Positions 1 to 64,000 of a stretch of DNA of 64,000 bases are shown piece after piece. The stretch comes from Spirosoma profusum (GTDB lineage: Bacteria > Bacteroidota > Bacteroidia > Cytophagales > Spirosomataceae): positions 1-64,000 of the forward strand of contig NZ_JACWZY010000012.1 in the NCBI RefSeq assembly GCF_014699005.1, read 5' to 3'. Positions within the stretch are counted from its first letter, which is position 1; every line of letters begins with the position of its first letter. The translations under genes and the position numbers were made by a program. Below the pieces are notes generated by a model. That model searched no databases and had not been told where the DNA came from. It saw nothing but the letters and a program-made list of their open reading frames with translations.

Positions 1-111
1 CTGTATTATTACGAAGCCACCGTCAGTTTCGCGGTGGCTGACAGGAACGCCCCCCCGCAAATCGTCAAAGGCTGGGTGCAAATCCTGCGCGAAGGCGTGA
101 CGATGCGGTAG
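1..111 (+). CDS. C-terminal tail of an unidentified protein (partial)
   Basis: An open frame runs from the first base to a TAG at 109-111 and encodes 36 residues ending in VTMR. The start lies outside the window. The tail, with YYYEATVSFAVAD near its beginning, reads like ordinary coding sequence but is too short to assign a family. It converges with the yebC-like gene on the other strand. Its stop codon is the first triplet of a long palindrome whose far end carries the yebC stop, so the two genes appear to share one terminator structure. Confidence 0.5.
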   Translation: MYYYEATVSFAVADRNAPPQIVKGWVQILREGVTMR

Positions 112-221
112 AAAGGAGTGATAATTGATGAACGATGAGAGATGAGTTCGCTGACGCCAAAAATAAAAGCATGCGTCAGCGAACTCATCTCTCATCGTTC
201 ATCAATTATCACTCCTTTCTA
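109..221. terminator. 49-bp-arm perfect palindrome spanning two convergent stop codons
   Basis: The arms 109-157 and 173-221 are exact reverse complements around a 15-base A-rich loop (158-172). The outermost triplets are the TAG stop of the upstream plus-strand gene and the TAG stop of the minus-strand yebC-like gene. The structure could serve as a bidirectional terminator, but the arms are far longer than usual and lack a strong T-run, so it may instead be an inserted repeat that brought the stops with it. Confidence 0.7.
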
Positions 222-932
222 TTTCATGTTATGATACACCGTCTGAACGTCGTCGTCCTCTTCGATACGTTCGATGAGTTTTTCTACGTCGGCGACTTCT
301 TCGTCGGTTAATTCTTTGTAATCGTTCGGAATCCGCTCAAATTCAGCCTGTTTGATTTCATAGCCTTTTTCTTCCAGGAACTTCTGAAGGCTTCCGAAAG
401 CAGTGAATTCGCCGTAGATGACGAGTTGATTCGTTTCATCGTCAAGCTCGATTTCATCTCCCCCAATATCAATCAGTTCAAGTTCGAGTTCTTCCTGGTC
501 AATACCCTCCGCCGGAATTCGAAATACCGATTTCCGGTCAAACATAAAGTCGAGCATCCCCTGCGTACCCAGGCTGCCACCGAGTTTATTCAGGTAGCTC
601 CGAATGTTGGCAACGGTGCGATTGTGATTGTCAGTAGCGGTTTCGATAACCAGTGCAATACCGTGTGGCGCATAGGCCTCATACACGATTTCCTTATAAT
701 CCTCCTGATCTTTCGACGAAGCTTTTTTGATGGCCCGCTCCACATTGTCTTTCGGCATGTTAGCGGCTTTGGCGTTCTGGATGATAGCCCGAAGCCGGCC
801 GTTACTATCCGGGTCGGGGCCTCCGGCCTTCACGGCCATTACGATGTCTTTGCCGATGCGGGTAAAAGTCTTGGCCATTTGCCCCCAGCGTTTCATTTTG
901 CGGGCTTTCCGGTATTCAAATGCGCGTCCCAT
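219..932 (-). CDS. yebC: YebC/PmpR family regulatory protein
   Basis: The 237-residue product matches the YebC/PmpR/TACO1 family over its whole length, which is normal for the family. The N-terminus MGRAFEYRKARKMKRWGQ and the block KAGGPDPDSNGRLR (about residues 36-49) are typical, as is the acidic C-terminal third. Members are cytoplasmic; some act as DNA-binding regulators, and recent work links several to translation of difficult peptide motifs. The gene stands alone, convergent with the gene upstream of it and separated from lysA by a second palindrome. Which YebC role applies here cannot be told from sequence. Confidence 0.9.
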   Translation of the reverse strand: MGRAFEYRKARKMKRWGQMAKTFTRIGKDIVMAVKAGGPDPDSNGRLRAIIQNAKAANMPKDNVERAIKKASSKDQEDYKEIVYEAYAPHGIALVIETATDNHNRTVANIRSYLNKLGGSLGTQGMLDFMFDRKSVFRIPAEGIDQEELELELIDIGGDEIELDDETNQLVIYGEFTAFGSLQKFLEEKGYEIKQAEFERIPNDYKELTDEEVADVEKLIERIEEDDDVQTVYHNMK

Positions 933-966
933 TTTTTAGAACAATGTATAATGAAGAATGTATGTC

Positions 967-1051
967 AATAGAACGCTGATCTTTATGATTGATCTGATTT
1001 TCTAACTAAGAACAGGTAAATCAGATCAATCATAAAGATCAGCGTTCTATT
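967..1051. terminator. 34-bp-arm palindrome between lysA and yebC
   Basis: The arms 967-1000 and 1018-1051 are perfect reverse complements with a 17-base spacer. The right arm overlaps the last codons of lysA (stop at 1039-1041), so on the minus strand the hairpin folds across the lysA stop codon. It probably ends lysA transcription before yebC. The arm sequence differs from the palindrome at 109-221, but the design (long perfect arms including a stop codon) is the same. Confidence 0.65.
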
Positions 1052-2301
1052 TTATTTAAAACCGTTGTTTCAAGTTCAATAATTTCCTGACCACGTAGCA
1101 AATCCTCGAAGGTTTCGCGCTGACGAATCAGATGCGGTTTGCCTTCGTAGACCAGTACTTCGGCGGGCCGGGGCCGCGAATTATAATTCGACGACATCGA
1201 AAATCCATACGCACCTGCATTCTCGAATGATAGTACGTCGCCCGTACGAACTTCGGGCAGCATACGATCTGTAGCGAACGTATCGGTTTCGCAGATGTAG
1301 CCCACTACGTCGTAAAGATGCTCCTCACCGGTCGGATTTGATACGTTCAGAATGTGGTGATACGCATCGTACATCATCGGACGTATCAGGTGATTGAGGC
1401 CCGAGTTGACCTGCGCGAACGTACGGGTTGGGTTCTTTTTCACTACGTTCACTTCCGTCAGCAGATGCCCGCTTTCGCTCACCAGCAGTTTGCCGGGTTC
1501 GAAACACAATTCCAGTTCACGCCCGTAACGGTCGCAGAACGACCGGAATGCCGCCGACACTTTTTTACCCAAATCGGTTAAATCCGTGAAATGATCGCCG
1601 GGGCGGTAGGCAACTTTGAAACCGCTACCAAAATCGATGAAGCGTAGATTAGGATAATCGGTAGCCAGGTCGAACAGCACATCGGCGATTTTCAGGAACG
1701 TATTGCCGTCCTTAAAATCGGAACCCGTATGAATGTGCAGGCCCACCAGCGGAATACCGTACTTCTCGACAATACCCTTGATTTCAGCCCGGTAATCATT
1801 TGGAATACCGAATTTGGAATTGCCGTGGCCGGTCTGAATTTTGAGGTTTCCGCCTTCGGTGATGCTGGGATTGATACGTAGCGCCACCGGATATTTGTTA
1901 CCATACATTTGCCCGATCAGTTCGAGCAGGGGCAGGCTGTCGGCGTTCAGTTGAAGCCCCATCTCAAGCGCTTCCTGAATTTCGGGCCATGAATTACCGC
2001 TGGGCGTAAACATAATCTGCGCTGGCTCGAAACCAGCCAGCAACGCCAGTCGGGCTTCGTTGACTGACACCACTTCAATGTCGATACCCTGCAATCGCAT
2101 CAGCTTTAGGATCGATACGTTGGTCAGGGCTTTGGCCGCATATTTTATCTTCAGATTCACACCGGGAAACGCGTCCCGAAGTGCGCCGATTTTTTCGATA
2201 ATTTTGTTGGCGTCGTACACGTATAAAGGCAAGCCGAACTCGTCGGCTATATCCAGTACGTTGACACCCTGAATCTGATAGGTTTGGTTATTGAGTTGCA
2301 T
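1039..2301 (-). CDS. lysA: Diaminopimelate decarboxylase
   Basis: This PLP enzyme converts meso-diaminopimelate to lysine, the last step of lysine synthesis. The 420-residue length is normal. The PLP lysine is K57 in KYAAKAL, the barrel motif HIHTGSD is present near the middle, FEPGK corresponds to the conserved EPGR motif, and CETDTFATD matches the C-terminal CESGD motif that supplies a catalytic Cys across the dimer. The start MQLNNQTYQI places the ATG at 2301, about 42 bp from the divergent PhoD-like gene. Confidence 0.93.
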   Translation of the reverse strand: MQLNNQTYQIQGVNVLDIADEFGLPLYVYDANKIIEKIGALRDAFPGVNLKIKYAAKALTNVSILKLMRLQGIDIEVVSVNEARLALLAGFEPAQIMFTPSGNSWPEIQEALEMGLQLNADSLPLLELIGQMYGNKYPVALRINPSITEGGNLKIQTGHGNSKFGIPNDYRAEIKGIVEKYGIPLVGLHIHTGSDFKDGNTFLKIADVLFDLATDYPNLRFIDFGSGFKVAYRPGDHFTDLTDLGKKVSAAFRSFCDRYGRELELCFEPGKLLVSESGHLLTEVNVVKKNPTRTFAQVNSGLNHLIRPMMYDAYHHILNVSNPTGEEHLYDVVGYICETDTFATDRMLPEVRTGDVLSFENAGAYGFSMSSNYNSRPRPAEVLVYEGKPHLIRQRETFEDLLRGQEIIELETTVLNKIER

Positions 2302-2343
2302 ACTTTCCTGAAACGAGCCGCAAAATTACGCTATCTTTCCCCC

Positions 2344-3732
2344 ATGTACAAGATTCAATATTATCTGCTGGCACTTACGCTGGGATGCGTTTATCCTTCG
2401 TTCGGTCAACAGCCTCAGGTTGTTAAAGCCCGCATCAGTGGCCACGGAGGCCAGAAGGCAAACGTTACGTCTCAGCTCCAGTCAGGACCGATGGTTGGCT
2501 ATTCCGATACGCGCGAAGTGATGCTCTGGGCACAGACTAAACAGCCCGCCAAAGTTCAGATTCGCTATCATGAAGTGGGCAAGTTAACACCCGTCCATCT
2601 GACCAATGAAGTACTAACCGACCGGAAAACGGCTTTTACAGCCCACCTGCTCGCCGATCAGGTGGACCCCGGAAAAAAGTACGAGTACGAGCTGTTAATC
2701 GGGGGCCAGAAGGTGAGCCTGCCCTACCCGACCCAGTTTCAAACCCAAAGCCTGTGGCAGTGGCGGACGGACCCGACGGCTTTTCGTTTCGGCGTCGGAA
2801 GCTGCACCTACGTCAACGAACCTGAATACGACCGACCTGGCAAACCCTACGGCGGAGGCTACGAAATTTTTTCGGCTATTTCAGCGCAGAAACCCGATTT
2901 CATGCTCTGGACGGGCGACAATACGTATACCCGCGAGGTAGACTGGAACAGCCGAACCGGTGTTTTAAAACGCTACACACACACACGCTCGTTGCCCGAA
3001 ATGCAGCCGCTGCTGGCGAATACGCATAACTACGCTACGTGGGACGACCACGATTTCGGCCCGAACGACGCCGACCGCTCGTACTGGCTCAAACCCGTTA
3101 CGTTGGAAGCGTTCAAACTGTTCTGGACAAATCCGAACTACGTGTTTCCGGAGGGATGCGCCGGTACGTTCTTCTGGAACGATTGCCAGTTTTTTCTGCT
3201 CGACGACCGTACATTCCGTGCGCCCAACGACATGCCCGACGGTCCAGCCAAGGCGTATTTTGGCGATACGCAAATTCAGTGGCTGGTGGATGCCCTGACG
3301 TTCAGCCGTGCTACGTTCAAATTTATCGTAACGGGCGGTCAGATCATCAATCCGACGGAAGCGTTTGAAAACTACTCCATTTACGGCACCGAGCGAAAGC
3401 GTTTTTTTGCCGCGATTGCCGAAGCGAAAATTCCGGGTGTGCTGTTCATCACCGGCGACCGACACCATTCCATTCTGCATAAATTAGATCGTTCTGGTAC
3501 GTATCCATTATACGATCTGACCATTTCTCCCTTGACATCGTCCGTAGCACAACCCCGCGCCGACGAACTCAAACAGTCAACTTATGTGGATAATACGTTA
3601 GTTACCGAACGGAATTTCGGTTTGCTGAGCGTGAGTGGCCCACTAAATGATCGGGTGCTCAACATAAAAGTATTTGACCAGAAAGGCACCGAGCGATGGA
3701 GCCGTGATTTACGGGCCAGCGAGTTGAAATAG
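2344..3732 (+). CDS. PhoD-like phosphatase / phosphodiesterase, exported
   Basis: The 462-residue product begins with a signal peptide (MYKIQYYLLALTLGCVYPSFGQ). A longer reading frame starts at 2284 but would overlap lysA and precede the signal peptide, so the ATG at 2344 is preferred; a TATCTTTC sequence (2332-2339), close to the Bacteroidota -7 consensus, lies just upstream. PhoD-family metal-site motifs are visible: GVGSCTYV, WTGDNTY, WDDHDFGPND (W233-H236 region) and TGDRHHS. Family members release phosphate from mono- or diesters in the periplasm using Fe/Ca or related metals. The exact substrate is unknown. Confidence 0.85.
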   Translation: MYKIQYYLLALTLGCVYPSFGQQPQVVKARISGHGGQKANVTSQLQSGPMVGYSDTREVMLWAQTKQPAKVQIRYHEVGKLTPVHLTNEVLTDRKTAFTAHLLADQVDPGKKYEYELLIGGQKVSLPYPTQFQTQSLWQWRTDPTAFRFGVGSCTYVNEPEYDRPGKPYGGGYEIFSAISAQKPDFMLWTGDNTYTREVDWNSRTGVLKRYTHTRSLPEMQPLLANTHNYATWDDHDFGPNDADRSYWLKPVTLEAFKLFWTNPNYVFPEGCAGTFFWNDCQFFLLDDRTFRAPNDMPDGPAKAYFGDTQIQWLVDALTFSRATFKFIVTGGQIINPTEAFENYSIYGTERKRFFAAIAEAKIPGVLFITGDRHHSILHKLDRSGTYPLYDLTISPLTSSVAQPRADELKQSTYVDNTLVTERNFGLLSVSGPLNDRVLNIKVFDQKGTERWSRDLRASELK

Positions 3733-3734
3733 CT

Positions 3735-3834
3735 AGCATTTTTGTCATGCTGAGGCACGAAGCATCTTAAGGTATCATCACTCTCAAGTTTGTATGCTTT
3801 AAGATGCCTCGTGCCTCAGCATGACAAAAATGCT
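3735..3834. repeat. Palindromic intergenic repeat, GTCATNCTGA family copy 1
   Basis: The arms 3735-3770 and 3799-3834 (36 bp) are reverse complements with one mismatch and a 28-base spacer. The arm reads inward as AGCATTTTTGTCATGCTGAG followed by a segment ending CATCTTAA. The same arm pattern recurs at 6002-6036, 11435-11530 and 51692-51789. It begins three bases after the PhoD-like stop codon and could work as a terminator, but the shared sequence marks it as a dispersed repeat. Confidence 0.8.
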
Positions 3835-3922
3835 CTTTTTGGGCCTTAGGTATGACTGTTTAAACTGATTCATTACCAACTTTGCTCCAATTTCAGGCAA
3901 CTGCCACCAAGTATCAAAATTC

Positions 3923-4645
3923 ATGACTATCCAGAAATTTCCTGATTACGAAACTCTTTCACAACGTACCGCCGAACACATGGTGGCTGTTATTAACCAA
4001 AAACCAGACGCACTGATTTGTGTTACGTCGGGTGATACGCCTACCGAAACGTATCATCGGTTTGCAGCACTGGTACAGGCCGGACACGCAGATATTAGCC
4101 GATGCACGTTTGTTGGTTTAGACGAATGGGTTGGTTTTACCCCCTCCGACGCCGGTAGCTGCACGAATTACCTCTTCCGCGACCTATTTATCCCGCTTGA
4201 GTTGCCTTCGGAGCAAATTTATATTTTCGATGCTACCTCCAACGATCTCGAAGCTGAATGCGCACGTATTGATACGTTGATCGACTCACATGGCGGGCTG
4301 GATTTAATGCTGGTGGGTATGGGCATGAACGGGCATATTGGGCTGAATGAGCCGGGAACGCCGTTTACGCTGGGATGCCACGTTGGCGATCTGGCCGAAA
4401 GCACCGTCACCGTCGGGCAGAAGTATTTTGAGAAAGAAACAACGTTAACACAAGGCATTACGTTGGGGCTACGCCATCTGACCGGCGCGCACGATGCCAT
4501 TATGCTGGTGAGTGGCGAAAAGAAAGCCGCTACGTTACGTGAGGCACTTACTGGTCCCGTTACCGAAGAATTACCTGCCAGCATCGTGCAAACGGGTTCC
4601 AATATTAGGGTCTGGTTTGATGAACCAGCAGGACAGCTTTTGTAA
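3923..4645 (+). CDS. nagB: Glucosamine-6-phosphate deaminase
   Basis: The protein (240 residues, the length of the short Bacillus-type enzymes) converts glucosamine-6-phosphate to fructose-6-phosphate and ammonia. Key residues fit: D67-E68 in GLDEWVG (general base region), H138 in GMNGHIGLNEPG, and E143. Asparagine precedes the GH where the E. coli enzyme has Asp; short NagB forms commonly vary here. A 21-nt gap to the purine permease suggests cotranscription. It probably feeds amino sugars from peptidoglycan or chitin-type substrates into glycolysis. A 6-phosphogluconolactonase role is less likely given the complete NagB motifs. Confidence 0.9.
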   Translation: MTIQKFPDYETLSQRTAEHMVAVINQKPDALICVTSGDTPTETYHRFAALVQAGHADISRCTFVGLDEWVGFTPSDAGSCTNYLFRDLFIPLELPSEQIYIFDATSNDLEAECARIDTLIDSHGGLDLMLVGMGMNGHIGLNEPGTPFTLGCHVGDLAESTVTVGQKYFEKETTLTQGITLGLRHLTGAHDAIMLVSGEKKAATLREALTGPVTEELPASIVQTGSNIRVWFDEPAGQLL

Positions 4646-4666
4646 CGCATTGCAAATGAGCACATA

Positions 4667-5977
4667 ATGACCAAAAACGCTCAAAATACACGTACTGAAA
4701 TTCTCGCAGGCATTTCCACATTCCTAGCCACGATGTACATCATTGTGGTGAATCCGGCGATTCTGAGTCAGTCGGGTTTGCCGTTTAGTGGTGTGCTGAC
4801 TGCTACGGTACTGTTATCGTTTTTTTGCAGTTTGATGATGGGACTTTACGCCCGCAACCCGATTGTAGTAGCGCCGGGGATGGGCATGAATGCGTTTTTC
4901 ACGTTTACGGCGGTGAAAGGCATGGGTATCCGGCCTGAAGTAGCATTGGGGGCCGTTTTCTGGGCGGGCGTGCTGTTTTTGCTGTTGTCGGTACTGAATG
5001 TTCGGTCGGCCATTGTGCGGGCAATTCCGCAACCGCTACGTTACGCAGTTTCGGCGGGTATTGGGCTGTTCATTACGTTGATTGGTTTTGAAAATGCGCA
5101 TTTCATCATTGCCAATCCCGCTACGTTGGTCAGCGTTGCCCGTTTGAATGATCCGATCATCCTGACATTTGTATTCGGGTTGCTGCTCACGAGTGTGTTA
5201 GTCGTGCGCGACGTACCGGGGGCTATTATCATCGGAATTGTACTCACTACGTTGGTTGCGTGGCCCATTGGCCGGTATTGGGGTGATGCATCGGCGATTA
5301 ATTTCGGCCAGAAAACGCTGGTCAATTTTGGCGAAATCTGGGCCAATCCTGACTTTTCGTTGCTGGGGAAACTGGATTTTATGGGTGCGCTGAAATGGTC
5401 ACTGTGGCCGGTTATTTTTGCCTTTGCCTTCACTGATTTGTTCGATAGTTTGTCTACGTTCGTTGGGGTAGCCGAAGCGGGTGGTTTGCAGGACAGCGAT
5501 GGCAATCCTCGAAACCTGAACCGCTCCCTGTTGACCGACGCTGTGGCTACTACGTTGGCGGGCGTGTTTGGTACGAGTCCCGGCACGGCGTATATCGAAT
5601 CGGCAGTGGGCATTGCGCAGGGCGGACGTACCGGTCTGACAGCGGTAGTTGCCGGCTGTTGTTTTTTACCGTTTCTGTTTCTTTCTCCGCTTTTATCCGT
5701 CATTCCGGCCATTGCTACAGCTCCGGCGCTGGTGTTGGTGGGCGCGTTCATGATGCAACCCATCACGCGCATCAACTGGGGGCAACTGGACGACGCGCTG
5801 CCTGCTTTTTTGGCGCTGGTGCTGATTCCGTTCAGTTACTCCATCACGCAGGGACTCATCTGGGGATTTTTATCCTGGACTGTGATAAAAGTGGCCGTAG
5901 GCAAACATAAAGAAGTGTCGCTCGGCCTCTGGATTGTGGATGTGTTTTGCATACTGGCGTTGACGACCGGGCAGTAA
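4667..5977 (+). CDS. AzgA-type purine permease (NCS2 family)
   Basis: A 436-residue inner-membrane protein with about 12-14 hydrophobic segments. The N-terminal stretch TRTEILAGISTFLATMYI, the motif NPIVVAPGMGMNAFF and FAFAFTDLFDSLSTFVGVAE are hallmarks of the AzgA/PbuG branch, which imports adenine, guanine or hypoxanthine with protons. It follows nagB by 21 nt and is followed by an exported nucleosidase, which could release adenine for this transporter; that link is an inference from neighbourhood. Confidence 0.88.
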   Translation: MTKNAQNTRTEILAGISTFLATMYIIVVNPAILSQSGLPFSGVLTATVLLSFFCSLMMGLYARNPIVVAPGMGMNAFFTFTAVKGMGIRPEVALGAVFWAGVLFLLLSVLNVRSAIVRAIPQPLRYAVSAGIGLFITLIGFENAHFIIANPATLVSVARLNDPIILTFVFGLLLTSVLVVRDVPGAIIIGIVLTTLVAWPIGRYWGDASAINFGQKTLVNFGEIWANPDFSLLGKLDFMGALKWSLWPVIFAFAFTDLFDSLSTFVGVAEAGGLQDSDGNPRNLNRSLLTDAVATTLAGVFGTSPGTAYIESAVGIAQGGRTGLTAVVAGCCFLPFLFLSPLLSVIPAIATAPALVLVGAFMMQPITRINWGQLDDALPAFLALVLIPFSYSITQGLIWGFLSWTVIKVAVGKHKEVSLGLWIVDVFCILALTTGQ

Positions 5978-6001
5978 ATAACGTAACTTATGGGTAGTTA
6001 C

Positions 6002-6036
6002 TTTTTGTCATCCTTCCTTCGTCAGGATGACAAAAA
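6002..6036. repeat. Short hairpin, GTCATNCTGA-like family copy 2
   Basis: The arms 6002-6014 (TTTTTGTCATCCT) and 6024-6036 are perfect reverse complements with a 9-base loop TCCTTCGTC. The T-run/A-run edges and position 24 bases after the permease stop fit a bidirectional terminator. The arm matches the outer part of the longer palindromes at 3735 and 11435, so this may be a cut-down member of that repeat family. Confidence 0.7.
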
Positions 6037-6132
6037 TCCGACAAAGCTTTATTAATCAACTATTTACTCTTTCAAATACTCATAATTCACGTTATGCTAC
6101 ATAGTGAACGTAACGTATCGACCTGATCTCTA

Positions 6133-6951
6133 ATGAAAAAAACGATATTCCTATTACTTCTTGCCCAACTTGCTTTTGGGCAGCGTTATAAACCGAAACC
6201 CGTTATTGGCCTATTAGGTGCCTTCGGGGCCGAAGTTGCGCTTGTTAAAGAATCTCTCAAAAAGCCCAAAGCGGTGATGGTCGATGGTGTTACGTTCACC
6301 TGTGGGCGGCTGGGAAAACAACGGGTTGTACTCGCTGAAACAGGTATTGGAAAAGTAAATGCGGCCATGACTACTACGTTGCTTCTCAGCAGGTTTCGCC
6401 CCCAAAAAGTACTCTTTACGGGTATTGCGGGCGGCACGAATCCGGATTTACAACCGGGTGATATTGTGATTGCCCGTCAGACGGCACACCATGATTACGG
6501 GTCTATCACCGACAAAAACACGCCGACGCGCCAAACCCGGAATGCCATTACAAAAGAGTTTAATCCAGTCTTTTTTCCAGCCGATTCCACGCTGCTCCAT
6601 CTGGCCGAAACCGTTGTCAGCAACGTATCGTTTGAAGGCATTCCGCTGGCTTCGGGCGGTGTTTCAAACCGGCCCGTCAAAGTGACGACGGGTACGGTGG
6701 TGACGGGCGACGTATTTGTGGCATCGCCGACCAAAGTGAGTAGTCTGCGTGCCGATTTTGGCGCCGATGCTACTGAAATGGAAGGAGCCGCTGTTGCGCA
6801 GGTTTGTTACCAGATTCAGGTTCCCCACCTAATTATTCGGAGTCTAAGTGATCGTGCCGACGCCGAAGCTCATATCGCTTACGACAAATTTTACCCAATG
6901 GCGGCCCGCAATTCCGCTAAAGTAGTCATCGCCATAGTGAAGGCATTGTAA
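6133..6951 (+). CDS. Exported 5'-methylthioadenosine/S-adenosylhomocysteine nucleosidase
   Basis: The 272-residue product starts with a clear signal peptide (MKKTIFLLLLAQLAFGQ), followed by a complete MTA/SAH nucleosidase fold. Catalytic-type residues are present: E34 in GAFGAE, E217 in MEGAA and D240 in SDRAD, plus the family glycine motif FTGIAGG. Such enzymes split adenine from MTA, SAH or 5'-deoxyadenosine. Most characterised ones are cytoplasmic, so an exported form is notable. The purine permease just upstream could take up the adenine released. Confidence 0.85.
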   Translation: MKKTIFLLLLAQLAFGQRYKPKPVIGLLGAFGAEVALVKESLKKPKAVMVDGVTFTCGRLGKQRVVLAETGIGKVNAAMTTTLLLSRFRPQKVLFTGIAGGTNPDLQPGDIVIARQTAHHDYGSITDKNTPTRQTRNAITKEFNPVFFPADSTLLHLAETVVSNVSFEGIPLASGGVSNRPVKVTTGTVVTGDVFVASPTKVSSLRADFGADATEMEGAAVAQVCYQIQVPHLIIRSLSDRADAEAHIAYDKFYPMAARNSAKVVIAIVKAL

Positions 6952-7043
6952 ATAATTAATGTACTTCAATGTTAACAGAAAACATACATTTAGGTACATA
7001 TTTCGTATTATTGCCCCAGTTTCACTAATTAATTTAATCACGC

Positions 7044-7685
7044 ATGAAAAAATTTACAGTACTCACCGTTTGTCTGTTCATTACTGTTTTAACCTCGTTT
7101 GCGCAGGTGAGAATTGGCGTAACAGGGGGTTTGCAAATGGCGAACCAGAAGAATTCCATTGGTGGCTTTTCCATCAGCGGAACCAACCGAATTGGCTACA
7201 CGGCCGGCCTGCTGATCGATGCTGCATTATCCGAAAGTTTTTCAATCAGACCGCAGATTTTATATTCTGTAAAAGGGACAAAATTTGATTTAGGGGGTCT
7301 ATCCGGCGGATTGGCAAACGGTAATGTAACCTTAGCCTTTAACTATATCGAAGTTCCAATCCAGGTAACTTATGGACTCGAAGCGGGTCCGGGGCGGTTG
7401 GTGCTGGGAGCAGGACCATATGTCGGTTACGCGCTGAGCGGAACGACAAGCGGGTCTGTTCAGGGACAGTCGGGTAGCGAAAACATTGAATTCGGTTCAG
7501 CTGAAGATCAGGTAAAACGCCTTGATTATGGACTGCGTTTATCGGGTGGTTATGAGTTATCTTCCGGATTATCTATTTCGGCTTTCTATTCACCCGGACT
7601 GGCTAATCTGGCGAATGGGTCTAATCAAACAACCACGAATACAGCCTTTGGTCTCACCTTAGGTTTCCTGTTTGGAGGGGAGTAA
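7044..7685 (+). CDS. Outer-membrane beta-barrel protein, PorT/OmpW-like
   Basis: The protein has 213 residues with a signal peptide (MKKFTVLTVCLFITVLTSFAQ). The rest alternates hydrophobic and polar residues with glycine-rich turns (IGVTGGLQMANQ, GYTAGLLIDAALS, FSIRPQILYSVKG) and ends in FGLTLGFLFGGE, as expected for an 8-stranded outer-membrane barrel of the common Bacteroidota 'outer membrane beta-barrel domain' type. No function can be assigned. This gene contains no copy of the TACGT motif that fills its neighbours. Confidence 0.75.
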   Translation: MKKFTVLTVCLFITVLTSFAQVRIGVTGGLQMANQKNSIGGFSISGTNRIGYTAGLLIDAALSESFSIRPQILYSVKGTKFDLGGLSGGLANGNVTLAFNYIEVPIQVTYGLEAGPGRLVLGAGPYVGYALSGTTSGSVQGQSGSENIEFGSAEDQVKRLDYGLRLSGGYELSSGLSISAFYSPGLANLANGSNQTTTNTAFGLTLGFLFGGE

Positions 7686-7703
7686 TACAACCCAATTTTT
7701 CGG

Positions 7704-7752
7704 TATAAAAGACAAGTCCACTTGGTTTTACCAAGTGGACTTGTCTTTTATA
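7704..7752. terminator. Bidirectional terminator hairpin
   Basis: Perfect 22-bp arms at 7704-7725 and 7731-7752 surround the five-base loop TTTTA. The arms start TATAAAAG and end CTTTTATA, so each strand has a short T-rich tail. It lies 18 bases downstream of the beta-barrel gene. Confidence 0.8.
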
Positions 7753-7922
7753 AAGTAATTCTTCTTTGGCCCATTAATCCCATTTTGAGTATTTTCCAGA
7801 GCAAAACCTTTTCTTTTTTGCATTGCAACGCTGTAATTGTCAAGCGACTACGATTAAATTTGAGGCAGAGACCTAACCTCGCTCGTCGTTAAAATTAATA
7901 GTATCAGAAACTACCGTACATT

Positions 7923-9110
7923 ATGAATCGCATCACTACGTATTTAATTGGTCCCGAACTGGTCTGGCTCTTGTTGTACATTTGTGCCCGTGTACTGACT
8001 AACAATAATCAGCCTCCCACGCCAGACGGAAACGCCCAACTGGAAAATCTGCAATGGTACGTTGCCCTGCTGGGTGTGTTGGTTTCATTCATTCCTTTAT
8101 TCTGGGTCAGCGACCATCTTTGGTGGTGGTTACTACGTATCGGTGTAGCCGGAATAATTGGCGTGATCGTTATTAACCTGACCCTGATTGGCGGAATCGA
8201 TTATGGAGACAGCCGGAATTCGGGAATCGGTTCAACGCTATTCCTCACCGTTCCGCTGGGCGGGTTACTCCTACTGATTGGGGTGGGTACAGTTGCTGTC
8301 GCTACGTGGTTGAAGTGGGATTTTCGACCCGTTTTAAAGTGGTCATTAATACTTGTCGGCAGTTTAACAGTAATTTTATTGTGGACGAGTTGCACTAGTA
8401 AAACAGAAAAGAAGCAAGCGAACGAAGCCTCGGCAAACGGCTCTCCATCCGACACACTTACGCATAAATGGTCTACAGAACAGTGTGAGTATGTAAGTAC
8501 GTATGATCCGGGGCGTTACACCGAATCACAATTGATTGCTACGTCTGCTCTCTGGTACGACAGCTGGTATCTTGAGTCTTTTTTCATTGCAGGTATTCCC
8601 GAAGATATACAGCAACTTAATCTCGATACGCTCCATCAGGACTATCTACGCACGAAGGAGAAATTGAAAAAACTGACCGTTGTTGATGTGCCTTACTGGA
8701 AAAAGTTGAAGGAGCAGCGACTGCAATCTATTGACTCGGAATATCAGTTGAAAATACTAGCCATTAACGCCTACAAAAATCCAGCGTTGCTACGTCAGAC
8801 CACCTACGATAAAGCGGCTGCTCCGTATGTGAATGCGCTCATTGCGGGCGATTCAACTACACTCCTGTCGGCCTGGAAACAGCTACATGAAGACCAGAAA
8901 AAGACCAGCGGATTACCTGAACAGTTAGAACGTGAGTTCAAAAAGAAATTCAACAGCCCTAATCGGGTAGCGATGGCGCAGGTAGAGTTGATGCAGGGCT
9001 GGTGGCGTTTCGTTACGCAGCGCATTCCCTACGCAACGCCAGATGCACAAATGGAAAAGGAATATAAAGCGCTATTCGTAACGACTAAAGCTATGTGTCC
9101 GGAGCCATAA
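7923..9110 (+). CDS. Membrane protein of unknown function
   Basis: A 395-residue protein that I do not recognise. The N-terminal 160 residues contain about five hydrophobic helices (roughly residues 8-24, 47-64, 69-90, 103-127, 137-156). A polar linker beginning CTSKTEKKQ leads to a soluble, helix-rich domain of about 220 residues with many Trp, Lys and Gln (for example LMQGWWRFVTQRIPY). It stands alone between a terminator and a broken gene. The start at 7923 gives a sensible first transmembrane segment. Confidence 0.6.
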   Translation: MNRITTYLIGPELVWLLLYICARVLTNNNQPPTPDGNAQLENLQWYVALLGVLVSFIPLFWVSDHLWWWLLRIGVAGIIGVIVINLTLIGGIDYGDSRNSGIGSTLFLTVPLGGLLLLIGVGTVAVATWLKWDFRPVLKWSLILVGSLTVILLWTSCTSKTEKKQANEASANGSPSDTLTHKWSTEQCEYVSTYDPGRYTESQLIATSALWYDSWYLESFFIAGIPEDIQQLNLDTLHQDYLRTKEKLKKLTVVDVPYWKKLKEQRLQSIDSEYQLKILAINAYKNPALLRQTTYDKAAAPYVNALIAGDSTTLLSAWKQLHEDQKKTSGLPEQLEREFKKKFNSPNRVAMAQVELMQGWWRFVTQRIPYATPDAQMEKEYKALFVTTKAMCPEP

Positions 9111-9114
9111 CGAA

Positions 9115-9154
9115 CCGCCATTTCGCGCTAAACAAAGCGAATCGGCGGATTTTT
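9115..9154 (+). terminator. Probable Rho-independent terminator
   Basis: CCGCCATTTCGC (9115-9126) pairs with GCGAATCGGCGG (9137-9148) with two mismatches, followed directly by ATTTTTG. It starts five bases after the membrane-protein stop codon. Confidence 0.6.
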
Positions 9155-9300
9155 GTCAACCTATACAGCTTAGTATTATAAATCATTTATACAACTGAAA
9201 ATCAACCTTTTCAAAAGTAGTGTAGCTGACCTTAACAGATAAAATTATCATGTAACTTCGTGCTTTTGGGGCCCAGATATCCTCCACTCCTTTACCCGTT

Positions 9301-10105
9301 ATGATTCGTAGTTCAGTCATTTTCCAAGTGGCTTGTTTGCTGGCTATAACATGGCTGAACGCGGGAAAAACATCTGCCCAGATCAATCAACTGGCTAGCC
9401 TGTCGCCCGATGACCGGATAATCTGGCTCTGTAATAGTAACTGGGATAAAGACACCACCACGCAGGTCCAGATCGACAGCATCAGGCAACTAGCCAGACA
9501 ACTTAACGACGAACGATTATACTGGTATACGACCGTACAAAAGATTGCTATTCGGGCTACTGCTCAACGTATTGCAAAAAAAACAGTAACTGCTTATGCC
9601 AACGCTGATGCACTTATGGAAACCTCCCCTGTCGAATCCGTGCGAGGAGGCTATTATTTCATGCAGGGGCAATTTTACCTATACGAGGAAAAAAATTTCA
9701 CGAAAGCATTCCGGCTTCTTTTCAGGGTACGTAACATTTTTGAAAAGGTCGGCTATGCCAACCTACCCGATGCCGTTATTTATCTCAGCCGACTGGGCGA
9801 AGATTATTACTGGTTCGAAGATTATCGAAATGCCATTCATTACCTGGAACTAGCCGCCAAATACCCCTGCGACAGAATCCGGCAGCATGCTTCGCAATAG
9901 TTCTATTGTCAGAATACGCTCGGAATGGCCTATCAGCGATTGAAAGAATACGCCAAAGCCGAGCAGGTGTTTCGGAACGTAATGTGCCTGGCAAAAGCGC
10001 AGAACAACATAACCTGGGTTGGTATTGGAAGCGGCAATCTGGGTAATACGTTACGTTTGCAGGGGAAACATCGAGAAGCCCTCCCCTATTTGTATCAGGA
10101 CGTAG
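9301..10105 (+). pseudogene. Broken TPR protein (in-frame stop, 3' end lost)
   Basis: The frame from ATG 9301 encodes a signal peptide (ending TSAQ) and TPR-type helical repeats, then hits TAG at 9898-9900. The same frame continues without interruption as TPR sequence: NTLGMAYQRLKEYAKAEQVF and GNLGNTLRLQGKHREALPYL are textbook TPR units. Homology is lost around 10095-10110, where the sequence becomes part of a different gene in another frame. Full-length relatives in this phylum often carry a C-terminal signalling domain, absent here. Stop readthrough is possible but the missing 3' half argues for a pseudogene. Confidence 0.75.
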
Positions 10106-11415
10106 CAAGCCAGTGGGGGCGAATACGTAGCGGTCGTAACAAATACCTGCACAAGCCTGACCTCAACGGTGTTCAGTCTCAGCATAAATGTCCCAACCGG
10201 ACGAGCGTATGTAAGGAGCGCTACTGGAACTAACGACGGCACCAGTTGGCCCAATGCCATTACCAGTCTTCAGTCGGCCCTTCAACCCGGCTGTCCGCTC
10301 CCGGAGGTTTGGGTCGCCAGGGGCGTATACAAACCGACCGCTACCACCAACCGTGCGATTAGCTTTACGATAGCTAACGGTGTGTCAGTTTACGGTGGCT
10401 TTGCGGGTAATGAAACCAGCCTGGTTGGTCGAAATCTGTCGCTTAACCCGACAGTTCTCAGTGGCGACATTGATAATGACGATACAAATACAGATGGAAA
10501 TAGCATTGCCGAAAGCATTTCGGACGTGAAGGGGAATAACAGTTCCAACGTAGTGACCGTGCTCCCTTCCGCTGTAGCTCGGCTCGATGGATTTATCATA
10601 ACAGGTGGTGTAGTCATTACTACTGGGGCCGATGATCGTGGAGCAGGGTTATATAGTCGTGGTCAAATCATGGTCGCCAATTGCCGATTCCACGGAAATA
10701 GAGGACTGAAAGGAGCAGCCATTGGTGTTTTTGGTGGTACGTTGATGTGCGTGAATACGTCTTTCTCCGGTAACCAGGCCGATAATGGCGGAGCCTTATT
10801 AACTAGTACCGGAAGCAGTACGTTGATCAACTGTACCGTGATGAATAACCACGTACTGAATGGCGGTGGGATTGGTGCAGACGCTGGCGCTAACGCTACG
10901 TTGCTCAACACTATAGTTTGGAATAATACCGCCCTAAACGCGAACTCTGTATATGGCTCACTGAACATAACATATAGTAATGTACAGAGCATAACAACGG
11001 TCATAGGCAACATCCAGCAGGATCCAATGGTCGAAAATGCAGCTCTCGGCTATTTACGACTGAAACTAGGTTCTCCAATGGTCAATATGGGCGGCCCAGC
11101 CACGACTACCAATCAGGCAGGCTTTTCTTTTCTGATCTGGCTGGCGCTCCTCGATTCAGTCGCGGACGTATCGATATCGGCGCCTATGAGTTTCAGGGGT
11201 CGGGTGGTCCTATTTTTACAACGAAAACCGGCAACTGGAACGATGCCAGTGTCTGGTCAATTGGGTTTGTGCCGCAGACAGGCGACATGATTGAAATTCA
11301 GTACAGTGTTACGTTACCAACCAGCTACGTAGCGTATTGCCAGCGCGCCAGCATGACCGCGACCGGTCGCATACGCTATGAATCGGGAGCGCGGTTATCC
11401 TTCCGTAACCTATAA
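10106..11415 (+). pseudogene. Remnant of an Ig-like / beta-helix surface protein, frameshifted
   Basis: In the frame containing 10169, residues upstream of any start read as the end of an Ig-like domain (GGEYVAVVTNTCTSLTST from about 10115), then ATGTNDGTSWPNA and VWVARGVYKPT, the opening of a parallel beta-helix 'choice-of-anchor Q' domain with repeated NCxFxGN-type rungs. At about 11120-11135 the frame shifts: the family ending DLAGAPRFSRGRIDIGAYEF continues in another phase (consistent with a one-base loss) to a stop at 11413-11415. There is no start region or signal peptide. An intact relative would be a large secreted adhesin-like protein. Confidence 0.7.
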
Positions 11416-11434
11416 ATCAAGTTCCTAAATGAGC

Positions 11435-11530
11435 ATTTTTTGTCATTCTGACGAAGGAAGAATCTTAGAGCATCCGAATTTAAGAGTGTTGGAAATTTAA
11501 GATTCTTCCTTCGTCAGAATGACAAAAAAT
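11435..11530. repeat. Palindromic intergenic repeat, GTCATNCTGA family copy 3
   Basis: Perfect 33-bp arms lie at 11435-11467 and 11498-11530 around a 30-base spacer. The arm begins ATTTTTTGTCATTCTGACGA and ends AGAATCTTA. It is the closest relative of the copy at 51692-51789, differing mainly in the middle of the arm. It lies between the beta-helix remnant and the helicase. Confidence 0.85.
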
Positions 11531-11572
11531 ACTATAGTGCATGGCTGAATCCATTCTCTACGTACCGCATTG

Positions 11573-11580
11573 TACCTTTG
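11573..11580 (+). promoter_or_regulatory. Possible -7 promoter element (TACCTTTG)
   Basis: TACCTTTG matches the Bacteroidota housekeeping -7 consensus TAnnTTTG. It ends three bases before the helicase ATG. If used, transcription would start at or inside the assigned start codon, implying a leaderless message or a slightly later start. No clear TTTG -33 element is seen at the usual spacing. Confidence 0.4.
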
Positions 11581-11583
11581 TGA

Positions 11584-13482
11584 ATGGATTATTTCAAAAA
11601 CCTGCTCCAATTACTCAAAACCGAACGGGATGAAGATCAGCGTCAATACCAGAAACTCACCGAAACTACGTCAATAGCCGAACGCCGGGCCGCTGGCCTG
11701 ACCTGGTATCCGATTGCCATTCGCGGCAACGAAATGAGCCGGGGTGATTACCTGACCGTCGAAGTGGAACGTACTACACATCAGGACATTCCGCATCAGC
11801 TTCGGTTTGGAATGCCTGCCGTTTTGTTCAGCAACCACGACCCACGTAACGACCGCGTCGAAGGCACCGTAACTCACCAGAGCGGCAACCGACTCAAGAT
11901 TACGCTACGTACCGACGAACTCCCTGACTGGTCGCGCGATGGCAAGCTGGGCGTGGAAGCCCTTTTCGACGACAATAGCTACGACGAAATGGAATCGGCG
12001 CTCAAAACGGCCAATACGTTAGGCGACAAATCTGAAAACCGGCTCATTCAAATCCTGACCGGAGAAAAAGTTGCTACGTTCCACACAGAAACATTTATGC
12101 CAACTTTCCCGAAACTGAATCCCAGTCAGGTAGCGGCTGTTGGAAAAATCCTGTCTGCCAACGAATTGGCGATTGTGCATGGCCCGCCGGGAACGGGCAA
12201 AACCACTACGTTGGTTCAGGCGATAAAAGCGCTTCATAAACAGGACAGTAAGAAAATATTGGTTGTCGCGCCCAGCAACACCGCTGTCGATTTGCTGAGC
12301 GAGAAACTGCACGATGAAGGACTGAACGTACTACGTGTCGGTAATCCGGCTCGCGTATCGGAGCGGCTGATGGCCCTGACGCTGGATCAGAAAGTGAGCG
12401 AACATCCGGCGATGAAAGAAGCCAAAAAGCTGAAAAAGCAGGCCAATGAGTTTCGCAATATGGCCCACAAATACAAGCGAAATTTTGGCAAAGCCGAACG
12501 CGACCAACGGAAAGCCCTGTTCGATGAAGCACACCGAATCATGAAGGACGTAGCAAACACCGAGCAGTACGTTATGGACGATCTGATTGCTAAAGCGCAG
12601 GTCATTACCGCTACGTTGGTGGGTGCTAATCATTACACCGTTCGTAATTTAACGTATCATACGGCAGTTATCGACGAAGCGGGTCAGGCACTGGAACCGG
12701 CCTGCTGGATTCCCATCCTGAAAGCACAAAAATTAGTTCTCGCCGGCGACCATTGCCAGCTTCCACCGACTATCAAATCGCCCGAATCGGCCCGGAATGG
12801 ACTGGCCACTACGTTGCTCGAAAAATGTGTAGCACTTCAACCAGAGGCTGTTACGTTGCTCAATGAGCAATACCGAATGCACGAGCACATCATGGGTTAC
12901 TCATCGCAGGTGTTTTATGAGAGTAAAGTGAAGGCCCACGAATCAGTAGCGCGTCATTCCCTGTTTGATGGTGATACGTCGCTGGCATTTGTCGATACGG
13001 CGGGTTGCGGATTCGAGGAAAAGCTGGAAGGTACCAGTTCGACCAATCCCGAAGAAGCGGCTTTGCTGATGAAGCATTTAACTCAACTGGTAACCAATCT
13101 GAGTACGCGCTACATCCGGGCAGACTTTCCGACTATTGCGGTTATTTCTCCCTACAAACAGCAGATCAGCATTTTGAAAGAATTGTTGCTACAAACCGCT
13201 GAACTTCAAGAATACCGAGACAAAATTTCGATAAACACCATCGACAGTTTTCAGGGGCAGGAACGTGACATTGTGTACATCTCCCTGACGCGTAGCAACA
13301 CCGAGGGCGACATTGGTTTTCTGTCGGACATTCGACGAATGAACGTAGCGATGACCCGCGCCCGCAAAAAACTAATCGTTGTGGGCGACAGTGCTACGTT
13401 GGCCAGCCTGCCGTTCTACAGCGATTTCATTACGTATTCCGAAAATCTGAATGCTTATCAGAGTGCGTGGGAATGGATGTAG
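11584..13482 (+). CDS. Superfamily 1 DNA/RNA helicase, Upf1/IGHMBP2-like
   Basis: A 632-residue cytoplasmic ATPase. An N-terminal beta-barrel-like region (about 1-165) precedes the helicase core. Walker A is G200-PPGTGKTT (K206), Walker B is D364-E365 in VIDEAGQA, motif III is AGDHCQLPPT, motif V includes INTIDSFQGQERDIV and motif VI is MNVAMTRARKKL. This is the layout of the SMBP2/Upf1 branch (SF1B, 5'-3' unwinding). Its role in bacteria is poorly known; nucleic-acid repair or RNA remodelling is likely. Single-gene unit, with a hairpin after the stop. Confidence 0.9.
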   Translation: MDYFKNLLQLLKTERDEDQRQYQKLTETTSIAERRAAGLTWYPIAIRGNEMSRGDYLTVEVERTTHQDIPHQLRFGMPAVLFSNHDPRNDRVEGTVTHQSGNRLKITLRTDELPDWSRDGKLGVEALFDDNSYDEMESALKTANTLGDKSENRLIQILTGEKVATFHTETFMPTFPKLNPSQVAAVGKILSANELAIVHGPPGTGKTTTLVQAIKALHKQDSKKILVVAPSNTAVDLLSEKLHDEGLNVLRVGNPARVSERLMALTLDQKVSEHPAMKEAKKLKKQANEFRNMAHKYKRNFGKAERDQRKALFDEAHRIMKDVANTEQYVMDDLIAKAQVITATLVGANHYTVRNLTYHTAVIDEAGQALEPACWIPILKAQKLVLAGDHCQLPPTIKSPESARNGLATTLLEKCVALQPEAVTLLNEQYRMHEHIMGYSSQVFYESKVKAHESVARHSLFDGDTSLAFVDTAGCGFEEKLEGTSSTNPEEAALLMKHLTQLVTNLSTRYIRADFPTIAVISPYKQQISILKELLLQTAELQEYRDKISINTIDSFQGQERDIVYISLTRSNTEGDIGFLSDIRRMNVAMTRARKKLIVVGDSATLASLPFYSDFITYSENLNAYQSAWEWM

Positions 13483-13489
13483 TTTTTTT

Positions 13490-13556
13490 GCGTAGGGCAG
13501 AGGGGTAGGGGCATAGGGCACGGAATGAAACTTTTCCTTATGCCTCTGCCCTACGC
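13490..13556. repeat. Hairpin repeat, GGGCAGAGGG family copy 1
   Basis: GCGTAGGGCAGAGG (13490-13503) pairs perfectly with 13543-13556; inside the arms lies GTAGGGGCATAGGGC and a partly complementary CTTATGCC. It separates the helicase from the convergent epimerase gene. Similar GGGCAGAGGG-rich strings occur at 27191-27268 and 47047-47075. Confidence 0.7.
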
Positions 13557-13559
13557 TTG

Positions 13560-14447
13560 TCAAACCTCCGCAAGTTGCTGTTTCACCACGGCTATACCTT
13601 TGGTGGCTTCAGCGTCAAAATCGTTCCAGACGCACTCCAGCGACAAGCCGCCTTGGTACTTTATCTGTTTTAAAGCCCGGAAATACGGCCGGAAATCATC
13701 GCCCTTCACGCCTGGTGCGCTACGTGTTTCTTTTTCGGCAATGTGGCAATGCGTGATATAATCGCCATATTTCACAATTTCCTGCGGACTTTCACTTTCT
13801 TTTAGCATGTGATAAATGTCGCACTGCAACTTAAACCAGGGATTTTTAACGGCCTGAATGATTTCGACGCCATCGGCCAGGCTGTTGATGAAATTGGTTT
13901 CTCCCCGATTAAGCGGTTCTACAGCAAGCGTGACGCCATATTTTTCGGCAATTGGCGCCATTTTCTGGCAGAGGGCGATGTGCTGTGCTTTGGCCTTGTC
14001 CCGGTCAAAACCGTCGGGAATGAACCGTGAACCACCACTGCCAAAAACAATATTTTTCGAGCCACATTCCTTCGCCCGACGTAGCGCCAGGTCAGCTCGT
14101 TCTAAAATGGCTTCATGGTGAATATCCGGCCCGACGGACTTTAGTTTTCCCGGAAAAAAATAGATGTAGGAACGTACCGGAAGGCCTTCTTTTTTCAATG
14201 CCGCTTTGTTCATTTCGTATTGAGCGTCCCCCCCGGTATCTGGAATTAAAAATTTACCAACACTTTCTTCCACGAAAGAACAGCCTAACCGTTTCAGTAA
14301 ATCAGTTTTATCATACGTAGTACAAATGCCCAATGGCAGTGTGAGTCCGGCGGAAGATACGTTACTTAATGCAGACAACGTAGGCAAGGCAGCCAAAATG
14401 CTGGCCGAATATTTTATAAAATCTCTTCGTTCGATGTGATTCTGCAT
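13560..14447 (-). CDS. Sugar phosphate isomerase/epimerase (TIM barrel), Tat-exported
   Basis: The 295-residue product starts MQNHIERRDFIKYSASILAA, a twin-arginine signal of the RRDFIK type common in Bacteroidota. The mature part is a xylose-isomerase-like TIM barrel (AP endonuclease 2 superfamily), with typical metal-site strands VAVEPLNRGE, LQCDIYHM, HCHIAEKE and LSLECVWND. Exported members usually act on sugars or keto-sugars in the periplasm; the substrate is unknown. It is followed on the same strand by the helicase-side hairpin and preceded by a PhyH-family gene about 80 bp away. Confidence 0.82.
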   Translation of the reverse strand: MQNHIERRDFIKYSASILAALPTLSALSNVSSAGLTLPLGICTTYDKTDLLKRLGCSFVEESVGKFLIPDTGGDAQYEMNKAALKKEGLPVRSYIYFFPGKLKSVGPDIHHEAILERADLALRRAKECGSKNIVFGSGGSRFIPDGFDRDKAKAQHIALCQKMAPIAEKYGVTLAVEPLNRGETNFINSLADGVEIIQAVKNPWFKLQCDIYHMLKESESPQEIVKYGDYITHCHIAEKETRSAPGVKGDDFRPYFRALKQIKYQGGLSLECVWNDFDAEATKGIAVVKQQLAEV

Positions 14448-14527
14448 CTGCTTACAAACTGGCTGTATAGAATGGCCTAATAAGTTAGCAGATGCAGTTT
14501 TTTACTATACGGACTATAAATCACCAG

Positions 14528-15310
14528 CTACCTTTCCAGCGCTAACCGGATCGCTTTCTCTACGGGCGCGTACCCGTCTTTAGCCCCTTCAATTGTCAAC
14601 TCATTTCTAAGTAACAAGGGAGGCTGCGCTAAAAATCGAGGTTCTTTACCCTGATGCGCCTGAGCCGCATGAGCCAGAAAAGGGTGGCACAAATAAACCG
14701 TTCCTGCCATACCAGTTGCTGTCACTACGTTACGTTCTGGCAACCCTTCCAGTTTGTTGGCTAATCCCATAAATGATAACCCTTGTTCACCAGCTGGTGC
14801 CAATAGTCTTGCTACGTCCAGATGCGAACCAACACGAATGCGCGTAGGGGCATCCTGTTCGCTAACATCTGAAAAAAGGAACAACATCAGTAGTGCCCGG
14901 CCTTTCGAGCGCACATTAATACGCCAATCAAAATAGTTATCAGGATCTGCACCCGGAAAACTGGCATCCACATGCCAGCCCGCATCGCCGGGGTCTTCAT
15001 CCGACGGAAAACGGACTGGAAATGTGCCCATACTCATCGGCGGAATCCATCTTCCACGACCAATCAACTGATCGAATACCTGATGAAGAATTGGTGTATT
15101 AGCTGCCTGAACAAACGGTTCCTGCACATACATACCAAGTCGGACTACTGGTTTTATCCAGGTGGATGAATCATTCGGATCACAGCCTGTATCTCGCCAG
15201 AGGATGTTTCGAGCGGCCTCCGCTAACTGAGAAGGGAATGCGTTATCAATACGAATAAATCCCTTCGTTATAAATTGGTCTATTTGGTATTTTGTCAAAA
15301 TTTCTTCCAT
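14528..15310 (-). CDS. Phytanoyl-CoA dioxygenase (PhyH) family protein
   Basis: A 260-residue Fe(II)/2-oxoglutarate-dependent oxygenase. The iron-binding HxD is H113-V-D115 in GWHVDASFPG and the distal His lies in the CHPFLAHA segment (H209 or H214). R225 in KEPRFLAQP is placed to bind 2-oxoglutarate. Bacterial PhyH proteins hydroxylate many small metabolites, so no substrate is proposed. It is codirectional with the downstream Tat-exported epimerase, 80 bp away. Confidence 0.82.
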   Translation of the reverse strand: MEEILTKYQIDQFITKGFIRIDNAFPSQLAEAARNILWRDTGCDPNDSSTWIKPVVRLGMYVQEPFVQAANTPILHQVFDQLIGRGRWIPPMSMGTFPVRFPSDEDPGDAGWHVDASFPGADPDNYFDWRINVRSKGRALLMLFLFSDVSEQDAPTRIRVGSHLDVARLLAPAGEQGLSFMGLANKLEGLPERNVVTATGMAGTVYLCHPFLAHAAQAHQGKEPRFLAQPPLLLRNELTIEGAKDGYAPVEKAIRLALER

Positions 15311-15684
15311 GACTACGTAACAGGAAATGAGGTACTATACAGATTATAGGTATGCCTGAGTCAGCCGAAGGTCAGTGAGCAAGAGTCCTAATGTCGAAGC
15401 AAAAAGATGCGAATCAGGGGCTTAGCCTAATAAGCTCCTGTAAATAACCCTCGCTAAAAGCAATAGGGAAATGAGCCTAAAAAAGGCCAGATGTCAGAAA
15501 GACAGTGGAAAGAAATTTTAAAGCATTGGTGCCATCCTCATAATGACAAATGTAAAGCAAATCCCGCAAATGGTAATATTCAGCTCTCATCGTTGCTACG
15601 TAAGGGCTATCAGAGATACCGTGTAGTTTTAAATTTCTCGATAATCGAATGTATGTTACGTTTCCGCCATTCGTTTGCTTTAAT
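15311..15684. other. Intergenic region, no gene supported
   Basis: 374 bases between the divergent PhyH and truC genes. It should contain both promoters. A short open frame from 15491 has no recognisable product and overlaps truC in another frame, so I do not call it. No strong hairpin is visible. Confidence 0.5.
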
Positions 15685-16434
15685 ATGGATTCGCCTATTC
15701 TGCCAGCTACTACGTCGCTACCGTTACCTATTCTTTACCAATCATCGGATTTGGTAGCTATTAATAAACCGCACGGATTGCTCGTTCATCGGTCGCCGAT
15801 GGCTAGTGATGTCCGTGAATTTGCGGTTCAACGATTGCGCGATCAATTGGAGCAGCGCGTGTATCCGGTTCATCGGCTGGATCGAAAAACGGGCGGTGTA
15901 CTCTTGTTCTCGTTGAACGAGTCGATGAATTCGGCGATGCAAATGCTTTTTGCAGAAGGTAGGGTCCATAAAACATACGTAGCAATCGTACGCGGCTACA
16001 CACCCGATGCCATGACTATCGACTATCCACTACGTAAAGACGACGGACCAGACTCGAACGTAGTACAGGAAGCCATTACGTTCCTCAAAACGCTACAACG
16101 TACTGAGATTCCGTTCGCTTTTGGCAAACATGCTACGTCCCGCTACTCCCTGGTCGAACTTAATCCGGTAACGGGGCGTATGCATCAGTTGCGGAAACAC
16201 ATGGCGCACATCCTCCATCCCATCATTGGCGACCGCCCCCACGGCTGCAACAAGCAGAACAAACTTTTTAAGGAGCATTTCGAGATGAATACCATGCTGC
16301 TACATGCGCAACGTATTGAATTCGACCATCCTGCTACGTCGGAACGGATTGTGATACGTGCTCCCTGGCAGTCGGAGTTTGAGCGAATGATGGGAATGTT
16401 GTTTTGGGGAAACGTCAATTCAATAATTTCTTAA
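15685..16434 (+). CDS. truC: tRNA pseudouridine synthase, TruC-like
   Basis: The product (249 residues from ATG 15685) is an RluA-family pseudouridine synthase. The catalytic Asp is D66 in HRLDRKTGG. The motifs INKPHGLLVHRS near the N-terminus, PVTGRMHQLRKHMAH and IIGDRPHG are characteristic of TruC, which modifies U65 in tRNAs. A longer frame starts at 15649, but the ATG at 15685 (MDSPILPA) aligns better with the family. It is a single gene with a gap of over 450 bp downstream. Confidence 0.85.
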   Translation: MDSPILPATTSLPLPILYQSSDLVAINKPHGLLVHRSPMASDVREFAVQRLRDQLEQRVYPVHRLDRKTGGVLLFSLNESMNSAMQMLFAEGRVHKTYVAIVRGYTPDAMTIDYPLRKDDGPDSNVVQEAITFLKTLQRTEIPFAFGKHATSRYSLVELNPVTGRMHQLRKHMAHILHPIIGDRPHGCNKQNKLFKEHFEMNTMLLHAQRIEFDHPATSERIVIRAPWQSEFERMMGMLFWGNVNSIIS

Positions 16435-16897
16435 GTGCTTCGGGATCAGGCAATACGTTACGTAGATGGTCGAGCATATTAAGGCTAAGCTAATACGTTG
16501 CTGCGTCCCTTGAGTTGTAAATTTCTGGAAAGCCTATTTCCCTATTTTCTCATTCTATCAACCACCGGATTTTCGTCAGATAACCGTTCAATAAAAGGAA
16601 CTTGGTCTCTATACGTTCACCACGTATTTTTGCCGATCAAAACAGAAATGCCTGTGATCTCCCTGGTTTAGGCCCTAAGTGGCCGGGCTGCCTTTCCTGG
16701 TAGTCTTTTTTACTCCTCTATTACGAACTGCCCACGCAGACGACTATTCTGTTGCGTGCGCTTTTCATGCCGTATCTGGTTGATACGGACAAAATCTCTA
16801 TTCAATTATCCATCAACACACTCGGACCGTAGATAAAGCGGTTGCCGATTGATGTGTTGCATTTACCAAACAAGATTTCCAAAAATTCTTTCAGACA
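16435..16897. other. Intergenic region with a possible gene remnant
   Basis: 463 bases without a supported gene. On the minus strand a 20-residue frame (16415-16477, overlapping the truC end) has a coding-like C-terminal look (LDHLRNVLPDPEALKKLL) with a stop just upstream, so it may be the last piece of a deleted gene. TACGT copies continue into this region (for example 16455-16465). Nothing else was recognised. Confidence 0.4.
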
Positions 16898-17653
16898 ATG
16901 ATCACAACAATTAAAGACCAGTGGTACGAGACTTTTTTTTCTGGCCTCAACTGTGAACTGTGGGAACGAGCCGTCACACCCGAATGGACGAAACAAGAAG
17001 CTGATTTTGTAATTTCTGTGCTAAATGTCGAACCCGGCGCTACGCTTTTAGATATTCCCTGCGGATTTGGTCGGCACACCGTCGAACTGGCAAAACGGGG
17101 CTTTAGCCTGACGGGTATCGATATATCTGCCGAATTCCTCCAAACCTTGCGAGAACGAATAAACACTGAACAACTGCCAATCCAGGTCATTCATGGAAAT
17201 ATCTTAACGACCACGATTAACGATTCTTTCGATGGCGCCTACTGTTTAGGCAACAGTTTCGGGTACGTCGATTACGACGGAATGGACATGTTTGTGGAGA
17301 AAGTGGCAAACGCGCTGAAAACAGGAGCTCGCTTTGTTATCAACTCAGGCGTAGTAGCCGAAAGTATCCTGGTCAATTTCCCGAAGACAAACCGCTACGT
17401 GCTTGGCGATTTGACGATGGATATTCATAATGAATATGTTGTTGGCGAGAGCTACATGGCCACAGAACTCACGTATACTAAACCAGACCGGTCGGAGGTG
17501 CATCATTTTAAGCATTATGTGTACACGCTTTCCGAGATAAAACGGTTGCTGGCAAGGCACGGATTACAGACCATCGCCGTTTATAAGTCAATAGAAAAGC
17601 TGCCTTATCAGTTGGGTGACCAGCAGATGTATCTGGTCTCCGAAAAATCATGA
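16898..17653 (+). CDS. Class I SAM-dependent methyltransferase
   Basis: A 251-residue Rossmann-fold methyltransferase. SAM motif I is LLDIPCGFGRH (about residues 50-60), followed by the acidic end of strand 2 in LTGIDIS and the post-motif YCLGNSFGYVDYDG. The substrate cannot be told; similar proteins methylate small molecules. It stands upstream of, and in the same direction as, the Tat-exported oxidoreductase (66 bp gap), which may or may not mean a shared transcript. Confidence 0.83.
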   Translation: MITTIKDQWYETFFSGLNCELWERAVTPEWTKQEADFVISVLNVEPGATLLDIPCGFGRHTVELAKRGFSLTGIDISAEFLQTLRERINTEQLPIQVIHGNILTTTINDSFDGAYCLGNSFGYVDYDGMDMFVEKVANALKTGARFVINSGVVAESILVNFPKTNRYVLGDLTMDIHNEYVVGESYMATELTYTKPDRSEVHHFKHYVYTLSEIKRLLARHGLQTIAVYKSIEKLPYQLGDQQMYLVSEKS

Positions 17654-17719
17654 TGCCAGATTAGGTAAATTGCAGCCAGTTTCTCCTTATTTACTAATAC
17701 AATTCCTATACGTTTTCTC

Positions 17720-19231
17720 ATGAACCAATCAGATAAGTCGAAGTCGGGCGTGGATTCACCCAGCCAGACTGCTTCAGGCACAAGCCGCCGTGCGTTTATT
17801 CAGGCTGGCGCGTTGGCCACGGCGGGTTTCTTCATCGTGCCTCGCCACGTACTGGGCGGCAAAGGTTTTATTGCGCCAAGTGATAAACTCAATATTGCCG
17901 GCGTAGGCTTTGGCGGTAAAGGATTTAGCGACACGAATAACTCGTATAACAACGGTGCCAACAACATTGTAGCTCTTTGCGATGTAGACTGGGGTCTTCC
18001 GCGCGTGAAGGAAAACTTCACCAAGCACCCGAATGCGAAACGTTATAAGGACTTCCGTGAAATGCTCGATAAGGAAGGCAAAACCATCGACGCTGTAACG
18101 GTGTCAACTGCCGACCATACGCACGCGGTTGTAGCGATGGCTGCCATGTCGCGGGGCAAACATGTGTATGTGCAGAAACCGTTGACGCATAATATTTACG
18201 AAGCCCGGATGTTAACCGAAGCGGCTCGTAAATATAAAGTGGTTACGCAAATGGGTAATCAGGGAGCCTCGAACCCGCAACAAAAAACTATGGTGGAGTG
18301 GTTTGATAAAGGAATGCTCGGAACAGTTCATACCGTTCATCTCTGGACGAACCGCCCTGTATGGCCACAAGGTATTCCTGTACCAGCGGCCGCCGACCAA
18401 ACTCCGGTTGATCTGGATTGGGATCTGTGGCTTGGGCCCGCGCAGAAAGTTGGTTATACGCCGGCTTATCACCCCTTCAAATGGCGGGGCTGGTGGAATT
18501 TTGGTGCTGGTGCGTTAGGCGATATTGGTTGCCACATCATGGATGTTCCTTTCCGTGTATTGGGGCTAGGTTATCCAAGCGAGGTTGAAACCAGCGTTGG
18601 GCAGGTGTTCTTGAAAGACTGGGTGGCGGAATACATTCCGGAAGGTTGCCCACCGTCGTCAGTTGTTGAACTGAAGTTTCCAGCATCGGCTAAAAACAAA
18701 TCGGCTGTTCACATGACCTGGCAGGATGGCGGTCTTCGTCCGTTCCGGCCTGAGTGGCTGCCCGAAGGTGAGGCTTTCCCAGAAAATGGTTCCAGTGGTA
18801 TGTTTATGATCGGCGATAAAGCCTTACTGGCCTGCGGACTGTATGGCGATGATCCGAAATTATATACCAAAAGCGGTGAGAAGATTGTAGCTCCACCAAA
18901 ACCCAAACCTGCCGATGGGAAACCATTACCTGAAAATGGTCACCAAGTTTTATGGACAGAAGCTTGTAAAGCTGGTTTCAACAGTAAGGAGCATAAAGAA
19001 CTTACCTCATCTTTCGACTTCTCCGGCCCGCTGACCGAGTCAGTATTGATGGGTAACCTGGCGATACGTAGCTACATGCTTCGTGCCCCAGGCAGTGAAG
19101 GACGTAACGCGAACTTTATCGGACGTAAAAAACTGCTGTGGGACGGTAAGAATATGAAAATTACCAACTTCGACGAGGCTAACCAATTCGTGAAGCGAGT
19201 ATACCGCGATGGCTGGTCGTTAACGGCTTAA
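17720..19231 (+). CDS. Gfo/Idh/MocA family oxidoreductase, Tat-exported
   Basis: A 503-residue NAD(P)-dependent oxidoreductase with an N-terminal twin-arginine signal (R23-R24 in SRRAFIQAG, then a hydrophobic stretch). The nucleotide-binding Rossmann fold follows; KHVYVQKPLTHN corresponds to the conserved EKP motif with Gln replacing Glu. The C-terminal domain includes GALGDIGCHIMD, typical of periplasmic glycoside-oxidising members. Such enzymes arrive folded with bound cofactor, which explains Tat export. Ends at a strong terminator. Confidence 0.88.
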   Translation: MNQSDKSKSGVDSPSQTASGTSRRAFIQAGALATAGFFIVPRHVLGGKGFIAPSDKLNIAGVGFGGKGFSDTNNSYNNGANNIVALCDVDWGLPRVKENFTKHPNAKRYKDFREMLDKEGKTIDAVTVSTADHTHAVVAMAAMSRGKHVYVQKPLTHNIYEARMLTEAARKYKVVTQMGNQGASNPQQKTMVEWFDKGMLGTVHTVHLWTNRPVWPQGIPVPAAADQTPVDLDWDLWLGPAQKVGYTPAYHPFKWRGWWNFGAGALGDIGCHIMDVPFRVLGLGYPSEVETSVGQVFLKDWVAEYIPEGCPPSSVVELKFPASAKNKSAVHMTWQDGGLRPFRPEWLPEGEAFPENGSSGMFMIGDKALLACGLYGDDPKLYTKSGEKIVAPPKPKPADGKPLPENGHQVLWTEACKAGFNSKEHKELTSSFDFSGPLTESVLMGNLAIRSYMLRAPGSEGRNANFIGRKKLLWDGKNMKITNFDEANQFVKRVYRDGWSLTA

Positions 19232-19247
19232 TACATCTGCGACATTG

Positions 19248-19293
19248 AATCAAACCCCGCTACGTTGAACGTAGCGGGGTTTGATTTTTTTAT
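19248..19293 (+). terminator. Rho-independent terminator built on a TACGT inverted pair
   Basis: Arms 19248-19266 and 19268-19286 are perfectly complementary; the tip is CTACGTT-G-AACGTAG and the 3' side runs into TTTTTTT. It follows the Tat-exported oxidoreductase stop by 16 bases and also faces the end of the convergent membrane protein. The stem contains the over-represented TACGT motif in inverted orientation. Confidence 0.9.
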
Positions 19294-19691
19294 GCTCTTG
19301 TGAATAATCCCTGCACCATGGTACGTAGCCGACTCTGTGCTACGTAGGCCCAAATCAGGAGCATATACATCGAAAAGTCCTGATAAGAAACGGGTAGAGC
19401 GAGATTATTGACGTAGTAACGGGTAGACGTAAACTGGAGCGAAGGTGTAAAACCAATCAGGTTTTCGTAACCCAGCATAAGCGTTAGTCCCAGTGCATAA
19501 AAGAGATACGTGGGTTTTCGGACTGCCCAGAGAATACTGGTTAACGCAGTTGCACTAAAACCTACGTAGTGTTTCCAGGTGAGTGTCAGTTCAGTCGTGA
19601 ATGCTACGTAAATAGCGTAGCTCTGTACCACAATCAGGATAAGTACAATAAGGCCGTAGCCATAAAATTCTTTTAATTGAGCACGTTGCAT
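19290..19691 (-). CDS. Small integral membrane protein of unknown function
   Basis: The 133-residue product has about four hydrophobic segments (roughly residues 10-30, 38-56, 62-80, 104-122) with short polar loops and a basic C-terminus. No family was recognised. It lies 77 bp downstream of the FG-GAP protein on the same strand, and its end abuts the shared terminator. The gene is rich in TACGT motifs. Confidence 0.65.
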   Translation of the reverse strand: MQRAQLKEFYGYGLIVLILIVVQSYAIYVAFTTELTLTWKHYVGFSATALTSILWAVRKPTYLFYALGLTLMLGYENLIGFTPSLQFTSTRYYVNNLALPVSYQDFSMYMLLIWAYVAQSRLRTMVQGLFTRA

Positions 19692-19768
19692 AAATCGGTT
19701 CGTTACGGAAGGATGAAAAAAGAAGGATAAAAATAAAGCAAAAATCCGTAAACACCCTCAGCAACGTA

Positions 19769-20908
19769 CTATTTTTTGGATGAACCTTCATTAAAAAATA
19801 CAAATAGACCATCTTTTCCGGCTACAATTATGTCCTTCCGGCCAGTTTTGTGCAAATCGGCTACAGCGAAATAGATACCTGTTCCTTTACCTACGCCAGC
19901 CTGGCCATACGAAATGTCGTGCTTCTCGAACTTCTTTTGTGCTACGTTCCAGGTAAAATAATAAAGCCCAACCGGGTCGTAACAGCCGGGGTCGCCATCG
20001 TTATGGGCACGGAACCGCTTACCGGTAATGAGGTCAGGCCGGCCATCGCCCGTAATATCTATCCATTCGAGGCAGTGGTATTGGGAGTTTTTATCGTCTA
20101 TCAGGTGTTTGGTCCAGCTACGTTTCGCTTTGCCATCGCCCGTTTGTTCATACCAGTGCAGGCCGTACCCGTGTCCCTGCCCAACAATTAAATCAGCCCG
20201 TTTATCGCCGTTCACATCGGCCACGATGATGGGCACACTGGCCGTACCCAGTGCAAATTCTTTATGCAGCGTCCAGTTGCCTGACTCCCGGTCAACGGGA
20301 GCTTCGAGCCAACCATCGCTCACAATAATATCGCCCCGGCCATCGGCATTCACATCACCAAACCCCAGGCCATGCCCTTGTGTGGGTGCTACGTTAATCG
20401 TTTTGAACGTACCAGGCTCAGTTAACTTCAGGTATTTCAGTGGATGATTCGGGTTATTTGGTACGATTTCAAGTTTACCATCTCCGTCGATATCCCAGGC
20501 ACGCGTCGTTTCTACGTTACCGACTTTGCCAATTTCGTGCAAGGGCCAGGTCTTTTTACCATCGCCTGGATTCTCGACCCAACGTATTGTTTGATCAAAC
20601 CAGCCGCCGGTTACAAAATCCTGACGACCATCAGCGTTCACATCCATTGGAATGGTCGAAAAATCGTCGTAGTACTGGTCTTTGCGGGGCTCATTCCCAA
20701 TCAGGTGCCGACGTCGAAAATGGGGGCCTTCGTACCAGAAGTCGCCGGAAACCAAGTCGAGCGTATCGTTTTTGTCTACATCAAAAACGCCTACGGATTC
20801 ATAACTCTCAGCCGCCACAAAATACCGGCGAAAGGTGGGTGTCGGTTCAGGTGCGGTCAGGCCAACGAGCATGACTATACTCGTAAGGCAAACTATGATT
20901 CGAATCAT
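19769..20908 (-). CDS. Secreted FG-GAP/VCBS repeat protein
   Basis: A 379-residue protein with a signal peptide (MIRIIVCLTSIVMLVGLTAPEP). The rest consists of repeated calcium-binding-like propeller blades: VFDVDKNDTLDLVSGD, MDVNADGRQDFVTGG, WDIDGDGKLEIVPN, FGDVNADGRGDIIVSD, VADVNGDKRADLIVG and WIDITGDGRPDLITG. This pattern forms a seven-bladed propeller. Bacteroidota carry many such proteins near carbohydrate-use genes; a binding role at the cell surface or in the periplasm is likely. Confidence 0.85.
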   Translation of the reverse strand: MIRIIVCLTSIVMLVGLTAPEPTPTFRRYFVAAESYESVGVFDVDKNDTLDLVSGDFWYEGPHFRRRHLIGNEPRKDQYYDDFSTIPMDVNADGRQDFVTGGWFDQTIRWVENPGDGKKTWPLHEIGKVGNVETTRAWDIDGDGKLEIVPNNPNHPLKYLKLTEPGTFKTINVAPTQGHGLGFGDVNADGRGDIIVSDGWLEAPVDRESGNWTLHKEFALGTASVPIIVADVNGDKRADLIVGQGHGYGLHWYEQTGDGKAKRSWTKHLIDDKNSQYHCLEWIDITGDGRPDLITGKRFRAHNDGDPGCYDPVGLYYFTWNVAQKKFEKHDISYGQAGVGKGTGIYFAVADLHKTGRKDIIVAGKDGLFVFFNEGSSKK

Positions 20909-21401
20909 GGAAGGAAATATTTCTGGAAACTTTTATATAGAAATAGCAGATTATAACTTAATCTACTCAACATGACGTTAGAGGTTTTCGGATGAGTATG
21001 CCTATCCTAAAACCTCATTTTAAACTGTCAGACAGTCTCTCTACTGCAATCTTTTGCAACTGTTTTTATGTAAGTCTGCAAAAATTGCAAGCTTAACTAT
21101 TAGTAAATATCTAAGTAGTCATTCATTAAATAGTACTAAAACCAGATTTAATACACGATCATTAATTTGTTCGGCTATTTATTAATAACCTAAAGAATTA
21201 ATTCCATAAACTACTTTAAGTATTCAATAATAAGCTTAGGTATTTCTACTTTTTTAATCTTTTTAATTTGGTACTAATTCTTTTTTAATTTTTTCTACTT
21301 TTGCATGAGTAGTTAATAGTATTTATTGTTTTTATCCAAAGTTATACTCGTTATTATTAACGTTTCTTTAACCTAAGCAGCCGTTCACGCGGCTAAAACC
21401 T
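20909..21401. promoter_or_regulatory. Long AT-rich leader/promoter region upstream of susC
   Basis: A 493-base, visibly AT-rich gap between the divergent FG-GAP gene and susC. It includes a short palindrome CTGTCAGACAG (about 21026-21036) and, at 21296-21303, TACTTTTG, a match to the -7 consensus TAnnTTTG. If that is used, the susC message would have a leader of about 90 nt. The region has no TACGT copies, unlike most of the window. Confidence 0.5.
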
Positions 21402-24400
21402 ATGTTCAAACACTTACCTCCCCCTACTGGGCCCGTTAAACGGCTTAGTAAAATCACCTCGTTTTTCTTATTAGGGCTCCTTTGTTGCACGTTTACGTCT
21501 GTATTAGCTGCTGCGCCAACTGCAACAAATAGCCTTGCTCCGACTCGAGCTGCCGACCGCCCCTTAACCGGTCGTATAACAGATGAGAAGAATGAAGGAC
21601 TGCCTGGCGTTAGTGTACTTATCAAAGGAACACAGCGGGGTACAATTACGGATGCAGATGGCCGTTACCGACTGGAAATTCCCGATGGGAACGTAACACT
21701 GGTATTTTCATTTGTGGGTTATCTGTCACAGGAAGTAGCTGTTGGAAGCCAGAACTCCATTAGCCTAAGCCTGAAAGCCGATGCCAAAATGATGGACGAA
21801 GTTGTGGTTATCGGTTATGGTACTGCCAGAAAATCAGATTTGACGGGCGCTGTTGGTACGGTAAAAACCGAACAACTGATGGAGCGACCTGCGCCTTCGC
21901 TGAACCAGGCACTTTCTGGCCGTATGCCGGGTGTTCAGGTTAATACGAACTCAGGTCGCCCAGGTGGACGTACTACGGTTCGGATTCGGGGTTTTAGCTC
22001 GATCAACTCGTCTAACAACCCACTCTACGTAGTGGACGGTGTAATGCTGCCACAAGGGAACCAGAACCAATTCAGCTCGGCTATCGACTACATCAACCCG
22101 AACGATATCGTTTCGATTGAGGTACTGAAAGACGCTTCCTCGACGGCTATTTATGGTGCCCGGGGTGCCAATGGCGTTATTCTGGTAACCACCAAGAAAG
22201 GGAAGGCTGGCGAAGGTACTGTTACGTATAATGCTGATTTCAGCGTAAACACAATTGGTCCAAACCGTCCTCAAGTGCTCAATGCTCGTGAATATTTGGC
22301 GACTGAAGACCTGGCCTATGCAAACATCGCGAAGTATGACCCCGCAGGCTGGGCATCTGGCAAATACACCTATCTTGATCCAGTAGCTCGTCGGAAAGCC
22401 TACAGCGCTAAATACCCAGGTGTTTTTGATGCCAACCTGAATCCTCTTTATGATACCGACTGGTTCCAGGAAGCCGTTCAGAATAAGTTGTCGCAAAACC
22501 ACCAGTTGGGTTTCAGCGGTGGTAACGAAAAAACGCAGTATTCGCTCTCGCTGGGTTATCGGAACGATGAAGGTCTTATCAAAACCTCATACCTGAAACG
22601 CTACTCTGGCCGGTTCACCATCGATGATCAAGTGAAGAAATGGCTGAAAATAGGCGGTACGTTAAGCTACAACAACCAGACTGAGAACCTTGTTGATATC
22701 AATGATGCCGTTGCCCGGCAGATTGTTGAAGACTTCCCATTCTTACCTGTGAAGTATGCTGATGGTACGTATGCTAACAACCGTGACTATCCAAACGCAG
22801 AAGGAACGTTTAGCTCGGCAATTCGCCTGGCAGATCGCCGATTCATTCTGAATACGCAAACCACGCTGGGTAGCTTGTATACCAACATCAATCTGGCGAA
22901 AGGACTGGAAATGCGTACTGTGTTGGGCGTAAATATTCAGACACAGGAAAACAATGAGTATCGGACGCGGGTACTGGACCCAGGCGCCTTAGGATATTCA
23001 GCCGCCCGGAACCGTAAAGAAAGCTTCTGGTCGCTGGAAAATTACCTGACGTATAACAAACAGATTGGTACTGCGCACAACTTTACGGGGCTGTTGGGTA
23101 TTTCCTGGCAGGAAACCAACATTTTCAACGTTAGTGCAAACGTTAATAATTTTGCCACTGACTATTTTGGTTTCAATAACCTGGGCGCTGGTTCGGTTAA
23201 CCCACAGGTTGGTTCTGGCGCATCGCGGTTTGCCTTTAACTCGTACTTTGGTCGGATCAACTATAGCCTCTTCGACAAATATCTGTTGACCGTAACAGGT
23301 CGGGCCGATGGTTCGTCGAAATTCGGAGCGAACCATAAGTTTGCGTTCTTCCCATCGGCGGCTCTGGCCTGGCGTGTGTCGGAAGAAACCTTCCTGAAAG
23401 GCAACCCAGTTGTGAATAACCTGAAATTACGTACCAGCTACGGTCTGACGGGTAACTCTGAAATTCCGCCATATACGTCGCTGGCGTTGCTCAGCTCAAA
23501 CTATTCGACGATCCTCAACGATACACGGGTTGGTGGAACCGGTATCGACCGTCTGGCTAACCCCGATCTGCGCTGGGAAAAAACAGCTCAAACAGACGTT
23601 GGCTTAGAAGTTGGATTATTCAAAGGTCGTGTTAACCTGGAAGCAGATTACTACTACCGTCTGACGACCGACATGCTGCTTGATGCTCCTGTTCCACGTA
23701 CCAGCGGTTACGGAACCATTCGTCGGAACGTAGGTTCGATGCAGAACTACGGTTTTGAATTTGGTTTGAACACGATCAACATCAACCGGGGCGATTTCAG
23801 CTGGAACACTACGTTCAATATTTCCTTCAACCAGAACAAAGTACTCTCGCTGGCAACGCCATCCGATATCTTTAACGTAGGTGGTCCTAACTTTACCAAC
23901 CCAACCAACGTGATCCGTGTAGGTGAGCCAGTAGGAGCTTTCTACGGTTTGACCCGTCTGGGTGTATGGAGTGAAGCAGAACGTGAAGAAGCGGCTAAGT
24001 TCACCAGCTATCGGAACAACCTGACCATGTTGCCCGGTGACATCAAGTATCTGGATGTGAACGGCGACAAAACCATTACCGATGCCGACCGCAGCATTAT
24101 TGGTAACGGTAGCCCGAAAGGCTGGGGCTCTTTTACAAACCAGTTCAAATTCAAAGGATTCGACGCTACGGTGGAATTACAGTTCATGTTTGGCAACGAC
24201 GTAATGCTCATGAACCTGCACCCCAGCGAAGACCGTCAGGCTATTGCTAACAGCTACAAATCGGTGCTGAATGCGTGGACGCCCCAAAACCAGAACACGA
24301 TGATTGCCGAGATTCGGGAAACACGTGCCGGTTACGTAACGAACGTAGATAGCTGGTGGATTAAAGATGGTTCGTTCTTACGTGGTCGGAACGTACTGCT

Positions 24401-24629
24401 GGGTTATACGCTCCCGTCAGCTCTGACGAACCGGATGAAAATGAGCCGTTTGCGGGTATACGCTACGGTGCAGAATTTCTTCCTGATGGTTAAAGACCCA
24501 ATCGTGGGTGACCCAGAAGTTACGCCTACTAACCAAGGTGATGGCAACAGTGCTTTCTCCCAAGGGATGATCTGGCACAACTATCCGAAACCAACCACTT
24601 ATTTATTAGGCCTACAGGTTGGCTTCTAA
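21402..24629 (+). CDS. SusC/RagA-type TonB-linked outer-membrane transporter
   Basis: The 1075-residue product has a signal region (about 1-36), a carboxypeptidase-regulatory-like domain (GRITDEKNEGLPGVSVLIKG onward, about 55-125), the TonB-box-like VVVIGYGT segment, a plug domain (GVQVNTNSGRPGG to ILVTTKKGK) and a 22-strand-type barrel ending in YLLGLQVGF. With its SusD partner 35 bp downstream it imports oligosaccharides or other complex nutrients across the outer membrane. No glycoside hydrolase lies next to it, so the substrate is open. Confidence 0.95.
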   Translation: MFKHLPPPTGPVKRLSKITSFFLLGLLCCTFTSVLAAAPTATNSLAPTRAADRPLTGRITDEKNEGLPGVSVLIKGTQRGTITDADGRYRLEIPDGNVTLVFSFVGYLSQEVAVGSQNSISLSLKADAKMMDEVVVIGYGTARKSDLTGAVGTVKTEQLMERPAPSLNQALSGRMPGVQVNTNSGRPGGRTTVRIRGFSSINSSNNPLYVVDGVMLPQGNQNQFSSAIDYINPNDIVSIEVLKDASSTAIYGARGANGVILVTTKKGKAGEGTVTYNADFSVNTIGPNRPQVLNAREYLATEDLAYANIAKYDPAGWASGKYTYLDPVARRKAYSAKYPGVFDANLNPLYDTDWFQEAVQNKLSQNHQLGFSGGNEKTQYSLSLGYRNDEGLIKTSYLKRYSGRFTIDDQVKKWLKIGGTLSYNNQTENLVDINDAVARQIVEDFPFLPVKYADGTYANNRDYPNAEGTFSSAIRLADRRFILNTQTTLGSLYTNINLAKGLEMRTVLGVNIQTQENNEYRTRVLDPGALGYSAARNRKESFWSLENYLTYNKQIGTAHNFTGLLGISWQETNIFNVSANVNNFATDYFGFNNLGAGSVNPQVGSGASRFAFNSYFGRINYSLFDKYLLTVTGRADGSSKFGANHKFAFFPSAALAWRVSEETFLKGNPVVNNLKLRTSYGLTGNSEIPPYTSLALLSSNYSTILNDTRVGGTGIDRLANPDLRWEKTAQTDVGLEVGLFKGRVNLEADYYYRLTTDMLLDAPVPRTSGYGTIRRNVGSMQNYGFEFGLNTININRGDFSWNTTFNISFNQNKVLSLATPSDIFNVGGPNFTNPTNVIRVGEPVGAFYGLTRLGVWSEAEREEAAKFTSYRNNLTMLPGDIKYLDVNGDKTITDADRSIIGNGSPKGWGSFTNQFKFKGFDATVELQFMFGNDVMLMNLHPSEDRQAIANSYKSVLNAWTPQNQNTMIAEIRETRAGYVTNVDSWWIKDGSFLRGRNVLLGYTLPSALTNRMKMSRLRVYATVQNFFLMVKDPIVGDPEVTPTNQGDGNSAFSQGMIWHNYPKPTTYLLGLQVGF

Positions 24630-24664
24630 CCCACAAATTACTTTTAACTAGAACGACATTTATC

Positions 24665-26227
24665 ATGCGAATTACCGTAATAAAAACCATTACAAAGGCT
24701 CTGTTGTGTGGCACTGTTCTAATGGGTCCCGTTGGCTGCTCCAGCTTTCTGGAGGAAAAAGCTCCTTCGAACCTGACGAACGACAGCTTCTACACCATTC
24801 CTGACCACGCTGAAGCCGGCCTTGCTTCTGTATATGCTTCGCTACGTTTCTTTGGTGATGGAGCTGGTATCTTCTCGTCAAACTGGCAGTTGCTGGAAGC
24901 CATGACGGGAACATCGACTACCGAAACAGCTCAGAATTCCGATCTGAACAACCTGTATAGTATGTCGCACGATGGCAACACTGCACACGTTGTCAACTAC
25001 TGGAATGGCTTGTATCGTGTAATTGCCCAGGCAAACCAGGTACTTGAGAAAGTGCCTGCCATTACGCCTATGGACGCTGCTCAGAAAACGAGAATTCTGG
25101 GCGAAACCCGGTTTCTGCGTGCGTCAGCGTATTTCACGGCCGTTCAGTTGTGGGGCGATATTCCACTGATTACCAAGCCTCAAACAGCGGCTTCTGCGGA
25201 TTTTATGCCAACTCGTGCAAAAACGGAAGACATCTATAAGCTGATTGTTGATGACCTGCTGGCTGCTGAATCCGCTGGTCTAGCCTGGATGGACGTAAGT
25301 GGTCGTGTAAATCTGGCCGCTGTAAAAACACAGTTAGCCAAGGTTTATCTAACGATGGCTGGCTTTCCGCTGAGCAAAGGCGCTTCGCATTTTAAACTGG
25401 CAGCCGACAAGGCGTTAGAAGTCATTACATACGCTAACGCGAACCCATCGACCATCAACCTGTTCCCGACTTATGAAGATATTCATAAAGAAAGCACAGA
25501 AAACAGGCTGGAGCATATCTACATGCTTCAGTACAATACGACTGTCGCTGGCAATCCGATGGACAATTTCTACGGAAACTTTAAGCCTATCAACTACAAC
25601 GGGCCAACAGGAACCGGTAGCTCTGTACCTACCCCTTCGTTCTACAAATCGTTCGAAGCTGGTGACCTACGGACAAAAGATCAGGATGGCTATTTCTACA
25701 CGACGTACTTCACCAACGGTACGGGTGCTCGCTTCGAACTGGGAGCTCCTTATGTGTTCAAGCACTTCAACCGTACGGCAAATGGTACGTCGGGTGTAGC
25801 CGGTACTCGTCAGAACAACCTGAACGTTCCGCAGATTCGTTTTGCTGAAACGCTGCTGATTTACGCCGAAGCACAAAACGAAGTAGCAGGACCTTCACAG
25901 CCTGTTTACGACGCCTTCAAGCGTATTCGCGACAGGGCTAAATTGACAACGCCTGCGATTGGTACGTACAACCAGACCAGCCTTCGTGAAGCCATCTGGC
26001 GTGAGCGCTGGTATGAGTTCTGCTACGAACAACTTACGTGGTTCGACATGGTTCGTCTGCGGAAAGTGTTTAACGAAACCACCAAAGGCTTCGATAATTT
26101 TGTGGGTCACGTAAACCTCAGCACGAACAAAGCACTGGAGCAGAAACACTTACTGCTACCATTGCCAAGACAGGAGATGTTGAATAACCCAAATCTGACT
26201 CCTCAGAATCCAGGTTATCCAAACTAA
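24665..26227 (+). CDS. SusD/RagB-type nutrient-binding lipoprotein
   Basis: A 520-residue surface lipoprotein. The lipobox is GPVGC with the modified Cys about 21 residues in, followed by SSFLEEKAPSNLTNDSF, a classic SusD N-terminus. TPR-like helices (FLRASAYFTAVQLWGDIPLI) and the C-terminal block LREAIWRERWYEFCYEQLTWFDMVRLRK are conserved family features. It forms the lid of the SusC transporter. The pair is a complete two-gene operon closed by a terminator. Confidence 0.95.
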   Translation: MRITVIKTITKALLCGTVLMGPVGCSSFLEEKAPSNLTNDSFYTIPDHAEAGLASVYASLRFFGDGAGIFSSNWQLLEAMTGTSTTETAQNSDLNNLYSMSHDGNTAHVVNYWNGLYRVIAQANQVLEKVPAITPMDAAQKTRILGETRFLRASAYFTAVQLWGDIPLITKPQTAASADFMPTRAKTEDIYKLIVDDLLAAESAGLAWMDVSGRVNLAAVKTQLAKVYLTMAGFPLSKGASHFKLAADKALEVITYANANPSTINLFPTYEDIHKESTENRLEHIYMLQYNTTVAGNPMDNFYGNFKPINYNGPTGTGSSVPTPSFYKSFEAGDLRTKDQDGYFYTTYFTNGTGARFELGAPYVFKHFNRTANGTSGVAGTRQNNLNVPQIRFAETLLIYAEAQNEVAGPSQPVYDAFKRIRDRAKLTTPAIGTYNQTSLREAIWRERWYEFCYEQLTWFDMVRLRKVFNETTKGFDNFVGHVNLSTNKALEQKHLLLPLPRQEMLNNPNLTPQNPGYPN

Positions 26228-26249
26228 TACCTAACGCATCTTAATAACG

Positions 26250-26286
26250 ACGCCCCAACGATTGATAATCGTTGGGGCGTTTTTTA
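26250..26286 (+). terminator. Rho-independent terminator of the SusCD operon
   Basis: Arms 26250-26263 (ACGCCCCAACGATT) and 26267-26280 are perfectly complementary with a three-base loop, followed by TTTTTAT. Confidence 0.92.
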
Positions 26287-26334
26287 TGGCAGATAACGTA
26301 ACAAGATTACTACGTTAGAACCAATGACAACGTA

Positions 26335-27183
26335 TCATCCTACAAATGCTTTCCGATAAGCGCTAGGTGTTTGGCCCGTTACGTTCAGGAATGTCTTATT
26401 GAAATGCGATAAATTATTGAACCCCACTGCGAAACCAATATCAGCCACTGTTCGGGCAGAATGCAGTAACCGACGCGCCTGATTGACCCGATATTCGTTC
26501 ACAAAATCAGTAAATGTAAGGTGTGTCATACGTTTGAAATACCGGCAAAAGGCCGGCACAGTCAGGCTGGCTATATCTGCTACGTCCTGAATATCAATTG
26601 GTTCAACGTAGTGCTGTTCGACGTACTGACAAATGTGGTTGATACGTTCCTGTTCTTTTGGATTTAGGTCAAACCGGGCGCCGTTCGTGTGGAGGGCTTC
26701 GGCATCGGGCGCATTAGCCAGCAGTTGTAAAATCTGGAGCAGGGACAGAAATCGCTCAAAAGAACCCGCTTTGGGAAGTTTTGACAACAACGCTCCTGCA
26801 CGTCGTTTGGTATCTTCACCAAAAGCCAGTCCTACGTGTCCGCGTTCAAATAACCGCCGAACGGCAGATAGTTCTGGTTTTTGCAGAAACTTATCGCCCA
26901 TAAAGTCGTCCCGCAGTTGCACCACAATTTCTTCGAACTGCCCTATACGTCCATAACTAAAGTTCAGGTGTGGCATATTCGGCCCGATAAACACCAATTC
27001 GCCGGATTCGTAGCGTGCTACGTTCGTACCAACACGTCGCTGTCCGTTGCCAAACGGCAGGTACACAATTTCGTATTCTGGGTGATAATGCCAGTATACC
27101 CGACAGGTTTCCGGCTCGGTGTTATGAATGACCCGAAACGAACTCCCCGCTTCGGGCTCTATTTTTTCAAATTGAAGTTTCAT
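26335..27183 (-). CDS. AraC-family transcriptional regulator
   Basis: The product (282 residues from the start at 27183, MKLQFEKIEPEAG) has an N-terminal cupin-like sensing domain (WHYHPEYEIVYLP, PNMPHLNF) and a C-terminal AraC double HTH (DIQDVADIASLTVPAFCRYFKRMT and the segment ending TGQTPSAYRK). The frame extends upstream to 27267 but that part lies inside a hairpin repeat, so the later ATG is chosen. It is convergent with SusCD and might control it; no direct evidence. Confidence 0.87.
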   Translation of the reverse strand: MKLQFEKIEPEAGSSFRVIHNTEPETCRVYWHYHPEYEIVYLPFGNGQRRVGTNVARYESGELVFIGPNMPHLNFSYGRIGQFEEIVVQLRDDFMGDKFLQKPELSAVRRLFERGHVGLAFGEDTKRRAGALLSKLPKAGSFERFLSLLQILQLLANAPDAEALHTNGARFDLNPKEQERINHICQYVEQHYVEPIDIQDVADIASLTVPAFCRYFKRMTHLTFTDFVNEYRVNQARRLLHSARTVADIGFAVGFNNLSHFNKTFLNVTGQTPSAYRKAFVG

Positions 27184-27190
27184 AAGTAAT

Positions 27191-27268
27191 GGGCAGAGGG
27201 ATGGGTACAATGGCAGAGGGATAGTGCTGGTTTTACCCTTTGCCATTATCCTCATGCCCTCTGCCATT
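27191..27268. repeat. Hairpin repeat, GGGCAGAGGG family copy 2
   Basis: AATGGCAGAGGG (27209-27220) pairs perfectly with CCCTCTGCCATT (27257-27268). A second GGGCAGAGGG (27191-27200) precedes it. The repeat occupies the gap between the divergent AraC regulator and msrA, so it sits in their promoter region. Related to 13490-13556 and 47047-47075. Confidence 0.65.
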
Positions 27269-27315
27269 GAAACCGCATTCGGCTTTTTATCGTTTATATA
27301 CTAAAACAACACAGC

Positions 27316-27978
27316 ATGAAACGCATTCATTTATACGCGCTTAGCCTGCTTCTTCTCGCGGGCTGCGCACAGGGTCAATCGAAAGATTACGCTCCTGCAA
27401 AATTACCAACCCTGAAATCTGGCGAGGCCGTTGCTACGTTTGCCGGCGGATGTTTCTGGGCATTGGAAGAAGGCATGAACCAGCTTAAAGGAGTCCGGGA
27501 AGTAGTTTCGGGCTATGCCGGCGGTGATGTCAAAAATCCAACCTATGAACAGGTCGGTACCGACAAAACTGGCCATGCCGAATCGGTTCAGGTGTATTAT
27601 GACCCCAAAGTCATCAGCTACGCCCAACTGCTCGACGCCTTCTTTGCCGGTCATGACCCCACAACACTAAACCGCCAGGGACCAGACGTTGGCCGCGACT
27701 ATCGGTCGGTTGCTTTTTACCGGACACCCGAAGAAAAAGCTGAGATTCAGGCTGCTATCAAACGTACCAACGAATCGAAGCACTATCCAAACCCGGTTGT
27801 TACGGAGGTAACCCAGCTTACAGCATTCTATCCCGCCGAGAATTATCACCAGAATTACTTTGCCCTCCACCCCGACCAACCATACATACAGCGTGTTTCG
27901 CTCCCAAAGGTCGAAAAACTACGTAAAGCGATGGCCGGTCACCTCAAAAATAATACAGCGTTAACAATGGACCAATAA
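27316..27978 (+). CDS. msrA: Peptide-methionine (S)-S-oxide reductase, lipoprotein form
   Basis: The 220-residue protein begins with a lipoprotein signal (LLLLAGC, C17). The MsrA catalytic motif GCFW has its nucleophile at C46 in FAGGCFWALEEGM, and DPTTLNRQGPDVGRDYRS and AENYHQNYF are family-typical. It reduces oxidised methionine in exported proteins. No MsrB domain is fused. Resolving residues are uncertain because no extra C-terminal Cys is visible. Confidence 0.92.
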   Translation: MKRIHLYALSLLLLAGCAQGQSKDYAPAKLPTLKSGEAVATFAGGCFWALEEGMNQLKGVREVVSGYAGGDVKNPTYEQVGTDKTGHAESVQVYYDPKVISYAQLLDAFFAGHDPTTLNRQGPDVGRDYRSVAFYRTPEEKAEIQAAIKRTNESKHYPNPVVTEVTQLTAFYPAENYHQNYFALHPDQPYIQRVSLPKVEKLRKAMAGHLKNNTALTMDQ

Positions 27979-28034
27979 GTAGTCGACTTAAAACATCAAT
28001 ACAGCATTAGTATTTGCTAATAGATTGCCAAAAG

Positions 28035-28058
28035 AGCCGCTTCCGGGCGGCTATTTTT
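28035..28058 (+). terminator. Terminator after msrA, overlapping a -7-like promoter element
   Basis: AGCCGC (28035-28040) pairs with GCGGCT (28047-28052) and is followed by ATTTTTG. The last bases also form TATTTTTG (28052-28059), a match to the TAnnTTTG -7 consensus, only five bases before the MFS start codon at 28064. Confidence 0.55.
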
Positions 28059-28063
28059 GTGCC

Positions 28064-29287
28064 ATGAATACAACCATTTCACTCAACAAGACCAATCGAA
28101 ACGTGTTTCTGCAAAACCTGCTGACGTTTTTTCTGAATCGGCAAGCGCTGGCCGTTGGATTGGTATTCGCGTCGGACAGCCTCCTGTTTGGGAGCTGGGT
28201 CGCGCACATTCCGCATGTAAAAGCGAACCTGCACCTCTCCGATGCAGAATTGGGTCTTACGCTCTTCGCCATGCCCGTTGGCTTACTGATCATGAATCCG
28301 CTAACCGGCTGGATCGTCGCTAAACTTGGTGAAGCAAAAGCCTGTTTCTGGTCGGCAGTTGGCGTAGCACTAGCCGTTTGCGTTCCGATTAATGCACCCA
28401 ATACGTTGGTAATGGCCTTGGGGCTTTTTCTGCTGGGACTGAGTAGTGCGCTGCTGAACGTAGCAATGAATACGTCCGCTACTAACGTAGAACGTTCACA
28501 GAACATTTCCATCATGTCGTCGTGTCATGGCATGTGGAGTTTGGGTGGCTTAATCGGTTCGGGAATCGCTGGTCTGGTGATTGCACTGCATGTATCGCCG
28601 TCTATTCACATGGCCATCATGTCGGGATTGGTACTGCTTGCTACGTTCCTGCTTCAGCCCATTCTGCAAACCGTCCCATCAAGCAGCCGCCCGGTAGATG
28701 GCCAAACTGACCCGGCTCAACCATCGGGCTCGTCATTCGTAGTACCGAATCTGGATTTGTTGCTGATGATTCTGATTGGATTAGCCGTAGCAATGGGCGA
28801 AGGCGTTGCCCTCGACTGGAGTGCGGTGTACCTGCGCGAAACACTGGGAGCTACCAGCCAGATTGCTGCGCTTGGTTTCGGCGCTTTCTCGCTGACAATG
28901 ACTTCGTTTCGTTTCCTCGGCGACGGTATCATTCCTAAAATTGGCGCAAAAAACTGGCTGCAACTCGGGGCTGTGGTGGCAGCAATTGGCTTACTGATTG
29001 CTATAGCCTTTCCCTATCCGGCTACTGCCTTAATCGGATTTGCTTTATTGGGAGCCGGCTGTTCGTTAGGAGCGCCAATTCTCTACAGTGCTTCGATGCG
29101 CGTACCGGGTATACCACCGGCGGCTGGTCTCGCTACGTTTGCTACGTTCAGCTTCATCGGTTTTCTGGCAGGACCGCCAGTGATTGGTTTCGTAGCCGAA
29201 GCGTTTGGGCTTTATTACGGATTAGGGTTCGTGGCGGTTATTCTGATCATTTCAGCCGTGCTATCCCGCGTAGTAAAGTTGTTCTAA
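28064..29287 (+). CDS. Major facilitator superfamily transporter
   Basis: The protein (407 residues from ATG 28064) has about 12 transmembrane helices. The segment GSWVAHIPHVKANLHLSDAE and GLFLLGLSSALLNVAMNTSA resemble the FucP/YbjJ-like MFS branch, found in sugar and drug-type transporters. An upstream frame from TTG 28025 runs through the terminator stem, so the ATG at 28064 is preferred. Substrate unknown. Confidence 0.83.
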   Translation: MNTTISLNKTNRNVFLQNLLTFFLNRQALAVGLVFASDSLLFGSWVAHIPHVKANLHLSDAELGLTLFAMPVGLLIMNPLTGWIVAKLGEAKACFWSAVGVALAVCVPINAPNTLVMALGLFLLGLSSALLNVAMNTSATNVERSQNISIMSSCHGMWSLGGLIGSGIAGLVIALHVSPSIHMAIMSGLVLLATFLLQPILQTVPSSSRPVDGQTDPAQPSGSSFVVPNLDLLLMILIGLAVAMGEGVALDWSAVYLRETLGATSQIAALGFGAFSLTMTSFRFLGDGIIPKIGAKNWLQLGAVVAAIGLLIAIAFPYPATALIGFALLGAGCSLGAPILYSASMRVPGIPPAAGLATFATFSFIGFLAGPPVIGFVAEAFGLYYGLGFVAVILIISAVLSRVVKLF

Positions 29288-29306
29288 GAAACTCTTCGTT
29301 AGTTAC

Positions 29307-29334
29307 AGAGGAACGTAACAGGCTACGTTCCTCT
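29307..29334. terminator. Hairpin built on a TACGT inverted pair
   Basis: AGAGGAACGTA (29307-29317) pairs perfectly with TACGTTCCTCT (29324-29334) with a six-base loop. It lies 20 bases after the MFS stop. There is no T-run, so termination strength is doubtful. The stem carries the over-represented pentamer in inverted orientation. Farther on, GGTCGCTACGCGACG (29393-29407) and GGTCGCTACGTGACG (29442-29456) form a near-identical pair of small palindromes. Confidence 0.55.
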
Positions 29335-29478
29335 AGTATACTCCGTTAATTGCATCATCGCGTAGGGACCTAACAACGTAGCTGATTTGTTTGGTCGCTA
29401 CGCGACGTTTCTTTTTACCGCTGATATCTCTACAAACATCAGGTCGCTACGTGACGATTCGACTAATTCAAACGCTTT

Positions 29479-30450
29479 CTAGGGCACAAGCACGTATCGT
29501 TTTCCAGCAGTTCCGCTACGTTCCCAGGCGCTACTCACTTCACTAAGCGGCACTGCTTCGGTGTCCAGTTTTAGTTTGCCAGTAGCCACCAGGTCAAAAA
29601 GCTGCGGTAAAATTTCGGTTGGGATTTTTTGCATGACTTCTTTCGGAATACTTCCTCCTCCCACGCCGTACAGTTCAATGGCTGCACTACGTAGCGTATC
29701 CGACGCCAGTTGAATAGTTGGGCCAGCCATTGAACCAACGGTAACGTAGCGGGTTCGATGAGCAACCGCCATCAAATCGTTACCAGTAAGGGCACTAAGC
29801 AGGATTTCAGCCGGATGCCCCCAGGTATAATCGATCACTACATTTATTGGGCTTTTTTTGAATTCTTCCTTAAAAGCGGTTCGTAGGTCATCATCGGATT
29901 GCAGCAGCGAGATCGTAACATCGGCACCCAGTTCAGGTAACATAGCAAGGTTTTGTGCGTTACGTCCTGTGACGATTATTTTCCCGGCTCCCAACTGTTT
30001 AGCCAGTTGAATCGCCGTTTTTCCAGTGATGCCGGTGGCTCCATTTATCAACACCGTTTCTCCGGGTTGCAACCCCGCTCGCGTAACCAGCGAAAACCAG
30101 GCCGATAAACCCGGATTGGGCAAAGCAGCCGCCGTTACGTCGTCAATAGTATCGGGTAATGGGACGAAGCTACCTTTCTGAACAATCGCTTTCTCGGCCA
30201 TGGTTGCACCCGAAAAAAATGTAAAGACCCGGCTTCCATCGGGCAGTACGCCCACCCCATCAGTTCCTACAACAGCAGGAAATTTCTTATGACTGTCGTA
30301 ATGTGAACCGTTGGCCTGTCCTTTGTCGATGTTTTTGAGCGATGCGGCTTTTACCGTCATCACTAATTCCTGTTCGTTTTGTGGAACAGGATCGGTAATA
30401 TCTTCATAGCGAGGCACTTCGCCAAATTGATGAATGACTGCGGCTTTCAT
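29479..30450 (-). CDS. Quinone oxidoreductase-like zinc-independent dehydrogenase (MDR family)
   Basis: The product (323 residues from ATG 30450, MKAAVIHQFGEV) is a medium-chain dehydrogenase/reductase. The NADPH-binding glycine motif appears as INGATGITGKTAIQLAKQLGA, and the N-terminal GroES-like domain lacks the zinc-ligand cysteines, pointing to the quinone-oxidoreductase group. The frame extends to 30510 but crosses a palindromic region, so the later start is used. It lies downstream of the Crp/Fnr regulator, which may control it. Confidence 0.85.
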   Translation of the reverse strand: MKAAVIHQFGEVPRYEDITDPVPQNEQELVMTVKAASLKNIDKGQANGSHYDSHKKFPAVVGTDGVGVLPDGSRVFTFFSGATMAEKAIVQKGSFVPLPDTIDDVTAAALPNPGLSAWFSLVTRAGLQPGETVLINGATGITGKTAIQLAKQLGAGKIIVTGRNAQNLAMLPELGADVTISLLQSDDDLRTAFKEEFKKSPINVVIDYTWGHPAEILLSALTGNDLMAVAHRTRYVTVGSMAGPTIQLASDTLRSAAIELYGVGGGSIPKEVMQKIPTEILPQLFDLVATGKLKLDTEAVPLSEVSSAWERSGTAGKRYVLVP

Positions 30451-30504
30451 AGTTATCGTCGTTTTTTTCAGACAAAGGTCTGCCTGACGACGCCTGGGGC
30501 ACGA

Positions 30505-30520
30505 TAACAATTGTTAACAA
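30505..30520. promoter_or_regulatory. Overlapping palindromes, candidate operator
   Basis: TAACAATTGTTA (30505-30516) and TTGTTAACAA (30511-30520) are perfect palindromes overlapping by six bases. They lie about 55-70 bp upstream of the quinone-oxidoreductase start and just after the Crp/Fnr gene, a good place for a regulator site. Confidence 0.4.
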
Positions 30521-30532
30521 ATAACGTAGTGA

Positions 30533-31093
30533 TTATTTTTTCTGCCGCATGAGTTTGTTCCGGATTCGACTTAGCGACACAGGCGTAATACCCAGATACG
30601 ACGCTACGTAGTGCTGCGGTACACGCCGGATAATGTGCGGACTTTCGGCCATGAGTTCCAGGTAACGCTCTTCCGGATTATGTTTGATATGGGACATAAA
30701 CAATCGGGCGTAGTGGTTCATGCGCTGGAGAATATGGTCCTGCATGAGTTCCTGATAACCAGGAATTTCCCTGATCAATACGTCCAGATTGATTTTACTG
30801 ATCACCCACAGCGTCGACGGCTCAATACTTTCGATACTGAACAGGCTCGGTTTACCCGAACGAAAACTTTCAATTGACGAAACACCCTGATCTTCAAAGA
30901 AAAACTGAAACGTTACGTCCTTGCCATCGTTGTTGAACCAAACCCGAAGACAACCCTTCTTCACAAAATAAGCATTCGTTGCTACGTCTCCTTCACGCAA
31001 CAAAACAGTTCGGGCAGGCACACTCACTTCCTCTACCAGATGACTGTATTGCTCCCAGTTCAAAGTCGAAACCGAAGACGTATCGTTACGCAT
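30533..31093 (-). CDS. Crp/Fnr-family transcriptional regulator
   Basis: A 186-residue protein with a cyclic-nucleotide-binding-like beta-roll (RTVLLREGDVATNAYFVKKGCLRVWF) and a short C-terminal helix-turn-helix (VASYLGITPVSLSRIRNKL). The glycine/arginine phosphate-binding cassette of true cAMP binders is not evident, so it may respond to something else or act as a sensor-less regulator, as in many Bacteroidota. It starts 11 bp after the ThuA stop. Confidence 0.88.
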   Translation of the reverse strand: MRNDTSSVSTLNWEQYSHLVEEVSVPARTVLLREGDVATNAYFVKKGCLRVWFNNDGKDVTFQFFFEDQGVSSIESFRSGKPSLFSIESIEPSTLWVISKINLDVLIREIPGYQELMQDHILQRMNHYARLFMSHIKHNPEERYLELMAESPHIIRRVPQHYVASYLGITPVSLSRIRNKLMRQKK

Positions 31094-31104
31094 AAAATTT
31101 CTAA

Positions 31105-31887
31105 TTAGGGCTTCCCGGCTCCCCAGAAAATGGCGTTTCGGAAAATTTTCACGAAGGCTTCGTTTTTAAACAAGTCGGGATGGTGGCCCATGAAAATGTA
31201 CACGTTACGTGCCTTAAGGTGCTCGTTTGACCAGATTACGGGGTGATCGCCCATTTTTATATTACTGTCGGGCGAATACGTCGATTCATCGACCGAAGCC
31301 AGCACCGTTACGTTCGGTCGCGGGCTTTTGTTATACGTGTACCACTCTTCTTTCTCAACAACGAACGTAGTTGGAACGTCTTTCAGGCACGGGTGATTCG
31401 TAGCCTCTACGTTGACGGTAGCTTTAGCAAACGTAGCAATGTAGTTTTTGTAACGAATACCACCCAGAAATTCCGAAAACCACGTCCACATCGGAAAACC
31501 ATCGAATTCACCCAGCAAACTCGCGTGATGAAAGCCAACCCAGCCACCTTTGCCTTCGGTAATGTATTGCTGAAAAGCCGTTTTTGCCGTATCACTCCAC
31601 CGGTAGGGCGGATAATCTAATTGAATAAACAGTTGATAGTTAGACAGAAACGTAGCGTTTATCGATTCAGCATTTTCGATGTAATCGACGGTAAATCCAT
31701 TTTCAGTAGCAAGTTTTCCTAACCATACTTTTGCGGCTGCCACAAAAGGCGCATGCATACTTGCCGGCTCAGCCATAGCTACTACCCGAAAATGGGGCTG
31801 TTTTGTCTGCCCGAAAATTGGCCGGTTAATAGCCAGAAGCAGCAGGCAGAACGTAACACACCCGAACCAGTATTGTGCTTTTTTCAT
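31105..31887 (-). CDS. ThuA-domain protein, exported
   Basis: A 260-residue protein with a signal peptide (YWFGCVTFCLLLLAINRPIFG). The fold is the glutamine-amidotransferase-like ThuA domain: GKGGWVGFHHASLLGE and HPVIWSNEHLKARNVYIFMGHHPDLF are typical. ThuA proteins occur with Gfo/Idh/MocA enzymes and TIM-barrel epimerases in pathways that oxidise and process glycosides such as trehalose; several such partners are elsewhere in this window. The reaction is not known. Confidence 0.87.
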   Translation of the reverse strand: MKKAQYWFGCVTFCLLLLAINRPIFGQTKQPHFRVVAMAEPASMHAPFVAAAKVWLGKLATENGFTVDYIENAESINATFLSNYQLFIQLDYPPYRWSDTAKTAFQQYITEGKGGWVGFHHASLLGEFDGFPMWTWFSEFLGGIRYKNYIATFAKATVNVEATNHPCLKDVPTTFVVEKEEWYTYNKSPRPNVTVLASVDESTYSPDSNIKMGDHPVIWSNEHLKARNVYIFMGHHPDLFKNEAFVKIFRNAIFWGAGKP

Positions 31888-31909
31888 TCGATTTCGATGC
31901 GCTTATCCG

Positions 31910-32464
31910 TTAATACCGCTTGCCCTCTTCGCTGACGCTTATCAGTCGTTCAAGCCGGCTGAGCCGGGTAGCTTCCTGTTTGGCCGTCATGACCCAATTG
32001 CTGGCCTGCTTCCGATACCAGGGTGCTTGTTTCTGGAAAAATGACCAGGCAGTTTCGTTGGCTTTGAATATCTTTTCATACTCGTCAGACAAGCCCGCTT
32101 CGACCTGTTCGTAGGCGTAAATTCGCGATTTGCTTTCTTCACGCTTTTCAAAAGCCGCTATTCCAGCAGGCTGCATGAGTCCCTGTTGAGTCAGTTCGGC
32201 TACTTTCTGAATATTCACAGCACTCCAGTTGCTTTTTGGCTTTCGAGGGGTGAAGCGGTTGCAATAACTTTCGTCGTCAATGGTTCGTCGTACACCATCG
32301 ATCCAGCCAAAGCAAAGCGCCTGATCGACCGACTGCGACCAGTTCATACAGGTTTTTCCTGAACTAACTTTGTAATAACCAACTAGTACTTCCGTCGCTT
32401 TATCGTGATTCTCAGCCAGCCACGCACGAAATTCAGTCTGATCTTTGAAAAAAATGACGTTCAT
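31910..32464 (-). CDS. YdeI/OmpD-associated family protein
   Basis: A 184-residue protein matching the YdeI/OmpD-associated family: FRAWLAENHDKATEVLVGYYK, ALCFGWIDGVRRTIDDESY and RFTPRKPKSNWSAVN are the signature segments, and the C-terminal tail with SWVMTAKQEATRLSRLE-like basic helices is usual. Function is unclear; relatives are annotated in stress or bacteriocin protection. Its ATG overlaps the stop of the upstream gene by four bases, so translation is probably coupled. Confidence 0.8.
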   Translation of the reverse strand: MNVIFFKDQTEFRAWLAENHDKATEVLVGYYKVSSGKTCMNWSQSVDQALCFGWIDGVRRTIDDESYCNRFTPRKPKSNWSAVNIQKVAELTQQGLMQPAGIAAFEKREESKSRIYAYEQVEAGLSDEYEKIFKANETAWSFFQKQAPWYRKQASNWVMTAKQEATRLSRLERLISVSEEGKRY

Positions 32465-33015
32465 TGCAGCAGTCCTAAATTGGTAGGCAAGCCATCGAGA
32501 CTTACCAGGTTTTTCTCCTGAATATATTCCTGAAGGCCGTCAGCTCCTTTTTTCTCCGCCCAATTAAAATGGACATCCCGTTCGCCAGTATACTTGAACA
32601 AAGGAACGCCAAAGCCACAGGAAGTTTGCACTAAGTCAATAGTGGCCACAATGAGCTGACGCGTACTGGGGTAAATGATAAAGTGCGGAGCGTACTCATC
32701 CCAAAGCGACGTACCGGGCAGTACAGTCTGCCCTTTGCCGTATAGTCGCAGGATATTAGGCGCGCCCTGAAACGAACAGAACATGAACGTAATACGTCCA
32801 TTTTCGAGCGTGTGCGCTGAGGTTTCGTTACCGCTGCTAATCAAGTCCATATACGCCACTTTTGCCTTCGATAAAACCCGGAAACAATCAAGTCCTTTAG
32901 GCGACAGGTTGACGTGGCCGTCGGCGCTAAGGGGGGCCGTTGCAACAAAAAAGATGTGCTGCTCTTCGATGAATTTCTGATGAGTCGGTTTGATGAATTC
33001 GTGGAATTTACCCAT
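32461..33015 (-). CDS. Pyridoxamine 5'-phosphate oxidase family protein
   Basis: A 184-residue FMN-binding split-barrel protein: VATAPLSADGHVNLSPKGLD and the strand NGRITFMFCSFQGAPNILRLYGKG are typical of the PNPOx-like family. Members bind flavin, F420 or heme and reduce or oxidise small substrates; true PNP oxidase activity is not implied. Four-base overlap with the next gene indicates cotranscription. Confidence 0.83.
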   Translation of the reverse strand: MGKFHEFIKPTHQKFIEEQHIFFVATAPLSADGHVNLSPKGLDCFRVLSKAKVAYMDLISSGNETSAHTLENGRITFMFCSFQGAPNILRLYGKGQTVLPGTSLWDEYAPHFIIYPSTRQLIVATIDLVQTSCGFGVPLFKYTGERDVHFNWAEKKGADGLQEYIQEKNLVSLDGLPTNLGLLQ

Positions 33016-33042
33016 TTCGATTAAGAGATGTAATACGTTACG

Positions 33043-34035
33043 TTAGCTCACCGCCAATGCGTTAAAATCGAACCAGCGTTTGACGCGCAGATTAATAAGG
33101 CGTTTCAGATATAATTCATTCAGGAACGTATTAGACCAGTTCTCGAACCGCTCACACTGCACGCCAATGTAGAAGAAATAAATGCTTTCGCCCAGCATCG
33201 GAAACAACCGTTTTTCCTCTTCGCTAATTTCTGTAATGGACTCGTATCCTTGCAGAAAGCTTTCTTTTTTATTATGGAATTCTGCTACGTCGGTTTCGGT
33301 GCTATGAATCTGCAAAATGTAATACGCGATATCGAAACTCAGAAGACCATTTCCGCAAAAATCGAAATCGAACAACGTAACGGTGCCGTCTTTCGCAATG
33401 TTCAGATTGTCGAACCAGATGTCCAGATGCACAACTCCCTGGCGAGTTTTTGCATGGTCTATATTCGCAAACTCGTTCAGCAAAAAACGCTGTGTAGACA
33501 GCATAAACTGCATTTCAGGCGTGTCTTCAGACAGAAAAGGTTTGAGCTTTTCAAGCGGATCGACCAACATAACTTCGGGCGTATACGTAACACGGTCGAT
33601 GGTCTGATTCACTGTAATTTGGTGAAACTGCGCCATAATTTGCCCCAGCTTATAATGCACTTCCGCTGGAAACGTCAGCAGTTTTTCACCTGCTGCAAAC
33701 GAAAATAATACACCAAAACGGCTGCCCTCTGGTGCGTTCAGTTGCTGAATGTAGTGCCCCCTTGTATCAGTCAGCGGGTAAGACACGGGAATGCCGCCTT
33801 CGTTAATTCGATTCAACAGGCTGATCTCTTGAGAAATGTCCGTTTCAGTGCGCCAGTTCAGACTATAAATACGAAAAACGGCTTTAAACTCGACATCGGT
33901 AATCAGGTATGAATGATTAACACCTGCTTTCAGCAATTGACACGTAGCATTCTGGCTAAACCCGTATTGCTCACGAAGGAAATCGGCCAGATGGGTAGTA
34001 GATAAAATAGAGGATGAAACTGGAAATGTTTTCAT
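33043..34035 (-). CDS. Phosphotransferase of the APH/choline-kinase superfamily
   Basis: The 330-residue product has the catalytic loop HLDIWFDNLNI (HxDxxxxN) and metal motif FDFDFCG (DxD-like), with the phosphate-contact region GVNHSYLITD near the N-terminus. This superfamily includes aminoglycoside, homoserine, choline and fructosamine kinases. The layout is closest to homoserine-kinase-II-like members. There is no reason to call it a resistance gene. It starts a run of tightly packed genes (27 bp to the next). Confidence 0.8.
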   Translation of the reverse strand: MKTFPVSSSILSTTHLADFLREQYGFSQNATCQLLKAGVNHSYLITDVEFKAVFRIYSLNWRTETDISQEISLLNRINEGGIPVSYPLTDTRGHYIQQLNAPEGSRFGVLFSFAAGEKLLTFPAEVHYKLGQIMAQFHQITVNQTIDRVTYTPEVMLVDPLEKLKPFLSEDTPEMQFMLSTQRFLLNEFANIDHAKTRQGVVHLDIWFDNLNIAKDGTVTLFDFDFCGNGLLSFDIAYYILQIHSTETDVAEFHNKKESFLQGYESITEISEEEKRLFPMLGESIYFFYIGVQCERFENWSNTFLNELYLKRLINLRVKRWFDFNALAVS

Positions 34036-34076
34036 TAGGTGGTTGTACTACTTGATACGTTCTTTAAAACGTTACG

Positions 34077-34949
34077 TTATAACACTTTTCCGAACATGTT
34101 CCGGTATTGCATCGGACATTTACCGGTGATCTGACGGAAATATTTATTGAAACCAGACGATTGATTAAAGCCACTCTCCAGACCAATCTGGCTAATACTC
34201 AACGTACTATCGATGAGCAATTTACAAGCATGATGTACACGCAATTCGAGCAGAAACTGGGAATACGATTTACGACTGCGCATTTTGAAATACCGACAAA
34301 ATGAATTAACGCTTAGGCTGGCAACTTCTGCAATCTCCTCCAGTGAAATTTTGCGCTGGAAATTGGCAATCGAATATGCATAAATCCGATTGATTCGGTC
34401 GGTATCTCCTTCATCGAAATGGCTGGGATAATCGATTGTCGATAGCACTTCCATCTCCTCGGAATTAGCCAGAATGGACAGCGTTTTCAGAAGCGTAACC
34501 AATCGCTCAGGACCGGATTCGTCCAGCATTCGAGTCAATAATGCCTTCAATCGCTGGTTCGTCTGCCCATAAATACGCAACCCCTGCTGTGCCAGGTTAA
34601 GTAGTTTAACCATCGGTCGATTTTCGGGTAAATGCAGGAACGTATCGCCCCAGAAATCGGCGCGGAAATGCACGACTGTCGCTTTGGCAAATAAGTCTGG
34701 CCGGTGTTCAAAATACGCTTTGTCGCACCGCCAGTAGTGGGGCAAATTAGCCCCAATCAGCAACGTATCGCCCGCCTGAAAATTCCGAATGCTGTCACCG
34801 ACAAACTGCGTTCCGGTTCCGGCTTCGATGTGCAACAACTCCAGTTCGGGATGATAGTGCCAGCGGTTGTAAAAATGGGGCCCAATGTCGTGGCGGACAC
34901 TAAAAGAGAAATCGGATGCGATAGAAATTTTGAGGAGCTGTGGTTTCAT
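34077..34949 (-). CDS. AraC-family transcriptional regulator
   Basis: A 290-residue regulator with an N-terminal cupin-like domain (RWHYHPELELLHIEAGTGTQF, GANLPHYWRC) and a C-terminal AraC DNA-binding region (KISLEEIAEVASLSVNSFCR and SQIGLESGFNQSSGFNKYF). It is a paralogue in style of the regulator at 26335. It heads a codirectional gene run and may regulate itself: a TTGCCA-N6-TGGCAA inverted repeat lies 42-59 bp upstream. Confidence 0.88.
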   Translation of the reverse strand: MKPQLLKISIASDFSFSVRHDIGPHFYNRWHYHPELELLHIEAGTGTQFVGDSIRNFQAGDTLLIGANLPHYWRCDKAYFEHRPDLFAKATVVHFRADFWGDTFLHLPENRPMVKLLNLAQQGLRIYGQTNQRLKALLTRMLDESGPERLVTLLKTLSILANSEEMEVLSTIDYPSHFDEGDTDRINRIYAYSIANFQRKISLEEIAEVASLSVNSFCRYFKMRSRKSYSQFLLELRVHHACKLLIDSTLSISQIGLESGFNQSSGFNKYFRQITGKCPMQYRNMFGKVL

Positions 34950-34990
34950 ACCGACGTATTAACACTCGCCATCCGATCTCGTCTGGCCGC

Positions 34991-35008
34991 TTGCCAAAAT
35001 AATGGCAA
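34991..35008. promoter_or_regulatory. TTGCCA-N6-TGGCAA inverted repeat
   Basis: A simple 6-bp-arm inverted repeat located 42-59 bp upstream of the AraC-family start on the minus strand. The position suits autoregulation, but such short repeats arise by chance. Confidence 0.3.
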
Positions 35009-35214
35009 AACTAGCCAATTCAATGTAACTAATTCATCAAAATGTAATATTCTTTTGTAGGTACAGACGCTCCAGGCCTATTATGCACGTAGGTCAACGT
35101 AACGTATTGTTATCATAGGTTGGTAGTCAGCAAAGCTTCACCCAGTTGCGTGTTCGCTTTCTTAATTTTTCCCTCCTTACGGAAAGACGGTCCAGACCGA
35201 ATCGTTCACTTCCT

Positions 35215-35418
35215 CTAAGCGCTCGGCTTATAACGCGCGGCATCCAGAATCGACCACAGGTGGATAATCCATCCCAGCAAGATAAACCACAGAATGGCTG
35301 CCAGCACGAACTGAACAATTGCAATACCTAGCCGGCCCTGCAAAAGTTGCCCCAGCCCTGGAATGAAAAAACTACAAAGGGCGGCTAATACGTTACCACC
35401 CGATCCTTGGCCTGCCAT
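35215..35418 (-). CDS. Small TM2-like membrane protein
   Basis: From ATG 35418 (MAGQGSGGN) the product has 67 residues with two hydrophobic helices: VLAALCSFFIPGLGQLLQG and AIVQFVLAAILWFILLGWII. The GLGQLLQGR turn between helices resembles TM2-type small proteins. An upstream extension to 35466 is possible but adds a polar, unlikely segment. A competing frame (35127-35324) on the same strand has no family features. Function unknown. Confidence 0.6.
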   Translation of the reverse strand: MAGQGSGGNVLAALCSFFIPGLGQLLQGRLGIAIVQFVLAAILWFILLGWIIHLWSILDAARYKPSA

Positions 35419-35466
35419 ATTATTATCGTTACGTCTATCTGCTTGATTACGTAATGATATAAACAA

Positions 35467-35500
35467 TTGTGGTGCCGAGTTGTCTAACCCGACACCACAA
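35467..35500 (-). terminator. Terminator of the epimerase gene
   Basis: TTGTGGTGCCG (35467-35477) pairs with CGACACCACAA (35490-35500), one mismatch. Read on the minus strand it follows the epimerase stop (35521) by about 20 bases and is followed by TTGTTT. Confidence 0.65.
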
Positions 35501-35520
35501 AAATCAGTAATTTTAACTGC

Positions 35521-36573
35521 TTACAATCCTAGTACTTTCTTATTAAAATTCTCATCGGCGCCGGTACCGGCGAAATCGTCGAAAGCGCGTTCGGTGACGC
35601 GGATGATGTGCCCTTCAATGAAAGGTGCTCCCTCAGCAGCACCTTGTTCGGGGTGTTTCAAGGCGCATTCCCACTCCAGTACTGCCCAGCTATCATAATC
35701 GTACTGAGCTAGTTTGCTGAAAATACCGGAGAAATCAACCTGTCCATCGCCCAGCGAACGGAACCGCCCGGCCCGTTCGACCCAGCCCTGGAAACCACCG
35801 TAAACGCCCTGCTTGCCGGTTGGGTTAAACTCGGCATCTTTCACGTGGTAAGCGTAGATACGTTCGTGGTAGAAATCAATGAATTGTAGATAATCAAGCT
35901 GTTGCAGCACAAAGTGGCTCGGGTCGTAGTTGATACCGGCCCGTAGGTGATTGCCCACTTTCTCCAGAAACATCTCGAACGTAATACCGTCGTGTAAATC
36001 TTCGCCAGGGTGAAGCTCATACCCAACGTTCACACCTGCTTCGTCGAAAGCGTCCAGAATGGGCTTCCATCGATTCGCCAGTTCCGTAAAACCGGTTTCG
36101 ACCAGCCCAGCCGGACGTTGCGGCCACGGATACATAAACGGCCACAGCAACGCACCAGAGAACGTAACGTGACCCGTCAGGCCAAGATTTCTCGACGCTT
36201 TAGCTGACAGCATCAATTGGTCGACGGCCCAGGCTTGCTGTTCTTTCGGTCTACCAGCCAATTCAGCCGGACCAAAACCATCGAACATGGCCGCGTAGGC
36301 CGGATGCACCGCAACCAACTGCCCCTGCAAGTGCGACGACAGTTCGGTGATTTCAACACCAATATCTTTCAGTTTCCCTTTGAGTTCATCGCAATAGGTC
36401 TGGCTTTCAGCCGCTTGTTTGAGGTCGATGACGCGCGGGTCCCAGGTTGGCAATTGAACGCCCTTGTAACCCAAATCAGCCATGTATTTGGCAATGCTTT
36501 CCAGGGAATTAAAGGGGGCCGTATCGCCCAGGAATTGGGCAAGAAATATGCCCGGACCTTTCATTGTTTTCAT
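35521..36573 (-). CDS. Sugar phosphate isomerase/epimerase (TIM barrel)
   Basis: A 350-residue xylose-isomerase-like protein without a signal peptide. Metal and substrate strands are visible: GVNVGYELHPGED, GINYDPSHFVLQQ, YAYHVKDAEF and WAVLEWECALKH. It belongs with two Gfo/Idh/MocA genes upstream on the same strand, a set seen in inositol and keto-sugar catabolism. It probably isomerises an oxidised sugar or inosose-like compound in the cytoplasm; the exact substrate is unknown. Confidence 0.87.
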   Translation of the reverse strand: MKTMKGPGIFLAQFLGDTAPFNSLESIAKYMADLGYKGVQLPTWDPRVIDLKQAAESQTYCDELKGKLKDIGVEITELSSHLQGQLVAVHPAYAAMFDGFGPAELAGRPKEQQAWAVDQLMLSAKASRNLGLTGHVTFSGALLWPFMYPWPQRPAGLVETGFTELANRWKPILDAFDEAGVNVGYELHPGEDLHDGITFEMFLEKVGNHLRAGINYDPSHFVLQQLDYLQFIDFYHERIYAYHVKDAEFNPTGKQGVYGGFQGWVERAGRFRSLGDGQVDFSGIFSKLAQYDYDSWAVLEWECALKHPEQGAAEGAPFIEGHIIRVTERAFDDFAGTGADENFNKKVLGL

Positions 36574-36579
36574 GTATGG

Positions 36580-36684
36580 TCAATTTTTGAATGAGTGAAT
36601 AAGTGAAGGATAGAATAGGTCAAAAGCCTTGTGCTATTCACTGTTCCGCGCTCAGGCCATTCTATCATTCACTCATTGAAAATT
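36580..36684. repeat. Imperfect palindrome between epimerase and oxidoreductase genes
   Basis: AATTTTTGAATGAGTGAAT (from about 36580) is complementary with a few mismatches to the segment ending at about 36684, and GATAGAAT (36609-36616) pairs with ATTCTATC (36659-36666) inside it. It fills the gap between two codirectional genes. Confidence 0.55.
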
Positions 36685-37828
36685 AAATCTCTACCCAGGC
36701 TTGTTTGCGGTTGCTTTCGAGGATTTTCTCGCAGATAAGCAGTTCACGGTAGCCGTCGGCGAAGGTTGGATACGTTGGTTTTTCGGGTTGTTTTCCAGCG
36801 GCAATCGCGTCGTAAACTTCTTTGAATAATTGTTTCGACGTATCGGGAAAACCTTCGTTGTGTCCACCGGGGAACGAGATAACTGAACGTGCTTCGGGGT
36901 GGGCAAGGGATGGATCACGCATGAACGATTCGTTGGCACCATCACGGTTACCAATCCACATTTCATTAGGCGATTCCGAGTTCCAGGCGTAGGTTTTTTT
37001 CGAACCAGCAATTTCCAGTTTCATCTGGTTCTTACGTCCGGCCGATACCTGCGATACCGTAATAACTCCTCTGTTACCATTGTCGAAACGTAGCAGTACG
37101 TTGGCGTGGTCTTCGGTATTGATCGGTACGTCGGCATAATCTTCCGGCTTCAGCATCTTACCCGAATACGTTTCTACAGGCTTAAGGGGCTTCTTACGCA
37201 GTTTGTGAACGGTGTTAAAGTCGGCCATAACCGCTACCGTTTTCAGGCCGGTGATGTATTCAAGACTATCCATCAGGTGCGAACCGATATCGGCAATCGC
37301 CCGCGAATCGCCCGATTTATCGGGTTCGAGCCGCCAGTTATAATCGGTATCGTAGAAGAGCCAGTCCTGTAAATAAGAGCCGATGATTGAATAAATGTCG
37401 CCCAGATCATTCTGCTCGCGCATTACTTTCATCTGACGTACCAGCGGATAATAACGCAGGTTGAAGTGTACGGCATTGACTAAGCCCGTTTTCTCGGCCA
37501 GCGCAACCAGTTCTTCAGCCTCGTGTAAATCCTTCGCCAGTGGTTTTTCGCATACTACGTGTTTACCTGCTTCCAGAGCCGCTTTCGACTGCGAGTAGTG
37601 CAGGAAATTAGGCGTACAGATGTGTACGACTTTGATATCGTCCATCTTAAGTAGTTCGTCAAACGTACAGGAACGTTCGATGCCAAGCTGGTCGGCTTTC
37701 TGACGAGCGAGTTCAGGCGTTACTTCGCAGAGCGCCAGAACATTGGTGTTGGGTAAACGACGCAGGGCTTCGATGTGCGCAGGCCCGATGAATCCGGTGC
37801 CAACGACACCAACATTAATTTTTTGCAT
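36683..37828 (-). CDS. Gfo/Idh/MocA family oxidoreductase
   Basis: A 381-residue cytoplasmic NAD(P)-dependent enzyme. Rossmann motif GVVGTGFIGPAH at the N-terminus, catalytic-type CEKPLAKD in the KHVVCEKPLA segment, and IADIGSHLMDSLEYITG in the substrate domain. The closest general type is the myo-inositol 2-dehydrogenase/glucose-6-phosphate 3-dehydrogenase-like group. It is flanked by palindromes and clustered with a second oxidoreductase and an epimerase. Confidence 0.9.
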   Translation of the reverse strand: MQKINVGVVGTGFIGPAHIEALRRLPNTNVLALCEVTPELARQKADQLGIERSCTFDELLKMDDIKVVHICTPNFLHYSQSKAALEAGKHVVCEKPLAKDLHEAEELVALAEKTGLVNAVHFNLRYYPLVRQMKVMREQNDLGDIYSIIGSYLQDWLFYDTDYNWRLEPDKSGDSRAIADIGSHLMDSLEYITGLKTVAVMADFNTVHKLRKKPLKPVETYSGKMLKPEDYADVPINTEDHANVLLRFDNGNRGVITVSQVSAGRKNQMKLEIAGSKKTYAWNSESPNEMWIGNRDGANESFMRDPSLAHPEARSVISFPGGHNEGFPDTSKQLFKEVYDAIAAGKQPEKPTYPTFADGYRELLICEKILESNRKQAWVEI

Positions 37829-37853
37829 TGATTTAGGGGGAAAAGGTTATGAC

Positions 37854-37965
37854 ACAATGCTGGGACGCAGAGATGCACAGAGGAACACAGAGATACGCAG
37901 AGAAATTAAAATAACTCTCTGTGTGTCTCCGTGTCTCTCTGTGCATCTCTGCGTCCCAGCATTGT
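37854..37965. repeat. Long palindrome, ACAGAG family copy 1
   Basis: The outer arms 37854-37882 and 37937-37965 (29 bp) are perfect reverse complements; the inner part continues with imperfect pairing of CACAGAG- and CTCTGTG-type repeats. An 18-base stretch (37916-37933) is identical to 61773-61790 in a second copy. It lies between the two oxidoreductase genes. Confidence 0.8.
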
Positions 37966-37974
37966 CTCAGCAAT

Positions 37975-39126
37975 TTATTCAACAAACTTTGTCCATTTCT
38001 CCGAAGAGGTATTCGACGCAATGACGGTATCGATGAAAGCGAGTCCACGCACGCCATCTTCAACACCTGGAAAATCGTAAAGAGGGTCGGCGGGTTTGCC
38101 TTCCATGTGCGCTTTTACAGCAAAAGCAAAGTTGCGGTATAGGTTGGCAAAGGCTTCGAAAAATCCTTCAGGGTGTCCCGACGGCATCCGCCAGTGTGCC
38201 TTCGCCGATGCCGATAAATCGCCTACGTTGGGGCGGATGATACGTTGTCCTTCCTGGGTTTTGTACTTAAGTGTATTGGGTTCCATCTGATGCCATTCCA
38301 AACCGCCCAGTTCGCCATACACGAAGATTTTCAGTGCGTTTTCTTCACCGTTTGCAATCTGACTAGCGTGCAATACCCCTTTGGCCCCCCCTTCGAAGTG
38401 AAGTAATACGTTGCCATCGTCATCGAGCATTCGTCCCAGAACGAACGTAGTAAGATCGGCGCAGAGCTCGCTGATTTTCAAGCCTGTTACGTATTCAGCC
38501 AGATTTTCGGCGTGGGTCCCGATGTCACCCATGCAACCAGCGGCCCCCGATTTAGCCGGGTCGGTACGCCAGATAGCCTGTTTGTAATTGTTGTCTTCTT
38601 CTTTTTTCGACAGCCACCCCTGCGGATATTCCACAACCACTTTCCGAAGCGGACCCAGTTTGCCGTTACGTACCATGTCGCGGGCTTCTTTCACCATTGG
38701 ATAGCCCGTATAGTTGTGCGTCAGACCGAATACCAAACCAGACTTTTCGACAATCTGCGCCAGTTCTTTGGCTTCTTCCAGATTCAGCGTCATCGGTTTG
38801 TCGCAGATAACGTGGAAACCGTTTTCGAGGGCCATTTTCGCGGGTGGAAAGTGCATGTGGTTCGGCGTTACGATGGAAATAAAATCCATGCGTTCACCTT
38901 CCGGGAGCTTCTTTTCCTGCTCAATCATTTCCTCATACGAGGTATAAGTCCGGTTTTCGGGAAGATAAAGCGCACGACCCGTTGCCTTCGATTTCTCAGG
39001 CGTTCCACTGAATACGCCACACACCAGTTCGATTTCGTTATCGAAAGCAGCCGCCCGACGGTGAACGGCACCAATAAAGGCATCAAGCCCTCCGCCCACC
39101 ATACCCATTCGCAATTTTCTGTGCAT
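37975..39126 (-). CDS. Gfo/Idh/MocA family oxidoreductase
   Basis: A 383-residue NAD(P)-dependent enzyme with [19 protein letters not shown] at the nucleotide site, [12 protein letters not shown] (the EKP-like motif with Asp) and [18 protein letters not shown] in the C-terminal domain. It is different in detail from its neighbour at 36683, so the two probably act on different steps or epimers rather than being a recent duplication. The divergent MFS gene likely supplies the substrate. Confidence 0.9.
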
Positions 39127-39194
39127 CGGTAATGAAGTTGATTAAAACAGATTGGAAAAGATCGCGACAGGGTTGGGTTTACTGTAGTTTGTTT

Positions 39195-39244
39195 CAGGTT
39201 TGATTTTCAGGACTGGTTGACTAAAACCTTGACCATCAAACCTG
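39195..39244. promoter_or_regulatory. Inverted repeat in a divergent promoter region
   Basis: CAGGTTTGAT (39195-39204) and ATCAAACCTG (39235-39244) are perfect inverted repeats in the 299-base gap between the divergent oxidoreductase and MFS genes. A looser GTTTCAGG/CCTGAACC pair extends it. It could be an operator for both genes or another intergenic hairpin. Confidence 0.4.
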
Positions 39245-39425
39245 GAACCTGAACCGAAAAATCGTTTCCCTGTAGCTCTCGCTTTTTTGTGGGCGGAAAT
39301 TAGCTGTTTTCTCTTATTTTTCGGAAATTTTGCACAAAAACGACACCGAAACGGGGAGTTTATGCTTCGTTTTGCCTTTACGAAATAATCAAATCCATAA
39401 CTTACTAAATCCCCTCCTGCAGAAA

Positions 39426-40673
39426 ATGAACCAAGTTAATCCAAACCGGCTCTTCTACGCCAGTTGCTTCGCGCTGATAACTACGGCCTTCTCGTTTAGT
39501 ATCCGAGCCGGTATTCTGCCTCAATTAGGCACTGAACTCGGACTGACGGCCGAGCAACTCGGTTTTATCAACTCCATGTGGTTCTTTGGTTTCCCCATTT
39601 CTATGATTATCGGTGGGCTGGTTTATTATACAGTAGGTCCCCGTACAATCATGATGGTTGCCTTTGCGTGCCATACACTAGGCATTCTTTTGACAATCTA
39701 CGCGGGAAGCTACAATACGCTACTGATTTCTACGCTGTTAATTGGTATCGGTAATGGCTGTACGGAAGCTGCCTGTAACCCATTGATTGCTGATATGTTT
39801 TCGGGCAATACAATGAACAAAATGCTGAACCGCTTCCACATGTGGTTTCCGGGTGGTATTGTTATCGGAAGTCTGCTCTCCAAATTTATGACCGATGCTG
39901 GCTACTCGTGGCAGACGCAGGTTTGGATAATTATGATACCGACGCTGATTTACGTATTCCTGTTCTTCGGCCAGGCCTTTCCAACATCAAAAGTGGTGAA
40001 TGCTACGTCGTTAAGTAGCAATTTCCAGGCGATGCTTACCCCGCTTTTCCTGTTTATGTTTGTTTGTATGGCCTTCACGGCTATTTCTGAATTTGGGCCA
40101 CAGCAATGGGTTGGCTTGATCATGGCAAAAAGTGGAGCTACACCCATGTACATTCTCGCTCTGACAACGGGGCTGATGGCTATCGGTCGTTATTTCGGTG
40201 GGCCAATCATCCATAGCCTCAACCAGACAGGAGTTCTGCTGGGCGGTGCCGTCTTTGCAACCATTGGTATCTATCTATTTAGTACGCAAACTGGCTCTAT
40301 GGCTTATGTGGCCGCTGTTTTCTTTGCGATTGGCGTGTGTTATTTCTGGCCAACCATGATTGGTTTCATTGCCGAAAATATACCAGCCAGTGGTGCCTTA
40401 GGTATGTCGGTTATTGGTGGCGTGGGTATGTTCTCGACCTCAATCTGGCAACCTATCATTGGCCGTTGGATTGATGAAGCCCGTGTTGAAAAAGCGGCAA
40501 CGGGTATTACTGGTGACGCGCTGGAACTGGCTGCTGGTCAGGCAACTCTGGCCAAAATGACGATGTTCCCGATTTTCCTCATCGTAGCGTTCGTCGTTCT
40601 TTGGTTCTGGATGCGCAATCGCAAACCCGGCCATGTCGATGAAAAATTAGTGGCTCAACAACCTCAGTTGTAA
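39426..40673 (+). CDS. Major facilitator superfamily sugar-type transporter
   Basis: The product (415 residues from ATG 39426, MNQVNPNRLFYASC) has 12 predicted helices. Conserved-looking segments include FINSMWFFGFPISMIIGGLVYY and IGNGCTEAACNPLIADMF. The frame opens earlier (39330) but the extra residues are polar and lack family character. It is divergent from the oxidoreductase gene, suggesting uptake of the substrate handled by the adjacent epimerase/oxidoreductase set. Confidence 0.85.
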   Translation: MNQVNPNRLFYASCFALITTAFSFSIRAGILPQLGTELGLTAEQLGFINSMWFFGFPISMIIGGLVYYTVGPRTIMMVAFACHTLGILLTIYAGSYNTLLISTLLIGIGNGCTEAACNPLIADMFSGNTMNKMLNRFHMWFPGGIVIGSLLSKFMTDAGYSWQTQVWIIMIPTLIYVFLFFGQAFPTSKVVNATSLSSNFQAMLTPLFLFMFVCMAFTAISEFGPQQWVGLIMAKSGATPMYILALTTGLMAIGRYFGGPIIHSLNQTGVLLGGAVFATIGIYLFSTQTGSMAYVAAVFFAIGVCYFWPTMIGFIAENIPASGALGMSVIGGVGMFSTSIWQPIIGRWIDEARVEKAATGITGDALELAAGQATLAKMTMFPIFLIVAFVVLWFWMRNRKPGHVDEKLVAQQPQL

Positions 40674-40693
40674 GGCTTCCTATCCATTAATCC

Positions 40694-40746
40694 GAAGCGG
40701 TTGCTGCTACGCATTTTCGATACGTAGCAGCAACCGCTTCTTTTTT
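40694..40746. terminator. Strong terminator with TACG/CGTA stem
   Basis: GAAGCGGTTGCTGCTACG (40694-40711) pairs perfectly with 40723-40740, loop of 11, followed by TTTTTT. It ends the MFS gene and lies just beyond the end of the convergent phosphotriesterase-like gene. Confidence 0.92.
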
Positions 40747-40760
40747 ACCAACGTAGCAGA

Positions 40761-41714
40761 TTATACTTTTTTGAACGTGTATAAAGCAGTTGGATTGTCA
40801 ACCATGAGTTTTCGCCAGTAGCCACTCAGTCCCCGGCGCTCAAGTTCTTCACGAAAATGGGTCAATAAAAACACCAAACCTGGCTTCCCGCCATAAGATT
40901 GCCAGTACGTATTGCGGGCGGCATCCATACCCACTACTATCTGATCAGGAAAATCGGGCAGAAGGGTTTCCAGTAAATGATACGTTCCATTCGGTTCGTC
41001 TTTCTTCCAGCGAAACGCACTGTCATATTCAAGTCGCACACCGGTTTTCAATAGTTCCTGATGATACGTTACGTCCGGGCGACGGTCCACGTGTGAAAGT
41101 ACTACGTGTCTCAAATTGGCTCCTAACGTATCGAAGCGTTTCACTTGTTCCATCGCTTGTCGCCCCTCGTTTGTATGAGTCAGGATCGGTACGCCCGTTT
41201 CGCGGTGCGTATTGACCACTGCTCGGAAAATAACCTCCTGATGAGACGTAATGGCTTCATCACCAGTGGCTAATTTGACCATTCCCGCACGGTGAGAGGT
41301 TCGCTCAACAATGGGGCCGTTGTAATCGTAACGGTCGATACCTTCCATTACGTCGGCAATGAACAGGCGCGTTAGCTGATCTTCTGAATACTGATACCGC
41401 CAATGTGAAGCTGGGTAATATTTTTCCAGATGAATACCCGTTGGTGCTACAATATGAATACCCGATCGGCTTGATACGTCGGCCAGTTTCACTACGTTAC
41501 GCCCACAGTTAACAGGCATTGTATCGATCATTGTACGTCCACCGGCTGCGTACACCTGCGTCAATTCTGCCGTTATTTTCGCTACGTCGTTCAGCAGAAA
41601 ATCCGGGTTCGTTTGTGTCGGGAAACTTTCCTCGATAATGATATGCTCGTGGGCATACGTAACGCCCGCCTGTGAAGGATCAATATCGCCCAGAACGGTT
41701 CGAATAAACGTCAT
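40761..41714 (-). CDS. Phosphotriesterase-family hydrolase (PHP/lactonase-like)
   Basis: A 317-residue metal-dependent TIM-barrel hydrolase. HEHI near the N-terminus supplies two metal ligands, K in GMVKLATG is the likely bridging carboxylated lysine, THTNEG and VLSHVDRR supply histidines, and VVGMDAAR supplies the catalytic Asp. Most relatives of the COG1735 group are lactonases or hydrolases of unknown substrate. Its ATG overlaps the FAD oxidoreductase stop by four bases, so in this operon it may open a lactone made by that enzyme (inference). Confidence 0.85.
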   Translation of the reverse strand: MTFIRTVLGDIDPSQAGVTYAHEHIIIEESFPTQTNPDFLLNDVAKITAELTQVYAAGGRTMIDTMPVNCGRNVVKLADVSSRSGIHIVAPTGIHLEKYYPASHWRYQYSEDQLTRLFIADVMEGIDRYDYNGPIVERTSHRAGMVKLATGDEAITSHQEVIFRAVVNTHRETGVPILTHTNEGRQAMEQVKRFDTLGANLRHVVLSHVDRRPDVTYHQELLKTGVRLEYDSAFRWKKDEPNGTYHLLETLLPDFPDQIVVGMDAARNTYWQSYGGKPGLVFLLTHFREELERRGLSGYWRKLMVDNPTALYTFKKV

Positions 41715-43111
41715 GCTACGTTGTATATATGCCGCGCCGGAACATTATGTCGCCAGCCGTTACGCGACGTATCAGCAACAGCATCTGGTACGTCCAGAAC
41801 AGCGCCAAGTTGCAGCAAATCCTCCTGCAACTGCTTGATGGCTATAGCATTTGCTGGCTCATCGTTACGTAGTGACTGTACGGCTGCGAGTCCGGCAGCC
41901 TGCCCCATCGACATGGTTTGCGCCATCGACCGACACGACGCATGGGCATCGTGCGTGGCCGAAAAACACCGACCCACCACCCAGACCGTCTGGCTTCCTT
42001 TCGGGACTATAGTACCGTAGGGAACTCCATACACGCCCGCGCCGGGAATGTACTCCCAATACGTCTCCGACGATCCGTCTGCGCCTTGTCGATGGTCTTC
42101 GATGGGGGCACCGCAAAGGAAAATACGGTCGTTGGGGAGCAGACCCGCCAGGCATTCGTCTTTTGTGAGCCGATGTTCGCCGTAGACGCGCCGGGTTTCG
42201 CGCACGCCAATCTGATGCGAGAGACCGATGATATTCGACTCCTGATACCCCGGTACGTCATCGCGGAAAAAATCTTCGTACACAAAAGCCTGTCGTCGAC
42301 CTTCAATTTCGGCCTGTGTTAATGTTTCGGCATTCAATGCTGACAGCCCTGCTACTTTTACGGCAACCGTCGAGATGCACATTTTCGCGTTCATTTCATG
42401 TGCCGAACCTTCTTTGCGAGGCAATGGATGGTGGCCACTATCGACAGCTTCCTGCATAGCTCGCACCAACATTTTCTTGCCACCCGCCCGTTCATATTCG
42501 TCCAAATCGACATTGCTCATCCGAAACGTAGTGGTCATACTTTGAGCGGGTTCGTGCTCACCTGCGCGTTCGTAAGCAAAACCGGCTAAATGACAAAAAT
42601 CGGCATCGCCCGAGGCATCAATAACCCGCCGGGCCAGTACTTTACAAAAACCGCCTTTGTTCCAGAAAACACAACTGTAGCGTTCACCGGCTGAATTAAC
42701 ATCAATCAATGTAGTATGCAGTAAGTAGCGAATACCCTGTTGCTGAATTAGTTGATCCCAGACGAGTTTCAGCCGTTCGGGGTTGTAGTTGACGCCTGTA
42801 CCAGCTCCATACGTATTGGGACGCAGAAAAATATTACCCGTTTTGTCGAGTTCGTTCACGACGCGGTCGGGCCAGCCGCCAACCACTTTTCGCGGTGTTT
42901 CGCCGGGCGTAAAAAAGCCGTAGAACGTATCGAGCATCTGCGTCGACGTACCGCCCGGAAAACCGTACCGCTCCACCAGCATGACCGACAATCCTTGGCC
43001 CCGTTCTGCCGCAGCCAGAGCCGCTACGCACCCTGCTGATCCCGCGCCAATAACCAGTACGTCGACCTCAGCCAACAACGGCACCGCTACGTGATTAATA
43101 ATCGTAGTCAT
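41711..43111 (-). CDS. FAD-dependent oxidoreductase (FAD_oxidored type)
   Basis: A 466-residue flavoprotein. The dinucleotide-binding motif is VLVIGAGSAGCVAALAAAERG, followed by MLVERYGFPGGTST, and VIDASGDADFCHLAGF is the second conserved FAD segment of this family. The C-terminal CRSMAQTMSMGQAAGLAA is also typical. Substrates are largely unknown; sugar or polyol oxidation is plausible given the neighbours. It overlaps both adjacent genes by four bases, so it is translated from a common message. Confidence 0.87.
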   Translation of the reverse strand: MTTIINHVAVPLLAEVDVLVIGAGSAGCVAALAAAERGQGLSVMLVERYGFPGGTSTQMLDTFYGFFTPGETPRKVVGGWPDRVVNELDKTGNIFLRPNTYGAGTGVNYNPERLKLVWDQLIQQQGIRYLLHTTLIDVNSAGERYSCVFWNKGGFCKVLARRVIDASGDADFCHLAGFAYERAGEHEPAQSMTTTFRMSNVDLDEYERAGGKKMLVRAMQEAVDSGHHPLPRKEGSAHEMNAKMCISTVAVKVAGLSALNAETLTQAEIEGRRQAFVYEDFFRDDVPGYQESNIIGLSHQIGVRETRRVYGEHRLTKDECLAGLLPNDRIFLCGAPIEDHRQGADGSSETYWEYIPGAGVYGVPYGTIVPKGSQTVWVVGRCFSATHDAHASCRSMAQTMSMGQAAGLAAVQSLRNDEPANAIAIKQLQEDLLQLGAVLDVPDAVADTSRNGWRHNVPARHIYNVA

Positions 43112-43938
43112 GCTTCCGGTGTTTGAACCGTTGACGTAGCACCGCTGACGTAGGACGGAATTCCAACCTGTTGATAGAGTTTGGCTAGCCTGTGGGCGTG
43201 TTCGTCGTAGGCTCCTTCAAACAACGTAACGGCCCGTTCAGCACCCACTACGTTCGCGGCCGATAATACTTTGGGGGGCTGTCCTGCTTCGGTAAGCAGA
43301 CGCGCCACTTCGGCTTTGATGCAGTTTACAATCAGCGCTCCACCAACCGTTGAGCCGGGGGATACAGGCGTATCAAGGCCCGGAACAGTCACCATTGCAT
43401 CGCCCATCGGTGCGCCGGTATCCAGCACTAAATCGGCAAAGTCGGTCAGTTTTTTCCCGTCTTTTCGTTTGCTGGTACTTTTTTCGGCGTGTTGTTTCGT
43501 CACCAACGCCACTACTTTAACGCCCCGTTGCTGAAACAATTCGGCCATTTCGATGGGTACTACGTTACAACCGCTCGACGAAATCACCAGCGCCGAATCT
43601 GTTGGAGAAAGATCGTAATTCCGCAGAATCCGGTCGGCCAGCCCCGATACGTTCTCCAGAAACATGGCCTGACGTTGCCCATTAGCTCCTACCACCAGAT
43701 TATGAAACGACAGCGAGAGTTCGACAATGGGGTTGAAACCGGCAAACGACCCGTAGCGCGGCCACATTTCTTCAACCATAATCCGGCTGTGGCCACTCCC
43801 GAACAGGTGTACCATCCGGCCCGACAAAATGGTCTGGCTGAACCATTTGGCCGCCTGTTCAATAGCAGTTTCCTGTTGTTCAACGGTGTTCAAAATACCC
43901 TGTGTACGTTGCAGATATTGTTTGATTACGCTCATCAT
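43108..43938 (-). CDS. SIS-domain protein, UPF0309 type
   Basis: A 276-residue protein with a phosphosugar-binding SIS fold: HLFGSGHSRIMVEEMWPRYG near the N-terminus and SALVISSSGCNVVPIEMAE in the sugar-phosphate site. The long DTGAPMGDAMVTVPGLDTPV segment marks the UPF0309 group of uncharacterised isomerase-like proteins. With a ROK kinase immediately upstream (17 bp) it probably acts on a phosphorylated (amino)sugar. Confidence 0.85.
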   Translation of the reverse strand: MMSVIKQYLQRTQGILNTVEQQETAIEQAAKWFSQTILSGRMVHLFGSGHSRIMVEEMWPRYGSFAGFNPIVELSLSFHNLVVGANGQRQAMFLENVSGLADRILRNYDLSPTDSALVISSSGCNVVPIEMAELFQQRGVKVVALVTKQHAEKSTSKRKDGKKLTDFADLVLDTGAPMGDAMVTVPGLDTPVSPGSTVGGALIVNCIKAEVARLLTEAGQPPKVLSAANVVGAERAVTLFEGAYDEHAHRLAKLYQQVGIPSYVSGATSTVQTPEA

Positions 43939-43955
43939 GCGTGATGTTTTCAGTT

Positions 43956-44831
43956 TCAGAAAGAAGCGGCTCCGATAGCGCCTGCCCAGTCATCGAAATG
44001 CGCCTTGACAATGGTTGTTTTTTTGCCCGACGGTCGCCATTCGAACAGGTCCATGAACGTAGCGAGTGGGCTAAACAGTGCATCACCCGCCTGCGTAATG
44101 CCTCCTCCGATGATGACAACCTCCGGCGAACACAAATTCGCTATAGACGCCAATGCCACCGCCAATCGACGTATCGATGTGAGCCAGACCAACGTAGCGA
44201 GTGGTTCGCCCTGCCGATACGCATCTACCAACTCGTGTGTGGTTTGATAACGGCCGTACGACCGGCGGCTCACCGTTACGTTGCCGATGGCGTCTTCCAG
44301 GCTACCGGGCATATTCGTTACGTCCAGGTGTTCAGCGTCGGCATCGACGGTGATGTGCCCTACGTGACCGGCCATCTGAAAAAAGCCCTGATACAACTGC
44401 CCATCCACCAACAGTCCTCCACCTACACCCGTACCCAGCGTGAGCATCGCTACGTGTCGGAGGTTCCGAGCCGCTCCAAATCTGGCTTCGGCCATTAAAG
44501 CTGCGTGCGCGTCGTTCAGTACGTGTACTGGCTGTCCCAGATATTCGGACCAATTGAATCCTTCCAACCCCTCCAATCGACCCGGCATACAGGCGATGGC
44601 CGTATTATCGACCGTGGGAAGCCCCGGAGCTGCCAACCCAATATGCTCTATAGGTTCTGAAATCAGTGTTTTCAGATCGGTAACAGTCTGCGCGATAGCC
44701 CCTTTCCAGCCGCTCCCTTTTTCGCCGTCGTTGGTGGGTGTCAATTGTTTATGCAGCACCTCGCCGGTATCTGTGTCGAGTAAGACGCCTTTAATGCGGG
44801 TGCCGCCGAGGTCGATGCCAATGGTTTTCAA
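43956..44831 (-). CDS. ROK-family sugar kinase
   Basis: A 291-residue kinase: phosphate motif IGIDLGGTRIKGVLLD, TLGTGVGGGLLVDG, and the C-terminal ADENOSINE-site glycine run IIGGGITQAGD. GHVGHITV retains the zinc-ligand His region, but the usual CxCGxxGC cysteines are missing (the segment reads EHLDVTNMPGSLEDAIGN). Loss of these cysteines occurs in some Bacteroidota relatives. It leads the four-gene operon and probably phosphorylates a sugar on entry to the pathway. Confidence 0.87.
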   Translation of the reverse strand: MKTIGIDLGGTRIKGVLLDTDTGEVLHKQLTPTNDGEKGSGWKGAIAQTVTDLKTLISEPIEHIGLAAPGLPTVDNTAIACMPGRLEGLEGFNWSEYLGQPVHVLNDAHAALMAEARFGAARNLRHVAMLTLGTGVGGGLLVDGQLYQGFFQMAGHVGHITVDADAEHLDVTNMPGSLEDAIGNVTVSRRSYGRYQTTHELVDAYRQGEPLATLVWLTSIRRLAVALASIANLCSPEVVIIGGGITQAGDALFSPLATFMDLFEWRPSGKKTTIVKAHFDDWAGAIGAASF

Positions 44832-44922
44832 TACGTAAAAAGGTAATGAACGCCGAAGCGACGTTGTTGATTTACACTGACGAAAGTAAAGACAATCTTT
44901 TGAAGAATAAATAACTTATTAT

Positions 44923-44940
44923 AATAAGTTTAAATTTTTA
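44923..44940. promoter_or_regulatory. Perfect 18-bp palindrome, candidate operator
   Basis: AACTTATTATAATAAGTT is fully self-complementary and lies 92-109 bp upstream of the ROK kinase start in an AT-rich gap. It could bind a dimeric repressor controlling the ROK-SIS-FAD-PTE operon. Confidence 0.5.
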
Positions 44941-44999
44941 CTTTCAAGTTTCTAATAATCAGCAACATATACGCAATATCCAGAGAATGATATCGTAAC

Positions 45000-45023
45000 A
45001 GCCCACCGCTTCAGCAGTGGGCT
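45000..45023. terminator. Small hairpin downstream of the SDR gene
   Basis: AGCCCACCGC pairs with GCAGTGGGCT with two mismatches. On the minus strand it follows the SDR stop (45063) by 39 bases. There is no strong T-run, so assignment as a terminator is tentative. Confidence 0.4.
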
Positions 45024-45062
45024 AATATGGCTTCCACCGAGGAAGACTTATCCTTAAAACGA

Positions 45063-45821
45063 TTAACTCTGCTTACGGTGAATCGTCATAGCGCCTGCCT
45101 GTGCACCCGCCAGAATGGTCATATCGGCAATGGTAACGTGCGCGGGAGCCGTTACGGCATACACAATGGCATCGGCAATGTCGTCGGGGGTGAGGGGTGT
45201 GAAGCCATTATAAATTTTTGCGGCACGCTCCTGGTCGCCTTTGAAACGTACCAGCGAAAACTCCGTTTCGACGGCACCTGGTGCTACGTTGGTTACCTTG
45301 ATTCCGTGCTGGGTTAAATCAAGACGCATACCCGCGCTGAGCGCTTCAACGGCGGCTTTACTGGCGCAGTACACAGCTCCGTTGGCGTAGATTTCTTTAC
45401 CGGCTATCGAGCTGATATTCACGATATGTCCCTTCTTTCGTTCAACCATACCCGGCATCACGGCTTTTGATACGTAGAGTAAGCCCTGCACATTCCCATC
45501 GATCATCTGGTCCCAGTCCGCTACGTCGCCATCCTGAATGGCCGACATCCCGTGTGCATTTCCCGCACAATTCACCAGAATATCAATGCTTTGCCACTCT
45601 TCAGGCAACGTATTGATGGATTCATAGACTTCTACCCAGTTGCGCACGTCGAAATTGAGCGTAGTCGTCGTCGTTTTCTGGCTTAACTGTTCCTGCAATT
45701 CATCCAGCCGGTCCTGCCGACGACCGCAAAGAATCAACCTGAATTCAAGATCGGCAAAAGCTTCGACGGTTGCGCGTCCAATCCCCGACGTAGCACCAGT
45801 AATAAGAGCAATACGAGACAT
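45063..45821 (-). CDS. Short-chain dehydrogenase/reductase
   Basis: The product (252 residues from ATG 45821, MSRIALITGATSGIGRA) is a classical SDR: TGATSGIG cofactor motif, NCAGNAHG, catalytic Ser in VNISSIAG and the YCASK active site. CGRRQDRL after strand 2 suggests NADP preference. The type is close to YdfG-like 3-hydroxy-acid or serine dehydrogenases. An upstream extension to 45893 has no SDR features. It is not part of the adjacent ROK operon. Confidence 0.9.
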   Translation of the reverse strand: MSRIALITGATSGIGRATVEAFADLEFRLILCGRRQDRLDELQEQLSQKTTTTTLNFDVRNWVEVYESINTLPEEWQSIDILVNCAGNAHGMSAIQDGDVADWDQMIDGNVQGLLYVSKAVMPGMVERKKGHIVNISSIAGKEIYANGAVYCASKAAVEALSAGMRLDLTQHGIKVTNVAPGAVETEFSLVRFKGDQERAAKIYNGFTPLTPDDIADAIVYAVTAPAHVTIADMTILAGAQAGAMTIHRKQS

Positions 45822-46056
45822 AGATACAATAAACGATAGATGGAACGGTAAAGATAAAGCCCCGACAAAAGGTTTTGGGCCTTTCCCAAACAATTCAGTC
45901 GAAAATATGCAGTCTTTGGCCGGTGGTTCGAAGTTTGGTTAGGTTTTTGTATTAGACCGATCAGAGTTAAGCAACCCCATTCGATTCCTCAACGTATCGA
46001 CAGAAGTTGCGATAGAGCTCTGCTGCGCTCAATCAATTTATTTTTAGTACAACTCC

Positions 46057-47046
46057 ATGACACCTGAATTTTCGGTTGTGATTCCAACGTATCAGCAACC
46101 AGCACTACTACTTAAATGCCTTGATGCACTGGGACGGCAGCGGCTCCCGCGTCATCAGTTTGAAATTATTGTGGTCGATGAGGGCAACTCGTCGGAGACA
46201 GAAACCGCTGTTCAGCTTTTTGCCAAACAAATTGCCCGCGACGGAAGTCCTCTCGAAGTTCGTTACCTCCGACAGCCTGAACGCCGGGGTATGGCAGCCG
46301 CCCGAAACCGGGGCTGGCAGGCGGCACGGGGCTATATTATTGCGTTTACGGACGACGACTGTCTACCCGAACCGGATTGGCTTTCGTCGGCGCTGGCCTG
46401 TTTTCAGAGGGGGGCGCAGGTGGTCAGCGGACAAATGCGCGTGCTTTTGCCCGACCATCCTTCACCACTCGACCGAACCGCAACGCTCCTCCGACGTACT
46501 GAATTTGTTTCCTCGAATTGTTTTGTCCGAAAATCCGCTCTGGAGCAGGTAGGCGGTTTTGAAGAAGCTTTCGATACGTCGTGGCGCGAAGACAGCGACC
46601 TGCAATTCAAATTGTTACGTGCCGGTATTCTGATCAGCAAGTGCCCGGAAGCGGTGGTTGTTTATCATATTCGTCCGTATCCCTGGTATGGGTTGCTGCA
46701 GGACGAACGAAAAAATAGCTACGACGCCTTACTGTACAAACGGCACCCGGACTTATTCAAAAAGCGCATTCCGTCGTACCGTCGACAAACCCGGCAATAT
46801 TATTCGGCAGTTCTAAGCATTGCGTTGAGCCTGATTTGCCTGATAACCGGTCAGCTAGCCTTCACCCTGATTGGCCTGAGTATCTGGACAATTTTCACGG
46901 CCGACTTGGTGATACGTCATCTTCCGCGCAATCCGCTCACCTGGCTCGACATTAAACATGCTGTTGTAACTGCGATTGCGACCCCTTTTTTATCGATCTA
47001 TTGGCGTCTCTACGGAGCGTTCAAGTATAAGGTACTTTATCTTTAG
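46057..47046 (+). CDS. Family 2 glycosyltransferase, membrane-anchored
   Basis: A 329-residue GT-A enzyme: SVVIPTYQQPALLLKCLDAL at the N-terminus, nucleotide-sugar DxD motif FTDDDCLPEPDW, and SWREDSDLQFKLL near the acceptor site. Two C-terminal hydrophobic helices (about 250-285) anchor it to the inner membrane. It likely adds a sugar to a lipid carrier or envelope glycan. No other glycan genes surround it. Confidence 0.87.
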   Translation: MTPEFSVVIPTYQQPALLLKCLDALGRQRLPRHQFEIIVVDEGNSSETETAVQLFAKQIARDGSPLEVRYLRQPERRGMAAARNRGWQAARGYIIAFTDDDCLPEPDWLSSALACFQRGAQVVSGQMRVLLPDHPSPLDRTATLLRRTEFVSSNCFVRKSALEQVGGFEEAFDTSWREDSDLQFKLLRAGILISKCPEAVVVYHIRPYPWYGLLQDERKNSYDALLYKRHPDLFKKRIPSYRRQTRQYYSAVLSIALSLICLITGQLAFTLIGLSIWTIFTADLVIRHLPRNPLTWLDIKHAVVTAIATPFLSIYWRLYGAFKYKVLYL

Positions 47047-47075
47047 CATAGGGCAGAGGGGTAAGGGCATGGGGT
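47047..47075. repeat. GGGCAGAGGG family, half copy
   Basis: TAGGGCAGAGGGGTAAGGGC resembles the left arm of the repeat at 13490. No matching right arm follows. It sits at the edge between the glycosyltransferase and the atypical region 47.1-49.2 kb. Confidence 0.45.
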
Positions 47076-47102
47076 AGAAAGATTTACTGATTATGAGTTA
47101 CG

Positions 47103-47705
47103 CTATTTAGCAAAGGCAGCAATACGGATGTTGGTATACCACACAGTATTTGTTAGAAGAGTCGGGTCAGGTCCGATATGTCCCACAGCGAAGGATCGGG
47201 CTCCATTCTCATAACCAATATCAATACCGATCTGCTTAATTGGTTTCAACGTTAAACGAGGCCCATAATAGGAGAGTAAAGTAGCCGCCGTCGAATACAG
47301 AGCATTTCCCTGTTCAAATTTAAGTAGGGGTCTAAGGCTTATATTGAAAGCAATCGAAACCCACTTAATAGGCTCATAGGCAACATAGGGCGCGATATTT
47401 AGATAATGAAACTTATCCTGGATAATAGGGTCACCATTTTTATTGGATTCCTGTAAAATCAGTCGATAGTAGCTGACATCAGTACCGGCATGAATTTGTT
47501 TCGTAATAGCATAATCACCATAAATTCCAAGGTTTACTGGCCTTAGTAAAGAGAGACCACCTAATTGCCAGGATGATGAAGAGATATAGCCAAGGATCAA
47601 TTCAGGTTTGCCCACACCTGCCAGCACACCAAGCGTAAAATTTTTCTGGCAAATTCCCGTATTAATTGACACTAGGGCTAAAAAGAAAAGAAGAAGTTTT
47701 TTCAT
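47103..47705 (-). CDS. Putative outer-membrane beta-barrel protein
   Basis: A 200-residue protein with a signal peptide (MKKLLLFFLALVSINTGICQ). The mature part alternates polar and hydrophobic residues with barrel-like strands (LGGLSLLRPVNLGIYGDYAI, PYVAYEPIKWVSIAFNISL). No family name can be given. It lies 95 bp downstream of the Cys-rich lipoprotein on the same strand, and base use is visibly more AT-rich than in neighbours, with no TACGT copies. Confidence 0.6.
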   Translation of the reverse strand: MKKLLLFFLALVSINTGICQKNFTLGVLAGVGKPELILGYISSSSWQLGGLSLLRPVNLGIYGDYAITKQIHAGTDVSYYRLILQESNKNGDPIIQDKFHYLNIAPYVAYEPIKWVSIAFNISLRPLLKFEQGNALYSTAATLLSYYGPRLTLKPIKQIGIDIGYENGARSFAVGHIGPDPTLLTNTVWYTNIRIAAFAK

Positions 47706-47719
47706 TAAACTTTGAACTG

Positions 47720-47752
47720 AGAATCGCGGTACTATTGAAAAGCCGCGATTCT
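47720..47752 (-). terminator. Hairpin between the Cys-rich lipoprotein and barrel genes
   Basis: AGAATCGCGG (47720-47729) pairs perfectly with CCGCGATTCT (47743-47752). It may end the lipoprotein transcript, or attenuate it ahead of the barrel gene. Confidence 0.55.
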
Positions 47753-47800
47753 ATCAATACACAATAATTAATTCGTAAAACTCACAGAAAATATATCATA

Positions 47801-48748
47801 CTAGATCCAACTCAATGTGCAACTAGCACAACCACCAGCATCACAATAAACTGCTTTAGCAAAAAGTAAGCTGCCGGAATTTAAAGAACAACCTGAATTA
47901 CCACTGTTACACTTGCATTTGTAAACAGTTGCTGCGGCTCTGGCTCCAGCGTTTTTGTCATCTCTCATTAGTTCATTCACCAGTGGATCTACGGAGAGCG
48001 TAATATTGGTTTGAACGGGAAGCATGATTAACCTGCCAAAGAGATTTACATGTATATACTGATAACTGGAAGGTAAATCGGCAGGCCCAGTACTCTTGTT
48101 TAAAGCATCCAAATCATCAACCTGATAGCCTTTAGCAAATGCCACAATCTGCTTGCGTATTTCTTCTAGCTGCATCATTGAATGGCTTGGAGATACCAAC
48201 GTACTTAACTCTGCTTTGCTTGTTACAAAGTGGATGGGTTGATTAAAATTGATGATTTCAGCGGTATTGAATGTTTCCTCTGAAACACCAATCCTGGCCG
48301 AACCGCTAGTCGTCATGTTGCATGCAGTACAATTTTTGGCCGCACAGCCCATGCTTACTTTTCCTCCGAGTGTAGCATAATAAGGGGAACATCCATTTCC
48401 TCTAGTGCAGGTACAGGTCACACTACCTCCCGCTGCTGATCTTGCCTTGCCGTCCGTAGTTTGTCCAATTACCTTATACCCATTAGGTAACGTATAGGAA
48501 AAACTACTGGGATCATCTTTGATCTTTCTTAAAATGGTGCCTATTGGTAGCGTAAGCCCCTGATTCCCAATTTTTAATTCTTCGGTTAAAGTAATCTCAT
48601 CGTTCTTGCTCTCTTCGCCTAATAGAAGCTTATCGAATTTTGCTCCATAGTTCAGAATTTGATCACCTGGCTTTAGCGTCTGATCATTTCCTGGCCGGTT
48701 GCAACCAACAAGCAATACCAAGAAAAGGAATGTCAATAACTTTTTCAT
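47801..48748 (-). CDS. Lipoprotein with a duplicated six-cysteine motif
   Basis: A 315-residue protein of unknown family. A lipobox (LLVGC, C16) follows a short signal. Two matching cysteine sets are present: C112, C114, C120, C135, C140, C143 and C278, C280, C287, C302, C307, C310, each CxC-x5/6-C-x14-C-x4-C-x2-C. Between them is a mostly helical 130-residue stretch. Twelve cysteines outside the lipobox in an exported protein suggest disulfides or a metal site. Its region has low TACGT content and looks foreign. It may pair with the barrel protein downstream. Confidence 0.65.
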   Translation of the reverse strand: MKKLLTFLFLVLLVGCNRPGNDQTLKPGDQILNYGAKFDKLLLGEESKNDEITLTEELKIGNQGLTLPIGTILRKIKDDPSSFSYTLPNGYKVIGQTTDGKARSAAGGSVTCTCTRGNGCSPYYATLGGKVSMGCAAKNCTACNMTTSGSARIGVSEETFNTAEIINFNQPIHFVTSKAELSTLVSPSHSMMQLEEIRKQIVAFAKGYQVDDLDALNKSTGPADLPSSYQYIHVNLFGRLIMLPVQTNITLSVDPLVNELMRDDKNAGARAAATVYKCKCNSGNSGCSLNSGSLLFAKAVYCDAGGCASCTLSWI

Positions 48749-49280
48749 AATTTTGAATTGTTTAATGGCAAAACATTGGACACCTTCAAAGCCCTACCTC
48801 CGGTCGTCAAACTGTTGTAGGGCTTTATTATGCCAAGTAACAAAATTCAAGTATATCTATAAGTATTATTTTAATACTTATTAAATAATTTATACATATT
48901 TTATAGACACATATTCGTATTCAATTTCAGGAAAACACTGTTATTTTATATCAATTTTAAGTTTGATTGCTATCAACTAAAAGATGGGAGATTGTCAGTT
49001 GTAATGTTTTAGGATAGAAAATTCTTTAAAAAATTATACATACAGAATGGCTCGGATTTTGTCCCACTTTGAAAGTTAGGAAACCTTTCAGTTTGATGAA
49101 ATAACTCCGGATGGTTGAGCATCTATCTGGGGTCGTAAAGTTGGCTGACGCATTTGGGCTGTAGCAAAACCTTTCAACCCTATAACCCTACAACTTTATA
49201 ACTCCCAATGAGGAACCATTAACGATTCGATTGTATTTTTGAAGGATGAAGGCAGTTGGCTAAAGCTGCCATTATCCGTT
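48749..49280. other. Intergenic, AT-rich region
   Basis: 532 bases without a supported gene. AAAGCCCTAC (48788-48797) pairs with GTAGGGCTTT (48817-48826), a hairpin in the leader of the Cys-rich gene. Bases 48840-49060 are very AT-rich. At 49170-49206 lies CTTTCAACCCTATAACCCTA-type sequence, resembling one arm of an intergenic repeat. TATTTTTG (49234-49241) matches the -7 consensus and could start eboD transcription with a leader of about 34 nt. Confidence 0.5.
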
Positions 49281-50450
49281 ATGGACCACCTAAAGCAGAC
49301 ATTTGCCGTTCGGTTTACTTATACAGTTTTCTTTACCGAACAGCTTTTTGATACCAAGAACTTACTCTTTGCCGATTTTTTTAGACAGCAAGCAGCTGAC
49401 AAATTAGCCAAACCGATCTTATTTGTGCTGGACGCTGGCGTTACTGAAGCGCATCCGAAGCTTGCTGCTTCTATTACTACGTATCTGGCAAAACACACGG
49501 CTTTTACGCCTGAATTACTGACTGTTCCGGGTGGAGAAGCGGCTAAAAATGATCCGGCGCTGGTCGAAAAAATAGTCGATGCTGTTGACCGCTTCGGCAT
49601 CGACCGTCACGCATACGTAGTGGCTGTTGGTGGTGGTTCTGTGCTTGATCTGGTGGGCTATGCGGCTGCAATTTCGCACCGGGGTATTCGCCACATTCGG
49701 ATTCCGACTACAGTGCTGTCACAAAATGATTCGGGAGTTGGCGTAAAGAATGGCGTGAATTACCGCCACAAGAAGAATTTTCTGGGCACATTCGCGCCAC
49801 CCGTAGCCGTTTTCAACGATAGCCAATTTTTAACCACACTCGACGACCGCGACTGGCGTTCGGGTATTTCGGAAGCCGTAAAAGTTGCGCTTATCAAAGA
49901 CGCTACGTTCTTCAACTGGCTCGAAACCAACGCTCAGGCACTCGCCCACCGCGATCGTGCAGCAATGGATTACCTGATACACCAATGCGCACAATTGCAT
50001 CTTCAGCACATTGCCGGTGGTGATCCGTTTGAAATGGGTTCGTCGCGTCCACTGGATTTTGGCCACTGGAGCGCTCACAAACTGGAGCAACTCACCAATT
50101 TTTCGCTACGTCATGGCGAGGCCGTTGCTATCGGAATTGCGCTTGATACGTTGTATTCACAGCAATTGGGTTGGCTGGATGAAACGGATACCAACCGGAT
50201 TCTCAGTACGTTACGGACGCTGGGTTTCAATCTCTACCATCCGATGCTTGATGCCGATGATAGCGCGGGTCTATTGAAAGGACTTTCTGAATTCCGTGAA
50301 CACTTGGGCGGTCAATTGACGATCATGTTGCTCGAAGGCATTGGTCGCGGTGTGGAGGTTCATGACATGGACAATGAACGAATCAGGCAGTCCATCGCTA
50401 CGTTGAAAGAATCGAACGACCTAACATACAACGTATTGGAAACTCTGTAG
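49281..50450 (+). CDS. eboD: EboD-like 3-dehydroquinate synthase homologue
   Basis: From ATG 49281 the product has 389 residues and a dehydroquinate synthase fold: VVAVGGGSVLDLVGYAA (NAD site), IPTTVLSQNDSGVGVKNGVN and DFGHWSAHKLEQLTNFSLRHGE (metal His region). This is the branch found in ebo clusters rather than the standard aroB; the N-terminus KQTFAVRFTYTVFFTEQLF fits EboD. A frame from TTG 49239 is less likely because a -7 element overlaps it. Nine bases separate it from eboE. The reaction catalysed in the ebo pathway is not established. Confidence 0.72.
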   Translation: MDHLKQTFAVRFTYTVFFTEQLFDTKNLLFADFFRQQAADKLAKPILFVLDAGVTEAHPKLAASITTYLAKHTAFTPELLTVPGGEAAKNDPALVEKIVDAVDRFGIDRHAYVVAVGGGSVLDLVGYAAAISHRGIRHIRIPTTVLSQNDSGVGVKNGVNYRHKKNFLGTFAPPVAVFNDSQFLTTLDDRDWRSGISEAVKVALIKDATFFNWLETNAQALAHRDRAAMDYLIHQCAQLHLQHIAGGDPFEMGSSRPLDFGHWSAHKLEQLTNFSLRHGEAVAIGIALDTLYSQQLGWLDETDTNRILSTLRTLGFNLYHPMLDADDSAGLLKGLSEFREHLGGQLTIMLLEGIGRGVEVHDMDNERIRQSIATLKESNDLTYNVLETL

Positions 50451-50459
50451 CTGCTGGTT

Positions 50460-51686
50460 ATGCAAACATCTCTTGGTCACCTCGGCTATTGCACCAATAT
50501 TCATGCGGGCGAATCTTGGGAAGCTCATTTTGCGGCTCTCCAACAGGCAATTCCCGAATTAAAAAAACGACTGTCGCCCGATGCTCCTTTTGGTATCGGC
50601 CTGCGGTTGTCGAACGAAGCGAGCGAAGAACTGGAGCAGCCCGAAAATCTGATCCAGTTTCAGCACTGGTTGGCCGATACTAACTGCTACGTCTTCACAA
50701 TGAATGGTTTCCCGTTTGGCGGATTCCACGATATGGTCGTGAAAGACCACGTTCACACGCCCGACTGGACCACCGAAGCGCGTGTCGAATACACCAAACG
50801 GTTGTTTCGGATTTTGTCGGTTTTACTGCCGGTCGATGAATTGGGCAATGCCATTCAGGGTGGCGTTTCTACGTCGCCCCTTTCCTATCGTTACTGGTTT
50901 GAGTGGGAACAGCCCGCAGCCCGCGATTATATTCTGTCGCAAACGACCCAGAACGTACTGGAAGTGGTTTCGGAGATGGTACGTCTCCATCGCCAAACCG
51001 ACCGGTTGATGCACCTCGATCTGGAGCCTGAACCCGATGGGGTTATCGAAACTGCCGACGAGTTCATCGCGTGGTTTACCGACTATCTCCTGCCGATGGG
51101 CATTGAGCAACTGACCGAAGAATTCGGAATGTCAGATACTGAAGCTGAAACTGTTATCTGCGAACACGTCCGGCTTTGCTACGATGTTTGCCATTTTGCA
51201 GTCGGTTACGAACGACCCGCCGACGTACTGGACAAGATGAAGGAATACGGTTTGAGAATTGGTAAAATACAAATCAGTGCCGCGCTAAAAGCTCAGTTTC
51301 CAACCAGTTCCGAAGCTGACCGTGAAGCCGTTCGACAGGCATTTGCGCAGTTCAACGAGCCAACGTATCTGCATCAGGTAGTAGCGCGTACTACGTCGGA
51401 TGAACTGCTACGTTTCCGGGATTTACCCGACGCGCTGGTGGCTTTCAACGAAAATCATGCCGAATGGCGCTCTCACTTCCACGTACCGATTTTTGTGAAC
51501 GATTACGGCGTTCTTCAGTCGACCCAAGATGATATTCGGGAAGTGCTACGTTTGCAGGCGGAGCGACGGTTCACCAATCAACTCGAAGTCGAAACCTATA
51601 CCTGGGGCGTATTACCCGACGATCTGAAAAAAGACATCGTCGATTCCATTGACCGAGAAATGAAGTGGGTAATTGAAAATGAGTAA
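50460..51686 (+). CDS. eboE: EboE-like TIM-barrel metabolite-traffic protein
   Basis: A 408-residue protein with a xylose-isomerase-like barrel. Signature stretches include GYCTNIHAGESWEAHFAAL, TMNGFPFGGFHD and LDLEPEPDGVIE (metal-site acidic cluster), with LCYDVCHFAVGYE further on. This combination, directly behind the dehydroquinate-synthase-like gene and ahead of an alkaline-phosphatase-like gene, matches EboE. In cyanobacteria ebo genes are needed to bring the scytonemin precursor to the periplasm; in Bacteroidota the cargo is unknown. Confidence 0.72.
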   Translation: MQTSLGHLGYCTNIHAGESWEAHFAALQQAIPELKKRLSPDAPFGIGLRLSNEASEELEQPENLIQFQHWLADTNCYVFTMNGFPFGGFHDMVVKDHVHTPDWTTEARVEYTKRLFRILSVLLPVDELGNAIQGGVSTSPLSYRYWFEWEQPAARDYILSQTTQNVLEVVSEMVRLHRQTDRLMHLDLEPEPDGVIETADEFIAWFTDYLLPMGIEQLTEEFGMSDTEAETVICEHVRLCYDVCHFAVGYERPADVLDKMKEYGLRIGKIQISAALKAQFPTSSEADREAVRQAFAQFNEPTYLHQVVARTTSDELLRFRDLPDALVAFNENHAEWRSHFHVPIFVNDYGVLQSTQDDIREVLRLQAERRFTNQLEVETYTWGVLPDDLKKDIVDSIDREMKWVIENE

Positions 51687-51691
51687 TGAGC

Positions 51692-51789
51692 ATTTTTTTG
51701 TCATTCTGAGGTACGAAGAATCTTAAAGCGTCATAGCTCTCAGGTTAGTTAACCTTAAGATTCTTCGTACCTCAGAATGACAAAAAAAT
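51692..51789. repeat. Palindromic repeat, GTCATNCTGA family copy 4, between eboE and eboF
   Basis: Perfect 35-bp arms at 51692-51726 and 51755-51789 with a 28-base spacer. The arm starts ATTTTTTTGTCATTCTGAGG and ends GAATCTTAA. It starts six bases after the eboE stop and splits eboF from the operon, so it may act as a terminator or attenuator between them. Confidence 0.88.
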
Positions 51790-51841
51790 CGCTGATGAAT
51801 AATATAAGGCAAGTTCGTTCTCCATTAGCCTGCATTGATAC

Positions 51842-53230
51842 ATGAAAAAAACCGTAGTACTCGACGTAGTTGGGCTGTCTTATTCGCTGATTAGCGAACA
51901 TACACCTTTTTTGAAACAGTGGTTCGCGGGTAAACATCAGGCGACTATTGACCCCATGCTGCCCGCCGTTACTACGTCGGTACAATCGACCTACGTAACG
52001 GGCAAATGGCCGAGCGAAACCGGTATCGTGGGCAATGGCTGGTACGACCGGACCGACTCCGAAGTGAAGTTCTGGAAACAGTCGAACAAGTTGGTTGGTG
52101 GCGAAAAAATATGGGAACGGGCCAAGAAAATCGACCCGAATTTCACTGTATCGAAAATGTTCTGGTGGTACAACATGTATTCTACCGCCGATTTTTCGGC
52201 TACACCACGCCCGCAATACCCATCCGACGGCATGAAAATTGCCGATTGCTACACCCACCCCGGCGACCTCCGCGACAAGCTTCAAAAGGAGCTTGGTACA
52301 TTCCCGCTGTTTCAATTCTGGGGACCGGCTACGACCATTAAAAGCAGTCGCTGGATTGCCGATGCGTCGATGCTGGTAGATCAGTGGCACAACCCGACGC
52401 TCACGCTAATTTACCTGCCCCACCTGGATTATTGTCTCCAGAAATTTGGCCAGGATTTCTCAAAAATTGGCAACGATCTGCGCGAAATCGACGACGTTTG
52501 CCGCGACCTGATTCAGTTCTACGAGAAACAAAACGCCGAGGTGATTGTGCTGTCGGAATATGGCATTACCAACGTATCGAAGCCCATTCATATCAACCGG
52601 ATACTACGTGAAGCGGGGATGATACGTTACCGAGAAGAACGCGGCCTGGAAGTATTCGATGGGGGGGCTTCCCCGGCATTCGCTACACCCGATCACCAGA
52701 TTGCGCACGTGTATGTCAACGATCCTTCGGTTTATACCAAAGTACGTTCGCTGCTCGAAAAAACGCCGGGTATTGAACTAGTTCTGGACAAGGAGCAGCA
52801 GAAAAAATATCATATCGACCACGACCGTTCGGGCGATTTTGTCGTGATGGCCGACGCTACTAGCTGGTTCACGTATTATTACTGGCTCGACGATGCGCGC
52901 GCCCCTGATTATGCCCGTTTGGTGGCTATTCACCAAAAACCCGGTTACGACCCCGTCGAGATGTTCATGGATCAGACAAACCCGCTTATTAAGCTGAAAG
53001 CGGGCTACAAACTGGGGCGAAAATTGCTCGGTTTCCGCTACCTGATGAACGTAATTTCGCTGGATGCTACGTTAGTAAAAGGTTCGCACGGGCGGGTGGG
53101 TGTGCCGACCGAACATCATCCGGTTTTTGTTAGCAGCCAAAACCTAGGGAAGTCGTTGGCTGCCACCGATGTTTATGACCAGATTTGGGAAATACTGGCG
53201 GTTGAATCGCCCAAAAAACAGAAGGCCTGA
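51842..53230 (+). CDS. eboF: EboF-like alkaline-phosphatase-superfamily protein
   Basis: A 462-residue protein of the nucleotide pyrophosphatase/phosphodiesterase type. The nucleophile region is LPAVTTSVQSTYVTGKWPSE, HLDYCLQKFG supplies metal ligands, VLSEYGIT stands where most relatives have SDHG, and GSHGRVGVPTEHHPVF holds the C-terminal His ligands. No signal peptide is evident. Following eboD and eboE it fits EboF. Substrate unknown. Confidence 0.72.
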   Translation: MKKTVVLDVVGLSYSLISEHTPFLKQWFAGKHQATIDPMLPAVTTSVQSTYVTGKWPSETGIVGNGWYDRTDSEVKFWKQSNKLVGGEKIWERAKKIDPNFTVSKMFWWYNMYSTADFSATPRPQYPSDGMKIADCYTHPGDLRDKLQKELGTFPLFQFWGPATTIKSSRWIADASMLVDQWHNPTLTLIYLPHLDYCLQKFGQDFSKIGNDLREIDDVCRDLIQFYEKQNAEVIVLSEYGITNVSKPIHINRILREAGMIRYREERGLEVFDGGASPAFATPDHQIAHVYVNDPSVYTKVRSLLEKTPGIELVLDKEQQKKYHIDHDRSGDFVVMADATSWFTYYYWLDDARAPDYARLVAIHQKPGYDPVEMFMDQTNPLIKLKAGYKLGRKLLGFRYLMNVISLDATLVKGSHGRVGVPTEHHPVFVSSQNLGKSLAATDVYDQIWEILAVESPKKQKA

Positions 53231-53269
53231 TTTCTTGGTTATTCGTAGGAAAGGTTTTAATTTAAAACC

Positions 53270-53827
53270 ATGAAAGCCCTGATCGCCGTTCTCCTGCTGT
53301 TTACAGCCTGTAAATCAACTCGGCCACTGAGCGTAGATGCGCCCGCTGATGGGGCCGAATATTATCAGACCAGTCAGCCACTCGCTAACTTTCAACAGCG
53401 GCTTTACCCCGACCCTCAGGGCGGGCTTGGCCATTCGCAGGACCCGGATATTCGCGTAACAGACATCCGATTGACGGCCAGTTACACGGTGCTGTACATG
53501 ACCTACGGGAAAAGTCCGAACGACCGTGATAACAATTACTACGGCAGCAGTAGCATTTCGTTTAATCCCAAAGCGTTGTTAGCCTCTGCCGATGGGAAGC
53601 GGACGTTTAAACTTTTGAAAACCGAGGGAATTCCGATGACGCCCGATTCCCGCGAGATCAAAAACAGCGAAATTGTGCCGTTTATTCTGTATTTCGAACG
53701 ACTTGATAATGGAATCGAACAATTCGATTTGTTCGAATGCAAGAGCGATAATTATAATTCCTGCTTCAACGTATCGGGAATGAATATCCGGAATCCAGAC
53801 CAATCAACTAGCCAAAATCCGCGTTAA
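53270..53827 (+). CDS. Small lipoprotein of unknown function
   Basis: A 185-residue protein with a lipoprotein signal (LLLFTAC, Cys about residue 14). The mature part has a YQTSQPLANFQQRLYPDPQ segment and beta-rich strands (VTDIRLTASYTVLYMTYGK); ECKSDNYNSCF near the end holds two cysteines. No family recognised. It starts 39 bp after eboF on the same strand and might be transcribed with it. Ends at a terminator. Confidence 0.65.
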   Translation: MKALIAVLLLFTACKSTRPLSVDAPADGAEYYQTSQPLANFQQRLYPDPQGGLGHSQDPDIRVTDIRLTASYTVLYMTYGKSPNDRDNNYYGSSSISFNPKALLASADGKRTFKLLKTEGIPMTPDSREIKNSEIVPFILYFERLDNGIEQFDLFECKSDNYNSCFNVSGMNIRNPDQSTSQNPR

Positions 53828-53852
53828 TACGCTTAACAGACAATAAAATGAC

Positions 53853-53888
53853 GAATGCCCTTACTTCAGGTAATGGCATTCTTTTTTG
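53853..53888 (+). terminator. Rho-independent terminator
   Basis: GAATGCCCTTAC (53853-53864) pairs with GTAATGGCATTC (53870-53881), one mismatch, followed by TTTTTTG. Confidence 0.88.
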
Positions 53889-53965
53889 AGAATAATCTCC
53901 ATTTACTCTATCTTTTCTGTTCATATATACACAGAATCGGGCAACCAGACGTTAAGAGGTAGAGT

Positions 53966-54517
53966 ATGCTTACCTCGTTACGTTTGATTATGTCTTTTTT
54001 CGCTTCATTTCGTCAATCACCTCGTTTTCGTTTTTTTTCTGTTCTTGCTGTTTTTAGTCTGCTTTTAAGTGTCATTACGCTTGCCCAGATTAACCTGACG
54101 CATCGTTTGCTGACTGCCTATACGCTCAACACCGATGCCAAGCTTACCAGAGGCAAACCTACCTTACTTATGTTGGAACAAGCCGACGATTTCGAGAAGG
54201 CGTTTACGCCAGACGCCACCGAAACATCGTCGAAGAAGAAATCGAACGTACCAAATTTCACTAAAGAAACAGCCATCGGTATTGTTCTCCCATCGACTAA
54301 CAAACCGCCTAAGCTGGCTGTCAGTCGAGTTTTTGTGCAGGATTCGACCCTGACGATACGCTACATTCGGATGACCGATACTACGTTAACGAAAAACCCA
54401 TTACCAACAGCCGTTCATCCTACGTTGTTGTTTACTATTCCGAAGCAAACCGTCCTGAAAACCCGGCTTATCGAAAATGGGAAAGTCGTGCACATCGTAA
54501 AAAAACAGGACGAATAG
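53966..54517 (+). CDS. Membrane-anchored protein of unknown function
   Basis: A 183-residue protein with one N-terminal hydrophobic segment (RFFSVLAVFSLLLSVITLAQ) that anchors or exports it. A second ATG at 53990 is possible. The rest has lysine- and threonine-rich polar sequence with beta-like strands (KLAVSRVFVQDSTLTIRYIR). No family recognised. It lies about 140 bp ahead of the HTCS gene on the same strand. Confidence 0.55.
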   Translation: MLTSLRLIMSFFASFRQSPRFRFFSVLAVFSLLLSVITLAQINLTHRLLTAYTLNTDAKLTRGKPTLLMLEQADDFEKAFTPDATETSSKKKSNVPNFTKETAIGIVLPSTNKPPKLAVSRVFVQDSTLTIRYIRMTDTTLTKNPLPTAVHPTLLFTIPKQTVLKTRLIENGKVVHIVKKQDE

Positions 54518-54660
54518 TTTAAGTTTTCCATCTAATTTTACGTATTGGTTCGTGAGGCAATCGACCTAGTTGGGTCTGCCGTTCAGTTAGTTGGCTATTC
54601 GCACAATGAGAAAATAGAGAAATCGTTCTTTTTTGCGAGCTAAATCTGTCGCTGGCTTGT

Positions 54661-57600
54661 ATGGTGCGCCTTTCGCTGCTTTTGCTTCTGCTGACTCCCC
54701 ACTTGCCGGGGTTCACCCAGCCCAGTCAGGCTGGCAGGACGAACGTAGCAGCACCCGTCGGAAAATCCATTGTCAATCAGTTCGAGCATTTGTCGGTAAA
54801 AGATGGGCTGTCCGATAACTCGGTCAACTGCATTCTACAGGATCGGGAAGGATTCATGTGGTTTGGTACCAACGATGGCTTAAATAAATACGACGGCTAC
54901 AATTTCACCGTACTCAAATCGGACCCGAACGACCCGCAGCATAGTTTTCAGAATGACTTACTGTCTGGCCTGTGCGAAGATCACGCCAACCGACTTTGGG
55001 CCGTTACGCAGGGCGGCTTGCACGAAATCAATAAGGAGACGGGGCAGGTAATTCCGCACCTGATACGTTCCGTCCGCAACGCCGATTTGTGGAATTTCCA
55101 GCATTCCGTTTTTGAAGATAGTCAACACGTATTGTGGATTAGTTCGTTAGCCGGACTAGCTCGTTATGAACCAGAGAAACATTTTTTTACGCTTTTTCCG
55201 GTTCCTGATCCTGAAGCCACTTTAAAAACCGTGTTTGAAGACCCACAGCACCGGCTCTGGGTTGGCACGTACCGGGGCTTGTACCTGTTCGACCGCACAT
55301 CAGGACGCTATACATTGGTGCCGGTTCCCGTGCCAGCGGGCGATTATCAACCGACATTCATTGCCTTCCATCTCGACGCCCGGCAGGTTCTTTGGATGGG
55401 TACTTCCACAGCGGGTTATGGTTTGTTCCGGCTCGATTTGAAACGGCAGCCCTGGCAACTGGAGCCTTATAATCCGAACGGCCAAATCAATCCGTTTACA
55501 TTTCTGAATTCGCTACGTAGCGATGCCGACGGTATTTTCTGGATGGCAACCACTACGGGTTTACAACGTATCGACCCAGTACGTAATCAGGTTTATACGT
55601 ATCGGCCTAATCCAAATGAGCCCAAAGGCATCAGCAGCAGTATGGCACAGACGGTGTATATCGACCGAATGGGCACGCTCTGGGTAGGTACGGATAACGG
55701 TATCGACCAACAGTCCATGCACGATAAGCCATTCGTTACGTATCAGGTACGTCCGAACAAAGGCACGGCGAATCTATCTGAGAACAAAGTAGTTGCGCTA
55801 CTACCCGATAAAAACGGCGGTTTCTGGACCAGCAACGGCTATACCGTTTATCGACCACGTAACAGACAGACATCCGAACCGATTCCTCCCGCCATACTGG
55901 GCTCGATTGGTACGTATAAAAATTACACGCAGGCGCTCGCACCCGATGGTCGGAATGGCGTCTGGCTAGGAACCTGGAAGGGTTTGTACCATTTCGATAG
56001 AGCAACGAATCGGTTTAGTAGTTACCCGGCTGAGGTTCCGGTCGAGTACATGAGCTGGGGGCCAACGGGTGAGTTATGGGTAGGTGGGTATATTGCGCCT
56101 GAGTCCGGAATTGCCGCTTTTAATCCGCAAACGCACCGGTATCGGTATTATAAATTTGACCCGAAAAGTCCGAATGGTTTGCCCGATCAATACGTTCATG
56201 GGCTGCTCGCCAGTCGGAATGGCGATGTCTGGATACCGTTCCGCAAACAGGGGATTGCCCGGTTACATTCGAAAACGGGTCGTTTTGATCATTATCTGGC
56301 TGGTTCGAAAAGTGGTTTAAATAACAATGCTGTCCTTACCGTTCACGAAGACAGATCAGGAACCATCTGGCTCGGTACGCAACAGGGTGGTATCAACCGC
56401 TTCGACGCAAAAACAGAGCGTTTCTCGGCTTTTACCATCCGCGACGGACTACCGAGTAATAACATTGTCGGTATTACCAGCGATCAGGCGGGTAATCTTT
56501 GGATAAGCACCGACAAGGGCCTGTGCCGGTTCGATCCACGAACGAAGCGGGCGCGTAATTATCAGACGACGAACGGGTTACCTAGTAATGATTTTCTCAA
56601 AAATGCTGTATTTAAACAGCAAAATCGGCTCTTTTTCGGTACGCTGAATGGCGTCGTTCATTTTAATCCTGACAGCATTCACGACGATACGCGCCAGTTA
56701 CCCGTACAAATCACCGAGTTGAACGTTCATGACCAAATCCGACCAATTACCGGATCTCGCGTTACGTTAACGTATAATGAAAATTTTTTGTCGTTCAGCT
56801 TTGCGGCACTGACTTTCAGGCAGAATCAGCAGAACAAGTATGCGTATCAACTCGTTGGCGTCGATGAAGACTGGATTCAGAACGGAACCCGCCATTTTGC
56901 CAACTACACCAATCTTCCCCCCGGCGATTATACGTTCCGGGTAAAAGCCTCTAGCAGCGATGGTACCTGGACCGAAAACGAAGCTGCTGTTCAGGTTGTT
57001 ATCCAGCCGCCATGGTGGGCCACCTGGTGGGCATATAGCCTATATATTCTGCTATTAGGTGGGATTATCTGGGGGCTGATACGTTTCTACCTGAATCGGC
57101 TTCGGCAGCAGCAGGAACTGGAACTGAACCGCCGGGAAGCCGAACAGCTCAAAACCGTCGATGAACTGAAAACGCGCTTTTTCTCGAACATTACACACGA
57201 GTTTCGGACGCCCCTTTCGCTCATCATTTCGCCAGTTGAAAAACTGCTTCATGACAACCGATTCGATACCTCGACCCGACAAACACTGGGGCTGATGAAA
57301 CGTAACGCAGACCAGTTACTACGTCTCATTAACCAACTTCTCGATCTCTCGAAGCTGGAAGCCGGGCGGCTGGACGTATCGTTGATGCGCGGAGAGGCCA
57401 TTGAATTCGTCGAACACGTAGTGGAATCGTTCCGGCAGGCGGCCGAGCAGAAGAACGTAACGCTAATTTTCACCAGCGAACGTAGCACCCACGATTGTCT
57501 GTTCGATGCCGACAAGTGGGAAAAAATTCTGACTAATCTGCTGGCGAATGCGGTGAAGTTTACGGGTCAGAACGGCAACGTAGCGGTTTCGTTGACACCC

Positions 57601-58746
57601 AATGCTACGTCGTCAGATGGCGTAATTACTCATTTTACCATAACAATCAGCGACTCCGGTATCGGCATTTCGGCGGAAAATCTACCACATGTTTTCGACC
57701 GATTTTATCAGGTTGATACGTCCCGTACGCGAGCTTATGAAGGTACAGGCATTGGGCTGTCGCTGGTTAAAGAGTTGGTGGAATTGATCGGTGGTTCGAT
57801 TAACGTAGCGAGCCAGCCTGATGTAGGTACTACGTTCATCGTAACACTGCCTGTTGAACCCGTATCGGCTAATCGGGAAGTGCCGTATGTGGTGCTGCCA
57901 GTTCATGAACCGACCATTACGGAGAAACCGCCAATTCCGGTCGTTTCTGCTACATCTGAACAGCTAACTGGGGAAAAGAACCAGGATCCTCTGGTGTTAA
58001 TTGTAGAGGATAATGATGAACTGCGTGAGTTTCTGGCGGGTGAACTGGCTACGTCGTACCAGATTCTACGGGCGAGCGATGGCGAAGCGGGCTGGCAACT
58101 CGCTCAAACCGAACTGCCCGACATTGTTATTTCCGACGTAATGATGCCCCGTATGGATGGCTTTGCATTAACTCGTCATATCAAGCAACATCCTGATACA
58201 AACCATATTGCGGTGGTGTTGCTTACAGCGAAAGCAGCGCATCAGAGCCGACTCGAAGGGTTGCAGGAAGGAGCCGACGATTACCTGGCGAAACCGTTCC
58301 ATCTGGACGAGCTACAGTTGCGGCTACGTAATCTGCTCTTGCACCGCGAAAAACTACAACAGCAATATCGTCAGCAATTAGCGCATCCTGATACGTCGCA
58401 ATCACCTGAAAACGTGCAGGATATTTTTCTCCGCCGGGTTTATGAGTTGCTTGACAAACACCTGACTGATACGTCGCTCAATGTCGATTGGATGGCCGAT
58501 GAACTGGCTATGAGTCGTAAAACGCTCTATCGCAAAATTCATAATTTAATTCAGTTGTCGCCCAACGAACTGATACGTCAATACCGGCTCCGCAAGGCAG
58601 CCGAACTCCTCCTGCAAGGGCATACTGTCGCCGAAACGGCCTATCGGGTTGGCTTCCGAACACCTTCTTATTTTACTATTGTTTTCAAGGATTTTTACCA
58701 GAAAACGCCTACCGAATTTATAGCGTCTGGGTTGACGAAAGCTTAA
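54661..58746 (+). CDS. Hybrid two-component system regulator (HTCS)
   Basis: A 1361-residue one-protein signalling system: signal peptide (LSLLLLLLTPHLPGFTQ), about 14 two-component-regulator propeller repeats (such as GTLWVGTDNGI, GTIWLGTQQGG and GNLWISTDKGL), a Y_Y_Y domain (about 700-780), one transmembrane helix (about 785-808), HisKA with phospho-His H846 in NITHEFRTPLSL, a HATPase (N-box and GTGIGLSLVKELVE), a receiver with D1159 in VISDVMMPRMDGF, and a C-terminal AraC HTH. HTCSs sense carbohydrate fragments in the periplasm and switch on matching loci. No SusCD lies next to it. Confidence 0.95.
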   Translation: MVRLSLLLLLLTPHLPGFTQPSQAGRTNVAAPVGKSIVNQFEHLSVKDGLSDNSVNCILQDREGFMWFGTNDGLNKYDGYNFTVLKSDPNDPQHSFQNDLLSGLCEDHANRLWAVTQGGLHEINKETGQVIPHLIRSVRNADLWNFQHSVFEDSQHVLWISSLAGLARYEPEKHFFTLFPVPDPEATLKTVFEDPQHRLWVGTYRGLYLFDRTSGRYTLVPVPVPAGDYQPTFIAFHLDARQVLWMGTSTAGYGLFRLDLKRQPWQLEPYNPNGQINPFTFLNSLRSDADGIFWMATTTGLQRIDPVRNQVYTYRPNPNEPKGISSSMAQTVYIDRMGTLWVGTDNGIDQQSMHDKPFVTYQVRPNKGTANLSENKVVALLPDKNGGFWTSNGYTVYRPRNRQTSEPIPPAILGSIGTYKNYTQALAPDGRNGVWLGTWKGLYHFDRATNRFSSYPAEVPVEYMSWGPTGELWVGGYIAPESGIAAFNPQTHRYRYYKFDPKSPNGLPDQYVHGLLASRNGDVWIPFRKQGIARLHSKTGRFDHYLAGSKSGLNNNAVLTVHEDRSGTIWLGTQQGGINRFDAKTERFSAFTIRDGLPSNNIVGITSDQAGNLWISTDKGLCRFDPRTKRARNYQTTNGLPSNDFLKNAVFKQQNRLFFGTLNGVVHFNPDSIHDDTRQLPVQITELNVHDQIRPITGSRVTLTYNENFLSFSFAALTFRQNQQNKYAYQLVGVDEDWIQNGTRHFANYTNLPPGDYTFRVKASSSDGTWTENEAAVQVVIQPPWWATWWAYSLYILLLGGIIWGLIRFYLNRLRQQQELELNRREAEQLKTVDELKTRFFSNITHEFRTPLSLIISPVEKLLHDNRFDTSTRQTLGLMKRNADQLLRLINQLLDLSKLEAGRLDVSLMRGEAIEFVEHVVESFRQAAEQKNVTLIFTSERSTHDCLFDADKWEKILTNLLANAVKFTGQNGNVAVSLTPNATSSDGVITHFTITISDSGIGISAENLPHVFDRFYQVDTSRTRAYEGTGIGLSLVKELVELIGGSINVASQPDVGTTFIVTLPVEPVSANREVPYVVLPVHEPTITEKPPIPVVSATSEQLTGEKNQDPLVLIVEDNDELREFLAGELATSYQILRASDGEAGWQLAQTELPDIVISDVMMPRMDGFALTRHIKQHPDTNHIAVVLLTAKAAHQSRLEGLQEGADDYLAKPFHLDELQLRLRNLLLHREKLQQQYRQQLAHPDTSQSPENVQDIFLRRVYELLDKHLTDTSLNVDWMADELAMSRKTLYRKIHNLIQLSPNELIRQYRLRKAAELLLQGHTVAETAYRVGFRTPSYFTIVFKDFYQKTPTEFIASGLTKA

Positions 58747-58748
58747 TA

Positions 58749-58841
58749 AACCCCCACCCCAACCCCTCCCCAGAAGGGAGGGGCTTCAACTACGAGCGAA
58801 GTAAAGTCCCTCCCTTCTGGGGAGGGATTTAGGGTGGGGTT
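58749..58841. repeat. C/G-rich palindromic repeat after the HTCS
   Basis: AACCCCCACCCCAACCCCTC and the rest of the left arm (about 58749-58785) pair with about 58804-58841 (CCCTCCCTTCTGGGGAGGG then TAGGGTGGGGTT). A further ACCCCTCATCCCTCCCC follows. It differs in composition from everything else in the window. Confidence 0.75.
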
Positions 58842-58943
58842 CATAACCCCTCATCCCTCCCCACTTATAAACCTGACTCTATTGCTTTCAATTTAGGGAC
58901 TCTTGGCCGTGTCCTAAAAAAAATCGTAACCTGATGACTTACC

Positions 58944-58981
58944 TTCGACAGCCCAACCCGATTAACGGTTGGGCTGTCGAA
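58944..58981. promoter_or_regulatory. Hairpin in the leader of the T9SS cargo gene
   Basis: TTCGACAGCCCAACC (58944-58958) pairs perfectly with 58967-58981; loop of eight. It ends 29 bases before the start codon at 59011. It may be a terminator for upstream transcription or a leader structure; no T-run follows. Confidence 0.55.
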
Positions 58982-59010
58982 TAAAACAGCCATGCTAAAT
59001 TTCTATAACC

Positions 59011-61701
59011 ATGAAAAAGAACTATTTATCAGTAGCAAAAGGCGTTTGGCTGGCCCTGTTTGGTATGGGGCTGCTGATTGGTCTGAGCGTAAGAGCACAA
59101 TCCATTCCAGACGCTCAGTGGGCCCGAATTGGAACGGCAGTGGCTATCTCATCCGATGGTAACGTTGTCGTATCGGACGAGATGGCTCATGTGGTAAAGT
59201 ATGACTTGCAGGGCAATCAGGTCTGGCGCACAGGGCCGCTACCAGGCGCATCGTACATTGCCGGAAAAATCCCTACCAATTGCCCCTGTGTAGGTGGATA
59301 CGCCGTTGTCACGAACATTGATCAACTGGCCCCATTACCTAATGGATCAATTGTGCTGGCGGGTCAGGAATGGGGTGGAGCCGGGATACACAATACCATA
59401 AATGCATCGGGTGCAGCCCCTGGAACTTCGCAATACGGGGGTGCTAAGGAAGACATGATAAACACGCCCGACGGTGGAACAGTATTTCTGAACACCCTGT
59501 CCCCGTCAACTACCAAAACAGTGGTTTCTGTCCAGAGAACTGGTGCAAGTAGCTGGAGTTGGGCGATTGCCTACCCAACAGCTAACCCAGACCAGAGTGT
59601 TACCAAAGGCGAGGCCGTGCTGAACACACCCGACGGCGGTTTTCTGGTTGTGGGCTATCATAACACAACAGGCACTGTACAGGATTTGAATAACAGTACG
59701 TCGTTAGATAACACTGGGTGGATAGCAAAACTCGACGGGCAAGGGAATGTGGTCTGGCAAAAGCTGTTGGGTGCACTGCCCATTACCAATACCAGTAATG
59801 GCCCTGTAGGGAATTCGGTTGTTCGAATGCTCACCATCAATGATGTAATTCCTGCCGCCGATGGAAACGGATATGCGCTGGTAGGAACGGCACTCACGCC
59901 TAGTGCGCACGTACCGGCAGCCGCCGTAACCGCTCTGGTTGAAGTCGACTGGGACGGAAATTTCAAACGCGCAAGAAGTGTCAATCCACAGCCAACCGAA
60001 GCGTTCATTACGCCTTATACTGACCCGAATGGACTTAATTACTACGTAGTGGGTAATACGTCCCGCACTAATGGGGCTGATCCGCACGTCATAAAGGTAA
60101 GTACGGCCAACGTTGGCCTGAGCGATCCGGGGTTGTTTGCTGTGATAAATGAGCGTACGTTCGATGGCCCATCGGATGGCTTTTTGAAAGGAATTACACG
60201 GGCTGGTGACGGTAGTCTGGTACTGATTAGCAGTAATCTTCAGGTAATTAAACTGAAGGTAGAAACACCACCGACCGTCTACCCACTCCAGATGATTTCG
60301 CCATCCTATAACTGCCCAACGGGCCAAATAATGTTCAATGTATCGGGCGGAGATGGTTCGGCCGTTACGTTCATTTCGCCCGGCATCCAGCGCAATTCAC
60401 CAACCGATCGATTCGGTGTTGTGGAACCCGGACTACGTAACGATCCCAAAGTGATTACAATTACGGCCATACAAAAAGGAGTAAGTGTAAGTGTCGATTT
60501 TGATTTAAAAGCTGCCTGCTCCCCTACGGGCCTGTTACCTCCTCGTGTGACTCAGAATATTCCTGACAGGACTTTTGGAATTTACGAATCGGTTTACATT
60601 CCGGTTGGTACGTATTTCTCCGATCCGAACTTCGGTATCAACGCCAATTATCGATCTAACTGGAATATTTCTGCCAGCGGTCTGCCGCCGGGAATGGGCC
60701 TCTCTGCCAAGATTTCTGAGCTTCCGTTCACACCAGCCGTCGTCCTTGTCGGCACAGCTACTACTATAGGTGTTTATGATGTTAGAATCTCAGCTTCAAC
60801 AACCGGAGGTTCGGCCAGCACTACGTTTAGAATTACGGTGTCAACAACAACGCAACCGCCTACGCCACCAAGTGGCAGCTTCGCGCTAACTCAGCCTACG
60901 TACAACTGCCAGACGGGTGCCATTACGTTCAATGTTAGCGGGAGCGATGGCTCGCCCATTACGTATATGGCCCCCGGTATCTCCCGCGCTTCGGTCACAG
61001 ATAATTTTGGGACCATAGAAGCGGGCTTACGTGGCGACCCTAAACCCATTACCATTACGGCCATGCAGAGTGGTAAAACGGCTACGTATACGTTCGATTT
61101 TGGTGCCTACTGTTCTGGCAATCCGCCTACGCCACCCAACCCACCAACACCGCCCACACCTCCAACAGGAAGTTCGCTTAGCTTGCTGGCACCGACTTAC
61201 GACTGTGCCACAGGTGCTTTCCGCTTCAATACCTCCGGGGGCGATGGTACGTCGATTGAGTACTTCGCCCCCGGCATCACCGGCTGGACCACTAATCCCA
61301 ATCAGTTTGTGGACAAGGATAGCCGGACGGCCAACGACGTAGCACCATTCAACCTGATGGCGCGTCAGAGTGGCGTAACGGTGAGCTATGTCTGGAATTT
61401 AAAATCGGTCTGTAATCGGGCGCGGGAAGGCGTATCGGAAATTGGCCCGAAACTACAGGTACGCGTGCTGGGTAACCCCGTGACCGGATCAGCTGCCGAA
61501 CTGGAGATCAGCGGAGCCGAAGGGCAGCCAGTACAGTTGATGCTGGTTAGTCAGCAGGGAACTGTGTTACACCAGCAACGTATCGGACAGGCGGGCGCAC
61601 AGGAGCAGGTGCAGGTGCCGCTTAATAATCTCAATGGGCTATTTCTGATACGTATACAAACGGCCCGTGAGCAGCAGACGGTCAGGGTGATAAAGCGTTA
61701 A
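59011..61701 (+). CDS. Large secreted protein with T9SS sorting tail
   Basis: An 896-residue protein with a signal peptide (GMGLLIGLSVRAQ). The N-terminal half looks like a beta-propeller-type repeat region (repeated NTPDGG and WIAKLDGQGNVVWQK-like units). Three homologous modules of about 75 residues follow, each opening with a YNC/YDC-x-TG motif and closing with a Cys, with an Ig-like domain between the first and second and proline-rich linkers (PTPPNPPTPPTPP) later. The C-terminal 85 residues (LQVRVLGNPVTG to VRVIKR) form a type A T9SS domain, so the protein is exported to the surface. Role unknown. Confidence 0.85.
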   Translation: MKKNYLSVAKGVWLALFGMGLLIGLSVRAQSIPDAQWARIGTAVAISSDGNVVVSDEMAHVVKYDLQGNQVWRTGPLPGASYIAGKIPTNCPCVGGYAVVTNIDQLAPLPNGSIVLAGQEWGGAGIHNTINASGAAPGTSQYGGAKEDMINTPDGGTVFLNTLSPSTTKTVVSVQRTGASSWSWAIAYPTANPDQSVTKGEAVLNTPDGGFLVVGYHNTTGTVQDLNNSTSLDNTGWIAKLDGQGNVVWQKLLGALPITNTSNGPVGNSVVRMLTINDVIPAADGNGYALVGTALTPSAHVPAAAVTALVEVDWDGNFKRARSVNPQPTEAFITPYTDPNGLNYYVVGNTSRTNGADPHVIKVSTANVGLSDPGLFAVINERTFDGPSDGFLKGITRAGDGSLVLISSNLQVIKLKVETPPTVYPLQMISPSYNCPTGQIMFNVSGGDGSAVTFISPGIQRNSPTDRFGVVEPGLRNDPKVITITAIQKGVSVSVDFDLKAACSPTGLLPPRVTQNIPDRTFGIYESVYIPVGTYFSDPNFGINANYRSNWNISASGLPPGMGLSAKISELPFTPAVVLVGTATTIGVYDVRISASTTGGSASTTFRITVSTTTQPPTPPSGSFALTQPTYNCQTGAITFNVSGSDGSPITYMAPGISRASVTDNFGTIEAGLRGDPKPITITAMQSGKTATYTFDFGAYCSGNPPTPPNPPTPPTPPTGSSLSLLAPTYDCATGAFRFNTSGGDGTSIEYFAPGITGWTTNPNQFVDKDSRTANDVAPFNLMARQSGVTVSYVWNLKSVCNRAREGVSEIGPKLQVRVLGNPVTGSAAELEISGAEGQPVQLMLVSQQGTVLHQQRIGQAGAQEQVQVPLNNLNGLFLIRIQTAREQQTVRVIKR

Positions 61702-61705
61702 AAGA

Positions 61706-61805
61706 GTTGTGACACAAAGATGCACGGAGACACACAGAGATTCATAGAGAAAGAAACTAAAAACGCTGCGTATCTCTGTGTGTCTCCGTGCATCTTTGTC
61801 ACAAC
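61706..61805. repeat. Long palindrome, ACAGAG family copy 2
   Basis: 61706-61740 pairs with 61773-61805 with a two-base bulge. The 18-base string at 61773-61790 is identical to 37916-37933 in copy 1. It begins four bases after the T9SS cargo stop. Confidence 0.82.
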
Positions 61806-61902
61806 CTTTTGGAGGGGAAGCAACGGCGGAAAAACACAAATTAATATTTTTATAATTCAAAAATGCTAGCTATCTTGACCGTACAATCAACATGTTAAGG
61901 TC

Positions 61903-62373
61903 ATGAAAACTTCCGTTCTAGTATTCGCCCTTTTGTTGAATGGTATATCGGGCAGCTACGCCCAGTCAGAAAACGAGGCCATTAAACGGGTACTGTTTAA
62001 TGAGACTGAAGGTTTTTTTACACGTGATAAAGCGCGATGGGCCGACTCCTGGGCTCATACACCTTACGTCAATTTTGCCGCTAATTTGTATGGCGGAGAT
62101 TTCAGGCTAATCAAAGGCTGGACCGATCTGGAAAAACAGTTCGCGAGCCAGTTCAAGAGTAAGAAGATAATCGATAAAGTCACGGTGCAGAACGCCAATT
62201 ACACCATCCATCAGAATGGCAATATGGCGTTTGTTACGTACGACCAGACGTTGCTGGATAGCCACGGCAAAACGACCTCGAAAGAGACACGCGTAGTCGA
62301 GAAGATTAACGGCAACTGGAAAATAATCAATGTAATCGCGCTAACAAACCTGCAGAATTTCGCTAAGAAATAA
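61903..62373 (+). CDS. SnoaL/DUF4440-like protein, exported
   Basis: A 156-residue protein with a signal peptide (VFALLLNGISGSYAQ). The mature part is a cone-shaped NTF2-like fold: FTRDKARWADSWAHTPYVNF, GWTDLEKQF and TRVVEKINGNWKIINVIAL are typical. NTF2-like proteins bind or isomerise small ligands; no substrate can be proposed. Convergent with a lipoprotein gene, sharing a terminator. Confidence 0.8.
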   Translation: MKTSVLVFALLLNGISGSYAQSENEAIKRVLFNETEGFFTRDKARWADSWAHTPYVNFAANLYGGDFRLIKGWTDLEKQFASQFKSKKIIDKVTVQNANYTIHQNGNMAFVTYDQTLLDSHGKTTSKETRVVEKINGNWKIINVIALTNLQNFAKK

Positions 62374-62385
62374 GGAAATTCACGT

Positions 62386-62440
62386 TTAAAATGTAAAAGC
62401 CAGTAATCTGACTATCAGATCACTGGCTTTTACATTTTAA
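62386..62440. terminator. Bidirectional terminator
   Basis: TTAAAATGTAAAAGCCAGT (62386-62404) is the perfect reverse complement of 62422-62440; an inner ATCTG/CAGAT pair extends the stem. It lies between two convergent genes. Confidence 0.88.
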
Positions 62441-62452
62441 CGCGAATACAGT

Positions 62453-62968
62453 TCAATTTATGGCTTGAGCAGTCTCGCCCGAAGCCATTTTGCCCGTAAT
62501 AACATGGTCTTCAAGTAAGCGTTTGATGATACTGCTGGGTGGCACCTGTTCGCCATACGTTGGATTTGAGGAAACAATGGCTTTCCAGAATGGCTGACCT
62601 GTGGCCGCAGTTTTCATGTCAACATCATACTCATATGGTACGTTGGTATACTGACTCGACTGGCCCCGCTGAACTAGTTCGAGTGTTAGTATGACGTCAC
62701 TCTGACAGTTGGCTACCTGCTTACGGATTTCCTCGTCTGGATTACCGAACGACAGTGGAGTCAATGCCAGCGTGCATACGTCGTAATTCCTTGGAAACTG
62801 ACGGGCGAATCCCTGGACATACTTTTCCGAAGCCTTCCGTAGTTTCGTCACAATCAGCACGCGCTTGAACGTTGGGATAGCGTCTGCCTGAACATTCGAT
62901 TTCACCGTGACGCAGCCTGTCAAACTAACCATTATAGTTACAACAAGCCATTTGTAGAGCGTTTTCAT
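62453..62968 (-). CDS. Lipoprotein of unknown function
   Basis: From ATG 62968 the product has 171 residues and a lipobox (VSLTGC, Cys about residue 19). An upstream extension to 63016 would place polar residues ahead of the signal and is rejected. The mature part (FKRVLIVTKLRKASEKYVQGF, SDVILTLELVQRG) resembles small envelope proteins of the DUF4136-like type only loosely. No function assigned. Confidence 0.65.
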   Translation of the reverse strand: MKTLYKWLVVTIMVSLTGCVTVKSNVQADAIPTFKRVLIVTKLRKASEKYVQGFARQFPRNYDVCTLALTPLSFGNPDEEIRKQVANCQSDVILTLELVQRGQSSQYTNVPYEYDVDMKTAATGQPFWKAIVSSNPTYGEQVPPSSIIKRLLEDHVITGKMASGETAQAIN

Positions 62969-63090
62969 AACTAAGAAGCGTTGATTTTCGTCTATTAAGA
63001 TAACTACATATACCAAATAAATAGTTAAATGCCAGTTAAAGATCCTTACTATGGATTGTTAACTATCTTACCAGAAAATAGATCAACGCT

Positions 63091-64000
63091 ATGCCGCAAC
63101 TGCTTTTCCTGCTCGTACTCTTTTTGCCCATAGCCTGCCACTCCCAATCCACGCAGTCGCTACGTACGCCCGGCCTTCAGCAACCTGTTGACATCATTCG
63201 TGATCGTTGGGGAGTCAATCACATTTACGCCAAAAACGAACACGATTTATTTTTTGCACAGGGTTATTCGGCCGCCCGCGATCGGCTTTTTCAGCTCGAA
63301 ATCTGGCGTCGACAGGCGACCGGTACCGTAGCCGAACTGCTGGGACCACAGGAAATTAAACGCGACATTGGTACCCGGCTGTTCAAGTTTCGGGGCAGCA
63401 TGGCGCAGGAATTAACGCATTATCATCCACGCGGAGCGCAGATTGTTCAGGCATTTGTGGATGGCATTAACGCCTACATTTCCGAAATTTTGAAAACACC
63501 CGAAAAACTACCTTTCGAATTCAATGTACTTCAGACAAAACCACAACCCTGGACACCTGCCGTAGTTATCAGTCGGCATCAGGGACTGCTTTACAACGTC
63601 CGTGACGAACTGGATTATGGTCGGCTGGTGAAACTGATTGGTGCCGACAAACTCCGTGAACTGGAATGGTTTCACCCCACTACCAAACCAACCGAACCCG
63701 ATCTGACGCTACGTGTAAACGGCGACGAATTGTTTCAGCCCATTTTGGAACTATACGAAGCATTTCGGCTTCCGCTGAAATTTCAGGGCCAGGCCAGCAA
63801 AGCCGACGAAGACGCGAGCAATCGCACAAAACAGTCAATCGACGATTGGTGGAATACCGAAAAACAGTACGTTGGCTCGAATAACTGGGTGATTTCGGGT
63901 AATAAATCGGCCAGTGGCTATCCCATGTTGGCCAACGATCCGCACCGATCTCAGGCAACACCTTCGTTACGTTACTGGGTCCATTTAAATGCTCCCGGCT
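63091..64000 (+). CDS. Penicillin acylase family protein (partial)
   Basis: An open frame from ATG 63091 runs off the window end, so only about 303 residues are visible. The N-terminus is a signal or lipoprotein signal (LLVLFLPIAC). VDIIRDRWGVNHIYAKNEHDLFFAQGY and AARDRLFQLEIWRRQATG are typical of the alpha chain. S263 in YVGSNNWVISG is the expected N-terminal nucleophile after self-cleavage. Members hydrolyse penicillins, acyl-homoserine lactones or other amides; which one cannot be told here. It would act in the periplasm. Confidence 0.88.
   Translation, partial: MPQLLFLLVLFLPIACHSQSTQSLRTPGLQQPVDIIRDRWGVNHIYAKNEHDLFFAQGYSAARDRLFQLEIWRRQATGTVAELLGPQEIKRDIGTRLFKFRGSMAQELTHYHPRGAQIVQAFVDGINAYISEILKTPEKLPFEFNVLQTKPQPWTPAVVISRHQGLLYNVRDELDYGRLVKLIGADKLRELEWFHPTTKPTEPDLTLRVNGDELFQPILELYEAFRLPLKFQGQASKADEDASNRTKQSIDDWWNTEKQYVGSNNWVISGNKSASGYPMLANDPHRSQATPSLRYWVHLNAPG

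Follow-up and report, generated by a model that had tools for sequence, protein, structure and literature searches.

The Spirosoma-like genome G000 (8.73 Mb), to which the window analysed here belongs (the whole stretch of DNA, 64,000 nucleotides), holds a highly iterated, asymmetric motif of ~9 bp, YRNTACGTH, which we tentatively explain, with somewhat less than even confidence, by a drive-like reader. The true unit is this motif, enriched 7.3-fold, and the word TACGT is only its core, because RYNTACGTH is hardly enriched (1.2-fold, 231 vs. 193). The word pattern points to a putative DNA-reading system that favours the word, and we read it as the result of site-by-site drive or weak selection by a putative lineage-specific, HIP1- or DUS-like DNA reader.

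The first-pass annotation of the window had described TACGT/ACGTA as strikingly frequent on both strands and in gaps, and as independent of codon phase, and the counts bear this out. TACGT is the most over-represented 5-mer of the window under a maximum-order Markov model (475 copies on both strands vs. 336 expected, z 12), and an order-1 simulation yielded only 122.6 ± 12.1 copies. In the 53 window ORFs, called as in all counts by a simple longest-ORF rule, synonymous-codon shuffles that fix the proteins and codon usage left the excess on the coding strand intact, with 216 vs. 62 copies of TACGT and 204 vs. 73 of ACGTA. All three phases contribute to that of TACGT, with a small rise in phase 0 (29 vs. 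22) and one of four- to five-fold in phases 1 and 2, and 55 copies lie outside the ORFs, compared with 17 expected from independent bases. The excess of TACGT on the plus strand (269 vs. 206) is local to the window, because genome-wide counts are even between strands (4,605 forward and 4,690 reverse copies of YGCTACGT, contig orientation being arbitrary). Across the 16 bins of 4 kb, the count of YRNTACGTH per bin runs from 11 to 33. The earlier impression that ACGT without the flanking T or A is ordinary needs correction, since this form is depleted (455 vs. 802 expected).

The helicase gene listed in Table 1 had been credited with about 20 copies of the word by eye against about 4 expected at equal base use. 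The latter figure is right by arithmetic, and the plus strand carries 13 TACGT and 8 ACGTA, two pairs of which overlap as TACGTA; a flanking T or A accompanies 19 of the 20 ACGT. The three phase examples given near 12075, 12330 and 13343 are all present, and the TACGT copies of this gene are distributed as 10 in phase 2, 2 in phase 1 and 1 in phase 0.

Table 1. Motif content of the window and of the helicase gene, and positions of the strong form of the motif
Feature	Coordinates	Strand	Remarks
Whole window	1..64000	both	YRNTACGTH 181 on +, 131 on -; expected 22.9 ± 5.3 (order-1 simulation)
Helicase gene (AAA_11/AAA_12, Pfam)	11584..13482	+	21 words at 19 ACGT sites
Strong form TGCTACGTT, inside helicase gene	12072..12080	+	motif scan
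Strong form TGCTACGTT, inside helicase gene	13392..13400	+	motif scan
Strong form TGCTACGTT	3309..3317	+	
Strong form TGCTACGTT	19940..19948	+	
Strong form TGCTACGTT	20387..20395	+	
Strong form TGCTACGTT	27016..27024	+	
Strong form TGCTACGTT	27432..27440	+	
Strong form TGCTACGTT	28639..28647	+	
Strong form TGCTACGTT	29140..29148	+	
Strong form TGCTACGTT	41714..41722	+	
Strong form TGCTACGTT	45282..45290	+	
Strong form TGCTACGTT	51406..51414	+	
Strong form TGCTACGTT	51544..51552	+	
Strong form TGCTACGTT	53065..53073	+	
Strong form TGCTACGTT	28457..28465	-	
Strong form TGCTACGTT	31430..31438	-	
Strong form TGCTACGTT	37087..37095	-	
Strong form TGCTACGTT	40750..40758	-	
Strong form TGCTACGTT	54742..54750	-	
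Strong form TGCTACGTT	57479..57487	-	

Beyond the window, where TACGT is far above its Markov expectation, a 400-kb portion of G000 also proved rich in the word (3.0-fold with proteins and codon usage fixed), and 13 of the 15 words that differ from it by one base fall under expectation. The flanks are graded and asymmetric (YRN on the left, H on the right), the best forms being TGCTACGT, which is enriched 17-fold, and TGCTACGTT. The word is not palindromic, as TACGTT (3.6-fold in the same 400 kb) exceeds TACGTA (3.0-fold). Over the whole genome, YGCTACGT occurs 9,295 times (~1.06 per kb), 21 times as often as its reversed word (442), and YRNTACGTH reaches a density of 4.6 per kb. The word occupies a large share of the sites at which the protein permits it: GCTACGT is found at 186 of 238 Ala-Thr-(T) sites (19 in shuffles), and the word at 899 of 1,843 xxN-ACN-T sites (218 in shuffles). 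In 57 kb of non-ORF sequence, TACGT was counted 410 times vs. 133 under an order-1 model (3.1-fold). An effect of codons or proteins is thus ruled out by the synonymous shuffles, the presence in all phases, the non-ORF enrichment and the negative control, G001. The full motif is similarly enriched on the coding and template strands (7.38- and 7.04-fold); CTACGT by itself leans somewhat toward the coding strand (6.1- vs. 4.4-fold), a bias that the full motif does not show. In a test for restriction-target avoidance, the word was strongly over-represented, not avoided.

Enrichment and comparison with relatives, on both strands and in genes and gaps alike, show that the motif behaves as an attractor in G000: changes that make it are favoured and changes that break it are disfavoured while the protein is unchanged. 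Species with and without the word differ at 15–23% of aligned coding bases. In this comparison and in the mismatch test, which left out close kin pairs, 16 plain genomes were used and genome pairs are non-independent. All 15 one-mismatch words were found as TACGT in G000 more often than between plain congeners, by 1.5- to 16.9-fold (pooled, 1,002/10,718, 3.1-fold), two-mismatch words were so found 5.3-fold more often, and TACGT itself was retained at 473 of 764 sites vs. a proportion of 0.38. The 17 control rows, among which one word occurs twice and another pair of rows represents a single word read on either strand, ranged from 0.62 to 2.03; the highest values belong to three words that overlap the motif, GACGT (2.03), TGCTA (1.94) and CGTAT (1.48), and to CGATT (1.43), which has no such overlap. 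At sites where the relatives share a neighbour word, creation amounted to 17/282 in G000 vs. 88/4,310 over 21 plain genomes, the kin of the focal genome being left out. In G008, G040, G049 and G003, creation at such conserved sites was not raised (14/914) but retention was (55/65 vs. 205/301), which suggests that the copies in these genomes may be older.

Among 35 congeners, the ratio of YGCTACGT to its reversed word is strongly elevated in 3 and intermediate in some, and lies between 0.75 and 1.5 in most. In an rpoB tree of 30 of the 36 genomes of the genus (G007, G012, G011, G002, G021 and G048 lie outside it), the enriched species are scattered on separate branches. The same extended motif is found in G008 (S. 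validum), G049, G040, G003, G007, S. terrae and S. endophyticum, as well as in two named Fibrisoma loci (4.5-fold vs. 0.9). It is weak in G135 and G136 (YRN 2.2 and 1.9, RYN 1.0 and 1.3), which were pooled with the named Fibrisoma loci in the multi-genome count of the extended motif. Even in plain species, the extended motif is faintly raised (YRC form, 42 vs. 22 in 13 pooled loci and 31 vs. 20 in G001). Related genera have other words, AAACCG in Larkinella and GGTACT in another genus. Two apparent further cases were rejected. In Fibrella, TACGT is raised 1.4- to 1.6-fold but without the extended motif (YRN 1.26, RYN 1.29). In G170, YGCTACGT outnumbers its reversed word by 518 to 142, yet codon shuffling gave 57 vs. 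54; the high ratio arises because the reversed control word is rare there, so that it allows no more than approximate comparison of one genus with another. Inheritance of the copies from one enriched ancestor likewise found no support, as enriched species have copies in common about as often as expected from their densities; in the comparison with the 21 plain genomes, the sharing ratios of G000, G008, G040, G049 and G003 are 2.10, 2.10, 1.65, 1.66 and 1.91 vs. 1.91, 2.32, 2.26, 2.27 and 2.39. Because the motif is faintly raised in plain species as well, it may nevertheless be old and have been lost many times. Among the matches listed from the open-licence PMC literature, to which subscription journals and preprints do not belong, none describes such a word in this group.

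In our leading reading, the motif would reflect a molecular drive linked with DNA exchange or heteroduplex DNA repair, by which motif-bearing DNA is more likely to be retained or to serve as the template. The DNA-reading factor would bias which alleles survive; certain lineages of Spirosoma and Fibrisoma may have it in active form, and others may have lost, changed or retargeted it. Resident DNA would accumulate the word over time, and recently acquired mobile DNA would still be poor in it. Genes for transposases, integrases, relaxases or coupling proteins make up 4 of the 10 lowest-density genes and 0 of 10 mid-rank genes in a ranking of 175 genes filtered for length and expectation; this contrast is small. 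The unraised creation at conserved sites in G008, G040, G049 and G003 and the faint presence of the motif in plain species also count against the reading. It is also possible, though we consider it doubtful, that Spirosomataceae possess an undescribed class of lineage-specific DNA-recognition system, with private 6–9 bp words (TGCTACGT for Fibrisoma and part of Spirosoma, AAACCG for Larkinella, GGTACT for another genus) driven toward saturation at the most permissive sites, which would serve as a self-signature and differ from both methylation-linked HIPs and classical uptake sequences. If the word does mark self DNA, it would constitute a new layer separating resident from foreign DNA. Iterated words of the HIP1 and DUS types are hard to explain, and one genus in which the word stands at 21 times its reversed control beside plain species offers an experiment made by nature: a search by presence/absence should lead to the gene responsible, and the drive should be measurable.

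A DNA uptake sequence is a serious, if somewhat unlikely, alternative: a competence receptor would prefer YRNTACGTH-bearing DNA, transformation would be biased, and the words of other genera would be other dialects. The asymmetric 8–9 bp motif with its fixed core and graded flanks resembles the DUS of Neisseriaceae and the USS of Pasteurellaceae, as does its low density in some mobile genes, and the strong form YGCTACGT, at about one copy per kb, is near the density in Neisseria and Haemophilus. The competence channel ComEC (PF03772) was present in 21/21 genomes (in two frames in G015), enriched or not, and thus does not track enrichment; the genus Spirosoma is not known to have competence or such a receptor. 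Even spacing is expected if one uptake copy per fragment suffices. However, no such spacing was found: motif pairs at 12–1,500 bp within ORFs occur at 0.97 to 1.11 of the number expected given the proteins, and the copies are therefore placed nearly independently. Such placement, without repulsion at 4.6 copies of YRNTACGTH per kb, is evidence against an uptake bias that acts on whole fragments and saturates. The raw spacing shows clustering under 300 bp, nearly all of which follows from the positions at which proteins allow the motif. When two copies of the strong form lie close together, they have the same orientation slightly more often than half the time (0.57 at 12–100 bp). The change of word between genera is reminiscent of the DUS dialects that portions of PMC3630211 describe in Neisseriaceae. 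However, Spirosoma belongs to another phylum, and most species of the genus lack the enrichment.

Weak selection, in which YRNTACGTH is the binding site of an abundant nucleoid-associated or self-marking protein and every copy raises fitness slightly, would leave the same marks as drive, and we consider it rather unlikely. It would suit the strand-blind, additive pattern in ORFs and gaps and the lack of the motif in some newly acquired genes, and the slight pair excess at 30–100 bp (1.11-fold, z about 2.5) would suit cooperative binding. However, it demands that tens of thousands of sites be under selection in certain species and not a single one in relatives 15–23% diverged from them, and no such protein was found.

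We regard as quite improbable a HIP-like process, in which the motif is the target of a DNA methyltransferase and is driven by methylation-directed mismatch repair, as reportedly proposed by Elhai for cyanobacterial HIP1. The likeness to HIP1 or uptake sequences that the first-pass annotation had drawn stands for the behaviour of the word (genome-wide, on both strands, in all phases, with one-off words mostly depleted and other words in related genera), but methylation as its cause gains no support from three type II families. C5 methyltransferases (PF00145, E 1e-10; 36 genomes) are absent from G008, G040, G049 and G003, N6/N4 methyltransferases (PF01555, E 1e-8; 34 genomes) from G000 and G040, and D12 methyltransferases (PF02086, E 1e-8; 34 genomes) from G000, G008 and G040, so that none is common to the enriched genomes and G040 lacks all three families. 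PF02384 methyltransferases are possible candidates, being present in 7/7 enriched genomes but also in 8/13 others; the proteins of G000 and G040 are 56% identical, but all other pairs, compared for the loci of 5 of the 7 enriched genomes, are <30% identical. HIP1 (GCGATCGC) and alternate HIPs are, in the portions of PMC4390886 consulted, likewise highly iterated, sporadically lost and replaced by different words in relatives. However, YRNTACGTH is non-palindromic and, at 4.6 per kb, denser than HIP1, for which the same portions give about one per kb (PMC4390886).

A mutational cause, either a bias toward the word or a lowered mutability of it (for example Vsr-like correction of a single type of mismatch, or protection from damage), would be strand-blind and site-autonomous, as observed, but has very little likelihood. 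A single mutation type is ruled out, because in G000 each of the 15 routes is raised, whether it takes a transition or a transversion, and the highest ratios belong to transversions; protection alone is disfavoured for G000, because creation is raised as well as retention.

That AddAB or RecBCD reads the motif as a Chi-like signal for recombination is extremely unlikely: Chi sites are also short, asymmetric, over-represented words, and a PDDEXK_1 nuclease of AddB-like length, taken for AddB, was present in 17/17 genomes (with a shorter frame in G015), but it occurs in enriched and plain species alike, and replication polarity was not seen, word skew and GC skew being uncorrelated over 23 segments (Spearman 0.13, p 0.54). 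Among the genes searched (the three type II families, ComEC and PDDEXK_1), none tracks enrichment. Over the same 23 segments, word skew and gene orientation gave a Spearman coefficient of 0.40 (p 0.056).

TACGT, with its complement ACGTA, is the most over-represented 5-mer of the window, occurring 475 times on both strands against 336 expected from a maximum-order Markov model and 123 ± 12 from order-1 simulation. As a null model, synonymous codons were shuffled among positions so that every protein and the codon usage were preserved. On the coding strand of 53 window ORFs, TACGT was observed 216 times against 62 and ACGTA 204 times against 73 under this null, with TACGT exceeding expectation in each phase (observed/expected, 29/22 in phase 0, 50/12.6 in phase 1 and 137/27.7 in phase 2). 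In a 400-kb sample of the Spirosoma profusum genome (8.73 Mb in 81 contigs), consisting of 20 stretches with 334 kb of ORFs, TACGT ranked first among 5-mers (2,512 versus 839), and it was 3.1-fold enriched in non-ORF sequence (410 versus 133). These counts confirm the first-pass annotation in describing the word as strikingly frequent, independent of codon effects and present in all phases and in gaps. An equal sample of a congener, G001, yielded 536 copies against 535. The helicase protein encoded in the window shares up to 86% identity with its counterparts in named Spirosoma species.

Flank analysis showed that TACGT is the core of a larger motif, with pyrimidine-purine preferred at −3/−2, C favoured at −1 and G disfavoured at +1. 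YRNTACGTH was enriched 7.3-fold and YRCTACGTH 14.6-fold, compared with 1.2-fold for the flank control RYNTACGTH, and the strongest forms were TGCTACGT (16.9-fold) and TGCTACGTT (19-fold). ACGT without the flanking T or A, previously regarded as ordinary, is in fact depleted (ratio, 0.57). Where Ala-Thr followed by a T-initial codon leaves GCTACGT free to form, the word was present at 186 of 238 sites in S. profusum (19 in shuffles) and at 12 of 106 in G001. Across all xxN-ACN-T sites, TACGT occupied 899 of 1,843 in S. profusum (218 expected from shuffles), compared with 116 of 975 in G001.

CTACGT was counted in 36 Spirosoma genomes and 181 genomes of the family, and YGCTACGT was compared with a reversed control word in 52 selected genomes; the counts for enriched genomes are listed below. 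The ratio of the two words was near 2.4 in G002 and G014, near 1.8 in G016 and about 0.75–1.5 in the remaining Spirosoma. The reversed word is only a rough control across genera, as G170, another family member, gave 518/142 without codon-level enrichment.

Counts of YGCTACGT and its reversed control word in enriched genomes
Genome	YGCTACGT	Reversed control	Remark
G000	9,295	442	S. profusum, source of the window
G049	4,981	378	
G008	4,083	441	
G040	3,736	403	
G003	1,533	258	
G007	1,124	259	
G048	1,119	226	genome 71% complete
G135	1,762	368	another genus
G136	1,676	348	another genus

Across 80 named loci, each no longer than 22 kb, enrichment of 1.9 to 2.6-fold was seen in S. validum, S. terrae and S. 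endophyticum as well as in two species of Fibrisoma. The extended motif (YRN high, RYN low) was found in every enriched Spirosoma sampled and in both Fibrisoma loci, and was looked for but not found in Fibrella. On an rpoB tree covering 30 of the 36 genus genomes, the enriched species are scattered among species with motif counts near chance (hereafter, plain species): S. profusum groups with plain G020, G046 and G004 (support, 1.0), G049 with plain G017 (0.99) and G003 with plain G045 and G019 (0.999), while G008 and G040 lie in a poorly resolved region.

Site-by-site change was followed in reciprocal-best-hit pairs aligned by codon. Of 764 aligned sites with TACGT in a plain congener, S. profusum retained the word at 473 (0.62), compared with 0.38 between plain species. 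Of 10,718 one-mismatch words of the plain congener, 1,002 corresponded to TACGT in S. profusum, 3.1 times as often as between plain species; all 15 one-mismatch routes were raised (1.5 to 16.9-fold), as were changes from two-mismatch words (5.3-fold). The pooled one-mismatch ratios were 1.9 for G008, 1.7 for G003 and 1.9 for G040 with G049, with certain routes not raised. In 26 families aligned over genomes, creation was scored at sites with one and the same one-mismatch word in the relatives. By this measure, creation of TACGT in S. profusum (17/282) exceeded that summed over 21 plain genomes (88/4,310), and retention was 16/18 versus 205/301. In G008, G040, G049 and G003, creation was not raised in these families (14/914) though retention was high (55/65), and therefore their copies may be older. 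TACGT sites common to enriched species were about as numerous as density predicts, slightly above prediction for S. profusum and below it for the other four.

With the encoded protein taken into account, the positions of motif copies are almost independent of one another; pairs 30–100 bp apart are slightly too frequent (1.11-fold), and no repulsion was seen up to 1,500 bp. Enrichment was equal on the coding (7.38-fold) and template (7.04-fold) strands, and no link between the word and GC skew was seen. The plus strand of the window carries more copies (TACGT, 269 versus 206; YGCTACGT, 54 versus 29), a skew not seen genome-wide. A filter on length (750–2,000 bp) and expected count (1.4 or more) left 175 genes, which were ranked by density. 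Genes for a transposase, integrase, relaxase or conjugative coupling protein made up 4 of the 10 lowest and 0 of 10 mid-rank genes, although these numbers are small. One 20-kb stretch (L016, G000:C11:200001-220000), which contains a DDE transposase and has the word enriched 1.58-fold, below the range of 2.1 to 3.8 for the remaining 23 pieces, is probably a recent island. With rough gene calls, the density of YRNTACGTH per kb in the S. profusum sample was 6.1 for convergent gaps (42 copies over 6.9 kb), 5.0 for tandem gaps (161 over 32.5 kb) and 2.7 for divergent gaps (31 over 11.6 kb), so promoter-bearing gaps seem poorer in the motif.

These marks fit a DNA-level, site-by-site favouring of the motif through drive or weak selection, and from the 7 to 19-fold enrichment and the Ala-Thr sites we infer that its scaled strength is about 2 to 4. 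We lean towards a drive coupled to DNA exchange or heteroduplex repair that would favour the motif. An uptake bias spreading the motif is a close rival. In form, the nearest systems are the DUS dialects and the uptake sequences attributed to molecular drive, as described in PMC3630211 and PMC1939737, respectively. The Spirosoma motif, however, lacks the even spacing that saturation would produce. USS are evenly spaced. ComEC (21/21 genomes tested) and a PDDEXK_1 nuclease taken for AddB (17/17) are universal and therefore do not account for differences in enrichment. In the plain species G015, the ComEC domain is split over two open frames (G015:C1:1033425-1034230), reflecting either disruption of the gene or an error in the sequence. 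A self-marking binding protein that would favour the motif is another close rival to drive through exchange or repair.

A methylation-linked system of the HIP type, one cause proposed at first pass, finds no support in the families searched. HIP1 is described in PMC4390886 as palindromic and tied to a methyltransferase, whereas the Spirosoma word is non-palindromic and without a shared enzyme in those families. C5 methyltransferases are present in S. profusum and absent from G008, G040, G049 and G003; PF01555 is absent from S. profusum and G040, and PF02086 from S. profusum, G008 and G040. A methylation link may still lie with PF02384, present in 7/7 enriched versus 8/13 other genomes, but among the PF02384 proteins compared, from five enriched genomes, only the S. 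profusum-G040 pair is close (56%), both having type I methyltransferases as best PADLOC matches. A mutation hot spot of a single type does not match the observed marks.

Under the shuffling null (observed/expected), other words are strongly enriched in related lineages, each locus being represented by 12 to 22 kb or each genome by about 40 kb. In Larkinella (L095-L098), AAACCG reached 98/35, 53/18 and 61/26 in three species (38 versus 7.4 outside ORFs in these three) and 24/8 in a shorter locus of a fourth. GGTAC/AGTACC is enriched in two family members, with GGTAC at 202/91 in G170 (L296-L297; 42 versus 11.7 outside ORFs) and 188/100 in G195 (L304-L305). Several Dyadobacter (L128 and others) are enriched in AATGC (e.g. 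123/47), more weakly outside ORFs (94 versus 72). These words are possibly dialects of one phenomenon. In addition, some words are avoided. The palindromes CTGCAG (26 of 229 expected in S. profusum, 50 of 274 in G001) and CCGCGG (12 of 138 and 22 of 143, respectively) are strongly avoided, and the non-palindromic 6-mer CGCCTC/GAGGCG is nearly absent from G001 (1 versus 108 expected by shuffling; L034-L053, 400 kb), which suggests an active restriction system.
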